Assembly (NCBI GenBank): GCA_030524745.1
Contig: JAUNGC010000030.1
Span: forward strand, 1-47,477
Direction: 5' to 3'
DNA: 47,477 nucleotides
Origin: Eubacteriales bacterium
GTDB lineage: Bacteria > Bacillota > Clostridia > Lachnospirales > Lachnospiraceae
The notes under the pieces were generated by a model, which saw only the letters and a list, made by a program, of their open reading frames with translations, ran no database searches and had not been told where the DNA came from. Shown here piece after piece: positions 1-47,477 of the stretch (its first letter is position 1; every line of letters begins with the position of its first letter). Both the position numbers and the translations under genes were made by a program.

Positions 1-838
1 CAATGATCCAAATAACGCACAGAGCTATAATTGCTACCCCTGCCTGCATATTCGTTATAACAGCAGCCGCAAGCGCTAACGTACTGAGCACAAAAACAGG
101 AAGCGCAAACCCCTTCTTATTTCTCCGGCACAGTTCAGGATAAATTCCAAAGATCAGCCATATAGAAAAACTCAAAAAGAAAAGCATCGCCTGCTCATGC
201 GTTATAAAAGAGGGCAAAAGAATCTGACTCGGAAGCAGAGAAAACACCGTAAATACTGCCAATGCTTTCTTTTTAGAAAAATTTCTTTTCACCGTATCAT
301 ACAAAAACAATTCAGATATAGTCCCGACACAAGCCAGGTAAACAGACAATGCCGTAAAATTTTCCCCAAATACGCGAATAACCGGTGTCAGAAAATAAGC
401 AAACCAGAACATGTGAGAATAGTTAAGACAATACTCTCCGTATTTATATACTCTTCCAATTTTTATCAGTTCACTGGCGGTCGTTACATAAACATTAATA
501 TCCGGATGACTTAAACAATTAATATGAAATAAAAAGATAGCCGCAAGCTTCAACGCCAGCGATATCAGTATAACGTATAACACCGCTGTCGTTGCTGTCG
601 TTTTTCTATCAAGCCACCCAAACAATCCGGAAAAAAAGCTGTAGAATTCTTTCCAAAATACGAATACGCAAAAGGCGCATATTATTATTATCACCAGGCC
701 TGGCACTGCAACAATACTCGGTAACAAATCAAATAAAAAACAAATTTTGCTTACCGTAATCAGTCCAACCAGCAGTATAAAACAAAATAATATAATGTGT
801 GACAGCCCCCAAGCAGCTTTTCCCATTCTTTTATCCAT
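1..838 (-). CDS. Multi-pass membrane glycosyltransferase (GT39/ArnT-like), 3' end outside window
   Basis: Reading leftward from the ATG at 838, the frame stays open for 279 codons to the window edge, so the C-terminus is missing. The start follows GGAG with a 6-nt spacer. The protein has hydrophobic helices at about residues 12-30, 41-61 and 84-104. An outer loop with an HPDINVY motif then leads into ASELIKIG and further helices. This matches GT-C membrane glycosyltransferases, whose first large loop carries acidic residues and which use polyprenyl-phosphate sugars on the outer face. It is the last visible gene of the polysaccharide operon, 35 nt after the preceding GT2. The exact family is uncertain; an O-antigen ligase/polymerase-type protein is the main alternative. 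Confidence 0.6.
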   Translation of the reverse strand, partial: MDKRMGKAAWGLSHIILFCFILLVGLITVSKICFLFDLLPSIVAVPGLVIIIICAFCVFVFWKEFYSFFSGLFGWLDRKTTATTAVLYVILISLALKLAAIFLFHINCLSHPDINVYVTTASELIKIGRVYKYGEYCLNYSHMFWFAYFLTPVIRVFGENFTALSVYLACVGTISELFLYDTVKRNFSKKKALAVFTVFSLLPSQILLPSFITHEQAMLFFLSFSIWLIFGIYPELCRRNKKGFALPVFVLSTLALAAAVITNMQAGVAIIALCVIWII

Positions 839-873
839 TAATCGCTCCTTATTAATCTTCGCTTTTGCCATAT

Positions 874-1842
874 CTAAAATCCCTTTTTCAGCAGGTTCTT
901 AAACCTGCAGGTCATCCAAAAGTTCTGTTTCGACAGCAATAACCAAATCTGCCTGTTTACAGCAATCATTTTCCATTCGTTTTGCTTTAAATCAATCGTT
1001 TTTTCAACTGACGTTATAATTCGCCGCGCATTTTTTCGTTTCTCTCCCTGTAAGTAAATCAACGACATCTGCCCGGCATAAATGCAGGATTCAATTAAAT
1101 TGATTTTAGCGTATACAGTCAATTCCGGAAAGCGCTGTTCGATATAATGCAACCTGCTTTGCTTTGCTTCCAAAGCATCCAGTCGTTTTAAATTATATTC
1201 GCCGCCCATGATGCTATCTTCCCGCTGAAAATAGAAGTACAATACATCTGAAATCTTTGTGATACGCTTTGCATTCCCAAATACCTGATAGGTCCAGAAC
1301 TCGTCCTCATTCGTCTTACCAACTTCAAAAAAAATTCCATTCAGGCATTCCCGCTTGTATAATTTATTCCAGACATATTGATGAAAAGTGCAGTCCTGTA
1401 TCAGCAACCGAAGAGACTCCTGTGTTTCATAACTTTTCATTTTAAAATTATTTTCCGGCGCATTAACTGCTTCTGCAGTGCGCATGATCTCACATTCGCA
1501 AATATCGCTATCCGTTTTCTGCAAACATTCGAGCAGACGCTCAAGATATGTAGATGCAATCCAATCATCACTGTCAACAAAAGATATATATTCACCTCTG
1601 GCGACCTTCAGCCCGGCATTCCTGGCATCCGAAAGACCGCCGTTTTGCTTGCTGATAAAGCGGATTCTTTTATCCTTATCTGCATATTCTTCACAAATTG
1701 CGCCGCAGCAATCCGGCGAACCATCGTTCACCAGAATCAACTCAAAGTCAGGATATGTCTGCCCAAGAATTGATTCTATACATCTGCGCAAATATTGTTC
1801 AACTTTATAAATTGGTACAATTACGCTGATCAAAATCTTCAA
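874..1842 (-). CDS. GT2 family glycosyltransferase
   Basis: A 322-residue cytoplasmic GT-A-fold enzyme that should transfer one sugar from a nucleotide-sugar to the lipid-linked repeat unit. The N-terminus has ISVIVPIY (residues 5-12), VNDGS (38-42) for the nucleotide, NGGLSDARNAG and the metal-binding DSDD (90-93). The C-terminal half is the variable acceptor domain with the common WNKLYKRE element. The longest frame starts at a TTG at 1842 whose bases overlap the TGA of the upstream pyruvyl transferase (TTGA). The AAGGAG site is only 3 nt from that TTG, so a start one to three codons later is also possible. Donor and acceptor cannot be read from sequence. Confidence 0.88.
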   Translation of the reverse strand: MKILISVIVPIYKVEQYLRRCIESILGQTYPDFELILVNDGSPDCCGAICEEYADKDKRIRFISKQNGGLSDARNAGLKVARGEYISFVDSDDWIASTYLERLLECLQKTDSDICECEIMRTAEAVNAPENNFKMKSYETQESLRLLIQDCTFHQYVWNKLYKRECLNGIFFEVGKTNEDEFWTYQVFGNAKRITKISDVLYFYFQREDSIMGGEYNLKRLDALEAKQSRLHYIEQRFPELTVYAKINLIESCIYAGQMSLIYLQGEKRKNARRIITSVEKTIDLKQNEWKMIAVNRQIWLLLSKQNFWMTCRFKNLLKKGF

Positions 1843-2963
1843 CTTCTCCTTTTCTCAGATACCTGCAATTCTCTTCGCAAATATATCCGCGCCTCAGCCT
1901 GCTTTTCTTTTAGTCTCCCCTGTATATCGTTCCGCAGGGGGCTCTCCAAAATCGGATACAAATCTTCAGTGCAGAGCGCCTGCCGTTCCTGTAAACCGAA
2001 TGCTTCCAGCAAATCTCCAAGTTTTTGCCGATTGCTCTCCCGGATCATCACGGCAAAAGGGACCTGATACTTAATAGAAAATACAGTTCCATGAAACGTA
2101 TCCGTTATTACATAAGCCGCATTTTTTATGTAAGCCAGGACTTCAATTGGTTCCGCCAGCACATAGTCATCCGCAAAAGGCTGCCAAAAACCAAGCGTAA
2201 GAATCTTCATCCCCTTCTCTTTTGCGAACTTACCTATCACTTTTGCTTCAGATTCCCCGATTCTATTGGCATAGGCATAGACTACAATATAGTCCTTCCA
2301 ATTTATCTTCACATCATTTACTTCCGGAAAGTCATACAATAAAACCGGATCAATATGCTTTTCCGGCGCATCGTGACATAACTCTTGAATTATTTTTACG
2401 GAATTATCATCGCGGACAGACAACGCATCAAATTTCTTCAAAAATTCTCCAACTTCATTCGCAATTCCATAGTGATTCAGCTTCCCGATCGTCGTTGAGC
2501 CAAAAGACGCCGCATAACTAATCAGTTTTTTCGCTCTGTTGTCCTTTCCGAACAAGGAAAGACTATATCCTACCTGTTCTCCCGGCTGCGTACAGTTAAA
2601 AACCTCATCGCTGCCAATTACCAGCACATCCACTTCCGGGAAGTAATTCTGTTCACTCCCCACACCCAACTCCCGCAGAAATTTGCTGCTGTACGCATCA
2701 TAAAATTCAGAAAAGGTTTTTCCCAGTTTGAGTTGCTGCCGTCTATAATGGCGGTAGGCTGGTGACAGCATCCGGATTAACCGTTTCATTATTCCATCCG
2801 ACTCATGTTCCTTTATTTCTTCAACTAAAGAAGGGGCCGGCAGATAATCCACAAACTGAACAGAACATCCTTCCAAAGATTCTATTTCTTTTTTCAGCCC
2901 ATATGCCTGAAGCCAGGAGCCATAGTTTACAACTCTTTGCATGGACATAATTCCTACATTCAT
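1839..2963 (-). CDS. Polysaccharide pyruvyl transferase family protein
   Basis: A 374-residue protein of the PS_pyruv_trans family. Characterised members (CsaB, WcaK/AmsJ-like) transfer pyruvate from phosphoenolpyruvate to a sugar as a ketal. The N-terminus MNVGIMSMQ with NYGSWLQAYGL is typical of the clade common in gut capsule loci. The C-terminal half has the conserved AAYVITDTFHGTVFSI segment with its histidine. The ATG at 2963 has GAGG 8 nt upstream. It starts 4 nt after a ferredoxin-domain reductase gene, and such pairs recur in polysaccharide loci, suggesting linked functions. Family assignment is firm. Pyruvylation itself is inferred, since some members act on other substrates. Confidence 0.88.
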   Translation of the reverse strand: MNVGIMSMQRVVNYGSWLQAYGLKKEIESLEGCSVQFVDYLPAPSLVEEIKEHESDGIMKRLIRMLSPAYRHYRRQQLKLGKTFSEFYDAYSSKFLRELGVGSEQNYFPEVDVLVIGSDEVFNCTQPGEQVGYSLSLFGKDNRAKKLISYAASFGSTTIGKLNHYGIANEVGEFLKKFDALSVRDDNSVKIIQELCHDAPEKHIDPVLLYDFPEVNDVKINWKDYIVVYAYANRIGESEAKVIGKFAKEKGMKILTLGFWQPFADDYVLAEPIEVLAYIKNAAYVITDTFHGTVFSIKYQVPFAVMIRESNRQKLGDLLEAFGLQERQALCTEDLYPILESPLRNDIQGRLKEKQAEARIYLRRELQVSEKRRS

Positions 2964-2967
2964 TTTT

Positions 2968-4137
2968 TCATCCTCTATAACGTTTTACAAAAATACCTGC
3001 GGCTTTTCGCAGTATTCTTCTCACATTCTGCCTTCTGATTTTACGTTCTTCCTCTTTCATGATTTCTCCGAGACAATGTTTTACCGCAGCCTCAAAGCCA
3101 TCGCTTTGATACATACTTTCAAACGCCTTACGTTTCAAATGCATTGGCGTAGGCGCATTCATTTGTGCATTTCCTTTAATAGCCTCCATTACCGGCCGCT
3201 CTTCCGTAAACATATGCGGCATACAGCATTTCCAAAAGTCCTGTCCCTCGTCTGTATTAATCAAAACAGCCGAAATCGCCCCGGTATACGGATGATTAAA
3301 GGGAATTTCCCGGCCAAGTCCCCAAAAGTCACAGATTGTAATATCTGAAATGCGCTCTGGTTTTGCATAGCTGCAGCAATAGCAGGATTCTCGATAATTC
3401 AGGCCTTCCAGAAAAGCTGCCAGATAGGTATCTGTCCTGCCATTTTTTTTATAAATCGCTTTCCCATTGCGGTCCATTAATTGAAGTAAATATTCATTAT
3501 CCCTTCTGAAGCCCAATTTCTCAGGATAATCTTCCTTCACAACATACCGGATATGTTCCAGAAGATTTTTATACGAAGGCGTTCCGTGGCACACGATATC
3601 CACTGTAACAAGGTTATCAAACTTGTCGCCAAGATACCCCAGCAGTCCTGCGATCTTACAGGGAAGTGAAATAAACAATACCTTCTCTCCCCTCAAAAGC
3701 ATATCTTTTACCTTCTGATAAATCCCGTCCATTTCTGAATAAACATATTTCGATTGCTTAAACTCAGCTATCGCGGTCTCTTCGTTTGAAATCACATGGA
3801 CAACGTGAAAATCTTTCTGATATTCAACCCCAACAATCCAAAAACCATTATGGATTGCCGCCCGATAAAGTTCCGCAGCGGCGCCGCCGGAGGTACTGGT
3901 TCTCCTGCTTTCAGCATCCAAACTCCAGGCGGCAAACGCCTGTCGCGGCATCTGTGCCGGCATTGCGGAAAGTTCCGGGCAGGTCCTTTGGCACTTCCCG
4001 CAATTTATACATCTGCTGCGATCCACTACCGGATACTGATGTCCCAAAAAGTCCTGCTCTGCTGAGATACAATTTGTCGGGCAATTATGAACGCATGCCA
4101 TACAGCCCGTGCATTTTGATTTAGGCGCTAATTCCAT
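2968..4137 (-). CDS. Ferredoxin-domain / coenzyme F420 hydrogenase beta-subunit-like protein
   Basis: A 389-residue protein. Two ferredoxin-type [4Fe-4S] motifs lie at the N-terminus (Cys9, 12, 15, 19 and Cys43, 46, 49, 53). They are followed by the FrhB-type N and C domains, recognisable by STSGGAAAELY, the QSKYVYS element, LPCKIAGL and ICDFWGLGR. The family normally passes electrons between iron-sulphur clusters and a flavin or F420. Clostridia do not make F420, so a flavin is more likely. Its role in polysaccharide loci is not established; a redox step on a sugar or on its pyruvyl group is inference. It sits 2 nt from the GT2-DUF1919 gene and 4 nt from a pyruvyl transferase gene. Confidence 0.85.
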   Translation of the reverse strand: MELAPKSKCTGCMACVHNCPTNCISAEQDFLGHQYPVVDRSRCINCGKCQRTCPELSAMPAQMPRQAFAAWSLDAESRRTSTSGGAAAELYRAAIHNGFWIVGVEYQKDFHVVHVISNEETAIAEFKQSKYVYSEMDGIYQKVKDMLLRGEKVLFISLPCKIAGLLGYLGDKFDNLVTVDIVCHGTPSYKNLLEHIRYVVKEDYPEKLGFRRDNEYLLQLMDRNGKAIYKKNGRTDTYLAAFLEGLNYRESCYCCSYAKPERISDITICDFWGLGREIPFNHPYTGAISAVLINTDEGQDFWKCCMPHMFTEERPVMEAIKGNAQMNAPTPMHLKRKAFESMYQSDGFEAAVKHCLGEIMKEEERKIRRQNVRRILRKAAGIFVKRYRG

Positions 4138-4139
4138 AT

Positions 4140-5714
4140 TCAGACTTCCTGTCCTGATATATTATTTATTACCGATAGCAATATATCATTTTTATAAAAT
4201 TCACGTTTTGGTATTAAGTCCGGCACGAAACCTTCCGCTTCATATTCCGGAAAGAGGATTGTCCCGGGTTCTTCTGCAAACGCTTTATTCACTGTAAATA
4301 AAACCTTTGGATAGGGAATCTTTTTCCATTCTGTAAACACTTCGTCTGTAAATCCGTTTCTGTCGGTTGCAAGAACCACTATTTTTTCCCAGTTGAGCCG
4401 CTTCTTTCTCTCATTCCAATTCTTTCTCGCCTCTTCACAGGAATGATAGTGCATAAAATCAATACGGACATCTCCGCCTAAAATTCCAATCGGATATTCT
4501 TCTCCCCACGACATTTCAAGATCCGCATTCATGTAACGCTCAAGTCCGAGAACAAATCGTACGAAATCAGGTTCTCGAAAAAAAAGGTTTATCGTGGGCG
4601 ACAAAAACTGCATACCCAGATCGTGATAGAGCACTCCTCCGATACAATTTTGGGAAATAACGGAAAAGCCTTCAGCGATTAGCTTTTTTGAGATTTCTTT
4701 TATCATGCTTTCCTGTTTATCCCGCTGAATCCGCCCCTTCATGCGCATATAAAAAGCTGACGCCAAACCGGGCATTTCTGCAAGAGTTTCCTTTATCATC
4801 AGCACTTTTTGTTTTCTATAATAAGATGCCGCCTGTCCATCTTTCATAACAGACTCTATAAAGGCAATCTTCTCTCGCTTAGATTTTGTTTTATCGCGTG
4901 CGCATTGATAAACAAAATTTTTTTTGGTCAATAATATCGCCTGCTCGCATCTTTGCCGGGCAGCCAAATTATCTTCTCCGCAGATTTTCAATAGCTGCCT
5001 GAAACGTTCGTCTTCATTTCCATTCTTTTTTGTCCCGAATTTACTCATCAAAGACGTATCCGTTGATCGAAGATAATAATACAACGCTTCATTCAGCACG
5101 ACGCACTGTTTTATCGGCGCCCGCTCCATATAGTCCAGCACAAATTGAAAATCCTCCCCCATACTTTGGGTCTCGTCAAATCGGATTTGCTTTTGTTCGA
5201 TAATATCTCTCCGAAAGATTTTGTTCCACAGTTGTTGCAAGTGAAAACGCCCCGGCAGATCAAAAAACTGATCCTGCGAAATAAAATATACCGGCTGTCC
5301 GCCTTTCTCCCACAGATAATCACACCGGTAGCCATCCACCTCATTCAGAAAATGCGAGCCGCAAATCACCAATGAGTCAGGATACCGTTCTGCTGTCCGG
5401 AACAATTCTGCGGCATATCTGCCGGAAACCCAGTCATCACTGTCTACAAATAAAACATACTTCCCCTTCGCCTCTTTCAGACCATGGTTACGGGTATATG
5501 ATACTCCTCCGTTCCGGTCATTCCGACAGCAGGAAACATTGGCGAACTTTCCGGCAAGAGACTGACACACCCGCCAACTATTATCTGCAGAGCAATCATC
5601 TACCAAAATCACATCGACATCCCGCAATTCGCCATAGAGGATCGACTCCACGCATTTTTCAACAGTATTTTCAGCATTATAAACCGGCACAATTACACTG
5701 ACCCGATTGTCCAT
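4140..5714 (-). CDS. GT2 glycosyltransferase fused to a DUF1919 domain
   Basis: A 524-residue two-domain protein. Residues 1 to about 230 are a GT2 catalytic domain with VSVIVPVY, VDDCS and the metal-binding DSDD at 91-94. From about residue 325 to the end is a DUF1919 domain, recognised by ISQNCIGGVLYH, SPTINLFF, HYHSCEEARKNW and RKKRLNW. DUF1919 proteins are annotated as exopolysaccharide biosynthesis proteins of unknown reaction. The fusion implies that the domain acts on the same sugar or acceptor as the transferase. The ATG at 5714 has GAGGG 6 nt upstream. The frame runs intact through the junction, so this is a real fusion. Domain recognition is from memory of the family pattern. Confidence 0.85.
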   Translation of the reverse strand: MDNRVSVIVPVYNAENTVEKCVESILYGELRDVDVILVDDCSADNSWRVCQSLAGKFANVSCCRNDRNGGVSYTRNHGLKEAKGKYVLFVDSDDWVSGRYAAELFRTAERYPDSLVICGSHFLNEVDGYRCDYLWEKGGQPVYFISQDQFFDLPGRFHLQQLWNKIFRRDIIEQKQIRFDETQSMGEDFQFVLDYMERAPIKQCVVLNEALYYYLRSTDTSLMSKFGTKKNGNEDERFRQLLKICGEDNLAARQRCEQAILLTKKNFVYQCARDKTKSKREKIAFIESVMKDGQAASYYRKQKVLMIKETLAEMPGLASAFYMRMKGRIQRDKQESMIKEISKKLIAEGFSVISQNCIGGVLYHDLGMQFLSPTINLFFREPDFVRFVLGLERYMNADLEMSWGEEYPIGILGGDVRIDFMHYHSCEEARKNWNERKKRLNWEKIVVLATDRNGFTDEVFTEWKKIPYPKVLFTVNKAFAEEPGTILFPEYEAEGFVPDLIPKREFYKNDILLSVINNISGQEV

Positions 5715-5728
5715 ATATTACCCTCATA

Positions 5729-6292
5729 TCATTTCAATTTATGTGCCGGTACGCCGCCCATTACAGTTCCCGGCTCTACATCCCTGATCACTACGGCATT
5801 CGCGCCGATTACAGCGTTGTCTCCGATCGAAATATCTCCTAAGATCTTAGCGCCGCAGGTGATCATCACGCCGTTTCCAATGACAGGCGCGCCTTCCGCA
5901 CCTTTATAGCCAATGGTCACCTGCTGATTAATCCAGCAATTATCACCGATTGACTTCGCCGAGATCATGGTTGCGAACCCATGCTGAATATAAAGCCCTC
6001 CGCCAATTTCTCCGGCAACGATATAAAGCGTTTCCATCGGCTTATACCAAAGTTTTATCCAGTTACGAAATAACCTGCGAAAGCGATTTCTGTATATAAA
6101 CAAATTTCGGAATTCCGGCATACGCCATAATAAAAGCGCAAGCGCCTGTTTATCTCCCTGTTTTATATCCTGAATCTGTTTCCATCTTTGCAGATCCATC
6201 CGGAATTTCTCATCCGACCATCGCACTCCGGGCAAAATCAAAAGCAGCCTTATACAGGCCAAAATTTCTGTTATTTTTTTCATATTCCTCAC
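5729..6292 (-). CDS. Serine acetyltransferase-like hexapeptide (LbH) O-acetyltransferase
   Basis: A protein of up to 187 residues. A helical N-terminal half is followed by left-handed beta-helix hexapeptide repeats such as IGDNCWI, IGNGVMI and IGDNAVI, ending in PAHKLK. The GGGLYIQHGFATMIS segment carries the catalytic-type histidine of the CysE fold. Such proteins in polysaccharide operons transfer acetyl from acetyl-CoA to a sugar hydroxyl. No cysteine-synthesis genes are nearby, so a sugar target is preferred. The longest frame starts at a GTG (6292) overlapping the upstream TGA; an ATG at 6283 (MKKITEIL), preceded by GAGGA, is equally likely. Confidence 0.82.
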   Translation of the reverse strand: MRNMKKITEILACIRLLLILPGVRWSDEKFRMDLQRWKQIQDIKQGDKQALALLLWRMPEFRNLFIYRNRFRRLFRNWIKLWYKPMETLYIVAGEIGGGLYIQHGFATMISAKSIGDNCWINQQVTIGYKGAEGAPVIGNGVMITCGAKILGDISIGDNAVIGANAVVIRDVEPGTVMGGVPAHKLK

Positions 6293-7272
6293 TCAAAATA
6301 ATTTTCCTTACTGCTTTCTTCCGCAGCAGGCTGTTTCTTCTGCAATAATTTTTGCGGACTGGTATGCAATAACTTCCAGATCTCCCATCCAAACGATATG
6401 CCATATTTCCAATAACCGTTTTTGGCAACATAATCTCCTGTTTGACGCCGGATTTCTGTCATAACTTTCTCAGTGGCCGCCGAATCCCGCGACCACACCA
6501 GCAGAGAATCCAGCATAGAGTAATCAAAGATCCTCTTTAATTCCGGATATTTTTCGCTGACATTTTTCCGCCGTTTTTCCGTATAGTCCAGCCGGTCAAG
6601 CAGCATTTTCTCTTTCGCCGCAAAATCCTGCATCACGCTCGAAGCACGCTGCCGGTAGTTATAGGTTATCTTCGGAGAATATACGATTTTCCCCGCATTC
6701 ATCACTCCCTGATAAGTAAAAAACTCGTCGTCAATCCGATGCCCTGTTTCATAAAAGATGTCTTTAAAAATCTTTCTCCGAAACAGTTTATCCCATGCCA
6801 GTCCGCACGTCCAATCCACGGTGTAGCGTTCTAAATATGCTTTCACATGAAATTCCGTCAACTCATTCATTCCCGACTTATCTTCGGCATGGTCTTTATA
6901 AATGTTTCTGAAGCCGCACTGAACCACATCTGCATGATACTTCTCCAGAATGCCAAGCATGTATTCGTAAGCGTCCCGCTCCAGGTAATCATCGCTGTCC
7001 ACCAGGGCTAAATATTCTCCTGCCGCCAATTTCAGGCCGGCATTCCGCGCGCTGGCAGCCCCGCCGTTGCTCTGATGAATCACCTTCACCCGATTGTCTT
7101 TCCCGGCATATTCATCGCAAATCCTTCCGGAGTTGTCCGTAGATCCATCGTCGATCAAAAGGATCTCAAGATCCCGGTAAGTCTGACCGATAATACTGTC
7201 CATACACTCCGGCAAATATTTTTCCACATTATATACCGGCACGATAACCGATATTATCTTATTATGATCCAT
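6289..7272 (-). CDS. GT2 family glycosyltransferase
   Basis: A 327-residue GT2 enzyme with ISVIVPVYNVEKYL near the N-terminus, LIDDGSTDNS at 39-48, NGGAASARNAG and the metal-binding DSDD at 92-95. A C-terminal acceptor domain contains WDKLFRRKIF. I chose the ATG at 7272, which has AAAGG upstream and overlaps the previous gene by only 11 nt. The frame could extend to 7296 but would add just a basic octapeptide and a longer overlap. It resembles the GT2 at 874-1842 in length and architecture, suggesting old duplication within the locus. Sugar specificity cannot be predicted. Confidence 0.88.
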   Translation of the reverse strand: MDHNKIISVIVPVYNVEKYLPECMDSIIGQTYRDLEILLIDDGSTDNSGRICDEYAGKDNRVKVIHQSNGGAASARNAGLKLAAGEYLALVDSDDYLERDAYEYMLGILEKYHADVVQCGFRNIYKDHAEDKSGMNELTEFHVKAYLERYTVDWTCGLAWDKLFRRKIFKDIFYETGHRIDDEFFTYQGVMNAGKIVYSPKITYNYRQRASSVMQDFAAKEKMLLDRLDYTEKRRKNVSEKYPELKRIFDYSMLDSLLVWSRDSAATEKVMTEIRRQTGDYVAKNGYWKYGISFGWEIWKLLHTSPQKLLQKKQPAAEESSKENYFE

Positions 7273-8440
7273 TGCCAATAACCTTTTCTTTCGCACGGTG
7301 CAAAAAGCCCAGTATTTTCTCTCCGGTTGTAAGATTCATAGCTTTTTGCCCGATTTTGTATATCAGTTTATCAAATGCCATTTTATCCACATTAGCGAAA
7401 AAATAATCCCGATACTTTCCGGGAACTGCGGAGTTCAAAAGGCAGCTATTGCCTTTAAGCACCTCATCCAGGCTGCGCTGCTCCATATATAGTTTTGATG
7501 CCGTCCATTCAAGCAGTTCTCTTCCCTTTTCTGAATTAACAAGTACCACAGACGTCCCCTGATCGGTATCCAGTTCCGGCTTATAGTTTCCAATGCCCCA
7601 GAAATCTCCTAACGACATATCCGACTGTCTGGGTATTTGCTTGAAATTGCACTCATGGCAGCATGGCCGGAGATATAAATTGTAGTTCAGATATCCTCTC
7701 AGATAGCTATCGTGATATCTGTCCTCCTGATAGCTTGTCCCGTCTGAAAAACTGATTTTCGTACTGAAACGGTTCCAGCCGAAGTCTTTATTTTTAAAAT
7801 GAACCTTTGAAATTGTTCCCTTTTTGTCCTTCGCTTTATCGTCCAGATACTTACGGTACGCCTTCGGACTGATCACCCCCCTGCAAATAAAATCGCAGCA
7901 GTAAAGGCCTGCATATTTCTTCCTCAAAAACCGTTGTAAACCGGCCGACTGACACGGCGTTCCGCAAAACAGTACCAATTCGCCTTTTTCCAGCAGCGTT
8001 CTGATCCTGCCAAAAACGTCATTCAGATCGCTTTGCGCATACTTAGACTGCCGTAAGCGTTCAAGTTCTCTCTTATCCTGGACAATCGTATGACAGATAT
8101 CAAACCGCTCCCCGTACACCGCTGCCGCGATATAACCGCCGCGTTCTATTACCGCCTCAGCCACCGCTGAGAAAATACCGCCAGAAGTGCTGTTTATCCT
8201 GATCTCAGCGTTCAAATTCCATCCCGCATAGACTTCAGGCATTTCATATGTAGACTCATTTTCCTTATTTAACACCGGACAGTTCCTGATGCACAGGCCG
8301 CATTGAATACATTTTTCATAGTTGACAACCGGATATACAAATCCTTCTGCATCCGGCTTCATTGTAATTGCCGCTACAGGGCAGATATTATTACAAGCCG
8401 TACATCCTGTACATTTGTGTCCAATCTTTTGATCAACCAT
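7262..8440 (-). CDS. Ferredoxin-domain / coenzyme F420 hydrogenase beta-subunit-like protein (second copy)
   Basis: A 392-residue protein with the same architecture as 2968-4137. It has two [4Fe-4S] motifs at Cys10, 13, 16, 20 and Cys44, 47, 50, 54, then STSGGIFSAVAEA, LRQSKYAQSDL, LFCGTPCQSAGL and MSLGDFWGIG. The two copies are clearly related but not near-identical, so they are old paralogues or were acquired separately. The ATG at 8440 has GAGG 7 nt upstream. It lies between a GT2 and an acyltransferase-3 gene. Electron-transfer chemistry follows from the family; the substrate in this pathway is unknown. Confidence 0.85.
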   Translation of the reverse strand: MVDQKIGHKCTGCTACNNICPVAAITMKPDAEGFVYPVVNYEKCIQCGLCIRNCPVLNKENESTYEMPEVYAGWNLNAEIRINSTSGGIFSAVAEAVIERGGYIAAAVYGERFDICHTIVQDKRELERLRQSKYAQSDLNDVFGRIRTLLEKGELVLFCGTPCQSAGLQRFLRKKYAGLYCCDFICRGVISPKAYRKYLDDKAKDKKGTISKVHFKNKDFGWNRFSTKISFSDGTSYQEDRYHDSYLRGYLNYNLYLRPCCHECNFKQIPRQSDMSLGDFWGIGNYKPELDTDQGTSVVLVNSEKGRELLEWTASKLYMEQRSLDEVLKGNSCLLNSAVPGKYRDYFFANVDKMAFDKLIYKIGQKAMNLTTGEKILGFLHRAKEKVIGNGS

Positions 8441-8449
8441 AATCTAACC

Positions 8450-9514
8450 TCAAGCAAAGTATGGGCCAACAACCGGAATTCTTCTAATCAGCCAGACAAT
8501 AATTCCGCTGCTGGTAAAAACGATTACCGCCAATAGGGGAATTGAAACAATTGGATGCAGCATCTGAACATTAATTCCGAAAGAATACCAGATTTTAAGC
8601 ATCAGGAGATGAATCAGATAGATGCCAAAAGTCAGCCCCGAAAGATTCCGGATAATTTTTTCGAATTTCACAATCAGCTTTGAACGGGATACTACCTCTT
8701 TAAAAAACAGCAGCGCTCCTATGCTCATGCACACAATATTCGGATATTCATAGGGCAAAACTCCCATCGCCTCTCCATGCTTCAGATAATATCCAACCGT
8801 CGCCCACATCGTAAAAGCCAGACTCAATATAGCGCAAACAGCCACCGCAATTTTTTCTTTTCTCAGAAAATTGTGACGTTGAATGTAGAACCCGATAACG
8901 AAATAAAATGTCCATCCGCCCAGAAACTGTAAATCCATATAAGAATTGACGCTATCTACAATTACAGAAGCAAATCTGATATTAAGTTTTACAAAGAAAG
9001 GAATCGCCGAAGAAAACAGAAAGAGTCCTCCAAGCCAGTAGATTGTCCATCTTCTTTCCAGCTTTTTAATCATGATCGCCAGCAGCGGCGAAGCAATATA
9101 CATCCCGGCCAGCATCGGCAAATACCACATATGTATTTCACCGCTGAAGCACCCGTCCAGCCATGTCTTTAATTTTGTACCCGCATAGACATTTTTCAGG
9201 ACAAAAACATTATAAAAGGAATAGACGCATGACCACACTATATAGGCGCCCAACATCCGAAACACTCTGCGCTTCATCAGCTTTCCGATTGAAATCTCAT
9301 CTCCATGCGGCAAAATCATCATACCGCTGAGCATAACGAAAGCAGGAACAGCCCATCTGGATAAAACGCCCCAGATATTAATAGACTGGAAAGCAAATGT
9401 AGTATAATGATAATTTTCGCTCTGGTTAAACACCGCGGCATGAATCATGATCACACACAGACACGCCAGAATGCGCATCAAATCATATTCGACATATCTC
9501 TTTTTTTCCGTCAT
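8450..9514 (-). CDS. Acyltransferase 3 family membrane protein (sugar O-acyltransferase)
   Basis: About 354 residues with some ten hydrophobic helices. The N-terminal RYVEYDLMRILACLCVIMIHAA contains the Arg and the His typical of the acyltransferase-3 (OafA/WecH-like) family, in which acyl groups are moved across the membrane onto glycans. The end reads RRIPVVGPYFA, a common terminus in this family. I chose the ATG at 9514, just past the upstream stop, with GGAG 10 nt away. A longer version from 9532 adds six residues. It would add acetyl or a similar acyl group on the outer face or to the lipid-linked unit, complementing the soluble LbH acetyltransferases. Confidence 0.85.
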   Translation of the reverse strand: MTEKKRYVEYDLMRILACLCVIMIHAAVFNQSENYHYTTFAFQSINIWGVLSRWAVPAFVMLSGMMILPHGDEISIGKLMKRRVFRMLGAYIVWSCVYSFYNVFVLKNVYAGTKLKTWLDGCFSGEIHMWYLPMLAGMYIASPLLAIMIKKLERRWTIYWLGGLFLFSSAIPFFVKLNIRFASVIVDSVNSYMDLQFLGGWTFYFVIGFYIQRHNFLRKEKIAVAVCAILSLAFTMWATVGYYLKHGEAMGVLPYEYPNIVCMSIGALLFFKEVVSRSKLIVKFEKIIRNLSGLTFGIYLIHLLMLKIWYSFGINVQMLHPIVSIPLLAVIVFTSSGIIVWLIRRIPVVGPYFA

Positions 9515-9515
9515 T

Positions 9516-10187
9516 TTATTTCCACTCCACATTTTCCTTAATCACTTTGGCAGGATTTCCGGCCACTAATGTGTGCGCGGGAACATCCTTTTTTACAACG
9601 CTTCCTGCCGCTATGATAGCGCCGTCTCCGATTTTTACTCCCTTTAATATCGTCGCCCGGGCGCAAACCCAGGCATGATCCCCAATAATCACAGGACTCG
9701 TAACCTGTCCATGCTGGATCTTATCATACAAAATTGAATGGGCGTCAAAATCCATAATCATGGCATCGCGGGCAATTATACACTGATTCCCAATTTTAAT
9801 ATGCTCCATACAGCGGATTTGTGCGCCTGCGTTCACATATGCATTCCCCAATTCCAGCTTTGCCTTTGGATAAAGACATATTTCCGCATCATAGCACACC
9901 TTCGGATGGCCTGTTACTATGATCTCCGAATTCTCCTTCATCACGAAAATTGTTTTCTTTCCGCTGTTTTTTACGTACAATTCATTCAGCGTAAGCGTTC
10001 CCTCCAGGCAAATCATAGCGGACTTATCTATTTGCATTGCCGGATTATACTGGTTAATGATTCTGCTTTGATGGGATATCCTGCGTTTCCTTTGATGAAG
10101 GAAATTATATTTCACATAATTTCCTTTCCCGCATTTTTTTATATCCTGCAATATCATACAAAAATAACGCCATGCTTTCTTTATCAC
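9516..10187 (-). CDS. Hexapeptide-repeat (LbH) acyltransferase, maltose/galactoside acetyltransferase-like
   Basis: A protein of about 223 residues with beta-helix repeats and the C-terminal pattern IGDGAIIAAGSVVKKDVP followed by LVAGNPAKVIKE, typical of the WbbJ/LacA/Maa branch. The segment IMDFDAHSI has the family's catalytic-type histidine. The open frame reaches a TTG at 10214, but a GTG at 10187 is preceded by AAGGAG with a 9-nt spacer and lies 14 nt past the flippase stop, so I prefer it. It probably acetylates a sugar or amino-sugar of the repeat unit using acetyl-CoA. It belongs to a different sub-branch from the serine-acetyltransferase-like copies here. Confidence 0.8.
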   Translation of the reverse strand: MIKKAWRYFCMILQDIKKCGKGNYVKYNFLHQRKRRISHQSRIINQYNPAMQIDKSAMICLEGTLTLNELYVKNSGKKTIFVMKENSEIIVTGHPKVCYDAEICLYPKAKLELGNAYVNAGAQIRCMEHIKIGNQCIIARDAMIMDFDAHSILYDKIQHGQVTSPVIIGDHAWVCARATILKGVKIGDGAIIAAGSVVKKDVPAHTLVAGNPAKVIKENVEWK

Positions 10188-10200
10188 CGCACTTATCTCC

Positions 10201-11712
10201 TTACTTACGCACAAGCAGTTTCTTTACAGGCTGAATAATCAGCCCTTTTTCATATTGATTCATGCTTATCTTCCAGACTGAAACAGCAAATGACGCGCTA
10301 ATGACTATCGCCGCCCCAAGCACATCATAATAGGAATCCATTTCCCAGAACTGATGAATCGCCGCCCCAACAATAACCGGCAGAATATAGCCGGGCAAAA
10401 TACTTGCTATTGATTTCCAAAAACGAATCATATTCAACCCGATATGCGTCGCATAGTACCAGTTCATAAAAATTCCCGTCCCGCAGAACATACAGACCGT
10501 TGTCGCCAATGCCGCTCCTATACCGCCCCACCAGGAACTGAGAGGTATCGTTATTCCCACATTCATCAATGCAACAAGAAAGTAAACTACGCTCCTGGCT
10601 TTATGCTTATTTAAGGCTTTCTGAATTTCCAGTCCCACATTTTGAAACGCCGGAATGAATACCGCCAGCATCAGAAGCAGGCCAATATAATATGCATCCA
10701 CATAGTTTTCTCCCGCCCAGAGGCAAACAAATCCGCGTCCGATTGCGCCATATCCGATCAAAATCAGGGAAACAATATAAAACTGTATTCTTCCGACTTT
10801 GATAAATAATTCATCCAGTTCTTCCATAGCCCGGCGGGTTGCAATAATATGATTCACCTGCGGCGCGAATACGCTTGAAACCGAAGAAGAAAAGTTTAAA
10901 AAATATGCTTTGAAGTTCGCGCCAACAGAATAAACAGCCGCAATAATCGGCCCTTTTACGGAACTCAGTATGACATTATCTGTAGAAAATGTTATCTGCT
11001 CTGTAATGGAGTTCAGAAATAAAAAACCCGAAAAGACGAACAACTCTTTCATCAGTCCCCTGTCAAAAGAGCGGAATGAAAATCGGAGCGCAATCATTTT
11101 CCTGGCATAAATATAAAAGAACAAATATGTCAGCACGCTGAAAGGCAGAGAAACAGCGGTAATTGCGATGGCTTTTCCCCCGCATCTCAGCGCAATCACA
11201 TTTACAACCGGGGTAAGCACTGCAGCAATCAGCAGTACAAAGCGAATTACAAAAAATTGCTCATAAGCCTGCAATGCCATCATAACAACATTGAATATGA
11301 AAGATACCATCATATTCAATATCAGTAATATCATGATTATCTTTATTTCTGTCAATTCATGTTCCGTATATGTATTTCCAAACAAATAATCCGACAGAAC
11401 GACCAGAAATATTCCTCCGATGAACACCATCATTGCAAGAACAGTCTGAATCACCAGGAACATGCCGTTCAGCCGTTTTTCTCCTTCCTCATCATGTCTG
11501 CTTCTGAAAATAACATTATATCGGATATATGCTCCTCCAATGCCAAAGCCGAGTATCGAAAGATATGAAATAACAGAATTCGCCGTTCCATAAATCCCGT
11601 ATTCACTTTGTCCCAGCATCCGCAGCATATACGGAGTATATATAATAGAAACAGAGTTCGATATCAGGATGTGTAAGTAAGAAAGAACCGTCCCTATTTT
11701 TCTCTGATTCAT
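10201..11712 (-). CDS. Wzx-type oligosaccharide flippase
   Basis: A 503-residue polytopic membrane protein of the polysaccharide-transport/MATE-like group, with about 14 hydrophobic stretches. The N-terminus contains LSYLHILISNSVSIIYTPYM and LGQSEYGIYG, a signature of Wzx flippases in Bacillota capsule loci. It should move the undecaprenyl-pyrophosphate repeat unit to the outer leaflet for the EpsG-type polymerase encoded upstream. The ATG overlaps the upstream stop (ATGA at 11709-11712), with GAGG 7 nt before it. A flippase and polymerase in one operon identify a Wzx/Wzy-dependent pathway. Confidence 0.9.
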   Translation of the reverse strand: MNQRKIGTVLSYLHILISNSVSIIYTPYMLRMLGQSEYGIYGTANSVISYLSILGFGIGGAYIRYNVIFRSRHDEEGEKRLNGMFLVIQTVLAMMVFIGGIFLVVLSDYLFGNTYTEHELTEIKIIMILLILNMMVSFIFNVVMMALQAYEQFFVIRFVLLIAAVLTPVVNVIALRCGGKAIAITAVSLPFSVLTYLFFYIYARKMIALRFSFRSFDRGLMKELFVFSGFLFLNSITEQITFSTDNVILSSVKGPIIAAVYSVGANFKAYFLNFSSSVSSVFAPQVNHIIATRRAMEELDELFIKVGRIQFYIVSLILIGYGAIGRGFVCLWAGENYVDAYYIGLLLMLAVFIPAFQNVGLEIQKALNKHKARSVVYFLVALMNVGITIPLSSWWGGIGAALATTVCMFCGTGIFMNWYYATHIGLNMIRFWKSIASILPGYILPVIVGAAIHQFWEMDSYYDVLGAAIVISASFAVSVWKISMNQYEKGLIIQPVKKLLVRK

Positions 11713-12869
11713 ACTTGATCCTCACATAATCCAATCTTTCTCAGGATTTCTGTGCAATTTGCCCGTTTCAGGTATTCCGGCATCATCCGATTCAGATGGT
11801 CTCTTATTTTTCTCTCATTCTGCATGATCCCGGCAAACGCGTCGGTCAGTTCCCCGTTTGCACACATATTATCTACAGGAATCACATATCCTTCATCCGT
11901 CCCGAACAAGTCCCGTGCAATTCCTTTCGATTTTACAGAATATCCCACCACAAGAGTAGGCACATAACTGGAATAGGCCGCTATCGTCGCATGTGTTCTT
12001 GCGCTGACAAAAAAACGGCAACGCGCGATAAATCCCTTTAATTCTGTAGCGTTTCCATCCTCAATTTTGCAAATACGGCCGGTTTTCTCAAACTTCTGAT
12101 ACAGAAAATCAATTGGCTCCAAATCATTATTATATTTCCATACTACATGAGGAATCAGACAGACATTCATATCCGTCCGTTCAATAATATAATGGATCAA
12201 ATTCACATAATTCTCAAGAATAATGTTATCTGCGCTATACTGCATTATCAATGGACTGATATTGATCCCTACAGTATTCCCCTCAATAAAATGGTCCGGC
12301 AAAGCCGCTTCTGTTCCTTTCAGCAAAAATGCCGGATCGGCTACCAAAACTGTATTGGGATTAATTTCCTTCAGCAAATTATATGTAATGGTTTCGCGCG
12401 CTGTAATCAGGTCAAATCCTGCCAGATCTTCTCTCACTTCCGGCGTAATTGCCTCAGCGTCAACAGAGCATGCCCAAAGAACCGAACACGCGCAATATTT
12501 TCGAATCTGCTTATCTAATTCCACAGCTTTCCTGGCTGACCACGGATAGCAATAATTATCGCCGCCAACAGAAACTGCCATATTTCCTTTAAACAGATTT
12601 TTCAGAAAAACATTCATATTCGCATTCGAATCGTTCAGAACCTTACGCTTTATCCACGCTTCCAAATGCGCGCATGAGTACCTTTTTATCTGCTCTGACT
12701 CGACTATATTTTCATAAAAATCTGCCGCGCCATACCGGACGTCTTCCGTTTTTGTCAGAGACCAGAGCCAGACATTTTCGGGACCCCCAAGCAATGGAGC
12801 GGTCGTACGTATTATCGCTTCACAGCCATGATTTCCGCTGCCGCCATGCATAAATAGTATTTTTCTCAT
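11709..12869 (-). CDS. Polysaccharide pyruvyl transferase family protein (second copy)
   Basis: A 386-residue protein. The N-terminus MRKILFMHGGSGNHGCEAIIR, with its glycine-rich GSGNHGCEA loop, marks a pyruvyl-transferase branch different from the copy at 1839-2963. The C-terminal part has CRFFVSARTHATIAAYSS and VGYSVKSKGIARDLFG. The SARTH element holds the family's conserved histidine. It probably adds a pyruvate ketal or a related group to a sugar, using phosphoenolpyruvate. The ATG at 12869 has only a weak ribosome site, so translation may rely on coupling to the GT2 just upstream (11-nt gap). Confidence 0.87.
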   Translation of the reverse strand: MRKILFMHGGSGNHGCEAIIRTTAPLLGGPENVWLWSLTKTEDVRYGAADFYENIVESEQIKRYSCAHLEAWIKRKVLNDSNANMNVFLKNLFKGNMAVSVGGDNYCYPWSARKAVELDKQIRKYCACSVLWACSVDAEAITPEVREDLAGFDLITARETITYNLLKEINPNTVLVADPAFLLKGTEAALPDHFIEGNTVGINISPLIMQYSADNIILENYVNLIHYIIERTDMNVCLIPHVVWKYNNDLEPIDFLYQKFEKTGRICKIEDGNATELKGFIARCRFFVSARTHATIAAYSSYVPTLVVGYSVKSKGIARDLFGTDEGYVIPVDNMCANGELTDAFAGIMQNERKIRDHLNRMMPEYLKRANCTEILRKIGLCEDQV

Positions 12870-12880
12870 AATATTCTCTT

Positions 12881-13876
12881 TCAGTTATATTTTTTCTTTT
12901 GAAATCTCCCCGCATAAACAGGATACATACAGTTGACCGCCCCCGGTATTTTCATAATGCCTTTTGCCAGAATCTTCATTCTGGCCGGCAGCCGCTCAAC
13001 ATAGGTCCCATGTCTCCGGATACATTCACGCACCTGTTCCCGGTCTTTCCCTGTTAGTCTTCCGGACTCCAGCGTCAAACCGCAATATGTATATATACAC
13101 GTAGAAAGATATGCCTGTTCTGCAGCAGGCTTTAACTCACCGGCGGCATCATCCAGAATAATCTGTTTTACCTTAATCGGGTCATAAATTCTATTCTGAT
13201 TCAGTTTTTTCCTTGAAGCAGACGCATCTCTTATCAGATAATGATACAGACATCTGTCCTCATATATTGTTTTATCTGCCGCTTTAAACAAGTAATAGTT
13301 CATAAGCAGATCTTCATTGATTTTTATAGATTCATCAATCACATTTTTATGAAGCAATCCGTCAAACAACCTTCTATGAAAAAGTTTGTTGCACAGGCCC
13401 GGTTCTATTCTTTCTCCGGACAACAGTTCTTTCAGGCCGGTTATTTTATCCTGCTCCAAAAGACAACCTGTATTGTAAAAGTAATGAATACGTCCATCTG
13501 AAAATATCATCTGATATCCGCAATGCGAAATCTGAGCATGATATTTCAACGCATTCTCCAACAGGAATTCGTACATATCCGTCTCAATTTCGTCATCGCC
13601 GTCCACAAACCCAATCCAATCGCCGGTAGCTTGATTGCACCCCGCAAAACGCGCCGAGGTAACGCCGCCATTTTTTTTGAAAACCGGAATAATTCTTTTA
13701 TCCTCACCGGCAAGAGCCTGGATCACCTTTTTGCTATTGTCTGTTGATCCGTCGTCAACTAATATAATTTCCAGATTTGAATATGTCTGCTTCCGAATGC
13801 TTGCTACGCACCTCGGCAATTCATTTTGCAAATTGTAAACCGGAACGATAATAGAAATTTTTTCTTTACTATTCAT
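12881..13876 (-). CDS. GT2 family glycosyltransferase
   Basis: A 331-residue GT2 enzyme with ISIIVPVYNLQNEL at the N-terminus, LVDDGSTDNS, NGGVTSARFAG and VDGDD as the metal-binding motif at about 89-93. The C-terminal acceptor domain contains LCNKLFHRRLF. The frame remains open to 13954, but the ATG at 13876 sits right before the catalytic domain, has GGGAG upstream and overlaps the previous gene by only 8 nt. Specificity is unknown. Confidence 0.88.
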   Translation of the reverse strand: MNSKEKISIIVPVYNLQNELPRCVASIRKQTYSNLEIILVDDGSTDNSKKVIQALAGEDKRIIPVFKKNGGVTSARFAGCNQATGDWIGFVDGDDEIETDMYEFLLENALKYHAQISHCGYQMIFSDGRIHYFYNTGCLLEQDKITGLKELLSGERIEPGLCNKLFHRRLFDGLLHKNVIDESIKINEDLLMNYYLFKAADKTIYEDRCLYHYLIRDASASRKKLNQNRIYDPIKVKQIILDDAAGELKPAAEQAYLSTCIYTYCGLTLESGRLTGKDREQVRECIRRHGTYVERLPARMKILAKGIMKIPGAVNCMYPVYAGRFQKKKYN

Positions 13877-14462
13877 CGTTTTTTTCTCCCGCCTTTGTAA
13901 TGATCCTCGCCTGCTGACCCACCGCGGTCGAATTGGGCGGCACGTCTTTGACAACTACTGCGCCTGCAGCAATTTTCGCATTATCGCCAATGTGAACGCC
14001 GCCTATAATGATAGCGCCTGCATAAATTGTCACATTATTTCCAATAATGGGCGCATTTATTCCATTCACACTTTTTCCTCTGCCAAGCGTTACATTTTGG
14101 TAAACGGTACAGTTCTCTCCCATTGAGTAACAATAAATTATGGTCGAATATCCATGAATAATCTGTAGCCCTCCGCCAATCCTGTTTGCAATGGAACTGA
14201 TTTCCAACCCGAATAATGGTTTATAGCACCAGCGGCAAAGCCGGTATTTAAATTTCGATTCCCCTAAGACTCTCACGAAGAACTGACGCCTGAAAATTCC
14301 ATTATGCAGAAGAATTTCATGCAAAGCCAGCAAACCCGCTTTTGATCCGTACCGTTTCATATCCGCCTGAATCAAAGATCTGGTCTCCAAAGACAACAGG
14401 CGATATACAATCAGGCAGGGAAGAGACCGCCAAATCAGCAGGTAATTTAAAATTTTTCCCAA
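13869..14462 (-). CDS. Serine acetyltransferase-like hexapeptide (LbH) O-acetyltransferase
   Basis: A 197-residue CysE-fold protein. It has a helical N-terminus, then GGGLQIIHGYSTIIY with the catalytic-type histidine, then beta-helix repeats ending IAAGAVVVKDVPPNS. It starts at a TTG at 14462, preceded by GAGG with a 9-nt spacer, and no better ATG precedes the conserved region. It is related to the proteins at 5729-6292, 16692-17225 and 18213-18767, giving four CysE-like paralogues in one operon. A sugar O-acetyltransferase role is inferred from this context, since no cysteine-synthesis genes are near. Confidence 0.83.
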   Translation of the reverse strand: MGKILNYLLIWRSLPCLIVYRLLSLETRSLIQADMKRYGSKAGLLALHEILLHNGIFRRQFFVRVLGESKFKYRLCRWCYKPLFGLEISSIANRIGGGLQIIHGYSTIIYCYSMGENCTVYQNVTLGRGKSVNGINAPIIGNNVTIYAGAIIIGGVHIGDNAKIAAGAVVVKDVPPNSTAVGQQARIITKAGEKNDE

Positions 14463-14480
14463 AGCAGCTTTCCTCTTTTC

Positions 14481-15593
14481 CTATAGTGACAGTAACATAT
14501 TCTCTACAGCAGCCACCGTGTGTTCCATACTGAAAGTCTTTCCACGAAGAATTGCCTGCTGCCGGTATTTCTCCAAAAGCCCAGGTTCGCTTATCAGCCG
14601 CTTAATTCCCTCATACAATGCACCGTCATTGTTGGCTGTTACAATGCCATACTCATTATTTTCTCCAAGCATTTCCTTCATGCCGGATACCTCAACCGTG
14701 CACACTGGCACGCCGAGAATCAGCGCTTCCGTCGCTGCCGTCGAAAATCCTTCCGCGTGGCTGGCGCATACAAACAGATCGCATTTTGCGACATATTTAT
14801 AAGGGTTTGTCTGATACCCAAGAAAGTCCACATGGTTTTCAATTTTTCGTTTCTTAACACTTCTTTTCAGGTTTGCCTCTTCAGGCCCGATCCCCAAAAT
14901 GTAAGTATGAACCGGATAACCGTCTTTTAATAATTGTTCCGTAATTTTTATAACCCTTTCGAAGCCTTTGCTTGTCAGCAGCTTACCTACGCCGACCAAA
15001 TTAATCTCATTTTCACGAAAATTAACTCCATCCAGCGGTTCCTTCGATAAATCCAGGATTTTCTTACTTTCATTTGTATTATAAAGAACTTCTGCCGGGC
15101 AGTCAATCGGCAATATCGATTTAAAATCTGATTTAACGGTTTCAGATACACATACTATCCTGTGAAAGCGGTTATAACAGTTCATCGCTTCTTTTACACT
15201 GCGAAACGATGCCGCCGCTCTTGACCGCGTATGCTGTTCAATATGAATCCAGCATGCCAATTTTGTATTTGCATCCGGGCACCCGCTGATAATTCTCGCG
15301 CAGGGGCCTTCAAGATAAGAAACCTCAATGTCAAAGTGTTCCTTAATAAACCACCTGTGTAAAGCCATCGGAGAAAACAATTTCATAATGTGGGAGTTCC
15401 CACGGATTGCTTTTGAAAATACCGCCTTGTATGTAATATCATTTCTCAAAAATTGCCGGTTAATTCCCCCGTCAAACAGCGCCATCAAGGTAATATCAAA
15501 CTTGGTTCTATCCATATTATTGACCAGATTAACCAGAACCTTTTCGGCGCCCCCTTGCGCAAGATCGTGGATAAGAAATAGAATCTTCAACAT
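14481..15593 (-). CDS. GT4 family glycosyltransferase
   Basis: A 370-residue retaining GT-B enzyme. The N-terminus reads KILFLIHDLAQGGAEKVLVNLVN, with the glycine-rich acceptor-side loop. The C-terminal donor domain has LVGVGKLLTSKGFERVI and the E-x7-E region HAEGFSTAATEALILGVPV that contacts the nucleotide-sugar. The ATG at 15593 has GGGGAG 9 nt upstream. It sits between the LbH acetyltransferase and the broken GT2. It adds one sugar to the repeat unit; donor and linkage are unknown. Confidence 0.9.
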   Translation of the reverse strand: MLKILFLIHDLAQGGAEKVLVNLVNNMDRTKFDITLMALFDGGINRQFLRNDITYKAVFSKAIRGNSHIMKLFSPMALHRWFIKEHFDIEVSYLEGPCARIISGCPDANTKLACWIHIEQHTRSRAAASFRSVKEAMNCYNRFHRIVCVSETVKSDFKSILPIDCPAEVLYNTNESKKILDLSKEPLDGVNFRENEINLVGVGKLLTSKGFERVIKITEQLLKDGYPVHTYILGIGPEEANLKRSVKKRKIENHVDFLGYQTNPYKYVAKCDLFVCASHAEGFSTAATEALILGVPVCTVEVSGMKEMLGENNEYGIVTANNDGALYEGIKRLISEPGLLEKYRQQAILRGKTFSMEHTVAAVENMLLSL

Positions 15594-15611
15594 ATCTTAC
15601 ATCTCCCCGGA

Positions 15612-16685
15612 TTAAAATAACTTAATTTTTCTCATCACTTTCAACGCTTTCTGCCTAAAGGTCCTTTTTTTCAAATGTGCACAAGCCCAGTCATAATATT
15701 CTCCCGGCGTATAATCACTAATCATAAATCTCAATCCGTCCCACAGTTTCTGTGTCTCGTGCGAAGCGATAAAATTCTTAGCCGTTCTAATAAATTCATA
15801 ATTTGATATTTCACTAATTATTCTTTCCACTGAATCACGTTGTGTATTTTCCAATATTAAATTATTTATTGCGACGTTTAACAGTCCAATTGACTCCAAA
15901 TGAACTCTATACATGATTGCATCAGAAATATGATATTGTTTGGCGTAGTAATCTGCCGCCAGTTTTACGTACTTATAATCCTGAAGCAGCGCCAAATCAC
16001 TTTTATCGCTTGATGCAAATCCTATCCCCAAATTCCAAACATAGTATGCCTCTGGCCTGACAGATGCTTTCAACATATATTCATTGAAGAAAAATTTCAT
16101 ACATAAATTAACATCTTCAGCAAAATATAGCGATTCATGGATACTCGAAACAGCTGATTTAAGCACTTTTGCATCATATATTTTTGACCACACCGCTACT
16201 GTGAAGGAACTATTTCCGGCCCCCATGATCCCTGATATTTCTTTTTCAAATAATTCATCTCTGTTAAATATCTTCTTTTTTTCGGTCACCCGAACTTTTC
16301 TTTTAATCCCTGGCAAATAGCCGGCATACGTCCCAAATTACACAACCTGAACATCATCTTCCACAATTGCGTCATGCATTTTTCTAATGCTGCTTTTTGA
16401 AACATAATAATCGTCTTGATCTGAAAACAATATATATTTTCCGCTTGCGTTCTCAACTCCTTTTTTTCTTGCAAGCGACGTCCCTCGTTCTTCGCTTGTC
16501 ACCACCAACACTCTATCGTCTTCTTTTTGAATATCTCGGCATAATTCCAGAGAATTATCTTCAGAGAAGTTTTCAACCAGAATAACTTCAAGATTTTTAT
16601 AATCCTGGTTAAGGATGCCCCTAATTGTTTTCCTTAAAAATCTCCTTCCATTATGTACCGGAACAACTACAGAAATCTTGTCCAT
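15612..16685 (-). pseudogene. GT2 glycosyltransferase interrupted by an in-frame TAA
   Basis: A GT2 frame starts at ATG 16685 (AGAGGTGA ribosome site). It reads MDKISVVVPVHN through SDQDDYY to DDVQVV, then meets TAA at 16338-16340. The same frame continues at once with FGTYAGYLPGIKRK and runs open to 15612. Joined, it is 358 codons, the normal GT2 length, and there is no frameshift. One base change (CAA or another sense codon to TAA) would account for it. The catalytic part also departs from its neighbours, with VENFSEDNS instead of VDDGSTDNS, which fits relaxed selection. A separate downstream start has no convincing ribosome site. Alternatives are stop-codon readthrough, a sequencing error or two cooperating fragments. 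Confidence 0.85.
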
Positions 16686-16691
16686 ACAAAA

Positions 16692-17225
16692 TCACCTCTG
16701 ATTCATAATAATTCTTCCCGGATTTCCCACAACAGTACACCCCTCTGGTACGTCTTTCACAACAACAGCATTTGCCCCAATCGCAACATTGTTTCCAACT
16801 ACAACCGGACCTATAATTTTAGCGCCGGCTCCAATGATTACATTATTTCCAACAATCGGAGCCCTATCATCACCAAAATTTTTTACACCTATCGTCACTT
16901 GCTGATAAATTGTAACATTTTCCCCTATTTGAGCATCTGCGGCAATAAATATTCCCTTTATCCCATGTGGAAAATGTGGTTTCCCTTTGAAGGCAGCCCC
17001 TCCATTTTCTCTTGTACCAAGAGCCGCATTATTTTTGGCCTCCATACGCTTTAGACAATATAAATATAGATACCTTTTTATTTTCATTATATCTGTTTTA
17101 TACAGTTTAAACCGCATATTCCAATACCATTCATCATAATAAGAATTCAAATATGCATTAATAAATTCTTTCATTTTTTCGTTGCCCGTTTTTCCTTTTT
17201 TTCGCTTTTTTATCGGCTTTTCCAT
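16692..17225 (-). CDS. Serine acetyltransferase-like hexapeptide (LbH) O-acetyltransferase
   Basis: A CysE-fold protein of up to 177 residues with a lysine-rich N-terminus and beta-helix repeats IGENVTIYQQVTIG, VGNNVIIGAGAKIIG and VGNNVAIGANAVVVKDVP, ending GNPGRIIMNQR. In the usual catalytic region it reads KPHFPHGIKGIFI, an altered version of the GGGLxIxHG motif that keeps a histidine. The start is uncertain: the ATG at 17225 overlaps the previous gene by 16 nt without a clear ribosome site, and the ATG at 17174 is an alternative. It lies 6 nt before the broken GT2. The local sequence is more AT-rich than the rest of the operon. Confidence 0.8.
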   Translation of the reverse strand: MEKPIKKRKKGKTGNEKMKEFINAYLNSYYDEWYWNMRFKLYKTDIMKIKRYLYLYCLKRMEAKNNAALGTRENGGAAFKGKPHFPHGIKGIFIAADAQIGENVTIYQQVTIGVKNFGDDRAPIVGNNVIIGAGAKIIGPVVVGNNVAIGANAVVVKDVPEGCTVVGNPGRIIMNQR

Positions 17226-18175
17226 CTTAAAAGCAATCTGCAGATCCTGGCTTTCAAGGCGCCATTTTTCAAATTCCTAATCTTTTCTTGTCTTCGTTTC
17301 TTCGCAATTGTATGCATAAAATCCGCTTTATTCTTCGCATCCATATCCCGTGTTAAATACTCATCGGTATATTTTTTTTCAAGATCATAAAAAGAATTTC
17401 TCGCTATTGCAAAACGTTTCGAATCATTTAATACATCGCCTTTCATCTCTCTTTTCTGCAAATGTATATACATGAGTTCAATATTTTTTTCTCCATCAAA
17501 ACTATAATAATTCAAAACGCCATCATCCCAAATCGCAAATCCCTCTGTCTTTCCGTTACCGATCTCATAACTTGAAACCGGGACATCCATAAAATTCCAG
17601 GCGGTATAAAACCTTATTCCGCTTTTCGCATCGACTTCATGCGCCCACGCAACTGTTCCGTTTTCATCAAAATGGCAGGAATACTTTGTAGTAAAGGCAT
17701 ATTTCCAATTTAATACGCGCGGGTAACATCTGAAAAACAGCTGATTCATAAGTGTACAATTTCTGAACAGACTGAAATGACCTTCAAAAAAAAGTTTGTC
17801 ATATTTATCCAGCAAATCATCCGTCACATAATCTGATATTTTCCCCAGAATAAGGTCAATATCCATAAAACCCCAGAAATCATATTCAGCAATCTCATTA
17901 AAAAAAACATAGCCATACGCCGGTTTATAATCGCATAGCTTATATGGTGTTTGCAAACAAATTTTTCCCGGAATCTTTTCCTGAATCTTAGTTCTGACAG
18001 CATCGAATGTTATATTAATTTGACGCACGTTCGAATGTTCACGCAACCTCAAAGGTAAGTCCGAATAAATCAAAAAATCAAATTCCGGATTTTTTTCAGC
18101 CGACTTTAACCACAAAGTAAAATAATTCGGTATTTTTCCAAAGTATGGTATAATAAAAACGACCTTATTTTTCAT
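17210..18175 (-). CDS. DUF6625-family putative glycosyltransferase
   Basis: A 321-residue protein starting MKNKVVFIIPYFGKIPNYF, with LWLKSAEKNPEFDFLIYSD after it. This is the pattern I associate with DUF6625 proteins found in polysaccharide loci. The segment YDFWGFMDIDLILG contains an acidic D-x-D that could bind metal and nucleotide-sugar as in GT-A enzymes. It lacks the NGGxSxARNxG element of GT2, so it belongs to a different group. A transferase role is inferred from the fold-like pattern and operon position, not demonstrated. The C-terminus is strongly basic, which may favour membrane association. Confidence 0.75.
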   Translation of the reverse strand: MKNKVVFIIPYFGKIPNYFTLWLKSAEKNPEFDFLIYSDLPLRLREHSNVRQINITFDAVRTKIQEKIPGKICLQTPYKLCDYKPAYGYVFFNEIAEYDFWGFMDIDLILGKISDYVTDDLLDKYDKLFFEGHFSLFRNCTLMNQLFFRCYPRVLNWKYAFTTKYSCHFDENGTVAWAHEVDAKSGIRFYTAWNFMDVPVSSYEIGNGKTEGFAIWDDGVLNYYSFDGEKNIELMYIHLQKREMKGDVLNDSKRFAIARNSFYDLEKKYTDEYLTRDMDAKNKADFMHTIAKKRRQEKIRNLKNGALKARICRLLLRWKSR

Positions 18176-18212
18176 AACTCAGCCCCTGTAATACTATAAG
18201 TCTTCTCGATCG

Positions 18213-18767
18213 TTAACAGTCATCATCCTTTAGAACATTATAAATATATCCTTCTGTTGCATTTTCACGATGAATAATCCTTCCCGGATTGCCAATCACT
18301 ATAGAATGATCCGGAACATCAAAGTTCACATACGCATTTGCCGCAATAAGAACATCATTCCCAATGTTCACATTTCCAACAATAACTGCATTCTTTCCTA
18401 TCCAGCAATAATTCCCAATTGTCGGGCGTCCCGCCCGTTTCCCCCTGATCTCAGCGCCGATCGTAACGCCAGGAGATATATCGATGTTTTCACCAATCTT
18501 ACCTGAGTTAACAATCACCCCTCCAGAGTGCATAATTCTAAACCCCTTCCCCAAACTCATTCTGGGATCCATTTCAATATGCGTTATGTGAGACAAATGA
18601 TAAAGCCTCGCTTTATAATAGGCACTTAATAAACCTCTGCTATTTTGGCACTTTCTGAAATAATACATATATTTCAGTTCCAACGGCTGCCATATTTTTT
18701 CTTTGAGGCTTCTTTTATTTCTCCCATAAAAACGATAAAAATCATAATCGTAGTCTCTTTTCCCCAT
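18213..18767 (-). CDS. Serine acetyltransferase-like hexapeptide (LbH) O-acetyltransferase
   Basis: About 184 residues of CysE fold. The active-site region is LGKGFRIMHSGGVIVNSG, followed by beta-helix repeats IGENIDISPGVTIGAEI, IGNYCWIGKNAVIVGN and IGNDVLIAANAYVNFDVP, ending GNPGRIIHRE plus a short tail. A TTG at 18791 opens the frame, but the ATG at 18767 has AAGGA 10 nt upstream and is preferred. It is one of five LbH acyltransferases in this operon and probably O-acetylates a sugar of the repeat unit. Which sugar, and whether all five are active together, cannot be told. Confidence 0.8.
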   Translation of the reverse strand: MGKRDYDYDFYRFYGRNKRSLKEKIWQPLELKYMYYFRKCQNSRGLLSAYYKARLYHLSHITHIEMDPRMSLGKGFRIMHSGGVIVNSGKIGENIDISPGVTIGAEIRGKRAGRPTIGNYCWIGKNAVIVGNVNIGNDVLIAANAYVNFDVPDHSIVIGNPGRIIHRENATEGYIYNVLKDDDC

Positions 18768-18798
18768 CCGTACCACTTCCTTATCTTTCAATATTTTT

Positions 18799-19680
18799 TC
18801 ATCTTGCTCTTATTTTTATATAACCCGTAAGCAGCACACCCGCCGGAAAAGCCAGCAAAGTTAGTCCCTTACACGGCGACTCTTTCCAAAAACATAGGTT
18901 TTTAGCAATCAAACTGCTGGAAACATAATGCACGCAATCGATAAATAACCTTTTCTCTGATTCCGGATACTGCATGCAGATTTTTCTCCAAAAGGCAAAT
19001 CCCTTTGGATTTTGCAAATACTGTCTGTACATTGTTCCACTGGAGCCGTCCGCCTGATACTCCACATTGCAGAGCACATCATCCAAGACGGCCAGCTTAT
19101 ATTGCTGATCAATCAGCCGGTATTTATAAGCCAGTGCAACATATTTTTCCCCTTCAAACACGGGATAGGGGGGGTATTGTTTTATGACATCCGTCCGATA
19201 AACCAGCTTTTTATCCCCCAAACCGCCTCCGGCATAATACCCTGTCAGAGTCGTTTCCAGCATTCCCTCCGGAAACCCGCTTCCAATAATCGTTCCTTCA
19301 AAGTCCGCATCCAGTCCGATAATTCCAGCGTAATTTCTTTTCCCGACCGCCTTCCATTTTTCGGAAATTTTGCGAACCGCGCCTTCCGCCAGCACATCGT
19401 CAGAATCAATACAAACATTCAATTCCGTAACAATATTTTCATACGCCACATTATGCGCCGTATGCATTCCGCCGTTTTCTTTATAAATATAGATAATTTC
19501 AAATCCGCTGTTCTGTTTCTTCCATTCCCGCACCAGTTCTGCGGTATTGTCCGTAGATCCGTCATCTATGATCATCCAGACAAAATCCTTGCAATCCTGT
19601 GCAATTAAAGACTCATATGTACGAGGTAAGGTATGCGCCCGGTTATAAGCCGGAGTGAATACTGTCAATAAAGGCATCAT
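18799..19680 (-). CDS. GT2 family glycosyltransferase
   Basis: A 293-residue GT2 enzyme of a shorter sub-branch. The N-terminus reads LTVFTPAYNRAHTLPRTYESL, with IIDDGSTDNTAELV and then the metal-binding IDSDD at about 91-95. The GGMHTAHNVA element replaces the NGGLSxARN of the other copies, a hallmark of this branch. The ATG at 19680 overlaps the upstream TGA (ATGA); a second ATG follows directly. It probably adds a different sugar or linkage from the long GT2 paralogues. Confidence 0.88.
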   Translation of the reverse strand: MMPLLTVFTPAYNRAHTLPRTYESLIAQDCKDFVWMIIDDGSTDNTAELVREWKKQNSGFEIIYIYKENGGMHTAHNVAYENIVTELNVCIDSDDVLAEGAVRKISEKWKAVGKRNYAGIIGLDADFEGTIIGSGFPEGMLETTLTGYYAGGGLGDKKLVYRTDVIKQYPPYPVFEGEKYVALAYKYRLIDQQYKLAVLDDVLCNVEYQADGSSGTMYRQYLQNPKGFAFWRKICMQYPESEKRLFIDCVHYVSSSLIAKNLCFWKESPCKGLTLLAFPAGVLLTGYIKIRAR

Positions 19681-20771
19681 TCTTTTTCTCCTGCAGCTTT
19701 TTCATAAAATTCCTGCAGCCATTTTGCATTTTCAGATATATCAAAGCCGCTTTCTTTTATTTCTTCATAGGTATCTCTGCGTTCCGCCTGTACCGACGCA
19801 GTTACAGCATCCGCCCATATCTTTACATCCGCCGAAAGCGGGACCTGCTGTACTAAATCAGTTTTTTTACATTCAATCGGCACTTTATCGGAAATCAGGC
19901 AGGGTAATCCAGACGCCTGTGCCTCAATGACCGTAACCGGCAGCCCTTCATATAATGACGGAAGCACAAAAACATCCATAATCTGCATTAGTTCAGCCAC
20001 ATCGTTTCTTGCGCCCAAAAACAGCACCGAATTCTGCAAACCTGACTTTTCCACTTTTTTTCTCACCGCTGTTTCTTCGTCGCCGTCACCCACAAGTAAA
20101 AGCCTGGCGTCAGGTATTCTGTTTTTTATTTCATAAAAAATATCAATCAAAAACGTGTGATTTTTCTGTGCCCGGAACCTTCCCACATGTCCAACGGTCA
20201 AATTGTCCTGCAGGCCAAATTGTGCGCGAAGTCTTCGTCTTCTCTGTTGATTCAGAGAATATGCCTTTGCATCAATTGCATTGGCCAGAATCCTGTAGGG
20301 ATGATTTCCAAACATCCATCCGCCCGCATCCTCGCTGCATGCAAACAGAGTTGTCGCTACTGCTGGAATCTTACTCTTATAAACCAGTTTCATAATATAT
20401 TTTAAATTTCTGTCCTGATTGCTGTTATGGCTGTGTGCAATGCGGACAGGTATCCCATGCATTTTAGCTGCCTTCAGGGGAACAGAACTCATACAATCCA
20501 AATGACTGTGTACAATCCGATATTCTTTATGCTCTTCGAAAAAGTTGTTCAATTCTTTGAGATAGGAAAAGCTAAAGGGATTTAAATATGGCAGCCTGTA
20601 AATTTTCCCTCCCAGCGCCTCAATTTCATCATCATAATCCGCACGTTCTAATCGATGAACCAGGAAATCAAACTGCATCTTTTCACGATCTATATGCCGG
20701 TAATAATTCATCAGCATTGTTTCCAGACCGCCCCTTCCCATATATGTAACTATCTGTAAAATTCTTTCCAT
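19677..20771 (-). CDS. GT4 family glycosyltransferase (EpsF-like)
   Basis: A 364-residue retaining GT-B enzyme. It begins MERILQIVTYMGRGGLETML, the glycine-rich acceptor loop of the EpsF/CapM-like group. Then come IVHSHLDCMSSVPLKAAK and IRIAHSHN-like elements, VGHVGRFRAQKNH at the donor domain and the E-x7-E region YEGLPVTVIEAQASGLP. It follows the EpsG-type polymerase gene by 10 nt. In Bacillota loci this branch commonly sits beside epsG. Its donor is unknown. Confidence 0.88.
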   Translation of the reverse strand: MERILQIVTYMGRGGLETMLMNYYRHIDREKMQFDFLVHRLERADYDDEIEALGGKIYRLPYLNPFSFSYLKELNNFFEEHKEYRIVHSHLDCMSSVPLKAAKMHGIPVRIAHSHNSNQDRNLKYIMKLVYKSKIPAVATTLFACSEDAGGWMFGNHPYRILANAIDAKAYSLNQQRRRRLRAQFGLQDNLTVGHVGRFRAQKNHTFLIDIFYEIKNRIPDARLLLVGDGDEETAVRKKVEKSGLQNSVLFLGARNDVAELMQIMDVFVLPSLYEGLPVTVIEAQASGLPCLISDKVPIECKKTDLVQQVPLSADVKIWADAVTASVQAERRDTYEEIKESGFDISENAKWLQEFYEKAAGEKE

Positions 20772-20781
20772 ATTTCAATCC

Positions 20782-21873
20782 TTAAAACAGCCCGTAAGTC
20801 AAATGCATCTGATAGTAGTAAAACATTAAATATGCGCAAACCATCCCGATATACACCATTCTTTTGCTCTCCCGCGTGAATAAATTCTCAATTTCCCAGG
20901 GAAGCAAAATATATCCGTACAAACTAACATAAATCGGAAGCCTGCCAATGAATATACCGCTGGTCACCATAGACACAAGGTAAAGTCCCATTGAAATGAT
21001 GGACATGTTCGTGCAGAAATTAACTAACTCGTTTTCGGATTCCCGGATTCTCCCTTTCCCAAGAAATGATAAGAGCGCCGGAATAGAATAAACAAGCACA
21101 CGGAATGGATTTGTCCCGTCGTCTTCCCATGACGTATAATCGCTAACCACATTTGCATACTGCGTATTCGCCAATGAATCATCCAGAAAGTCCGTAAACC
21201 TTTCAACAAAAAGTACCGCAAGAATTACCAGGATAATAAAGAAGATGGTTCTCTTATTCCACGCCTTGCCCTGCGCAATCAGTACAAACGGAATCATTAG
21301 CAGGGCGGACTGGTGAAACGTGGATGCAAGTAAGATCACAAAAAGCAGCGCAATGTATTTTCTGCTGAGCATCAATGACGTCCCCGCTAAAATAATCGTC
21401 ACCGCCAGAAATTGTCTGATCCCATTGTACATCCATGATATGAAATCGGATGACACGACGAACAGAAAAATCGATATCGCATAATTATAGGAATACTTGC
21501 GAAAAAAGTCTACTACCAATATCCCCTGTATCACTGCTATAATCATCAGAAATACCGAAGCATTATCGCCAATGATCTTCTTGATAATAATCGAAAAGAC
21601 TGAAACCCCCCAGTCCTTTCCTGCCAGCAATTCCAACGACAAAACATCGGGCGTATTCAAAAATCCTTTCATGTATGCATTTGTATCGCCGATATATATT
21701 GTTCTGTTTCCCGCCATTAAAATGACCGGCAAAAACATTACAAATGCAAACCACCAGGAAAGCCGATACTCTTTCTGACCGCCTATCATTTCTACTTTTG
21801 AAAATATGCCGGAGCCTGCTATTACAGACATAACTCCGATCCATATTAAAATCAGAATATATTGTGAAAACAT
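20782..21873 (-). CDS. EpsG-family polysaccharide polymerase (Wzy)
   Basis: A 363-residue polytopic membrane protein with some ten to twelve hydrophobic helices. The signature region reads ISWMYNGIRQFLAVTIILAG, followed by ASTFHQSALLMIPF, both diagnostic of the EpsG/Wzy family. It also carries GNRTIYIGDTNAY early on, an outer loop typical of the family. Wzy proteins join repeat units on undecaprenyl pyrophosphate at the outer membrane face. It is the second gene of the operon, between a GT4 and the EpsF-like GT4, and pairs with the flippase at 10201-11712. Confidence 0.9.
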   Translation of the reverse strand: MFSQYILILIWIGVMSVIAGSGIFSKVEMIGGQKEYRLSWWFAFVMFLPVILMAGNRTIYIGDTNAYMKGFLNTPDVLSLELLAGKDWGVSVFSIIIKKIIGDNASVFLMIIAVIQGILVVDFFRKYSYNYAISIFLFVVSSDFISWMYNGIRQFLAVTIILAGTSLMLSRKYIALLFVILLASTFHQSALLMIPFVLIAQGKAWNKRTIFFIILVILAVLFVERFTDFLDDSLANTQYANVVSDYTSWEDDGTNPFRVLVYSIPALLSFLGKGRIRESENELVNFCTNMSIISMGLYLVSMVTSGIFIGRLPIYVSLYGYILLPWEIENLFTRESKRMVYIGMVCAYLMFYYYQMHLTYGLF

Positions 21874-21920
21874 TTTATCTCTTTTGCCCTTCTTTAAGTC
21901 CAGCCAGCAACGATTCCTTA

Positions 21921-23027
21921 TCAGCTTCCTTTTCGCAGAATCGCTTCCACCGTCTTCTCCACAACCTTGTCCTTCCCGAACTCATGCTCCATCTTTTCTC
22001 TTGCAAAGATTCCCATTTCCTTTTGCTCTGCGTTCGGTAGTTCCATAAACAGTTTCATCTTCCGGTAAAGATCCACCGCATCCCGCGGCACCGTCAGAAA
22101 ACCGGTTCTGCCGTCCACAACGCTCTCCCTGCATCCCGGAATATTGGTTGCAATGACCGGGCGGCCTGTGGCGGAAGCTTCCAGAATGGTGTTCGCCATG
22201 CCTTCATGCCAGGAAGGCAGAACCAGACAGTTCGCTGCTTTCAGGAAAGGGCGCACATCTTTCTGCAGGCCGTGATAAACAATGATTTTCCGGTCCGCCA
22301 ACTCCTGCACTTTTTCCCTATAGTCATCTTCCAACGGTCCCACAATATGTACTTCCGTCTTCGCGCCCTCGCTTTGCAGGCGGGACGCCGCCTCAAAGAG
22401 TTCCTCCACGCCTTTTTCCTTCATCACGCGGCCGACGAAAACGAACTTCGTGGTTTCCTGTCTTGGAAATTCTGCATAACCAAACTCATCCAGATTGACG
22501 CCCGCCCCCGGAAGCAGACAGGTCTTCTCTTCCGTAATCATCCGCCCGCTGATAAAAAACTGCCGGTTGGAGTCATTTTCAAAGAACACCGTCTTTACCC
22601 GCCGGAAGGCTGCTCTGTAAAGCCGTACTGCAAACGGTGCTAATACAGACTTTTCAAATGCAGTCCCCAGTCCGGTCACATTGGCGCAATAAGGAATCTT
22701 CATCAGACTGCATAAAAAGCCGGCATAGATATTTGGCTTTATGGAATAGGTCACAACGATATCCGGTTTCTCCTGTTTCAAAAGTTGTCTGTAGTTCAAT
22801 ATCAGTTTCAACTCATGAAACGGATTCATCCCTCTGCGATGCATCTCCACATTAATCAGCCGGCATCCCATATCAATAAAATGCTGGGAAAAATCAATTT
22901 CTCCCAGTACCTCATCCTCCAGCGGCAGCATCATGACAACTTCACAGTTCCCGCAAAGCTTCCTGACAAGTTCTTTTCTGAATTTATAAAACATAAACAG
23001 ATTATTTGTGATTAATACAACCTTCAT
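21921..23027 (-). CDS. GT4 family glycosyltransferase, first gene of the operon
   Basis: A 368-residue GT-B enzyme starting KVVLITNNLFMFYKFRKELV. The acceptor domain has DIVVTYSIKPNIYAG and NVTGLGTAFEK, the pattern of the PglA/CapM-like branch that adds the second sugar to an undecaprenyl-linked sugar. The donor domain carries FVFVGRVMKEKGVEELF and the E-x7-E region HEGMANTILEASATGRP. The ATG at 23027 has AGGAG 9 nt upstream and follows the operon promoter by about 36 nt. This branch often neighbours the initiating sugar-phosphate transferase, but here that enzyme is encoded 20 kb away, at 43451-44188. Confidence 0.9.
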   Translation of the reverse strand: MKVVLITNNLFMFYKFRKELVRKLCGNCEVVMMLPLEDEVLGEIDFSQHFIDMGCRLINVEMHRRGMNPFHELKLILNYRQLLKQEKPDIVVTYSIKPNIYAGFLCSLMKIPYCANVTGLGTAFEKSVLAPFAVRLYRAAFRRVKTVFFENDSNRQFFISGRMITEEKTCLLPGAGVNLDEFGYAEFPRQETTKFVFVGRVMKEKGVEELFEAASRLQSEGAKTEVHIVGPLEDDYREKVQELADRKIIVYHGLQKDVRPFLKAANCLVLPSWHEGMANTILEASATGRPVIATNIPGCRESVVDGRTGFLTVPRDAVDLYRKMKLFMELPNAEQKEMGIFAREKMEHEFGKDKVVEKTVEAILRKGS

Positions 23028-23424
23028 GTCATAACTCTCCTACCCTTAAGGGCCTTCATAACCCGAAGTATTATATCACATTTACAATAATAAATAAATA
23101 TCCAATTGCTATAAGTCTGACAACCTGCACAGATCATTTTACTTTCCAATGTGACTTTGTTTCCGCTCATATCATTGCATATTTATCTGAATATTTTTTA
23201 GTTTTTCCCAATATTATCTGTATAATTAAATAAAAATCTGAATATTTGCTGAATTCCGAAAATTCCGACTTATTTGCTTATAATCATTTTATATTTCAAT
23301 TTTAAATATATTTTATTCTTATTATCTGATATTTATATAAATTATCAGAAATCTATGCTCAGACAGGTCACCGGGCGGCATATGCAACAGTAGTTCCGCT
23401 TTACAGCTTTACGGAAAATAAGTC
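23028..23424. other. AT-rich intergenic region upstream of the polysaccharide operon
   Basis: No credible gene lies here on either strand. The stretch is very AT-rich. It carries the operon promoter near 23070-23098, a 23-bp dyad (CTGATA, 11-nt AT spacer, TATCAG) at 23326-23348, and two AATTCCGA-like direct repeats around 23252-23268. The defence operon's terminator bounds it on the right. The dyad could be an operator or merely AT-rich chance symmetry. Confidence 0.6.
23070..23098 (-). promoter_or_regulatory. Candidate extended -10 promoter of the polysaccharide operon
   Basis: On the minus strand the sequence TGATATAAT (23070-23078) is a perfect -10 hexamer with the TGn extension. The -35 position 17 nt upstream is only TTTATT, as is usual for extended -10 promoters. 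Transcription would begin near 23063, about 36 nt before the GT4 start. The leader contains the perfect palindrome CCCTTAAGGG (23042-23051) next to the ribosome site. Confidence 0.5.
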
Positions 23425-23461
23425 AAAAAGACGGACATCGTTCTTTCAAACGCGCCCGTCT
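23425..23461 (-). terminator. Intrinsic terminator of the RADAR-like operon
   Basis: On the minus strand AGACGGGC pairs with GTCCGTCT (8 bp, one G-U), and an inner CGTT pairs with AACG around a six-base loop. The hairpin runs directly into TTTTTGAC. It lies about 80 nt after the stop of the deaminase gene and should insulate the polysaccharide promoter from read-through. Confidence 0.8.
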
Positions 23462-23542
23462 CTTTCTTCCACAGTCTATTCCCTTTTCAAACCACAAGAT
23501 GCTTTTACACAAAGATTTTTGTTCATTTTTATCGCCTCAGTA

Positions 23543-26503
23543 TCACCTGAGTTCATCCAGAATCCGGCTGATCTCATAAAGCATCTGCCGGCCGCTTTTT
23601 TCTTTTTGGATGAAACTGGCATTCAGGCCGTTCTGCCGGATTTTATCGATCCATTCCAGCACGTCCTCCCGGGCGCAGCCGCTGTGTTCGCTGGCATAAT
23701 AAACATAGGCCAGTTCGTTCTCCACGTTCGTCTGAAACACGGCAGGATCATCCGAATTGATGGTGACCATCACATGATGTCCGCCATTATCCCTTCCCCT
23801 TATCGCATTCATGCGGAAAACAGGATGTTCCCGGAAATCATCGAAATCCCCGATCGTAATATTGGAAGTCGGGTTGGTCTCCACATAGATTCCTTTTCGC
23901 TCTACTTTCTCAAGTAAGTGTTCCTGCAGTATTTCGTATGCGGCAATTTCATTTTCCGGCACCGTGACCAGCATCACCTTCTTATACCTCTCTTCAAAAA
24001 CCGGGCAGTAATTTGTGCACAGAAGCTTATCTGCGGACCAGCCTGTTGCCGTCATTTTACATGCTTTCCCGCTGTAATAGCAGAAAAAGCTTTCTTCCTC
24101 CTGCTCCTCCCGTTTTCCGGCTTCTTTCGGAAATTTATCGCACTCCCTTTCCATCACTCTCTTATGATTCAGAAAAAATTTTTTCTGATAGGCTTCATAC
24201 AGCATGCGTATCGTAATGCTCTCCGCACACCTGTAAATTTTTTCCGCAATTTTCATGATCTGCTCTTCCAGCTTTTCAAGCTGAACCGGCAGCAAAATGC
24301 CGTCATACACATTCTTTCCCCACACCCAAAGCAGGTTCTCCATATGCTCCTGCGCAGGCAATGCGACCACCTCATTTTCGTGCGCCCATTTCCTGATGTC
24401 AATTCCAAGGGCGATCGCATGCCCCAAGCGGTCGCCCGGCTTATAGTAAAAATGTTCTATCACTTCATCCATATGCCGCAGGCCCGAGAGGACATGGCGG
24501 AAATCCTCTCCCACATGATATGTAAATCCGACATTCTGAATATTATAGTATTTCTGCCGCGACGCGCTTTCCATTGCGATCGGCTTTGTCGTCCTTCTGG
24601 ATCTCATCTGCGTATAGGCGGGCGCAAACATCCACGGTTCCATTGCGTTTTCATCTGACGCGGCGTCGATTCCGACAATGTACTCCGCCAGACCCGGAAT
24701 CGAACTCCGCAGTTCTTCAATTACGACCGAGACATTCACCATATGCTGCCGCACAATCAGTCCGTGATTGGAATATTGCAGATGATCTCCCTGAATTTCC
24801 CGCCAGCAGAAATATCCCGACGTGTTATCCAGCAATTCCCTTTTCAGAAAATGGTATACAATTCCAAGCGTCGGCACCTGGCCGGAGGCGCCGCTTCCGA
24901 ACAGCGTCTCCGCTTTTTTGCACAAACGCAGATAGGAAAATTCCATTGTACCCGTTTCCTTTTTTTCTTCCAGCAAAAGCCGTTTTGCTTCCTGCACGCC
25001 GATCATCGTTTCCAGAATATATCTCCGGTATACCGAAAAAATTCTGCGAAGCTGCTTCGATAGCTGCTCCCGGATGTCGTCTCTGCACTGATCCAACTGA
25101 AAGCAGTCCATCTCCCCCTTGTTTACAGCAGGGGAAATTCTGATCTCCAGCTTCTTCAAAGCCGTTATTTTGGCCTGAGCCCGGAACACTTCCAGCATTG
25201 CGCCCTCCGGCCCGACAGATTTCTTAAACATTTGGGAGGAAGCGGAATAAAAGTTCTGGAAATAGCGCAGTCCCCTGACCCCATACCGCTGCTGGCTTTT
25301 TTGAAAAAGAGCATTTTTGATTCTTAAATATTGAAGAAATAAATGCGCGAATTCCGTGTCCTGATAAGAACTCCGGATATACCGGCAGCAAAAATAGAGC
25401 AGTATAAATTCCGACGATGTTTTTAATTCCGCATATTCTTCATAAACGGTTTCCAAAAGAAAATCGTAATCCAGTTCCGCATGCGCCGGATTAAAGCGCC
25501 TGACCAGCATTTCCAGAATACCATACAGATTTTCTTTCGCTTCAAAGGCTCCGCAGTCCATCTCCTCCAGGATTTCCACAATTTGCTTATGCTCTTTTGT
25601 TCCGGCCGTCTTTGCCAGCCAATCCCAGAAGTGCGCCGCGCCGTCCGCCTTCGTGTTTCCGTTATCCCGCAGAAATGCCGCCGCAAGACACCTGAAAATT
25701 GCCGCCTGCATCACTCTGACCTCTTCTCTTTTCAGGCGCTCCGCTTTCCTCTTTTTCTCACACAATCCGGACGGATTGACCTCGTAAAGCCAGGCCGTCA
25801 CATAATCAAACCCCACATTAAAATGAAGATGATTTTCCGCAATTCCCTTTTCCAGAACCTTTACCAGCAGTTTATCCGCCAGGGAGATAAAGGGGGCCTG
25901 TTCATAGAGCGCTTCTATTTCCATCCCGCTTTGAACGGCGAATGATACGATGTAAATATCGGGCACCGTGAAGCGGCACAGCAAATTCCATATTTCCACC
26001 TTGTCAAACACATGAGGCATTGAAAAAATATCCCGGTCTTCAAAACTGCCGTTATTCCATGTCCGGATGGCAGCGGTCCCATCCCTGTAAGTAATCATGG
26101 AGTCCGCAATTCTCTCCAGATTTTTCAGATAGAAAAGCGCAATCCACTCTCTTAGCCGTCCATTGACGTTCTCCGTCCTCTGCCTTTCCCGCAATCCTTC
26201 CGTCAACTCTCTCATCCGCTGCGTGGGATAATACAATTCGCACAACTGCAGCAAGTCGTCATAAGATTTAATTCTGCCTTCGTTTTTCTTTTCCAGATAA
26301 TGCTGCAGTTGGTTGCATGCCTGTTGATATTTTGCAAATTGCTTATCCCTGGCGTCCATGGACGCCAGATCATTCTGATGGAACTGCCGAAACGTGTCAT
26401 ATTCCGTAAACTTCTGCAGCAGCCAGTCTTCTTTTCCCAGCGACGGATCGCCAAACGGGAACAGCAGCACTGACAAAATCTGATTAATACGAAATCTGTT
26501 CAT
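23543..26503 (-). CDS. rdrB: RdrB-like adenosine deaminase of a RADAR anti-phage system
   Basis: A 986-residue protein carrying the dispersed adenosine-deaminase signature. It has ENHLHFN with His225 and His227, YHVGED with His663 and Glu666, DRLGHA with His695, PTSN at 878-881 and NSDDP with Asp918 and Asp919. These are the zinc ligands and catalytic residues of the family, all present. A 220-residue N-terminal extension and two large insertions make it far longer than housekeeping deaminases (about 340 residues). RdrB proteins share this build, form large shells and deaminate adenosine in RNA or ATP during phage infection. The ATG at 26503 has GGGAG 6 nt upstream and overlaps the ATPase gene by 20 bp, implying coupled translation. 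An insertion has four cysteines (808, 815, 829, 833), a possible zinc knuckle. Confidence 0.85.
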   Translation of the reverse strand: MNRFRINQILSVLLFPFGDPSLGKEDWLLQKFTEYDTFRQFHQNDLASMDARDKQFAKYQQACNQLQHYLEKKNEGRIKSYDDLLQLCELYYPTQRMRELTEGLRERQRTENVNGRLREWIALFYLKNLERIADSMITYRDGTAAIRTWNNGSFEDRDIFSMPHVFDKVEIWNLLCRFTVPDIYIVSFAVQSGMEIEALYEQAPFISLADKLLVKVLEKGIAENHLHFNVGFDYVTAWLYEVNPSGLCEKKRKAERLKREEVRVMQAAIFRCLAAAFLRDNGNTKADGAAHFWDWLAKTAGTKEHKQIVEILEEMDCGAFEAKENLYGILEMLVRRFNPAHAELDYDFLLETVYEEYAELKTSSEFILLYFCCRYIRSSYQDTEFAHLFLQYLRIKNALFQKSQQRYGVRGLRYFQNFYSASSQMFKKSVGPEGAMLEVFRAQAKITALKKLEIRISPAVNKGEMDCFQLDQCRDDIREQLSKQLRRIFSVYRRYILETMIGVQEAKRLLLEEKKETGTMEFSYLRLCKKAETLFGSGASGQVPTLGIVYHFLKRELLDNTSGYFCWREIQGDHLQYSNHGLIVRQHMVNVSVVIEELRSSIPGLAEYIVGIDAASDENAMEPWMFAPAYTQMRSRRTTKPIAMESASRQKYYNIQNVGFTYHVGEDFRHVLSGLRHMDEVIEHFYYKPGDRLGHAIALGIDIRKWAHENEVVALPAQEHMENLLWVWGKNVYDGILLPVQLEKLEEQIMKIAEKIYRCAESITIRMLYEAYQKKFFLNHKRVMERECDKFPKEAGKREEQEEESFFCYYSGKACKMTATGWSADKLLCTNYCPVFEERYKKVMLVTVPENEIAAYEILQEHLLEKVERKGIYVETNPTSNITIGDFDDFREHPVFRMNAIRGRDNGGHHVMVTINSDDPAVFQTNVENELAYVYYASEHSGCAREDVLEWIDKIRQNGLNASFIQKEKSGRQMLYEISRILDELR

Positions 26504-29500
26504 TCAGTTCTCCCTTCATCAGGTTGTTCAGATATTTCCTTTTTTCCCGTCTTGCTGCCTGCGACAGGAAATTCTGAAGCGCGGACAGCGGAACGCTTTG
26601 GCTATCCAGAATCCGTTCCATTGTCAGATACAGTTGATAATAATAGGAATTCTTCTCTGTCGATCTGCTGATTCTGGAACCGTTTCTTTCCTTCATCATT
26701 TCCAGGCCAACCGAAGACCAGCGGTATCCGCTTCCGTACCTCGTCAGAATGGTCTGATCCAGATAGATCTGCTGGAATTTTAAAAACAGCAAAAACTCGA
26801 TTGCAACAGTAACCGCGTCTCTGTACTGGTTTTTATTCGATAAATTTATGGCGATATCCACATCGTTCAATAAGTCCTGCAGTTCCTTCATCATATAAGA
26901 ATTTTCCCCCAGATAGAAGGCCCTGTTTTTTTCCGCCGTCTCCCACACCTGTATCAGCAGCCCTTTCAGGGTTCTGTTATAATCCGTATCCGGCAGAATG
27001 GTTCTGGCCCCGTCGCTCCATCCGTTTTCCGCCGCTCCTCTCCGGCTGTCTCTGAGGATTCTGTCTGCCAGGCGCTCCATCTGCAGATTGCCCCGGTCCA
27101 CCTCCCTGAGTTTTTCCAGCCAGGTTCCCATATCAAAGATACTCAGCTTATGTTCATAAAAATCCCATTGCTCGATCGCATGGGCGAAAACCTGCAGCGC
27201 TTCTTCCACGCTTTCCTGTCCGTTCACCATCGGAACCAGCTTATCCTGCAAAATTTCCAGCAGTCTTTTCGGACAATAGGAAATCAGACTCTCCAACGGC
27301 ATTCCCCCATACGCCCGGAATACCTGAATAATGATCTCCTCCATTGTGACGTAAATTTCCTGTTTCCCGAAAGCTTCCTCCGGCAGGACGCTGCACATCC
27401 GATCCCATACCTTATCGCAGGCGTTTTCAAAGGTATCCGTATGTCTCCACTCCAACGCGCCCACCCGCTGTCTGAGCCTTTCCATTCTCTTTTCCGCTGT
27501 TTTTCGCAGGTTAAAAGCTTCCAGACATCCCTGCATTTGCTGCTGCGAAATCGCCCGGATTCGCCTCTGGTAACCGGCCAGGAGTTTTTCATTTCTGTAA
27601 AGCGTACAGACGCGCACTTCTTTTTCCTCGATCACATATCCGTTTCCATATACCATGGCCAGCATGCCCGTGATCTCGTTGAACCATTCCCGGTTTTCAT
27701 TCATCATTTTGTTTACTGTCGAAAGTTCAATTTTCGTATAATCATAATCCGTAAAGGAGGATAAATATTCCCGGCAGAACCGCGCGCCGCTTCTGTCTTC
27801 ATTAAAAACAATATAATCCAGCTTATCCAGCAAATCCGAATAGTGAATGAAGAAGTCTTCCGTTTTCATTCCCCTTCTAAAAAGTTCTCTTCCGTCGAAC
27901 GCATACCGTTTCAGAAGCTGCACCATGATATTGACGCCATGTACCCGCTTCCTTCCGGTGATCCCTCCCGGAATGCAGTCTTCCAGAATGAGCAGAATAT
28001 TTTCCAGAAGCAGCAGCAGAGAAAACAGCTTCAGCGCAACGCGGATCTGTTTTTCCGGTTTCATATTTCTCTTTTCCCTGCACATCTGGTCCAGAAAATC
28101 GCTCAGGTACGAGTAGTTCACATATAAATTCCATTCGTTAAACTCCATCCAGAATATTTCACTGATAAATTCATCAATGTGCTCGATCTCTCCCGCCAGT
28201 TCATGATTGGCATTGATTCCCACATACAAAAAATACCGACAGGCATGATACACCCGGTCGATACAGGCGTCATGCCCGAATCCGGCGTCCGAATCCTGTT
28301 TCGCTTCCAGCACCATATTCTGCATAAATTCCTTCCAGCCCAGATACGCGTTGCCGATCTGCCGGGAGGTATCCCCCATAAATTCCAGATAAAAGTTCAG
28401 AAGTCTGCCGCCGCTGACCATAAAGTTCTGGCGCCCGCTTCCTTCTTTCACATATTCCAGAAGCGCGTCCACCTGACGGCACATGCTGTCCCCCAGATAT
28501 TCGCTGTCGCTCAGCCGGAACCACCGTTTATCCTCGGCCCGCCCGAACAGGCGCAGATAGTATCTGGTCGAGGTGGGAAGCACCTTGCCCAGATACATGC
28601 GCGCCGTCTGCGCAATCAGATCGTCCTCCTGCGGGTCCTCCAGTTCCTCTTCAGCGATCTCCGTATTTTTCTTTTTCCGGCTCAGATAGCCTCTCCATTC
28701 CTTTGGAAGTCTCCCCATGTCCCTGTCCATATTATTGGCGATAACCTCTAAAAACAGTTCTTCGTCAGCCGTCGTAATCACGATAATATTCGGATGGGAA
28801 AGATACTTGATAATTACGGAAAGCAATTCCGCTACCTTTTGAGGTTCCAGGTCAACGTCGTCAAAAATGAAATAAATCAGAGGACAGATTTTCTGCTCCG
28901 TCTCATTCTTCAGACGGTACAGTCTCCCGATCGCTTCCACCCATTCATCCCACAGTTCCGCCACCTTGCAGGAAAAACGGTAATGATCTCCCGCCTGCCG
29001 GACGGAGTTCCCCACCGCTTTGTAAAAAGAAGATTCATTCGCCGGATTGTAGTTGCCCGCAAATAGAAGTTCCATCAACGCTTCTACCTTCCTGGAAAGA
29101 GAATTTTTATCCTCATCCAGGAAATGACAGTTATCCCAATACTTGTCCTTCTGCCCTCGCGGCGGACGGTACTGATTCAGTTCCCTTTCCAGATTTTCCA
29201 CGTTTTCTTTCACAATCGCCAGAATCCACACCAGCATACTGCATTCATTCGGAATCATCTCCGGTATAATAATCGGCAGAACAATATCGCCGTTTAACTG
29301 CTTATTCTGTTCGATTTTTCGTTTCAGGGTAAAGGCCACGGAAGTTTTTCCGGTTCCTCGCTTGCCCATGATGGAAAACACATTGTCATACATCAGATTA
29401 TACTGGTCCTGTCTTCTGCTTTCTTCCGAAAGCCGCCCCACTTCCGCCCTGTAACTCTCTATTTTCTCCATCAGATTCATATGATTCGGGAAAATATTTG

Positions 29501-29576
29501 CCAGCTGAGCGTCCGTCAGAAGCTTTACGCCAACCTTATAAAAAGAATCCTCATATTTTTTCTTTTGTTCTTCCAT
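26484..29576 (-). CDS. rdrA: RdrA-like ATPase of a RADAR anti-phage system
   Basis: A 1030-residue cytoplasmic P-loop ATPase. Walker A is GKRGTGKT at 71-78, Walker B is LIYFIFDDVD at about 233-242, and IIVITTADEEL at 264-274 resembles a sensor-1 strand. The remaining 700 residues are a long helical region without recognised motifs. Size, position before a giant deaminase and 20-bp gene overlap match RdrA. In RADAR, RdrA rings associate with RdrB shells and are needed for the defence response. The ATG at 29576 has GGAGG 5 nt upstream. A terminator-like hairpin lies 26 nt before that ribosome site. Alone it could be called a KAP/AAA-type NTPase; the RADAR assignment rests on the pair. Confidence 0.85.
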   Translation of the reverse strand: MEEQKKKYEDSFYKVGVKLLTDAQLANIFPNHMNLMEKIESYRAEVGRLSEESRRQDQYNLMYDNVFSIMGKRGTGKTSVAFTLKRKIEQNKQLNGDIVLPIIIPEMIPNECSMLVWILAIVKENVENLERELNQYRPPRGQKDKYWDNCHFLDEDKNSLSRKVEALMELLFAGNYNPANESSFYKAVGNSVRQAGDHYRFSCKVAELWDEWVEAIGRLYRLKNETEQKICPLIYFIFDDVDLEPQKVAELLSVIIKYLSHPNIIVITTADEELFLEVIANNMDRDMGRLPKEWRGYLSRKKKNTEIAEEELEDPQEDDLIAQTARMYLGKVLPTSTRYYLRLFGRAEDKRWFRLSDSEYLGDSMCRQVDALLEYVKEGSGRQNFMVSGGRLLNFYLEFMGDTSRQIGNAYLGWKEFMQNMVLEAKQDSDAGFGHDACIDRVYHACRYFLYVGINANHELAGEIEHIDEFISEIFWMEFNEWNLYVNYSYLSDFLDQMCREKRNMKPEKQIRVALKLFSLLLLLENILLILEDCIPGGITGRKRVHGVNIMVQLLKRYAFDGRELFRRGMKTEDFFIHYSDLLDKLDYIVFNEDRSGARFCREYLSSFTDYDYTKIELSTVNKMMNENREWFNEITGMLAMVYGNGYVIEEKEVRVCTLYRNEKLLAGYQRRIRAISQQQMQGCLEAFNLRKTAEKRMERLRQRVGALEWRHTDTFENACDKVWDRMCSVLPEEAFGKQEIYVTMEEIIIQVFRAYGGMPLESLISYCPKRLLEILQDKLVPMVNGQESVEEALQVFAHAIEQWDFYEHKLSIFDMGTWLEKLREVDRGNLQMERLADRILRDSRRGAAENGWSDGARTILPDTDYNRTLKGLLIQVWETAEKNRAFYLGENSYMMKELQDLLNDVDIAINLSNKNQYRDAVTVAIEFLLFLKFQQIYLDQTILTRYGSGYRWSSVGLEMMKERNGSRISRSTEKNSYYYQLYLTMERILDSQSVPLSALQNFLSQAARREKRKYLNNLMKGELNEQISY

Positions 29577-29601
29577 AACTCCCTCCCGTACTAATTCCGC
29601 A

Positions 29602-29638
29602 TAATAACAAACCGCAACCGGGTCAACCCCAGTTGCGG
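29602..29638 (-). terminator. Terminator-like hairpin overlapping the end of the 65-residue ORF (candidate attenuator)
   Basis: On the minus strand CCGCAACTGGG pairs with CCCGGTTGCGG (11 bp, one T-G) around the loop GTTGA, then continues into TTTGTTATT. The TGA stop of the small ORF (29623-29625) is inside the loop, and the ORF's last codons form the 5' arm. It stands between the promoter and the ATPase gene, so it could act as a partial terminator or attenuator whose folding depends on translation of the small ORF. Confidence 0.75.
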
Positions 29639-29820
29639 CTTATTTCTTCAATCTGTCTGTAAAGTCTTCTCCTGTCTGCCAGGCATACATCATGCTCCTT
29701 CTCATAAGCATCTCTCCTGGCGTTCAATTCCTCCATGGCCCTCTGACGCTGCTCCCGTGTCATCCGGTAGCTATCGTCCAAAAGTGCCGCATTCATCCTT
29801 TCCAGCACTTCCACTTCCAT
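29623..29820 (-). CDS. Small helical protein or leader ORF upstream of the RADAR-like genes
   Basis: A 65-residue ORF from ATG 29820, preceded by GGAGG with a 6-nt spacer, one of the best ribosome sites in the window. The protein is rich in Arg, Glu and Gln (REQRQRAMEELNARRDAYEK), has no hydrophobic segment and is predicted by eye to be mostly helix or coiled coil. It does not resemble the membrane or SLATT accessory proteins reported with some RADAR loci. Its stop codon sits in the loop of the hairpin that precedes the ATPase gene by 26-62 nt. It may be a regulatory leader ORF, an accessory defence protein, or both. I do not recognise the family. Confidence 0.7.
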   Translation of the reverse strand: MEVEVLERMNAALLDDSYRMTREQRQRAMEELNARRDAYEKEHDVCLADRRRLYRQIEEISRNWG

Positions 29821-30156
29821 ATATGTCCTCCCTACATCATATCGTCAACGCTGCTTCTATTTGTATCATATAACACAAGCTTATCCATGTCCACGGCTTT
29901 TTTTGTAATTTTTCTGATTTTTATATTTCCGTTTTGTTTAAAAATCCGATGGTGATATCGTCTCCCTTTTTGCCGCTTATTATTCAGTTATCAAGGTACT
30001 CCCAGCATTTTCCATAGATTTATTATAGCTTTGCTTCCCCGTTCCACCAATACATGGCAGTTCAGATCAATCTGAATTTTTTTTCATTTTTTTGTAACGA
30101 TTCCGCTCTCTGGCGGGATAAACAGATAGAAACCATACAAAGGAGCAAGAAGCATC
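29821..30156. other. Divergent intergenic region between the defence operon and the XRE gene
   Basis: These 336 bases contain no gene I can support. They hold the leftward promoter at 29865-29893 and must hold the rightward promoter of the XRE gene, which I could not place with confidence. Long T-runs occur near 29898-29930 and 30076-30093. No clear long inverted repeat that would be an obvious XRE operator was seen. Confidence 0.6.
29865..29893 (-). promoter_or_regulatory. Candidate promoter of the RADAR-like operon
   Basis: On the minus strand TGGACA (29888-29893) is followed after 17 bp by TATGAT (29865-29870), each one mismatch from consensus. Transcription would start near 29858, giving a leader of about 38 nt before the 65-residue ORF. 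Confidence 0.5.
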
Positions 30157-30501
30157 ATGGAAGATATTTCAAAAGAACTGGGACGCCGGATCCGGGAATA
30201 CCGCCGGATCAACGGTCTTACGCAGGAACAACTGGCAAATCAACTCGGCATATGCAGCCGCTCTGTCATCGCCCTTGAACGCGGAACGGGCAATCCCCGC
30301 CTGGATATCCTGCAAAAAATCACCCGGAATCTCGGAATTTCTCTGGATTCCCTCTTGATGGAGCAAAAGCCTTCCGGCAATTCCAAATACCGTCAACTCG
30401 TGCAGGAACTTTCTCTCTGCACCGAGACCGGAATAGAACTTATCTATCCGGTCGTCCATCAACTCATCCTCGTTCTTGGTTCATGGGATCCAAAACAATA
30501 A
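30157..30501 (+). CDS. XRE-family helix-turn-helix transcriptional regulator
   Basis: A 114-residue protein with a HTH_3 domain at about residues 8-63: LGRRIREYRRINGLTQEQLA, then LGICSRSVIALERG with the recognition helix, then PRLDILQKITRNLGISLD. The C-terminal 45 residues are hydrophobic and helical and may dimerise. The ATG at 30157 has AAAGGAG 11 nt upstream. It is the only convincing plus-strand gene here. It is divergent from the RADAR-like operon and convergent with the HprK-like gene, sharing its terminator. By position it may control the defence operon, its own expression, or both. That is inference; no operator was identified. Confidence 0.88.
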   Translation: MEDISKELGRRIREYRRINGLTQEQLANQLGICSRSVIALERGTGNPRLDILQKITRNLGISLDSLLMEQKPSGNSKYRQLVQELSLCTETGIELIYPVVHQLILVLGSWDPKQ

Positions 30502-30505
30502 AAAG

Positions 30506-30540
30506 CCGCCGGCGCAAGGTGTCTTTCCTCACGCCGGCGG
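30506..30540. terminator. Bidirectional intrinsic terminator between the XRE and HprK-like genes
   Basis: CCGCCGGCG (30506-30514) pairs with CGCCGGCGG (30532-30540), nine GC-rich pairs. On the minus strand it is followed by CTTTTTATTGTTTT, and on the plus strand by TTCTATTTCTTTC. The stop codon of the HprK-like gene (30529-30531) lies in the loop side next to the stem. It can end both converging transcripts. Confidence 0.85.
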
Positions 30541-31389
30541 TTCTATTTCTTTCTTTAAAATTTCCACTGAATTTCGGTCCGGCCGGCAATACAGCATGTA
30601 CACAGGGACCTCTTCAACCAGCCTTTGAATGATTGAAACATGACGCTCCAGGAATTCCCGGTCCCAGTTCATCACATAGCATTCCCTGTAGATACAGGAG
30701 AAACTCTCTTTTTTGCTCAATCTCCGCAGCCGGTTTTCTTCCGCCTGCCGCAACACCACAATTGCAGACAAGGGCGTCGATTCATTCACATAAATTCCGC
30801 TGGAACCTGCATAGGGCAATCCGTAGCCAAACCACCCCTGCTTCTTTTTCCGAATGCCGCATCTGTCTCCGTTCAGGATTTCCGCGTTTTCAAATGTCTT
30901 CCACAGGGCCGCCTGCGTCGATTTTCCAACGCCGGACGGGCCGCTGAACGCAATCCCCTTTCCGTTCCGGCAAATCAGGGAAGAATGAAGCATAACGGCG
31001 TCCCACCGGTTCGCAATCCGGTCCAGCGGAAGCAGTTCGGTGAAAGCCTTTCCCGACTTTACATATTCCATATAGGTTTCCGCTATTTCTACCGTCCAGA
31101 AATCGTCTGATTTCTCCGCCAGCACCGCTTTGGGACGCAATCCGGATTTCCCTTTGCGAAGCAGTACTCTGACCCAGCGCCCGCTTGCGGGCTCCTGCAA
31201 TTCTTCCGTCCAGTTCTGCCTTCCGGCGCTTTTCATGCCCCGAAAATCCGTCCGGATTCCTTCCAGCAGTTTCACCCGCACATCCGGAACGCCGTCTCCC
31301 AGAAAGGGAGATAAATTACCGTTGTCTTTCCATTCAAAATCTGCCTCCACCGACAGATAATGCTCCAGTATTTGATATATTTTCTTCAT
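30529..31389 (-). CDS. HPr kinase-like (HprK-related) P-loop kinase
   Basis: A 286-residue protein. The C-terminal half has LHSSLI at 134-139, the P-loop GPSGVGKST at 150-158 and LNGDRCGI with an acidic residue at about 175, the order seen in HPr-kinase/PEPCK-fold enzymes. Only the HprK-like catalytic core is recognisable; the N-terminal 120 residues are unassigned. Relatives occur in lasso-peptide and other modified-peptide clusters, where some phosphorylate the peptide. Here it directly follows an 85-residue cysteine-rich peptide gene, so that peptide or a surface protein is a candidate substrate (inference). The ATG at 31389 has only a weak GAGAG site. The stop overlaps the terminator region. 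Confidence 0.82.
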   Translation of the reverse strand: MKKIYQILEHYLSVEADFEWKDNGNLSPFLGDGVPDVRVKLLEGIRTDFRGMKSAGRQNWTEELQEPASGRWVRVLLRKGKSGLRPKAVLAEKSDDFWTVEIAETYMEYVKSGKAFTELLPLDRIANRWDAVMLHSSLICRNGKGIAFSGPSGVGKSTQAALWKTFENAEILNGDRCGIRKKKQGWFGYGLPYAGSSGIYVNESTPLSAIVVLRQAEENRLRRLSKKESFSCIYRECYVMNWDREFLERHVSIIQRLVEEVPVYMLYCRPDRNSVEILKKEIEPPA

Positions 31390-31400
31390 CTCTCATAGTG

Positions 31401-31438
31401 ACAGGGCTGCATTGCCGTCCGCCGGCATGCAGCCCTGT
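31401..31438 (-). other. Strong hairpin without a U-tract between the small peptide gene and the kinase gene
   Basis: ACAGGGCTGCA (31401-31411) pairs perfectly with TGCAGCCCTGT (31428-31438), and an inner TGCC pairs with GGCA, giving about 15 bp. On the transcribed minus strand CACTATGAG follows, so it is not a classical terminator there. A T-run follows only on the plus strand. It lies in the 57-nt gap after the peptide gene and could stabilise the peptide mRNA or limit downstream expression. Confidence 0.75.
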
Positions 31439-31446
31439 TTTATTTT

Positions 31447-31704
31447 TTAGTTGCTGAAAATCACAACATTGCCGCTCGGCGTGTTATAGCAAATGCCCTC
31501 ATACTCCGAATCATTATACTCTTCCTCTGAGACAGTCCACTCACAGATATACTCACTATGAAACGTTCCGAAAGAGTCATTCGCTTTACAAGTATACCCA
31601 TTAGAAAGAGTGGGTACAATGTCGCCGGTACAATTAGACGCAATATTATTGGCAAGCACAAAATTCTCCACACAAACCTCAGGCTTTTGATATGGCTTTT
31701 TCAT
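31447..31704 (-). CDS. 85-residue cysteine-containing small peptide, candidate precursor or secreted peptide
   Basis: It starts at ATG 31704, with GGAGG 10 nt upstream and 22 nt after the giant surface-protein gene. The protein begins MKKPYQKPEVCVENFVLA, then NNIASNC, and has five cysteines spread over a Gly/Ser/Asn/Glu-rich body with many aromatic residues (EYICEW, EGICYN). It has no membrane segment and no standard signal peptide. The KPxxxxExFxLAxxIAxxC start resembles numerous small unannotated clostridial proteins (recollection, not searched). With an HprK-like kinase next and a PqqD, a peptidase and a radical SAM enzyme upstream, it is the best candidate for a modified peptide. Function unknown. 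Confidence 0.75.
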   Translation of the reverse strand: MKKPYQKPEVCVENFVLANNIASNCTGDIVPTLSNGYTCKANDSFGTFHSEYICEWTVSEEEYNDSEYEGICYNTPSGNVVIFSN

Positions 31705-31726
31705 TTTCGTTCTTCCTCCCTGTTAT

Positions 31727-34700
31727 CTAAAATCTGAATAGATTTCCGATTCTTCCTATAAGGCCGCCCAAAAACGACTTGATTTTCCCAAGTATTGTCA
31801 CATTCTCCGAATCATTTTTTTCCGGCGTCTGTGAAGTCTCTGTGCTGTCTTTTTCCGCCGGAGGACTGATCTCTTGTCCTCCGTTCCCGTCAGGCGCTTC
31901 CGTCAACTCTACCTCCTGAGACGGCTCTCCGATTTCAGCTTGCTCCTGACCGGAATTTACTTCCGTTTCTTCTCCGGTTTGTTCTGCCGCTGTTGTCTCC
32001 GTTTCTTCTCCAGTCTGTTCTGCCGCTGTTGTCTCTACCTCTTCCGCCGTCTCCTCTGTCTTTGGCGATACGTCCGCATCCGCCGCATCATCTGACGGCG
32101 CGCTCCGCAGCATCATGCTGTTGAGCATCCGGAACGCTACTGCGGCAGTCTGCTCATCCACCGTATATTCGCTCGCCGCCGCGCCGGTCTGTCCAAAACT
32201 CTGCTTCAGTTTTGTCAGCGCCGCAAAATTATTGGCATCCGATTCCGCCATTCCCCAATTCGAGATCGTGACGGTCAGAACCGCTCCGTCTGCCGCTTCA
32301 GGCAATGCGATTCCATAATACATATCTGACGTGGAATTCAGCGTGATTTCCGTCGTCCGGTAATTTGTCTGATTTTGCTTTTCCGCAACGCTGACCGTCA
32401 GTCTGGCCGCATTTGTACCGGTCCCACCGGAATTTTCTGTCGCCTTTGCGCCAATCTGGAGATTCATCCCGGTCTGATAAGCTACGTCAAAGGCGATCGA
32501 CGTAAACGTACCGGATCCGTTGCTCCGCAAATAAACCTCATGTTTCGGCCCGTATTCTTCATAGGCCGCAACTTCGGATACGACCTGTTCCCCCGGATTC
32601 TGGGGATCAAACTGCTGCTCCACACTCTGGCTGTCTATATATACTGCGCCGTACATTGCTTCGCCGGTACACTGATCCAGCAGAATATCCCTGATTTCTG
32701 TATAGTCGGCGTTCGCTTCTCCGTTCTTCGCATACTCTCTTTCCGTTTCCGCAGAATGTCCGGCAGGATTATAAACTCTGATTCCGTCCAGATAAAAGAG
32801 CGTTCGCTTCTTACTGTTCTCATCTTCTTTTGTACTACCCACAAGAATTTCCACCCGATACTCGCCGTACGTAAATTTGGAAAGATTCTTCCCGCTGAAA
32901 CTCACAACCGGCACCTGATACAGATCTCCCATCTTATAAAGCATGTCCACATCCTGCATCTTAATCAGCTTCCAGGTTCCGTTCTGATTCTGATACAGGT
33001 TAAAACGGATCAGTCCTGTTTCCGTATTGGTACGGCTGTAAATATCGATGCCGTCTCCTTTGAACTGGAAATACATCTTCGCCACGCCGTTTGTGGAATC
33101 CGCCATCCAGGCTGTCTTGTTGGAAAAGTCCGTCTTATTGTCGTAATGAGGATCGTATCCGTAAGCGTAATCTCCCTCTGTCGCCATTCCCGCCTGTTCG
33201 TCGATATCGCCTGCAAATCCGTCGGCCGCCGTCACGTTTTCGCCCGGCGCATAGAAGCCGTTCTCATCATAGGAACCGCCTGCCGGAGTCGTCACCAATT
33301 CCCAGTTTCCGCTGTAAATAATGCCCGTATCGGAAATCAGGTCGCTCTTTGCATTGACTGCAGTATCCACCTTTCTGCTGTCAGAGAAATTCTCTTCATA
33401 GTAAATATTGGAAGCCGGCATCATCGTCACGGTTTTTTCCAGCGTTTCCGGCTCCTGACCAGACGTTACGATATTTCCTTCCGAATCCGTTTCATAAGGC
33501 TCTACGCCGATTTTAAACGCATCCGGTCCGCTCATAAACCGCTGCAGGGTATATTCAAAATATTTGATGCCGTCTCTGGCTCCAAGCGCAGCCGATCCGA
33601 ATATTCCCTGTGCAACGGGCGTTTCCTCCAGTTTTTTCCATGCGCCGTCTACGTTCAGTTTCAAATAGGTATTCTGAAGTTCCGCTTCGGAAAAAATCTT
33701 ACTCTCCTCATAACGCACCGTCTTGCCGTAATCGATGACGAAAATTTTATTTTCCACGTTCAATGTACGAACCGTCGTCGACGCCGTGCCCGTAACCGTG
33801 CGGTTCTGGGAATCAGTTCCAAACGTATTGAGCCGGTTTGTAAAAGTCTGATTTTTATCCAGCGTGCGGCTGAATCCTTCCAACACCATCGATTGTCCGG
33901 ATGCGAGGCCGTTCAGAAGAATTTCCCGCAGAAGCGCCAGATGCTCCTCCTCGCTTCCCGCCATTCCGTACAGTTCCGCATATTTATCGGATATTTTCAC
34001 TTTATTGAAAGAGCCGTATCCGACCGTTCCTTCTTTGATCGCTTCGTCTTCTATAAACTCCGTTCCGTTCAGTTCCGGCCAGTAGGTGGCGTTTTCCTCA
34101 TCCCATTCAAACTTATAGTTCTGAATTGCAGGATACTCGTCGCCGTTTTCGCCATTCTCAAAAATGGTCACGGTCACGTCGCCCGCGCTGATCGGATTGG
34201 CGATGATTTCTCCAACCGCCTCCGCATGTCCAAGCGAAACCGTTCTTGCGTCGGCAACGCCGTCAAGCTTGCAGTTTGCCTTCGCTCCTTTCGGATACAT
34301 TCTGACGCCCAGGCTCTCGTCATTAAAGGAGAGGTTGAACATATGCTCCGTTCCGTCGTTGTTCAGGATGAATTCATAATTCACCGGCTCTCCCGCTTCC
34401 ACAACGGCGCCGTTTTGCTTTCTCTCGCCATCCTGATACGCCAGCTTCTGCGTCACCATGGAGGGCGCAGTCACTTCAATATTGGTTCTGATTTTAAAGT
34501 TAGATCCCGTACTTCTTCTTTCCGCATGGAAGAACGTGAAATCGTAGATACCGCCTTCCTGCAGTCCCAGACTGTCTTTTACCTCATTGAGGTTGACGCT
34601 GGCAGATTCCATCGCATGCGCACCGCCGTCGTCCAGGGCCAGTTTTCCGTTAATGAAGAGATATACGTCATCGTCTCCGCTGAAATCGAAGTACAGGTTT

Positions 34701-37700
34701 TTCCCTTCATTATAAACAAACTTCCCTTCTCCGACCGTTGTAAACAGGAAATTCATGCTGTTGCTGTATTCCTGACAGACATTTCCGTACCCCAGACCGT
34801 CGATCGGGTGAAAATATGCGTTTGCGGCAGGCGGCTCGCTCACGGGCGTTTCCGTATTTTTAACTACGCCTCCCTCAACTACCGTCTCATATGTGTTGGC
34901 ATTGTACTCATAAAAAGTATCCACGCCGTCAGAATATTCCTGCAGCCTGAGGGTATGCACTTCGGGCACCCGCACATTGTAATCTTTGGAAGCGTCGTCC
35001 GTGCCGTCGTCCGCCCAGATGTGGCTGAGCATATAATACGCGCCGGTATATGCGTCCGTTATTTCCTCAAACGTCACTTCGCCGTCGTCCGCCAGCGCCG
35101 CATTCACACTATCCATGCTTCCCAGCGCCGCATGCCCTGCTGTAAACACTTTATCCGTAATATTGGTATAGCATTCGGAGAAATGGTAGGGTTCATAGTT
35201 TCCGCTGTTGATGAGACCGGCCACATATGCAACGGTCCTGTCCTGATAAACGGGTTTTCCGTTTTCCAGGCTGTCCTTCAGCAGTCCGGTGGTTCTCTCC
35301 GTTCCAGCTCCGTTCGGATGATCCGCTCCTTCTACGCCGTACAGATTATAAGCGCGGGACGCCCCGCCCAGTTCAAATTCAAACAAAACGCCGTCGCCTT
35401 TGAAATCCCGGAAAGTAACGGGAAGCTGGATGGCATTTTCCGTTCTTTCCGCCGGCCTGACGTAATAAATTTTCAGGGTGAACATCGATCCCGGCAGCGG
35501 GTCGTTTGCATCGGAGTTCTGAATCAGCTGCAGTTCCGTCGCAACGGATGAAATCTCTTTTATCAGCTTGTCATTTTCATCATACAGGCGCATGGCCTTA
35601 TTCACCAGCGCCGTCCTTTCCGGGACGCCAGACGGCCAGGGATCCGTCAGCGTAATCTGATTGACCGCGTCCCCTTCGGTGATCGTCTGGCCGTTAAAGA
35701 CCGGCGGATAAATTTTATAAGACGCGTCCTTTCTGGTATAGGACGTTCCCAACAACGTTGCTTTTTCCCGCCCGTTGTTCTCTCTTTCCAGATAATAATA
35801 TTCAATATTCACTCTCTCTGCCGCCAGATAAATGAACTTAATGATGCCCGAATTATCCAGATCAGCCGCCGTTAATACGCCTTCTTCCAGATTCTGCGGG
35901 GCATTCTCCGCATCCACGCTGAACTCCCAGCCGCTTTCATTCGACATATAGTTACAGGCGTCGGTCCGGGAGGACGCATACGTCCATGGTCTCTGCATGC
36001 CGGGAGCGTTAACGGGGCTTATCAGCCTTCCGCTTCTGACATCCACCAATTCACACGCGACCGCATTCGTCAGCTTCTTATAATCGTCCGCAGTGCTCGC
36101 CATCTCCTCCGTCAGGCCAAATGTATTGACCGGATCATTCAGCAGGTTCGCTTCACCGGTTCTGTCAAGTTCAAGGACGCATTCTCCCACAAGCGTGATT
36201 CCGTCTTCTACCGTTCCGGGCGTTCCGCTTTCAGGTTCTTTGAAAATCTTATCGCTGGTAATGAGACCGTCCGCCGTTACCAGATAGAACTGCGCTTTTA
36301 CCTGGAAAGCGCTGCTCAGATAATAATATTTGATCTCTTCATCTTTTCCCGGGATAAGCTTGAGATTTTCCAGTTCATCGCCCGTATAAGAAACGCCGCC
36401 GACCGTCACCTTCACAAGCGTCAGCCCTTCCAATTGACTTCCGGAAGGCGCGCCCTGTTCATCCGCAATATTCTCCGGGGCAAACCAGCCGTCATACGCA
36501 ACCGGCACGCCGGTCTCTTCGGGCGCGCCGGTCCGCCCTACATATATAACCCTTTCATCTCCCGCTTCCAGATCTATGTTATCGGTAATATAAAATTCTG
36601 CCGACAACTCGGCCTGCGCGTCCACTTCTTTATAAAGACGTAAGCCGTAAGACGCAATATCCGGATTCCACACGCCGGCCGCTTTTGTAAACGCAGTTCC
36701 GTCAAAGTGGATGTACTCGCCGGAACCGCTGCTGCCTATCATAATTTTGCCGTTTTCGGCGTCCAGTTGCACGTTGTTCAGATTGCTGATTCCGCTCAGC
36801 GTATCCAGCGTATGCGCGTTTCCGGTAAAAATCCGTCTCGCATATGTCCATATCGCCTGTTCATTGGTAATGGCGGCGATCGTTCCGTCATACTCTGTCG
36901 CAATCGCTTCCGTTCCCATCTGATTGCTGTCATCAATCAGCACATAATCCTGGTCAGGGGCCGCAAACGCATATCTGCCATTCTCTTCCAACTGGCCGGA
37001 TGTGTCCAGCACCCACTTTTTTCCATCATGAATTTCCGTCTCAGAAATATACAGATTTGCCGTGGCAAGTACCGCTTTCCCTGTGGAATCCTTAACCGCA
37101 TCGCCCGTCGTCCGGTCCACAACCTCTGCCGAAAGCACGGCGCCGCCGTCCGTCTGGCCCGCCGTCAGCGTAATAGTTTCCGCATCATTTTCATCCTGTG
37201 AAATTTCTACCAGTTCCTCCGGATATACTGACCAGCGAATTACCGCATTGTCCGGAAGATTCGCCGTGACCGCCGCGATGCTTTTTGTCTCTCCATGCGC
37301 AAAAGAAAGACTTTTGGGATTCAGCGAAACGGACGGTTCTTCCACCGGTTCCACGACATGGACCGTAATATATTTCGTGGGGCTGCCTTCCAATGCGGTC
37401 CAGCCGCCGCCGTTTGAAATCTGGACCTGGATTCTGACGTCTCCCACAGGCGCATCCCCTGTCGCGGCGATCTGAATCGATGTTCCGCTTGGTATGACGA
37501 TTCCCCATTGCCCGTTAATTCTCACATAACCGTTATAGCTGTCGGCCGCGCCTCCTTCAAGCTGATAGAGCAGCCAGCCTCCGCTCTCATTTGTGACGCC
37601 GCTGACAATACAGCTTGCTCCCTGCTGCAGCCAGATTTCTTCCTCAGACAAAGTAAGTTCATACAGATCCGGCTCCTCTAAACCTTCCCCGTTTTCCGTC

Positions 37701-38113
37701 TCCCCTGCCGTTCCCTGCACATCTCCGTCATCCGGTATATCCGTCGTTCCGACGTTCGTCTCCTCCTCCGCCGGCGGCACTTCATCGGAGTCGCCTCCGT
37801 TCACAGTCACGGCAATTGCATAATTATTTCCGTTATGTCCAAAGGTAACGGTCGTCTCGCCGGCCTCCAGCGCGGTAACGACCACTTTCCCATCGTTGCT
37901 CCAGTCAATTGCCGCCGTTGCAATCTCTGTATTCGAAGAAACAGGCGTATCGGCGTTCGTATATGCTTCGACCACATACGTTTCTCCGATCTCCAGACTG
38001 ATACGATCCGGCGCCGCAGCTTCTGCCCTGACTACTCCGGCAGTTCCCGGCGCCCCCGTAAGTATCATTGCAAGCGCGAGAACAAATGCCAATAACCTTC
38101 TTCCATTTTTCAT
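31727..38113 (-). CDS. Giant secreted surface protein with fibro-slime domain
   Basis: 2128 residues. A signal peptide (RRLLAFVLALAMILTGAPG, cleavage probably after VRAEA) is followed by Ig-like segments. A fibro-slime region lies at about residues 895-1230, recognised by FSGDDDVYLFINGKLALDDG, a VNLNEV strand and FFHAERRSTGSNF. Later repeats resemble adhesin stalks. Near the C-terminus come an acidic Thr/Glu/Gln stalk with two exact-length 36-nt repeats and a final GGLIGRIGNLFRF. There is no LPxTG, so attachment is by another route or it is released. The ATG at 38113 has GGGAGG upstream. A terminator precedes the unit, so it has its own promoter. It is probably an adhesin or matrix protein. 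Confidence 0.85.
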   Translation of the reverse strand: MKNGRRLLAFVLALAMILTGAPGTAGVVRAEAAAPDRISLEIGETYVVEAYTNADTPVSSNTEIATAAIDWSNDGKVVVTALEAGETTVTFGHNGNNYAIAVTVNGGDSDEVPPAEEETNVGTTDIPDDGDVQGTAGETENGEGLEEPDLYELTLSEEEIWLQQGASCIVSGVTNESGGWLLYQLEGGAADSYNGYVRINGQWGIVIPSGTSIQIAATGDAPVGDVRIQVQISNGGGWTALEGSPTKYITVHVVEPVEEPSVSLNPKSLSFAHGETKSIAAVTANLPDNAVIRWSVYPEELVEISQDENDAETITLTAGQTDGGAVLSAEVVDRTTGDAVKDSTGKAVLATANLYISETEIHDGKKWVLDTSGQLEENGRYAFAAPDQDYVLIDDSNQMGTEAIATEYDGTIAAITNEQAIWTYARRIFTGNAHTLDTLSGISNLNNVQLDAENGKIMIGSSGSGEYIHFDGTAFTKAAGVWNPDIASYGLRLYKEVDAQAELSAEFYITDNIDLEAGDERVIYVGRTGAPEETGVPVAYDGWFAPENIADEQGAPSGSQLEGLTLVKVTVGGVSYTGDELENLKLIPGKDEEIKYYYLSSAFQVKAQFYLVTADGLITSDKIFKEPESGTPGTVEDGITLVGECVLELDRTGEANLLNDPVNTFGLTEEMASTADDYKKLTNAVACELVDVRSGRLISPVNAPGMQRPWTYASSRTDACNYMSNESGWEFSVDAENAPQNLEEGVLTAADLDNSGIIKFIYLAAERVNIEYYYLERENNGREKATLLGTSYTRKDASYKIYPPVFNGQTITEGDAVNQITLTDPWPSGVPERTALVNKAMRLYDENDKLIKEISSVATELQLIQNSDANDPLPGSMFTLKIYYVRPAERTENAIQLPVTFRDFKGDGVLFEFELGGASRAYNLYGVEGADHPNGAGTERTTGLLKDSLENGKPVYQDRTVAYVAGLINSGNYEPYHFSECYTNITDKVFTAGHAALGSMDSVNAALADDGEVTFEEITDAYTGAYYMLSHIWADDGTDDASKDYNVRVPEVHTLRLQEYSDGVDTFYEYNANTYETVVEGGVVKNTETPVSEPPAANAYFHPIDGLGYGNVCQEYSNSMNFLFTTVGEGKFVYNEGKNLYFDFSGDDDVYLFINGKLALDDGGAHAMESASVNLNEVKDSLGLQEGGIYDFTFFHAERRSTGSNFKIRTNIEVTAPSMVTQKLAYQDGERKQNGAVVEAGEPVNYEFILNNDGTEHMFNLSFNDESLGVRMYPKGAKANCKLDGVADARTVSLGHAEAVGEIIANPISAGDVTVTIFENGENGDEYPAIQNYKFEWDEENATYWPELNGTEFIEDEAIKEGTVGYGSFNKVKISDKYAELYGMAGSEEEHLALLREILLNGLASGQSMVLEGFSRTLDKNQTFTNRLNTFGTDSQNRTVTGTASTTVRTLNVENKIFVIDYGKTVRYEESKIFSEAELQNTYLKLNVDGAWKKLEETPVAQGIFGSAALGARDGIKYFEYTLQRFMSGPDAFKIGVEPYETDSEGNIVTSGQEPETLEKTVTMMPASNIYYEENFSDSRKVDTAVNAKSDLISDTGIIYSGNWELVTTPAGGSYDENGFYAPGENVTAADGFAGDIDEQAGMATEGDYAYGYDPHYDNKTDFSNKTAWMADSTNGVAKMYFQFKGDGIDIYSRTNTETGLIRFNLYQNQNGTWKLIKMQDVDMLYKMGDLYQVPVVSFSGKNLSKFTYGEYRVEILVGSTKEDENSKKRTLFYLDGIRVYNPAGHSAETEREYAKNGEANADYTEIRDILLDQCTGEAMYGAVYIDSQSVEQQFDPQNPGEQVVSEVAAYEEYGPKHEVYLRSNGSGTFTSIAFDVAYQTGMNLQIGAKATENSGGTGTNAARLTVSVAEKQNQTNYRTTEITLNSTSDMYYGIALPEAADGAVLTVTISNWGMAESDANNFAALTKLKQSFGQTGAAASEYTVDEQTAAVAFRMLNSMMLRSAPSDDAADADVSPKTEETAEEVETTAAEQTGEETETTAAEQTGEETEVNSGQEQAEIGEPSQEVELTEAPDGNGGQEISPPAEKDSTETSQTPEKNDSENVTILGKIKSFLGGLIGRIGNLFRF
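31965..32036 (-). repeat. Two tandem 36-nt repeats in the acidic stalk of the fibro-slime protein
   Basis: Two adjacent 36-nt units (31965-32000 and 32001-32036) differ at only a few positions. Each encodes a Thr/Ala/Glu/Gln/Gly-rich dodecapeptide containing TTAAEQTGEE. They lie in the low-complexity stalk just before the C-terminus. Being in frame and a multiple of three, copy number can change without breaking the gene. Confidence 0.85.
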
Positions 38114-38177
38114 TCCTTTCCTCCCTTATTTCAGCTCACTATCCAAATTACACGAATCCATTTTGTAACTTATTACC

Positions 38178-38207
38178 ATTTTAAATTAATATTATTTCAT
38201 TTGTCAT
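38178..38207 (-). promoter_or_regulatory. Candidate promoter of the fibro-slime protein gene
   Basis: On the minus strand ATGACA (38202-38207), an 18-bp spacer and TAAAAT (38178-38183) lie between the upstream terminator and the start codon. The match is moderate. A promoter is expected here because the preceding unit ends in a very strong terminator. Confidence 0.35.
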
Positions 38208-38262
38208 TGGCTACTTTTGCGTTTTTTTGACTGATCCCAAAGGTGAAACGTTAAACCTTAAA

Positions 38263-38303
38263 AAAAGAGGTTTGCTTCCTGCGTGGAGAAGCAAACCTCT
38301 TTT
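38263..38303. terminator. Intrinsic terminator after the CotH-family gene
   Basis: AAAAGAGGTTTGCTTC pairs perfectly with GAAGCAAACCTCTTTT, 16 bp around a nine-base loop. It is followed by a run of six or seven T on the minus strand and TTTTC on the plus strand. It begins 8 nt after the CotH-family stop codon and ends that transcription unit. Confidence 0.92.
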
Positions 38304-38311
38304 CTTTTCCT

Positions 38312-41300
38312 TTAATAGGCGATTCCAGTGCCAAAATACTGCGCATATTCATCCGGAACGATGTTCCAATAGGCGTTATTTCCACCCGGATTGATCCAAT
38401 GTTCCCAATAATCATCTCCCAAAGGCGTATAATACCTGCCATCCTTCTGAATGATCGTTCCAAGATCGTTATGATAATATTCGTTTGCGCCTTCCCTGAT
38501 CTGTCCGGAAAGATCCGTCGTCACTTTCGACCAGCCCGCCCCGGGAAACGCCCCGGTATTCTGATAAGCGGCAGCCCAGGGATTATGATAAACATAATAG
38601 CATTCGTCTCCCGGATAATATACGACGGCTCCCACCGGATATTCTGCCGTCTCTTTGCTGTAGATGGGCGCATAGACGGTTTTTACCGCGCCGTCCCCTT
38701 CAATTACAATTTCCACTGTCGTATCGCACTGCGGATTATAATTGCTCACCGCCTTCACCGTAACGACGCCCGCTTTTACCGGCTTCAGCACATTTCCTTC
38801 CAGAATTGCGCACTCTTCGCCCTTTATGACGGACCATTTCACCGTCTGGTCCGAAACCCTGGGACTGACCGCCGCTTCCAGAATCAGATCCTTTCCGACA
38901 GTCGTATATTGACTCCCCGTTGCTTTGACCGTAACGGCCGCCGGGTAAACGGTTACCGTTACGAATGCGGATTTCTTCGGATTATATTCGCTCACCGCCT
39001 CAATGACAACCGTCCCCGGTTTCTTCGCAATCAGCAGACCGTTTCCCAATATGCCCACCACTGCCGGATCAGAGCACGTCCATTTCACATTCTTATCCGG
39101 AACGTCGGCAGGTTCAAATTCCGTATACAGCACATAAGTGCTCATATCCGCCATTTGAATCGCATCCGGACGATTCAGAAAATGGAAATCATACTCCATT
39201 TTGTCCGGATCATCCGGCTCTTCCGGTTCCGCCGCATCCACCCTGTTTTTCCCGGCAAAATAAGGGCGGGCGGTTGCGCATCCGTCTTTTGTATCAATAA
39301 AAATATCGATATTGTTCTCGTCCGCCTGCACCAAGTCTTCCATTCCCTTGAGCATGTCTTTCGTGCTTCCGGCTTTTCCCTGCATATAGGCGCATTTTCC
39401 TTCGGGAATGGCAGTCCCGCCGATGACGGCCGTATTCGAGGCGTCAAATCCCTTCATTTCCACTTCTGATCCGTCCGCCGCTGCTGCAAAGAGCGGGCTG
39501 CCGTTTACAAAAACATAATATTCCGCGGCCCCGCCGATGATTTCGCTGCCGTCCTTTGTTTTCCATGTAAAGTCGGAAGCATTCGCGGCTTCCGCTTCCG
39601 TCATGGTAAACCGGTAGTTCAGTCTGGTCAGCGTTCCCGGACGGATGGTAGCCCAGCTTCCCTGTTCTTCCGCTGTCGCTGTCAGCGCTACATCTTCCCC
39701 GTTTCCGAAATATTTGCCCCGCGCAGGATCGGCCTCATATTCGATCCGGTCTGAGATTTCTTCCACGACGAGAATTCTCACGCTGCTTTCCAGTCCGTCC
39801 TTTGTCTTCGCCGTAATTGTCGCTGCGCCTTCCTTTATCGCGGTCACTTTTCCGGTCGCTTCATCAAATAAGACGGAATCGCCCTCCACAGACCACTCTG
39901 ACGGGCTTTCCCCTTCTGTCTGAATATAGGTTATTTCCTGCTTCAGCGGCACATCGGGATAATTGCTTGTTTCCGGACGCAGGGTCACTTTCAGGCAGCC
40001 TTCCCCAGGGCCGTCCTCCTGCGCCGGTGCAACCTCTTCCGGCAGATAAATGCCAAACTGTTTTTCTCCCGTTCCGCCCAATGCCGTTCCGGTATTACCG
40101 CTTTGATCCGCCTGAAAACTCACCACGAAACCATCTCCGCCGGCTTCCAGTTTTCCGTAATTCGTACCCGCAATCCGTACCTCTCTTGCGCTCTCTGAAA
40201 TCGTCAGTTGCCCGTCGTACAGGGTCACAGAGCCGTCCGTCCCCACATCCGCAATGTATACCTGAGTCTTTTCGCCCATTTCAAAAGGCGTGTCATTTCC
40301 CAAATACCACAACTGGCTGGTCACACCGACATAACGTCCGGACTGCTCCACAGTCAGAGACAAATCCGCCTTATTTCCGAGACCGCCGCCCGCTTCTTTG
40401 TCTTTCCACCACTCATATACGTTGGAAACCACCGTATAATTATCGTCCCAACTGTTTTTTTGCCGCTGGGGCTCCATTCTGATCGTTACAGGCTCCGCCA
40501 GATCCACGGCCGGGATTTCCTCCTGCATCTCTCCTCTGACAATCTCCTGCGTACCGCTCTTTTCCGTTCCTCCGTATCCGCCGTCCCAAATATCCTCCGG
40601 ATCATTTTTTATGCTTTCACCCGAAAAGGCTGCCGTCAATTCATCGTAAGACCGATATCCCCCGGACGACGAGGTATCCCATCTTGTCCATGTTCCGCTG
40701 TATTTTTTCTCGACTTCGTCCACATTCCAGACCGTATCCAGCCAGGCGATCCTGTCCTGAATAAACGCCTTGACATATGCGGCTTCCCCTTCAAAATCCA
40801 GCGTGCTCCGGCCCACGTCGAAGGTACCGGCCACGCGCGCCGTATAGTCGCCCCAGATTTCAAAATCAACGGAAGATAGCGCTTTTGCCGCTTCATAGCC
40901 TTCCTGGAAGGTGTCTTCGGCCCAAACAGGCAATATCGTCTCCCTGATCTGCTTCCACCTTTTGATTACTCTCTCTTCGAAATCCGTATTCTCAAATAAT
41001 TCCTTATAATATTTTGTCTCTCTCGTCAGATATCCCTGCGCGCCTGCGGTATCCCGGTATCCTTCGGCCTCCAGAATTCCATAGTTATTGCGGCCGTATG
41101 CGATGTCAAAGTCCCACACCGGACCGGCATACACCTTGCCGCCCTCTCTGAAATACAGATAAGAGGAAGAATAGCAGGCCTGATATCCGAAGCCAAAATC
41201 CGGATTCTTAGCCAGTTCATTCACAATGTAGGTATCCACCCAGCTATCCACATCAATAAACTGTTCATAATTGGTCCCGGATAAAATCGCCGCTTCCATT

Positions 41301-42139
41301 GCGTTGATTTCCTTCTCGATTTCCGCCAGTTCCGTCTCGCCCAGATCCTCCGGGTCAGGGTCTTTGGGAACAAAATATACGCCGCCTGCAGTTGTAAAAG
41401 CCCCCGGCTCCGCATTCTCATAGGCGCGGCTGTCGGACTCCACAATGATCTCCGTCACAACGCCGTCCCCGTTTTTATCCCCGTCATTTTCTCCCGCCGG
41501 GATCTCCGTTCTGTATTCATTCAGACCAACCTTCTCCGTCAGCAGATAAATACCTTCAAATTCCCCGTCGATGCAGAGCGCAACCATCTCGCAGTCAGGC
41601 GTTCCCATTCCCAACGCGCATGCCAGTTGATACGCCATATAATTGCGCAAAAATGTAGTATCCACCCAGTTTGCAATCAAACACCAGGATTTTGCCTTCC
41701 CCATTCCCAAAAGATCCTGCTTCTTGTCGAACTTCAGATTATACGGCTTTTTACCGGTGGGCATCGTCCAGCTTGAATTGCCGCGTCCTTTCGCCGTCAG
41801 CGGATAAACTGCTTTTCCCGAAGTTTCATCCACTGTCGCCTCCAGACTGATATCCTCGCCCTTTCCGTTTGTATTGGCCAGTTCAAACCGGCTGATATTC
41901 TGTTTGTCCTTGACCGTCTTCAGCGCGTCGTATTCCTCAGGGTCCGCAAGCGTCAGATTCATCACGGGTATATTCGACATCTCCACAAGCTGCTCAAAGG
42001 TATATGTCGTCAGAGGTCCGTTTCCTGCCGCTTTTACCTCCGTCACCCCGATTTTGCCCCGGGAAATTCCCGCCGCAATGATGACCACGGCCAGCAGCAG
42101 CGATAAGTTTCTTTTCCATTTCCTTTTCATTTTCCTCAT
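38312..42139 (-). CDS. Secreted CotH-kinase family protein with Ig-like domains and possible carbohydrate-binding tail
   Basis: About 1275 residues. A signal anchor or peptide (LSLLLAVVIIAAGI, 12-25) precedes a CotH domain with RGNSSW at 119-124, KPYNLKFDKK at 131-140 and GPVWDFD at 339-345, motifs of the spore-coat kinase fold. An EF-hand-like loop, GDKNGDGVVTE, is inserted near 220-230. The middle has two or three Big_2-type Ig repeats. The C-terminal 90 residues, with AVVYYPGDECYYVYHNPW and aromatic clusters, resemble a CBM5/12-like module. I chose ATG 42139, with AAGGGG 7 nt upstream; 42160 is a longer in-frame alternative. It forms its own unit between two terminators. Whether it phosphorylates surface proteins is inference. 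Confidence 0.85.
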   Translation of the reverse strand: MRKMKRKWKRNLSLLLAVVIIAAGISRGKIGVTEVKAAGNGPLTTYTFEQLVEMSNIPVMNLTLADPEEYDALKTVKDKQNISRFELANTNGKGEDISLEATVDETSGKAVYPLTAKGRGNSSWTMPTGKKPYNLKFDKKQDLLGMGKAKSWCLIANWVDTTFLRNYMAYQLACALGMGTPDCEMVALCIDGEFEGIYLLTEKVGLNEYRTEIPAGENDGDKNGDGVVTEIIVESDSRAYENAEPGAFTTAGGVYFVPKDPDPEDLGETELAEIEKEINAMEAAILSGTNYEQFIDVDSWVDTYIVNELAKNPDFGFGYQACYSSSYLYFREGGKVYAGPVWDFDIAYGRNNYGILEAEGYRDTAGAQGYLTRETKYYKELFENTDFEERVIKRWKQIRETILPVWAEDTFQEGYEAAKALSSVDFEIWGDYTARVAGTFDVGRSTLDFEGEAAYVKAFIQDRIAWLDTVWNVDEVEKKYSGTWTRWDTSSSGGYRSYDELTAAFSGESIKNDPEDIWDGGYGGTEKSGTQEIVRGEMQEEIPAVDLAEPVTIRMEPQRQKNSWDDNYTVVSNVYEWWKDKEAGGGLGNKADLSLTVEQSGRYVGVTSQLWYLGNDTPFEMGEKTQVYIADVGTDGSVTLYDGQLTISESAREVRIAGTNYGKLEAGGDGFVVSFQADQSGNTGTALGGTGEKQFGIYLPEEVAPAQEDGPGEGCLKVTLRPETSNYPDVPLKQEITYIQTEGESPSEWSVEGDSVLFDEATGKVTAIKEGAATITAKTKDGLESSVRILVVEEISDRIEYEADPARGKYFGNGEDVALTATAEEQGSWATIRPGTLTRLNYRFTMTEAEAANASDFTWKTKDGSEIIGGAAEYYVFVNGSPLFAAAADGSEVEMKGFDASNTAVIGGTAIPEGKCAYMQGKAGSTKDMLKGMEDLVQADENNIDIFIDTKDGCATARPYFAGKNRVDAAEPEEPDDPDKMEYDFHFLNRPDAIQMADMSTYVLYTEFEPADVPDKNVKWTCSDPAVVGILGNGLLIAKKPGTVVIEAVSEYNPKKSAFVTVTVYPAAVTVKATGSQYTTVGKDLILEAAVSPRVSDQTVKWSVIKGEECAILEGNVLKPVKAGVVTVKAVSNYNPQCDTTVEIVIEGDGAVKTVYAPIYSKETAEYPVGAVVYYPGDECYYVYHNPWAAAYQNTGAFPGAGWSKVTTDLSGQIREGANEYYHNDLGTIIQKDGRYYTPLGDDYWEHWINPGGNNAYWNIVPDEYAQYFGTGIAY

Positions 42140-42202
42140 AGCATTACCCCTTCTCGGCATTTTTAATAAAACAGCGTCCCATTTAGCCGTTCTTTTGGGT
42201 AA

Positions 42203-42231
42203 ATTTTAATATTTTCTGTAAACCTTTACAA
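42203..42231 (-). promoter_or_regulatory. Candidate promoter of the CotH-family gene
   Basis: On the minus strand TTGTAA (42226-42231), a 17-bp spacer and TAAAAT (42203-42208) sit between a strong terminator and the start codon. A perfect dyad, TCAGAC-AA-GTCTGA (42257-42270), lies about 26 bp upstream of the -35 and could be a regulator site. Confidence 0.45.
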
Positions 42232-42306
42232 CAAGAAAAACGAAATTTTGACCAAATCAGACAAGTCTGACATTTTTATTCAAAAAACAGCAAGAGAATG
42301 CAAAAA

Positions 42307-42357
42307 ATTCCGTTTTCAGTTTTGGGGCACATTTTTCCCAAAAATTGAAAACGGAAT
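42307..42357 (-). terminator. Intrinsic terminator after the second single-pass protein gene
   Basis: On the minus strand ATTCCGTTTTCA pairs perfectly with TGAAAACGGAAT (12 bp), and an inner TTTTGGG-type arm pairs with CCCAAAA. The hairpin is followed directly by TTTTTTGC. It closes the radical SAM to single-pass protein unit 46 nt after the last stop codon. Confidence 0.9.
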
Positions 42358-42402
42358 CCTTTCTCACCGCATAATCTTATAATTTTTTTCAACGAATATG
42401 GA

Positions 42403-43341
42403 TTATTCTGCGATTTCCACCATAACGACCTGGCTGATGCCTTCCGAAAAATGTCCGGCCTCCACCGCCGCCGTTTCTCCCGGGCCAATCTCTTCCAGCG
42501 CCGTCCGGAACGTCACGCCTCCCAGAAAAGCCCCGCCCTGCTGAACATATTTGTAATACACATATACCTTCTGATAAGACTGCTGCGTCAGATTCTCCAG
42601 CGTCAGCATGCCGTCGCTTCCGGTAACCTTAAATTTATCGGTCTGAAGCTGTTCATTCTCCGCCATACCATACGCGTCATCTTCCAGAACATATACGTCT
42701 GACTGCGAAAAAGTCCTTCTGTTCTTCTCCTGTACCAGAGCCGTTGTCCCCGCCGGCAGGTTGCTGACCACAAACTCGGCCGTCTCTGAATCGTTTACCC
42801 TGAAAGTAAAGGTTGCGGCCAAAAGCATTTCATCGGAATTATTTCTCACCAATGCGGATGCAACGTCCACGACGGCGTCATTACTGCCGTCTTCCACAAA
42901 AATTCCGCTGTAATTTCCGACAGATATGATTTCAATATCATCTCTCGTAAGCCGGGCCGGTTTTTCCGTCTGTTTCACATACCCCTGGATCTCTTCTTCC
43001 CGGAAAGTCTCCGCAGACGGCTCGGGCAAAGTTTGCTGCTCTACCTTTACCTGCGTCCCCTCCATCTCTTTTAAGAACTGCTCCGCCTCCTGGGCAGAAA
43101 CGGTCTCCTGCATCATCACGCCCGCTACGCTGCCGTCAGACATCCGCATTTCTTCCGGAACACTCCCTTCCGGAACGCTTTCTTCTCCGGAAACTCCGGC
43201 AATCTCGTTCAGCTTCCCGCCTCCGGAAAGAGCCCAAAACACACATACCGCCAGAAGCACCACTGCCGCGCCCGCTATGCCGCAGATCAGAATTTTTCCT
43301 CTGTCCGCCTTTTTCTTTTTCCTGCCCGCCTTCCTCTTCAT
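42403..43341 (-). CDS. Single-pass extracytoplasmic protein, paralogue of 45106-46068
   Basis: A 312-residue protein. A very basic cytoplasmic start (MKRKAGRKKKKADRGK) leads into one transmembrane helix at about 17-38, then an acidic linker and a folded outer domain. That domain has VGNYSGIFVEDGS, DVASALVRNNS, FTFRVNDSETAEFVVSNLPAGTTALVQE, VYVYYKYVQQGGAF and a terminal VVMVEIAE. It is clearly related to the protein at 45106-46068. I chose ATG 43341, with GGAGG 4 nt upstream; a longer frame from 43404 has no good site. I do not recognise the family. The beta-rich outer domain suggests a partner or anchor for surface polymers or proteins. Confidence 0.8.
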   Translation of the reverse strand: MKRKAGRKKKKADRGKILICGIAGAAVVLLAVCVFWALSGGGKLNEIAGVSGEESVPEGSVPEEMRMSDGSVAGVMMQETVSAQEAEQFLKEMEGTQVKVEQQTLPEPSAETFREEEIQGYVKQTEKPARLTRDDIEIISVGNYSGIFVEDGSNDAVVDVASALVRNNSDEMLLAATFTFRVNDSETAEFVVSNLPAGTTALVQEKNRRTFSQSDVYVLEDDAYGMAENEQLQTDKFKVTGSDGMLTLENLTQQSYQKVYVYYKYVQQGGAFLGGVTFRTALEEIGPGETAAVEAGHFSEGISQVVMVEIAE

Positions 43342-43450
43342 AGTCCCTCCCGCCGTTTCCGGCATTTTTGATACAGCTAAGCCGCTGACCAAAGATATTT
43401 TCATCTTTCCGCCAACGGCTCATCCGCTTCCTTTTGTATCGCAATTACAT

Positions 43451-44188
43451 TCAGCCGGCATTCTGCTGCTGTACAACAACATTTCCGGATTCCGCGGCAT
43501 AGATTTCTTCACTTTCCTGAATCACTGCCGCTTCAGCGGAAACATAATTCTCTTCTTTATGGGAGCCTTCCACAATTCCCTCCTGAAAAAGCACCGGCAG
43601 AAACGTCCCAAAAAAGCACTTCACGTCCATTATAAAACCGATATGCTCTATGTAATACTGATCCAGCTTTGCCTTCTCTACAATCTCCAATTCATCCCGG
43701 CCATTAATCTGCGCCCATCCGGTCAGTCCGGGCCGAATATCGTTCGCACCGCATTTATCCCGCTCCGCAATCAGGTCGTACTGATTATACAGCGCCGGTC
43801 TCGGCGCGCACAGGGAAAGCTGCCCGAACAAAATATTGAAAAACTGAGGCAACTCATCCAGAGAAGTTTTCCGCAGCACTCTTCCAACCCGCGTAATATA
43901 CTGCTCGGGATGATCCAGCAGATGCGTCGGCACATCATGCGGCGTGCTGACCTTCATCGTTCTGAATTTGTACAGTTTAAAAATCTTCTTATGCGCGCCG
44001 ATTCTGTTCTGCGAAAAAATGACCGGTCCCGGATCATCAATCACAATCGCCAGCGCGATAATCAGATATATGGGGCATAACACCACAATCGCCATCAACG
44101 CCAAAACAAAATCCAAAATATATTTGATTACCAGATAGATTCTTTGTGCTCTGGTCAGTTTCAGATTACTTTCTCTTCCTGCATCCAT
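43451..44188 (-). CDS. Initiating undecaprenyl-phosphate sugar-1-phosphate transferase
   Basis: A 245-residue bacterial sugar transferase of the short PglC/EpsL-like form. A membrane helix at about 20-45 (LDFVLALMAIVVLCPIYLIIALAIVI spread over the re-entrant segment) precedes KLYKFRTMKV. Then come TSLDELPQFFNILFG, APRPAL and RPGLTGWAQINGRDEL, the catalytic signature. The enzyme moves a sugar-1-phosphate onto undecaprenyl phosphate, the first step of repeat-unit synthesis. It is the only such enzyme in the window, so it may start the polymer made by the operon at 1-23027. It lies in a different unit, possibly with its own promoter. The ATG at 44188 has AGGGG 6 nt upstream. A Glu/Ala/Gln-rich tail of about 30 residues is unusual. 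Confidence 0.92.
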   Translation of the reverse strand: MDAGRESNLKLTRAQRIYLVIKYILDFVLALMAIVVLCPIYLIIALAIVIDDPGPVIFSQNRIGAHKKIFKLYKFRTMKVSTPHDVPTHLLDHPEQYITRVGRVLRKTSLDELPQFFNILFGQLSLCAPRPALYNQYDLIAERDKCGANDIRPGLTGWAQINGRDELEIVEKAKLDQYYIEHIGFIMDVKCFFGTFLPVLFQEGIVEGSHKEENYVSAEAAVIQESEEIYAAESGNVVVQQQNAG

Positions 44189-44231
44189 TTTTTTCCCCTC
44201 TGAACAGAAATTTCATCCTTCGCTTTCTTTC

Positions 44232-44237
44232 ATTATA
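44232..44237 (-). promoter_or_regulatory. Candidate -10 element upstream of the sugar transferase gene
   Basis: A perfect TATAAT on the minus strand lies in the 151-nt gap before the sugar transferase, with AT-rich sequence but no good -35 at the right distance. No terminator separates it from the PqqD-like gene, so it could be an internal promoter that raises expression of the sugar transferase and the following gene. Confidence 0.35.
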
Positions 44238-44339
44238 CTCATTCTCTATACAAAAAAGAAACAGAAAATTGTGGCAATTTATGTTCTCTTTTGCGCAGTT
44301 GCTGCCGTTCATCCTGCATATCGCAGCACGCCGGAGAAC

Positions 44340-44603
44340 TCAATTCAAAATCCCGTTTGTTTTCAGTTTCTCCAGGAACTCCTCGATATCGCCTTTGACG
44401 GTTTCCCGATCCACCTCGTACTCCTCCATGGTCTTACGAATCAGATCTTCCACCGTCACTTCGGACTGCAGCAGATTCCAGAGAAACATTCCTACCTCAT
44501 TCACCGTAATCAGCCCGTTAAAGTCCAGGGCCGTATTCCCGGTGGGCACAATAATGTACTCGCCCGCTATTTCTCTCAATACAAAACTCTTTTCAATCTT
44601 CAT
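44340..44603 (-). CDS. PqqD-family peptide-binding protein (RRE-type)
   Basis: An 87-residue protein with the PqqD pattern: SFVLREIAGEYIIVP, then LITVNEVGMFLWNLLQ, then TVEDLIRKTMEEYEVD and a C-terminal helix ending in KLKTNGIL. PqqD-like domains bind the leader part of peptides and present them to radical SAM or other modifying enzymes. The ATG has AAGGA 4 nt upstream and begins 1 nt after the peptidase gene. Together with the radical SAM/SPASM gene at 46055-47230 it strongly suggests peptide or protein modification by this operon. Confidence 0.88.
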   Translation of the reverse strand: MKIEKSFVLREIAGEYIIVPTGNTALDFNGLITVNEVGMFLWNLLQSEVTVEDLIRKTMEEYEVDRETVKGDIEEFLEKLKTNGILN

Positions 44604-44604
44604 G

Positions 44605-45096
44605 CTATCCTTCCAGTCCTTTTTTCCGGTTTTGCAAGCCGCCTGTCAGTTTTTTCAGAGTATCATAACATCTGCAGGCCAGTCGCCTGGCCGGAATCAT
44701 CCGCAGCCACACATGTTCAAAAAACTCCCACCAGAAATCTCCCGGTTTCAGCCATGTTCCCTTTCGGCAAACCGCCTTCACTTTTCCAAAAATCTGATTT
44801 CTGCCAACCGGCCCTTCCGCCTGCGTCTGCGCATCCCCGATAAAGAAGTATTGCCCTTCCTCTGAAACCCGGCATATACGGTGTAAAACAAACTGTCCGC
44901 TTTTCCTCTGGAAAATTGCGATGTCGCCTTTGTGCATGCCGTCATCAACCGGCCCCAGTAAGACCTTGTCCCGCGTATGAATAAAGAAAGGCGACATGCT
45001 GTTGCCGCTGACCGTCAGCGAAACCTCTTTCCCCTCTTCCAGCAGTTCTCTCACGACGGGAATATATACCTCATTTGCAACAACTCTGCTGTTCAT
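44605..45096 (-). CDS. S24/S26-family peptidase, signal-peptidase-like
   Basis: A 163-residue protein. VSGNSMSPFF at 29-38 carries the nucleophile Ser33 and VLHRI at 70-74 a His, the Ser/His arrangement of SipW/ER-type signal peptidases. GDIAIFQR and FFIGDAQTQAEGPV follow as in S26 proteins. There is no N-terminal membrane anchor, unlike ordinary signal peptidases, so it may act in the cytoplasm or at the inner face on a leader peptide. It overlaps none of its neighbours but is tightly packed (1 nt to pqqD, 9 nt from the upstream gene). The link with PqqD suggests leader removal (inference). Confidence 0.85.
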   Translation of the reverse strand: MNSRVVANEVYIPVVRELLEEGKEVSLTVSGNSMSPFFIHTRDKVLLGPVDDGMHKGDIAIFQRKSGQFVLHRICRVSEEGQYFFIGDAQTQAEGPVGRNQIFGKVKAVCRKGTWLKPGDFWWEFFEHVWLRMIPARRLACRCYDTLKKLTGGLQNRKKGLEG

Positions 45097-45105
45097 CTTT
45101 TTCCC

Positions 45106-46068
45106 TTATTCCGCAATCTGTACGTCCACGACCAGCGTGCCGTCGGGATTCATATGTCCCGCCACCGCCTCTGCCGAGCCGTTCGCCGGCACATTTTCCA
45201 CAGGCGTCCGGTATGTAATACCGCCCTTATAGGCGCCGCCCATCTGTACATATTTATAATATACATATACTCTGGAATAAGCCTGATCCGTCTTATTAAT
45301 CACCCGGACCTTTCCGTTCTCCATCTCGATGTCGAATTTATCGCTTTCCAGAGACGGGGAATCAATATAGGCCGTCGCAGTATTCCCATAGGAATAATCG
45401 TCGTCCTCTTTATATTCTCTCCTGTTCTGTTCCATCACCAGCGCAGAAGTTCCTGCCGGAAGATTCGTTACTTTAAAGGTGGCAGTTTCCGTATCATTTA
45501 CTTGGAACGTAACCTGACCAACCTGAAGCATCTGGGCAGAGTTGTTCGTAATCAGAATTGACGCGACGTCCGCAACCGGCTCGTCGCTACCGTCTTCCAG
45601 AAAATTTCCCGTATAGCTGCCGACAGCGTTGACGGATAAGTTCGGATCGGACAAAACAGTTCCCGCCTGACCGCTGCTTTCTGCGGATTCCGGATTTGAT
45701 TCTTCTCCGCCCGCCTGTGTGGTAAATCCCTGAATCTTCTGAATATCCAGCGTATCTTTACCGGGTTCCACATAACCTGCGGAAGTTTTTACCTGTATCT
45801 CAATGTCTTCCGGATTTTCCCCTTCTGCCAGTTCCCGCACCGCGCTGTCATCCATGATTTCCCCGCTGGTATTGACAGACCCGCCTGTTTTAGCGCCGCC
45901 CGGGCTGTCAGATCCGCCGTCCTGTGTGGCGGCGGTTTGCACCGCGCTTTTCCCTGTTCTGACCAACACCACCGCAATCACGGCAATCACAATTACCGCC
46001 GCCAGCGCCGCAACTGCTATGATCGCCTTATCGTTCCGTTTCCGTTTTTTCTTTTTATATTTTGCCAT
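45106..46068 (-). CDS. Single-pass extracytoplasmic protein, paralogue of 42403-43341
   Basis: A 320-residue protein. A basic start (MAKYKKKKRKRNDK) is followed by one membrane helix at about 15-38, a Gly/Ser/Glu-rich linker to about residue 145, and an outer domain. The outer domain has VGSYTGNFLEDGS, DVASILITNNS, VTFQVNDTETATFKVTNLPAGTSALVME, VYVYYKYVQMGGAY and a terminal VVDVQIAE. It matches the paralogue along its whole outer domain with many identical residues, while the linkers differ. The ATG at 46068 has AGGA 6 nt upstream and overlaps the radical SAM gene by 14 nt. The family is not one I recognise. Confidence 0.82.
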   Translation of the reverse strand: MAKYKKKKRKRNDKAIIAVAALAAVIVIAVIAVVLVRTGKSAVQTAATQDGGSDSPGGAKTGGSVNTSGEIMDDSAVRELAEGENPEDIEIQVKTSAGYVEPGKDTLDIQKIQGFTTQAGGEESNPESAESSGQAGTVLSDPNLSVNAVGSYTGNFLEDGSDEPVADVASILITNNSAQMLQVGQVTFQVNDTETATFKVTNLPAGTSALVMEQNRREYKEDDDYSYGNTATAYIDSPSLESDKFDIEMENGKVRVINKTDQAYSRVYVYYKYVQMGGAYKGGITYRTPVENVPANGSAEAVAGHMNPDGTLVVDVQIAE

Positions 46069-47230
46069 TTTCTGTCCTTTCCATATCGCCGCATAAGCGC
46101 CCGGAGGCAGAATTCTGCCCGCACAATGCCAGATATGCGTCCGTCATATCGCACAGATACGCAGGTTTTCTGGTGGAATCCCCCTGTCCTTCTGCAATCG
46201 TCAGCGCACCGCAGACCATGCAGGCAAACCGCTTCTTACAGTTCGTGCACTCCGCCGGCAGCAGAATCTGCGCCGTCCGGTCGCATATATGATTCCAGGA
46301 CGGAACAAACCCGTCTTCAAAGGGACGCGCCACCGGATGATTCATCATACCGCAGGGAGTCATCCTGCCGTCCCAGGTAATCCAGAAGGAGGACCGTCCC
46401 GCCATACAGCCCATATGCTCGTCCGGCGTCCGGGAGCACTCTTCTCCGTCCTCTTCCGGCTTCACGCCCTGTTTCATTCTCTGCAAAAAGACCTCAAAGG
46501 CCTCCGGTTCCAGCCAGCATTTTTTAGAGTGAAACAACGCCGCTCCCGCTTCCCGGGCCGTGAACCTTGCGGTCTCATCCAACGCGCCTTCTTTCGCGCT
46601 GCGCACCGGCGGAAACATATACGAAGTGGACGTCACCGTCAGGCCTCGCCCTTTGGCAAACGCATAGATCTTTTCCATATCCGAAACATTATACGGGGTA
46701 AAGGTAGCGTTAATGTTCACATAAATCCCGGCCTCCAAAAGGAGATCTATCGCGCGCACGGCCTGGTCAAATCCCTGCGGATTCCGACACAGTCTTTCAT
46801 AAGTTTCATTACTGGCGCCATATAACGTAATATTCATTCTGGAAGGAGGATTCTCCTTCAGCCATGCAACCGTCTCCGGCGCAATCATCGTTCCGTTGGA
46901 ATTGATGGAAATGACGAACCCCATCCCACTCAATTCCGTATATATCTCTTTGAAATCCTTTCTCAGAAACGGTTCTCCGCCGGTAAGCAGCAAAAAAAGC
47001 ATCCCCTGCTCCCTGCAGATCCGGCCCATTGAAATCCACTCCTGCGCGGTATATTCCCTTCCTCTGGCACGCATCTCCTTTTCTGACATCCGGATATAGC
47101 ACATCCGGCAATTCATATTGCACCGCGGAGTCAGTTCAAAAGTACCGCTGACCGGCACCCTGTTTCTCGCTGCCTTCTGATACAGGAAGCGACGCAGTTG
47201 GGGCTGCATCGGTTTCTTCTCATTTTCCAT
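46055..47230 (-). CDS. Radical SAM/SPASM maturase
   Basis: A 391-residue enzyme. The radical SAM cluster motif C-x3-C-x2-C is at Cys37, 41 and 44 (CNMNCRMC), followed by LLTGGEPFLRKDF and INSNGTMI for S-adenosylmethionine binding. The C-terminal SPASM region has CMAGRSSFWITWDGRMTPC, then CTNCKKRFACMVC and a last YLC, enough ligands for two more [4Fe-4S] clusters. SPASM enzymes commonly modify peptides or protein side chains. The ATG at 47230 has GGAG 6 nt upstream; a TTG four codons earlier is less likely. It heads the operon with PqqD and the peptidase. Substrate unknown; the peptide at 31447-31704 is one candidate. Confidence 0.9.
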   Translation of the reverse strand: MENEKKPMQPQLRRFLYQKAARNRVPVSGTFELTPRCNMNCRMCYIRMSEKEMRARGREYTAQEWISMGRICREQGMLFLLLTGGEPFLRKDFKEIYTELSGMGFVISINSNGTMIAPETVAWLKENPPSRMNITLYGASNETYERLCRNPQGFDQAVRAIDLLLEAGIYVNINATFTPYNVSDMEKIYAFAKGRGLTVTSTSYMFPPVRSAKEGALDETARFTAREAGAALFHSKKCWLEPEAFEVFLQRMKQGVKPEEDGEECSRTPDEHMGCMAGRSSFWITWDGRMTPCGMMNHPVARPFEDGFVPSWNHICDRTAQILLPAECTNCKKRFACMVCGALTIAEGQGDSTRKPAYLCDMTDAYLALCGQNSASGRLCGDMERTENGKI

Positions 47231-47297
47231 TGAATTCTCCAAATGTTACGCCCTTCCACATGACCGGACGATAACCTGCACGCTTCAGAAATCGCAT
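47220..47297 (-). CDS. Possible 25-residue leader ORF overlapping the radical SAM start
   Basis: From an ATG at 47297, a 25-codon frame reads MRFLKRAGYRPVMWKGVTFG and ends at TGA 47220-47222, inside the first codons of the radical SAM gene in another frame. AAAAGG lies 10 nt upstream. It begins about 13 nt after the inferred transcription start. It could be a translationally coupled leader peptide, a tiny substrate or chance. No other evidence supports it. Confidence 0.3.
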   Translation of the reverse strand: MRFLKRAGYRPVMWKGVTFGEFNGK

Positions 47298-47316
47298 TTC
47301 CTGAATACCTTTTATC

Positions 47317-47374
47317 ATTTTAAACGCATCCTTTATGTTCGTCAAGAGTCGTTTATTCCCAAACAAGTGTCGTT
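47317..47374 (-). promoter_or_regulatory. Candidate promoter of the radical SAM operon with two direct repeats
   Basis: On the minus strand TTGACG (47340-47345), a 17-bp spacer and TAAAAT (47317-47322) form a near-consensus sigma-A promoter. Two direct repeats AACGACWCTTG (47364-47374 and 47343-47353) start exactly 21 bp apart. The second overlaps the -35 element. Two-turn spacing of this kind is typical of dimeric response-regulator sites. Confidence 0.6.
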
Positions 47375-47423
47375 TTTATATTTTACGGCAATAAAGTATC
47401 CTTCTTTTTCCCCGCTATGCACA

Positions 47424-47470
47424 ACTGGCGGAGGCTGTTTCACCTCCGCCAGTCCTTTCTTTATTTTTTC
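47424..47470 (+). terminator. Intrinsic terminator oriented on the plus strand, no visible gene
   Basis: ACTGGCGGAGG (47424-47434) pairs perfectly with CCTCCGCCAGT (47443-47453) around eight bases. CCTTTCTTTATTTTTTC follows on the plus strand. On the minus strand no T-run follows. No plus-strand gene precedes it in the window. Confidence 0.75.
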
Positions 47471-47477
47471 CGTTCTC

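Follow-up and report, generated by a model that had tools for sequence, protein, structure and literature searches.

The minus strand of the DNA analyzed here encodes a radical SAM enzyme, a leader-binding protein, a peptidase, a kinase and a small Cys-rich peptide beside large secreted proteins, which raises the question of whether these genes form one system and, if so, where its product would act. The window, i.e., the whole stretch of 47,477 nucleotides, is the whole of contig C53 of the assembly, so the radical SAM operon may start beyond the contig end; a further precursor gene is suspected upstream of 47,242. Every element named for the island in a preliminary description does lie close together on this one strand (30,529–47,242), and the same window holds a large polysaccharide cluster at 874–23,027. 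The features are summarized in Table 1.

Table 1. Features of the island, listed from the distal end of the window inward, with supporting matches where available.
Feature	Position	Strand	Match or measure
Radical SAM/SPASM-like peptide maturase, 395 aa, TTG start	46055..47242	(-)	PF04055, E 1e-25
SP1, single-pass protein with two-domain beta-sandwich ectodomain	45106..46068	(-)	
S24/S26 (SipW/LppS-like) leader peptidase, without membrane anchor	44605..45096	(-)	PF00717
PqqD-like discrete RiPP recognition element (RRE)	44340..44603	(-)	PF05402, E 2e-18
Initiating sugar transferase (Bac_transf)	43451..44188	(-)	PF02397, E 3e-55
SP2, SP1 paralogue	42403..43404	(-)	37% identity to SP1 over 314 aa
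CotH-kinase protein, secreted, with Big_2 domains	38312..42160	(-)	PF08757, E 6e-39
Giant secreted protein, 2128 aa	31727..38113	(-)	TIGR02148 and PA14
GCM, two predicted tandem carbohydrate-binding-module-like jelly rolls, within giant gene	32159..33481	(-)	
Precursor peptide, 85 aa, leader MKKPYQKPEVCVENFVLANNIAS, Cys-rich core, C-terminus CYNTPSGNVVIFSN	31447..31704	(-)	
Strong hairpin in the precursor–kinase intergenic stretch	31390..31446	(-)	MFE -31.6 kcal/mol over 60 nt
HprK-like kinase	30529..31389	(-)	P-loop GPSGVGKS at 150-157

Predicted modification enzymes and precursor peptide

The radical SAM enzyme joins a CxxxCxxC motif (residues 41–48) to a Cys-rich C-terminal domain, the combination by which SPASM maturases are recognized; C279, C297, C332, C335, C341, C344 and C364 are invariant in 15 relatives, and the Pfam SPASM match itself is sub-threshold (14.8 bits vs. 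a cut-off of 21.5). Among the best 25 of 69 matching NCBIfam models, the enzyme is far under all cut-offs (best score 96.9 bits vs. a cut-off of 500), and none of the models for named radical SAM systems (sactipeptide, SynChlorMet, HPr-rel-A and others) scored above its equivalog cut-off. SkfB is the nearest solved sequence, and PqqE, cytosylglucuronate decarboxylase and 5v1q, which we take to be SuiB, are also near. With peptide maturases among the nearest solved sequences and the 25 best NCBIfam models far below cut-off, we saw no sign that the enzyme belongs to a SPASM clade with a known unrelated substrate, an objection that the preliminary description had raised against itself.

The discrete RRE is encoded next to the SipW-like S26 peptidase (44,340–45,096). 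The peptidase exceeds the PF00717 cut-off (24.8 vs. 23.3 bits), and its residues S33, H72 and D88 are invariant in 10 aligned sequences. The HprK-like kinase matches no Pfam family over cut-off and falls far under the cut-offs of HprK-related NCBIfam models (ScmC, 23.7 vs. 125; HprK_rel_A, 18.5 vs. 200). Within its family, ScmC is matched by 14 of 15 members, HPr(Ser) kinase by two and PF07475 by two, all weakly. H135 (78/78), K156 (77/78) and D175 (78/78) are conserved, whereas 75 of 78 kinases have Gly where the HKDD motif reported for paeninodin-type kinases has its first Asp, in a register assigned independently of a PadeK alignment; kinase activity is not assured because of this replacement. 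An NTP_transf_5 protein is encoded on another contig (C52) of the same genome, and neither the NTP transferase profile nor that of an MsbA-like exporter was matched within the window.

The precursor gene starts 22 bp past the giant gene, and its product has Cys at positions 11, 25, 39, 54 and 72. A second family member, 33% identical, is encoded in the same genome. The leader and C-terminal motif were aligned over 14 sequences, and leader-only detection, with a leader HMM grown on matches in the same 80 loci that are described below, gave 67 precursors. Their cores mostly contain four cysteines. YxxP occurs in 64 of the 67 leaders, a figure that the detection favors, and a C-terminal Ser in 65 of 67, in contrast to 575 of 5872 other small ORFs. 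All 67 have Ser within the last two residues; the precursor from the window ends in SN. By C-terminal motif, the precursors divide into 56 of type I and 11 of type II (57 and 10 under a looser rule). Hairpins with z<-3, scored against mononucleotide shuffles, follow 37 of 69 precursor genes vs. 17 of 164 kinase or SPASM genes; the window's hairpin is a possible attenuator or partial terminator.

Recurrence of the genes across Clostridia

With the radical SAM enzyme as sole query, at least 80 loci were found, and the best 80 of the matches listed were analyzed. The kinase is present in 73 of these 80 best loci listed, the PqqD-like protein in 63, a recognizable precursor in 61, the SP family in 48 and GCM in 44; many of the loci are cut by contig ends, where the counts are lower bounds, and some share one genome. 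The HMMs were built from 7 to 24 training sequences each, mostly from loci of the family, and at least five training contigs are among the 80 loci; without them, the counts for 75 loci are 68 (kinase), 58 (PqqD), 56 (precursor), 44 (SP) and 40 (GCM). The S26 peptidase gene often lies outside the locus and was present in 15 of the 80 best loci listed, compared with 23 for the NTP transferase and 16 for the MsbA-like exporter. Taken by genome, all 15 with strong GCM contain PqqD and the kinase, and 14 each contain the S26 peptidase and the NTP transferase, vs. 3, 2, 2 and 4, respectively, of 15 hand-picked control genomes lacking a SPASM match or strong GCM, two of which were already known to hold the kinase. 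Many of the SPASM loci among the matches listed come from gut and rumen samples, according to record titles.

A survey of 397 family genomes, the window's own included, places the SPASM enzyme in 38 and strong GCM in 15. All 15 genomes with strong GCM are SPASM-positive (hypergeometric 3e-17), as are all 13 with the SP family. Weaker GCM matches (E 1e-9 to 1e-10) occur in three genomes (G176, G215 and G431) in which no SPASM match reached E<=1e-45, and the surrounding stretches examined there contained no other gene of the system. Strong GCM is absent from 23 of the 38 SPASM genomes. One of these (G360) encodes the closest SPASM relative among the family genomes (66%) beside a kinase on a 4.4 kb contig, and because of this and the other SPASM genomes without strong GCM, the pathway can run without the giant protein. 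Distribution is patchy: the 12 other genomes of the same genus searched contained no SPASM relative at E<=1e-30. A 58% identical SPASM relative (G019, locus L024) stands alone.

The precursor is often paired with GCM. It lies no more than 300 bp downstream of 32 of 44 testable GCM genes (median gap 14), and for 11 of the other 12 it lies elsewhere in the same locus. Several GCM genes can go with several paired precursors in one genome (G066, G211). GCM distances also track precursor distances after SPASM distance is removed (partial Mantel r 0.40, n=30), a signal that may reflect shared ancestry. The co-occurrence proposed in the preliminary description is thus found, in that many Clostridia combine SPASM, PqqD, kinase, precursor, the SP family and the giant protein. 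Two cultured isolates, Pseudoflavonifractor sp. An44 (L161) and Anaeromassilibacillus senegalensis An867 (L144), have precursor, kinase, SPASM, PqqD, SP and GCM within a single locus. The cluster is not a chance gathering. Co-inheritance and pairing speak for a link in function rather than for a chemical bond.

Relation to described peptide systems

The island had been put forward as undescribed, which now holds only for the remainder outside its RRE/S26/kinase core; that core was published as linear polyphosphorylated peptides, LPP (lppA-K-B-S-D-N; Popov et al., 2026, PMC13381572). LPP loci combine a YxxP leader, a discrete RRE, an S26 peptidase and an HprK-like kinase, and occur in Bacillota, often near capsule genes, with function stated to be unknown (PMC13381572). 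The window's precursor family shares the YxxP leader. Its PqqD-like protein alone matches LppB best among solved structures (9x8z, E 1.6e-5), and with the family profile as query the lasso RRE TbiB1 ranks first, followed by LppB. Ser and His of the S26 peptidase are 39 residues apart, as in LppS. The kinase is likewise HprK-like, as judged from its P-loop, His, Lys and one Asp and from weak profile matches. The NTP_transf_5 gene elsewhere in the genome and the MsbA-like exporter of some relatives are further likenesses, with the difference that neither belongs to the window's cluster.

Other features set the window's system apart from LPP. It includes a radical SAM maturase, a term that the main text of the LPP paper does not contain (PMC13381572). 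The HQxIxFET part of the LPP motif YxxPxVLxHQxIxFETxxS is in none of 84 precursor entries (4 duplicates), the core is Cys-rich, and the near-invariant Ser is C-terminal, whereas LPP carry phosphate on core Ser3 (PMC13381572). The paired giant GCM protein and the SP family are likewise particular to the window's system.

A C-terminal Ser beside an HprK-like kinase recalls the paeninodin/pseudomycoidin lasso peptides (PadeK, ThcoK, PsmK, PsmN), for which passages of PMC9266682 describe such a kinase and a highly conserved C-terminal precursor Ser. Unlike those, window-type leaders carry YxxP rather than WxxP (64/67). The B2 peptidase of paeninodin systems (PF13471) was over cut-off in none of the 15 GCM genomes, with three sub-threshold matches, and no asparagine-synthetase-like macrolactam cyclase was among the ten island genes scanned, which instead include the SPASM enzyme. 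The SkfB sactipeptide, SuiB streptide and PqqE systems share the radical SAM domain, RRE partner and leader peptide, and differ in that the window's enzyme falls far under the cut-offs of the best 25 of 69 matching NCBIfam models. To our knowledge, none of those three systems includes a kinase or an S26 peptidase.

In the most serious alternative, the peptide would be secreted to act as a bacteriocin or signal, like an LPP or paeninodin, and the giant protein and SP would provide immunity, reception or delivery, or would merely be regulated together with a surface locus. The roles of paeninodin and LPP are stated to be unknown, with biofilm or capsule merely suggested, and a patchy distribution, as seen here, is noted there for genes of biological conflict (PMC13381572). 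The occurrence of the nearest described core in capsule loci, the position of a killing-factor maturase (SkfB) as nearest solved SPASM, the many SPASM genomes without strong GCM and the rarity of GCM with type II precursors (1 of 11) fit this alternative as well. However, type I precursors are coupled to a large, variable surface protein with surface anchors, and no family genome without the SPASM enzyme has strong GCM. Such coupling, restriction and anchoring are unusual for a bacteriocin locus, and we consider this alternative rather unlikely.

The giant protein and a proposed surface role

The giant protein had been described as a fibro-slime protein, and the domain is indeed well above cut-off (TIGR02148, 83.8 bits vs. 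45, with PA14; about residues 1121–1213). Its relatives, in contrast, mainly share the C-terminal module: C-terminal homology links the window's protein to their giant proteins, the fibro-slime region is matched in only some, and the common part is GCM. The window's giant protein also has an E/T-rich linker and an amphipathic C-terminal tail. GCM matched no Pfam family, and hence no carbohydrate-binding-module (CBM) family, in any of 39 members; among solved sequences it matched only 3nqh, weakly (E 0.007), and its modeled structure is a CBM-like jelly-roll fold. Among GCM proteins there are C-termini with SLH or dockerin domains and others with sortase-like or amphipathic tails. The partners are thus predicted to bear two carbohydrate-binding-like jelly rolls, often with surface anchors. 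The model of SP1 has one N-terminal helix (13–38) and a beta ectodomain; SP2 has no Pfam match, with FxLYD sub-threshold (22.2 vs. 23 bits).

Co-inheritance of the giant gene and the enzymes could also mean that the giant protein is the substrate of the pathway, the small peptide being a mere carrier or regulator of the enzymes. We think this quite improbable: it is the small ORF that has a leader, a Cys core and a Ser end, whereas no YxxP or WxxP occurs in the N-terminal 40 residues of the giant protein in the window or of 33 complete relatives, Cys number ranges from 0 to 36 in the relatives, and the N-termini resemble signal peptides when judged by eye.

CotH and the sugar transferase, earlier listed with the island, did not hold up as conserved members. 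CotH was found in none of the 80 best SPASM loci listed (blastp E<=1e-8), with one distant relative (22%) in a type II locus (L099), and is probably not a conserved part of the system; relatives of the sugar transferase were in five of the 80, as well as in L094 and L097, and it is probably polysaccharide-locus context rather than a core part. Nor do polysaccharide genes accompany most of the loci, any of seven markers being near only 19 of the 80 best loci listed. That surface and peptide genes gathered by chance in a variable polysaccharide locus, as the continuation of the window into such a cluster and these two unconserved genes might suggest, is contradicted for the core genes by their recurrence in dozens of Clostridia and by the scarcity of those markers, so that CotH and the sugar transferase are the only genes it fits; for the island as a whole it is highly implausible.

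We favor, with a probability of roughly 60%, an LPP/paeninodin-like RiPP pathway with a radical SAM maturase that serves a cognate giant surface protein. Sequence comparisons suggest that the system is a radical SAM branch of phosphorylated RiPPs coupled to a surface protein, and because the modification genes and the giant protein are co-inherited, they suggest that the finished peptide works alongside this partner at the cell surface, not as an ordinary secreted antibiotic. The leading reading is that the peptide decorates or anchors the giant protein, and it probably serves some surface structure as a component, ligand or tether.

The precursor would be made directly after the giant protein, and the hairpin past its stop may keep it abundant relative to the enzymes. 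By analogy with LppB, the PqqD-like RRE would bind the YxxP leader, after which the radical SAM/SPASM enzyme would put cross-links into the Cys-rich core. Conservation and the paeninodin kinases point to phosphorylation of the Ser at the C-terminal end, and LppS to cleavage by S26 where the leader ends in I-A-x, immediately before the first core Cys. The product would then be exported, in relatives by the MsbA-like ABC exporter, and might meet the giant protein outside, where SP could act as a partner or receptor on the membrane side; this step is the least certain. A more specific version is possible but tentative: a cross-linked RiPP, phosphorylated at its C-terminal Ser and also sugar-linked there via the NTP transferase, would be a surface part that binds GCM or is joined to it and tethers the giant protein to envelope polysaccharide or SP.

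GCM is a domain family outside Pfam, and the precursor family is widespread in Clostridia. The pairing of type I precursors with giant proteins offers a concrete, testable cell-surface role with a named protein partner. If the more specific version is true, these bacteria would display surface proteins by a RiPP-based system instead of anchoring them through sortase or the S-layer.

Gene Content of the Island and Its Surroundings

All genes assigned by the preliminary description to a linked peptide-modification and surface-protein island were found, and the finding of such an island stands overall. Coordinates are collected in the table below. The window spans the whole of contig C53 (47,477 bp), one of 63 in a 3.57-Mb genome that is 93% complete. 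The last ~55 bases of the window, which include a hairpin, are shared with the start of contig C2 (L022), where a third kinase lies downstream of them; together, the overlap and this kinase suggest an unassembled repeat upstream of the SPASM gene, perhaps carrying a further precursor gene. A second copy of the system was observed in the same genome, with precursor, kinase, and single-pass protein (SP) at the end of contig C36 (L021) and a 1706-aa protein bearing the giant protein's conserved C-terminal module (GCM) at the start of contig C38 (L212); these two contigs are probably adjacent.

Elsewhere in the window, one family-2 glycosyltransferase of the polysaccharide cluster appears by eye as two short ORFs, possibly a broken gene. 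An overlapping pair resembles the RADAR anti-phage system; PADLOC matched an RdrB-like adenosine-deaminase protein (E 7e-42) and, over a short stretch, an RdrA-like ATPase (E 1e-8).

Features of the window and fused genes in related loci.
Sequence	Feature	Coordinates	Strand
Window	Polysaccharide cluster read from sequence: glycosyltransferases, acyltransferases, two ferredoxin-containing proteins, likely pyruvyltransferase	874-23027	minus
Window	Family-2 glycosyltransferase (ORFs 16338-16685 and 15612-16316)	15612-16685	minus
Window	RADAR-like pair	23543-26503; 26484-29576	minus
Window	Island, in transcription order: SPASM enzyme, SP1, S26 peptidase, PqqD, sugar transferase, SP2, CotH protein, giant fibro-slime protein, precursor peptide, HprK-like kinase	30529-47242	minus
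Window	Stretch shared with contig C2	47423-47477	
L030	Kinase-PqqD fusion	9123-10295	
L032	Kinase-PqqD fusion	9540-10718	
L087	S26-NTP transferase fusion	15793-17538	

Conservation of the Gene Set

Using only the SPASM alignment as a query against 84,980 species genomes, we kept the best 80 loci, which according to record titles come from Lachnospiraceae, Oscillospiraceae, Christensenellaceae, Erysipelotrichaceae, and other Clostridia. Among these 80, the kinase (73), PqqD (63), precursor (61), SP (48), and GCM (44) were most frequent, followed by an NTP transferase (23), an MsbA-like exporter (16), and the S26 peptidase (15); kinase, precursor, PqqD, and GCM occurred jointly in 34. In L101, among the closest of the matches listed, S26, PqqD, GCM protein, precursor, kinase, SP, and SPASM form a single same-strand run. 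The CotH protein (0 of the best 80 loci) and the sugar transferase (5), which had been counted as members of the island, are not conserved parts of it. The proposed recurrence of SPASM, PqqD, kinase, precursor, SP, and giant-protein module together was borne out in these loci.

In 397 same-family genomes (the window's own counted), SPASM relatives (E<=1e-45) occur in 38 and SP1 relatives in 13, all 13 within the 38. The GCM (alignment A3) matches 18 at E<=1e-8. Fifteen of these matches are strong (E<1e-40), all in SPASM-positive genomes (hypergeometric 3e-17), and include all 13 SP genomes (1e-22); the remaining three are weak, and the stretches fetched there contain no further genes of the system. 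SPASM presence does not imply GCM, which is missing in strong form from 23 of the 38. Compared with 15 control genomes picked by hand, the 15 GCM genomes more often contain PqqD (15 vs. 3), the kinase (15 vs. 2), the S26 peptidase (14 vs. 2), and the NTP transferase (14 vs. 4). Gene content, pairing, and conservation are observed. Distribution is patchy; in 12 other genomes of the genus, no SPASM relative reaches E<=1e-30.

Precursor Peptides and Enzymes

Leader-only detection yielded 67 precursors, with YxxP (64) or WxxP (2) near the start. Type I (56/67; median length 84 aa) carries C[YFWE] close to its C-terminal end, and 39 of the 56 have four core cysteines. The 11 type II precursors are longer, several with an NEYVAAC-like leader end. 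Serine is the last residue in 65 of 67, vs. 575 of 5872 other small ORFs, and lies within the last two residues in all 67; the precursor in the window terminates with SN. Strong calculated hairpins (z<-3) lie 3' of the stop codon in 37 of 69 precursors, vs. 17 of 164 kinase/SPASM genes (-31.6 kcal/mol in the window), and would allow precursor output in excess of the enzymes.

Type II loci (L089, L095, L096, L097, L099, L171) contain SPASM and kinase and, variably, PqqD, S26, and exporter. They often adjoin CpsB/Wzz-like polysaccharide genes, and of the 11 type II precursors, one shares its locus with a GCM. In L030 and L032, the kinase-PqqD fusions and ABC-like proteins are accompanied by a different family of small peptides, marked by EGVYAASG at the leader end; blastp found no SPASM match in these stretches.

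Protein folds were obtained by prediction. Among solved structures, the window's PqqD best matches LppB (9x8z), the RRE of linear polyphosphorylated peptides (LPP), while the family profile has LppB in second place, behind the lasso RRE TbiB1. The S26 peptidase retains Ser33, His72, and Asp88, the last presumably the third catalytic residue; 39 residues separate Ser33 from His72, the same spacing as between S29 and H68 of LppS (PMC13381572). Kinase members have weak HprK-related matches (ScmC, 14/15; HPr(Ser) kinase, 2/15). In the register assigned here, the reported HKDD motif is retained at His, Lys, and a single Asp, with Gly at the first Asp in 75/78. The SPASM enzyme retains CxxxCxxC and seven C-terminal cysteines; among solved proteins it comes closest to SkfB, cytosylglucuronate decarboxylase, 5v1q (SuiB), MoaA, and PqqE. 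Leader binding, leader cleavage, and phosphorylation would be expected by homology, and cross-linking of the cysteine core might be by analogy. The in-frame kinase-PqqD and S26-NTP transferase fusions support the pathway.

Known Phosphorylated RiPPs and the Surface Partner

The LPP pathway comprises an RRE, SpI-like peptidase, HprK-like kinase, NTP transferase, and exporter; the phosphate sits on core Ser3, and roles are stated as unknown (PMC13381572); paeninodin-type lasso kinases phosphorylate a C-terminal Ser, and PsmN places hexose there, host glycosyltransferase involvement being left open by the review (PMC9266682). The present system resembles LPP in processing and paeninodin-type peptides in the C-terminal Ser of its precursors; it further has a SPASM maturase and, in the type I form, a paired surface protein. 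We found no description of this combination in the open-licence PMC literature.

GCM and precursor distances remain correlated after removing SPASM distance (partial Mantel r 0.40, P 5e-4, n = 30), as do precursor and SPASM distances after removing GCM (r 0.52). The former agrees with a specific GCM-precursor partnership, but the latter shows the precursor tracking the SPASM enzyme as well, and shared ancestry could contribute to the correlation. That the product remains at the surface with the giant protein is the least certain step, and decoration or anchoring of the surface protein by the peptide pathway is the leading but unproven reading. The core of the system adds a new variant to the phosphorylated RiPP pathways; its conserved surface-protein partner was not expected.
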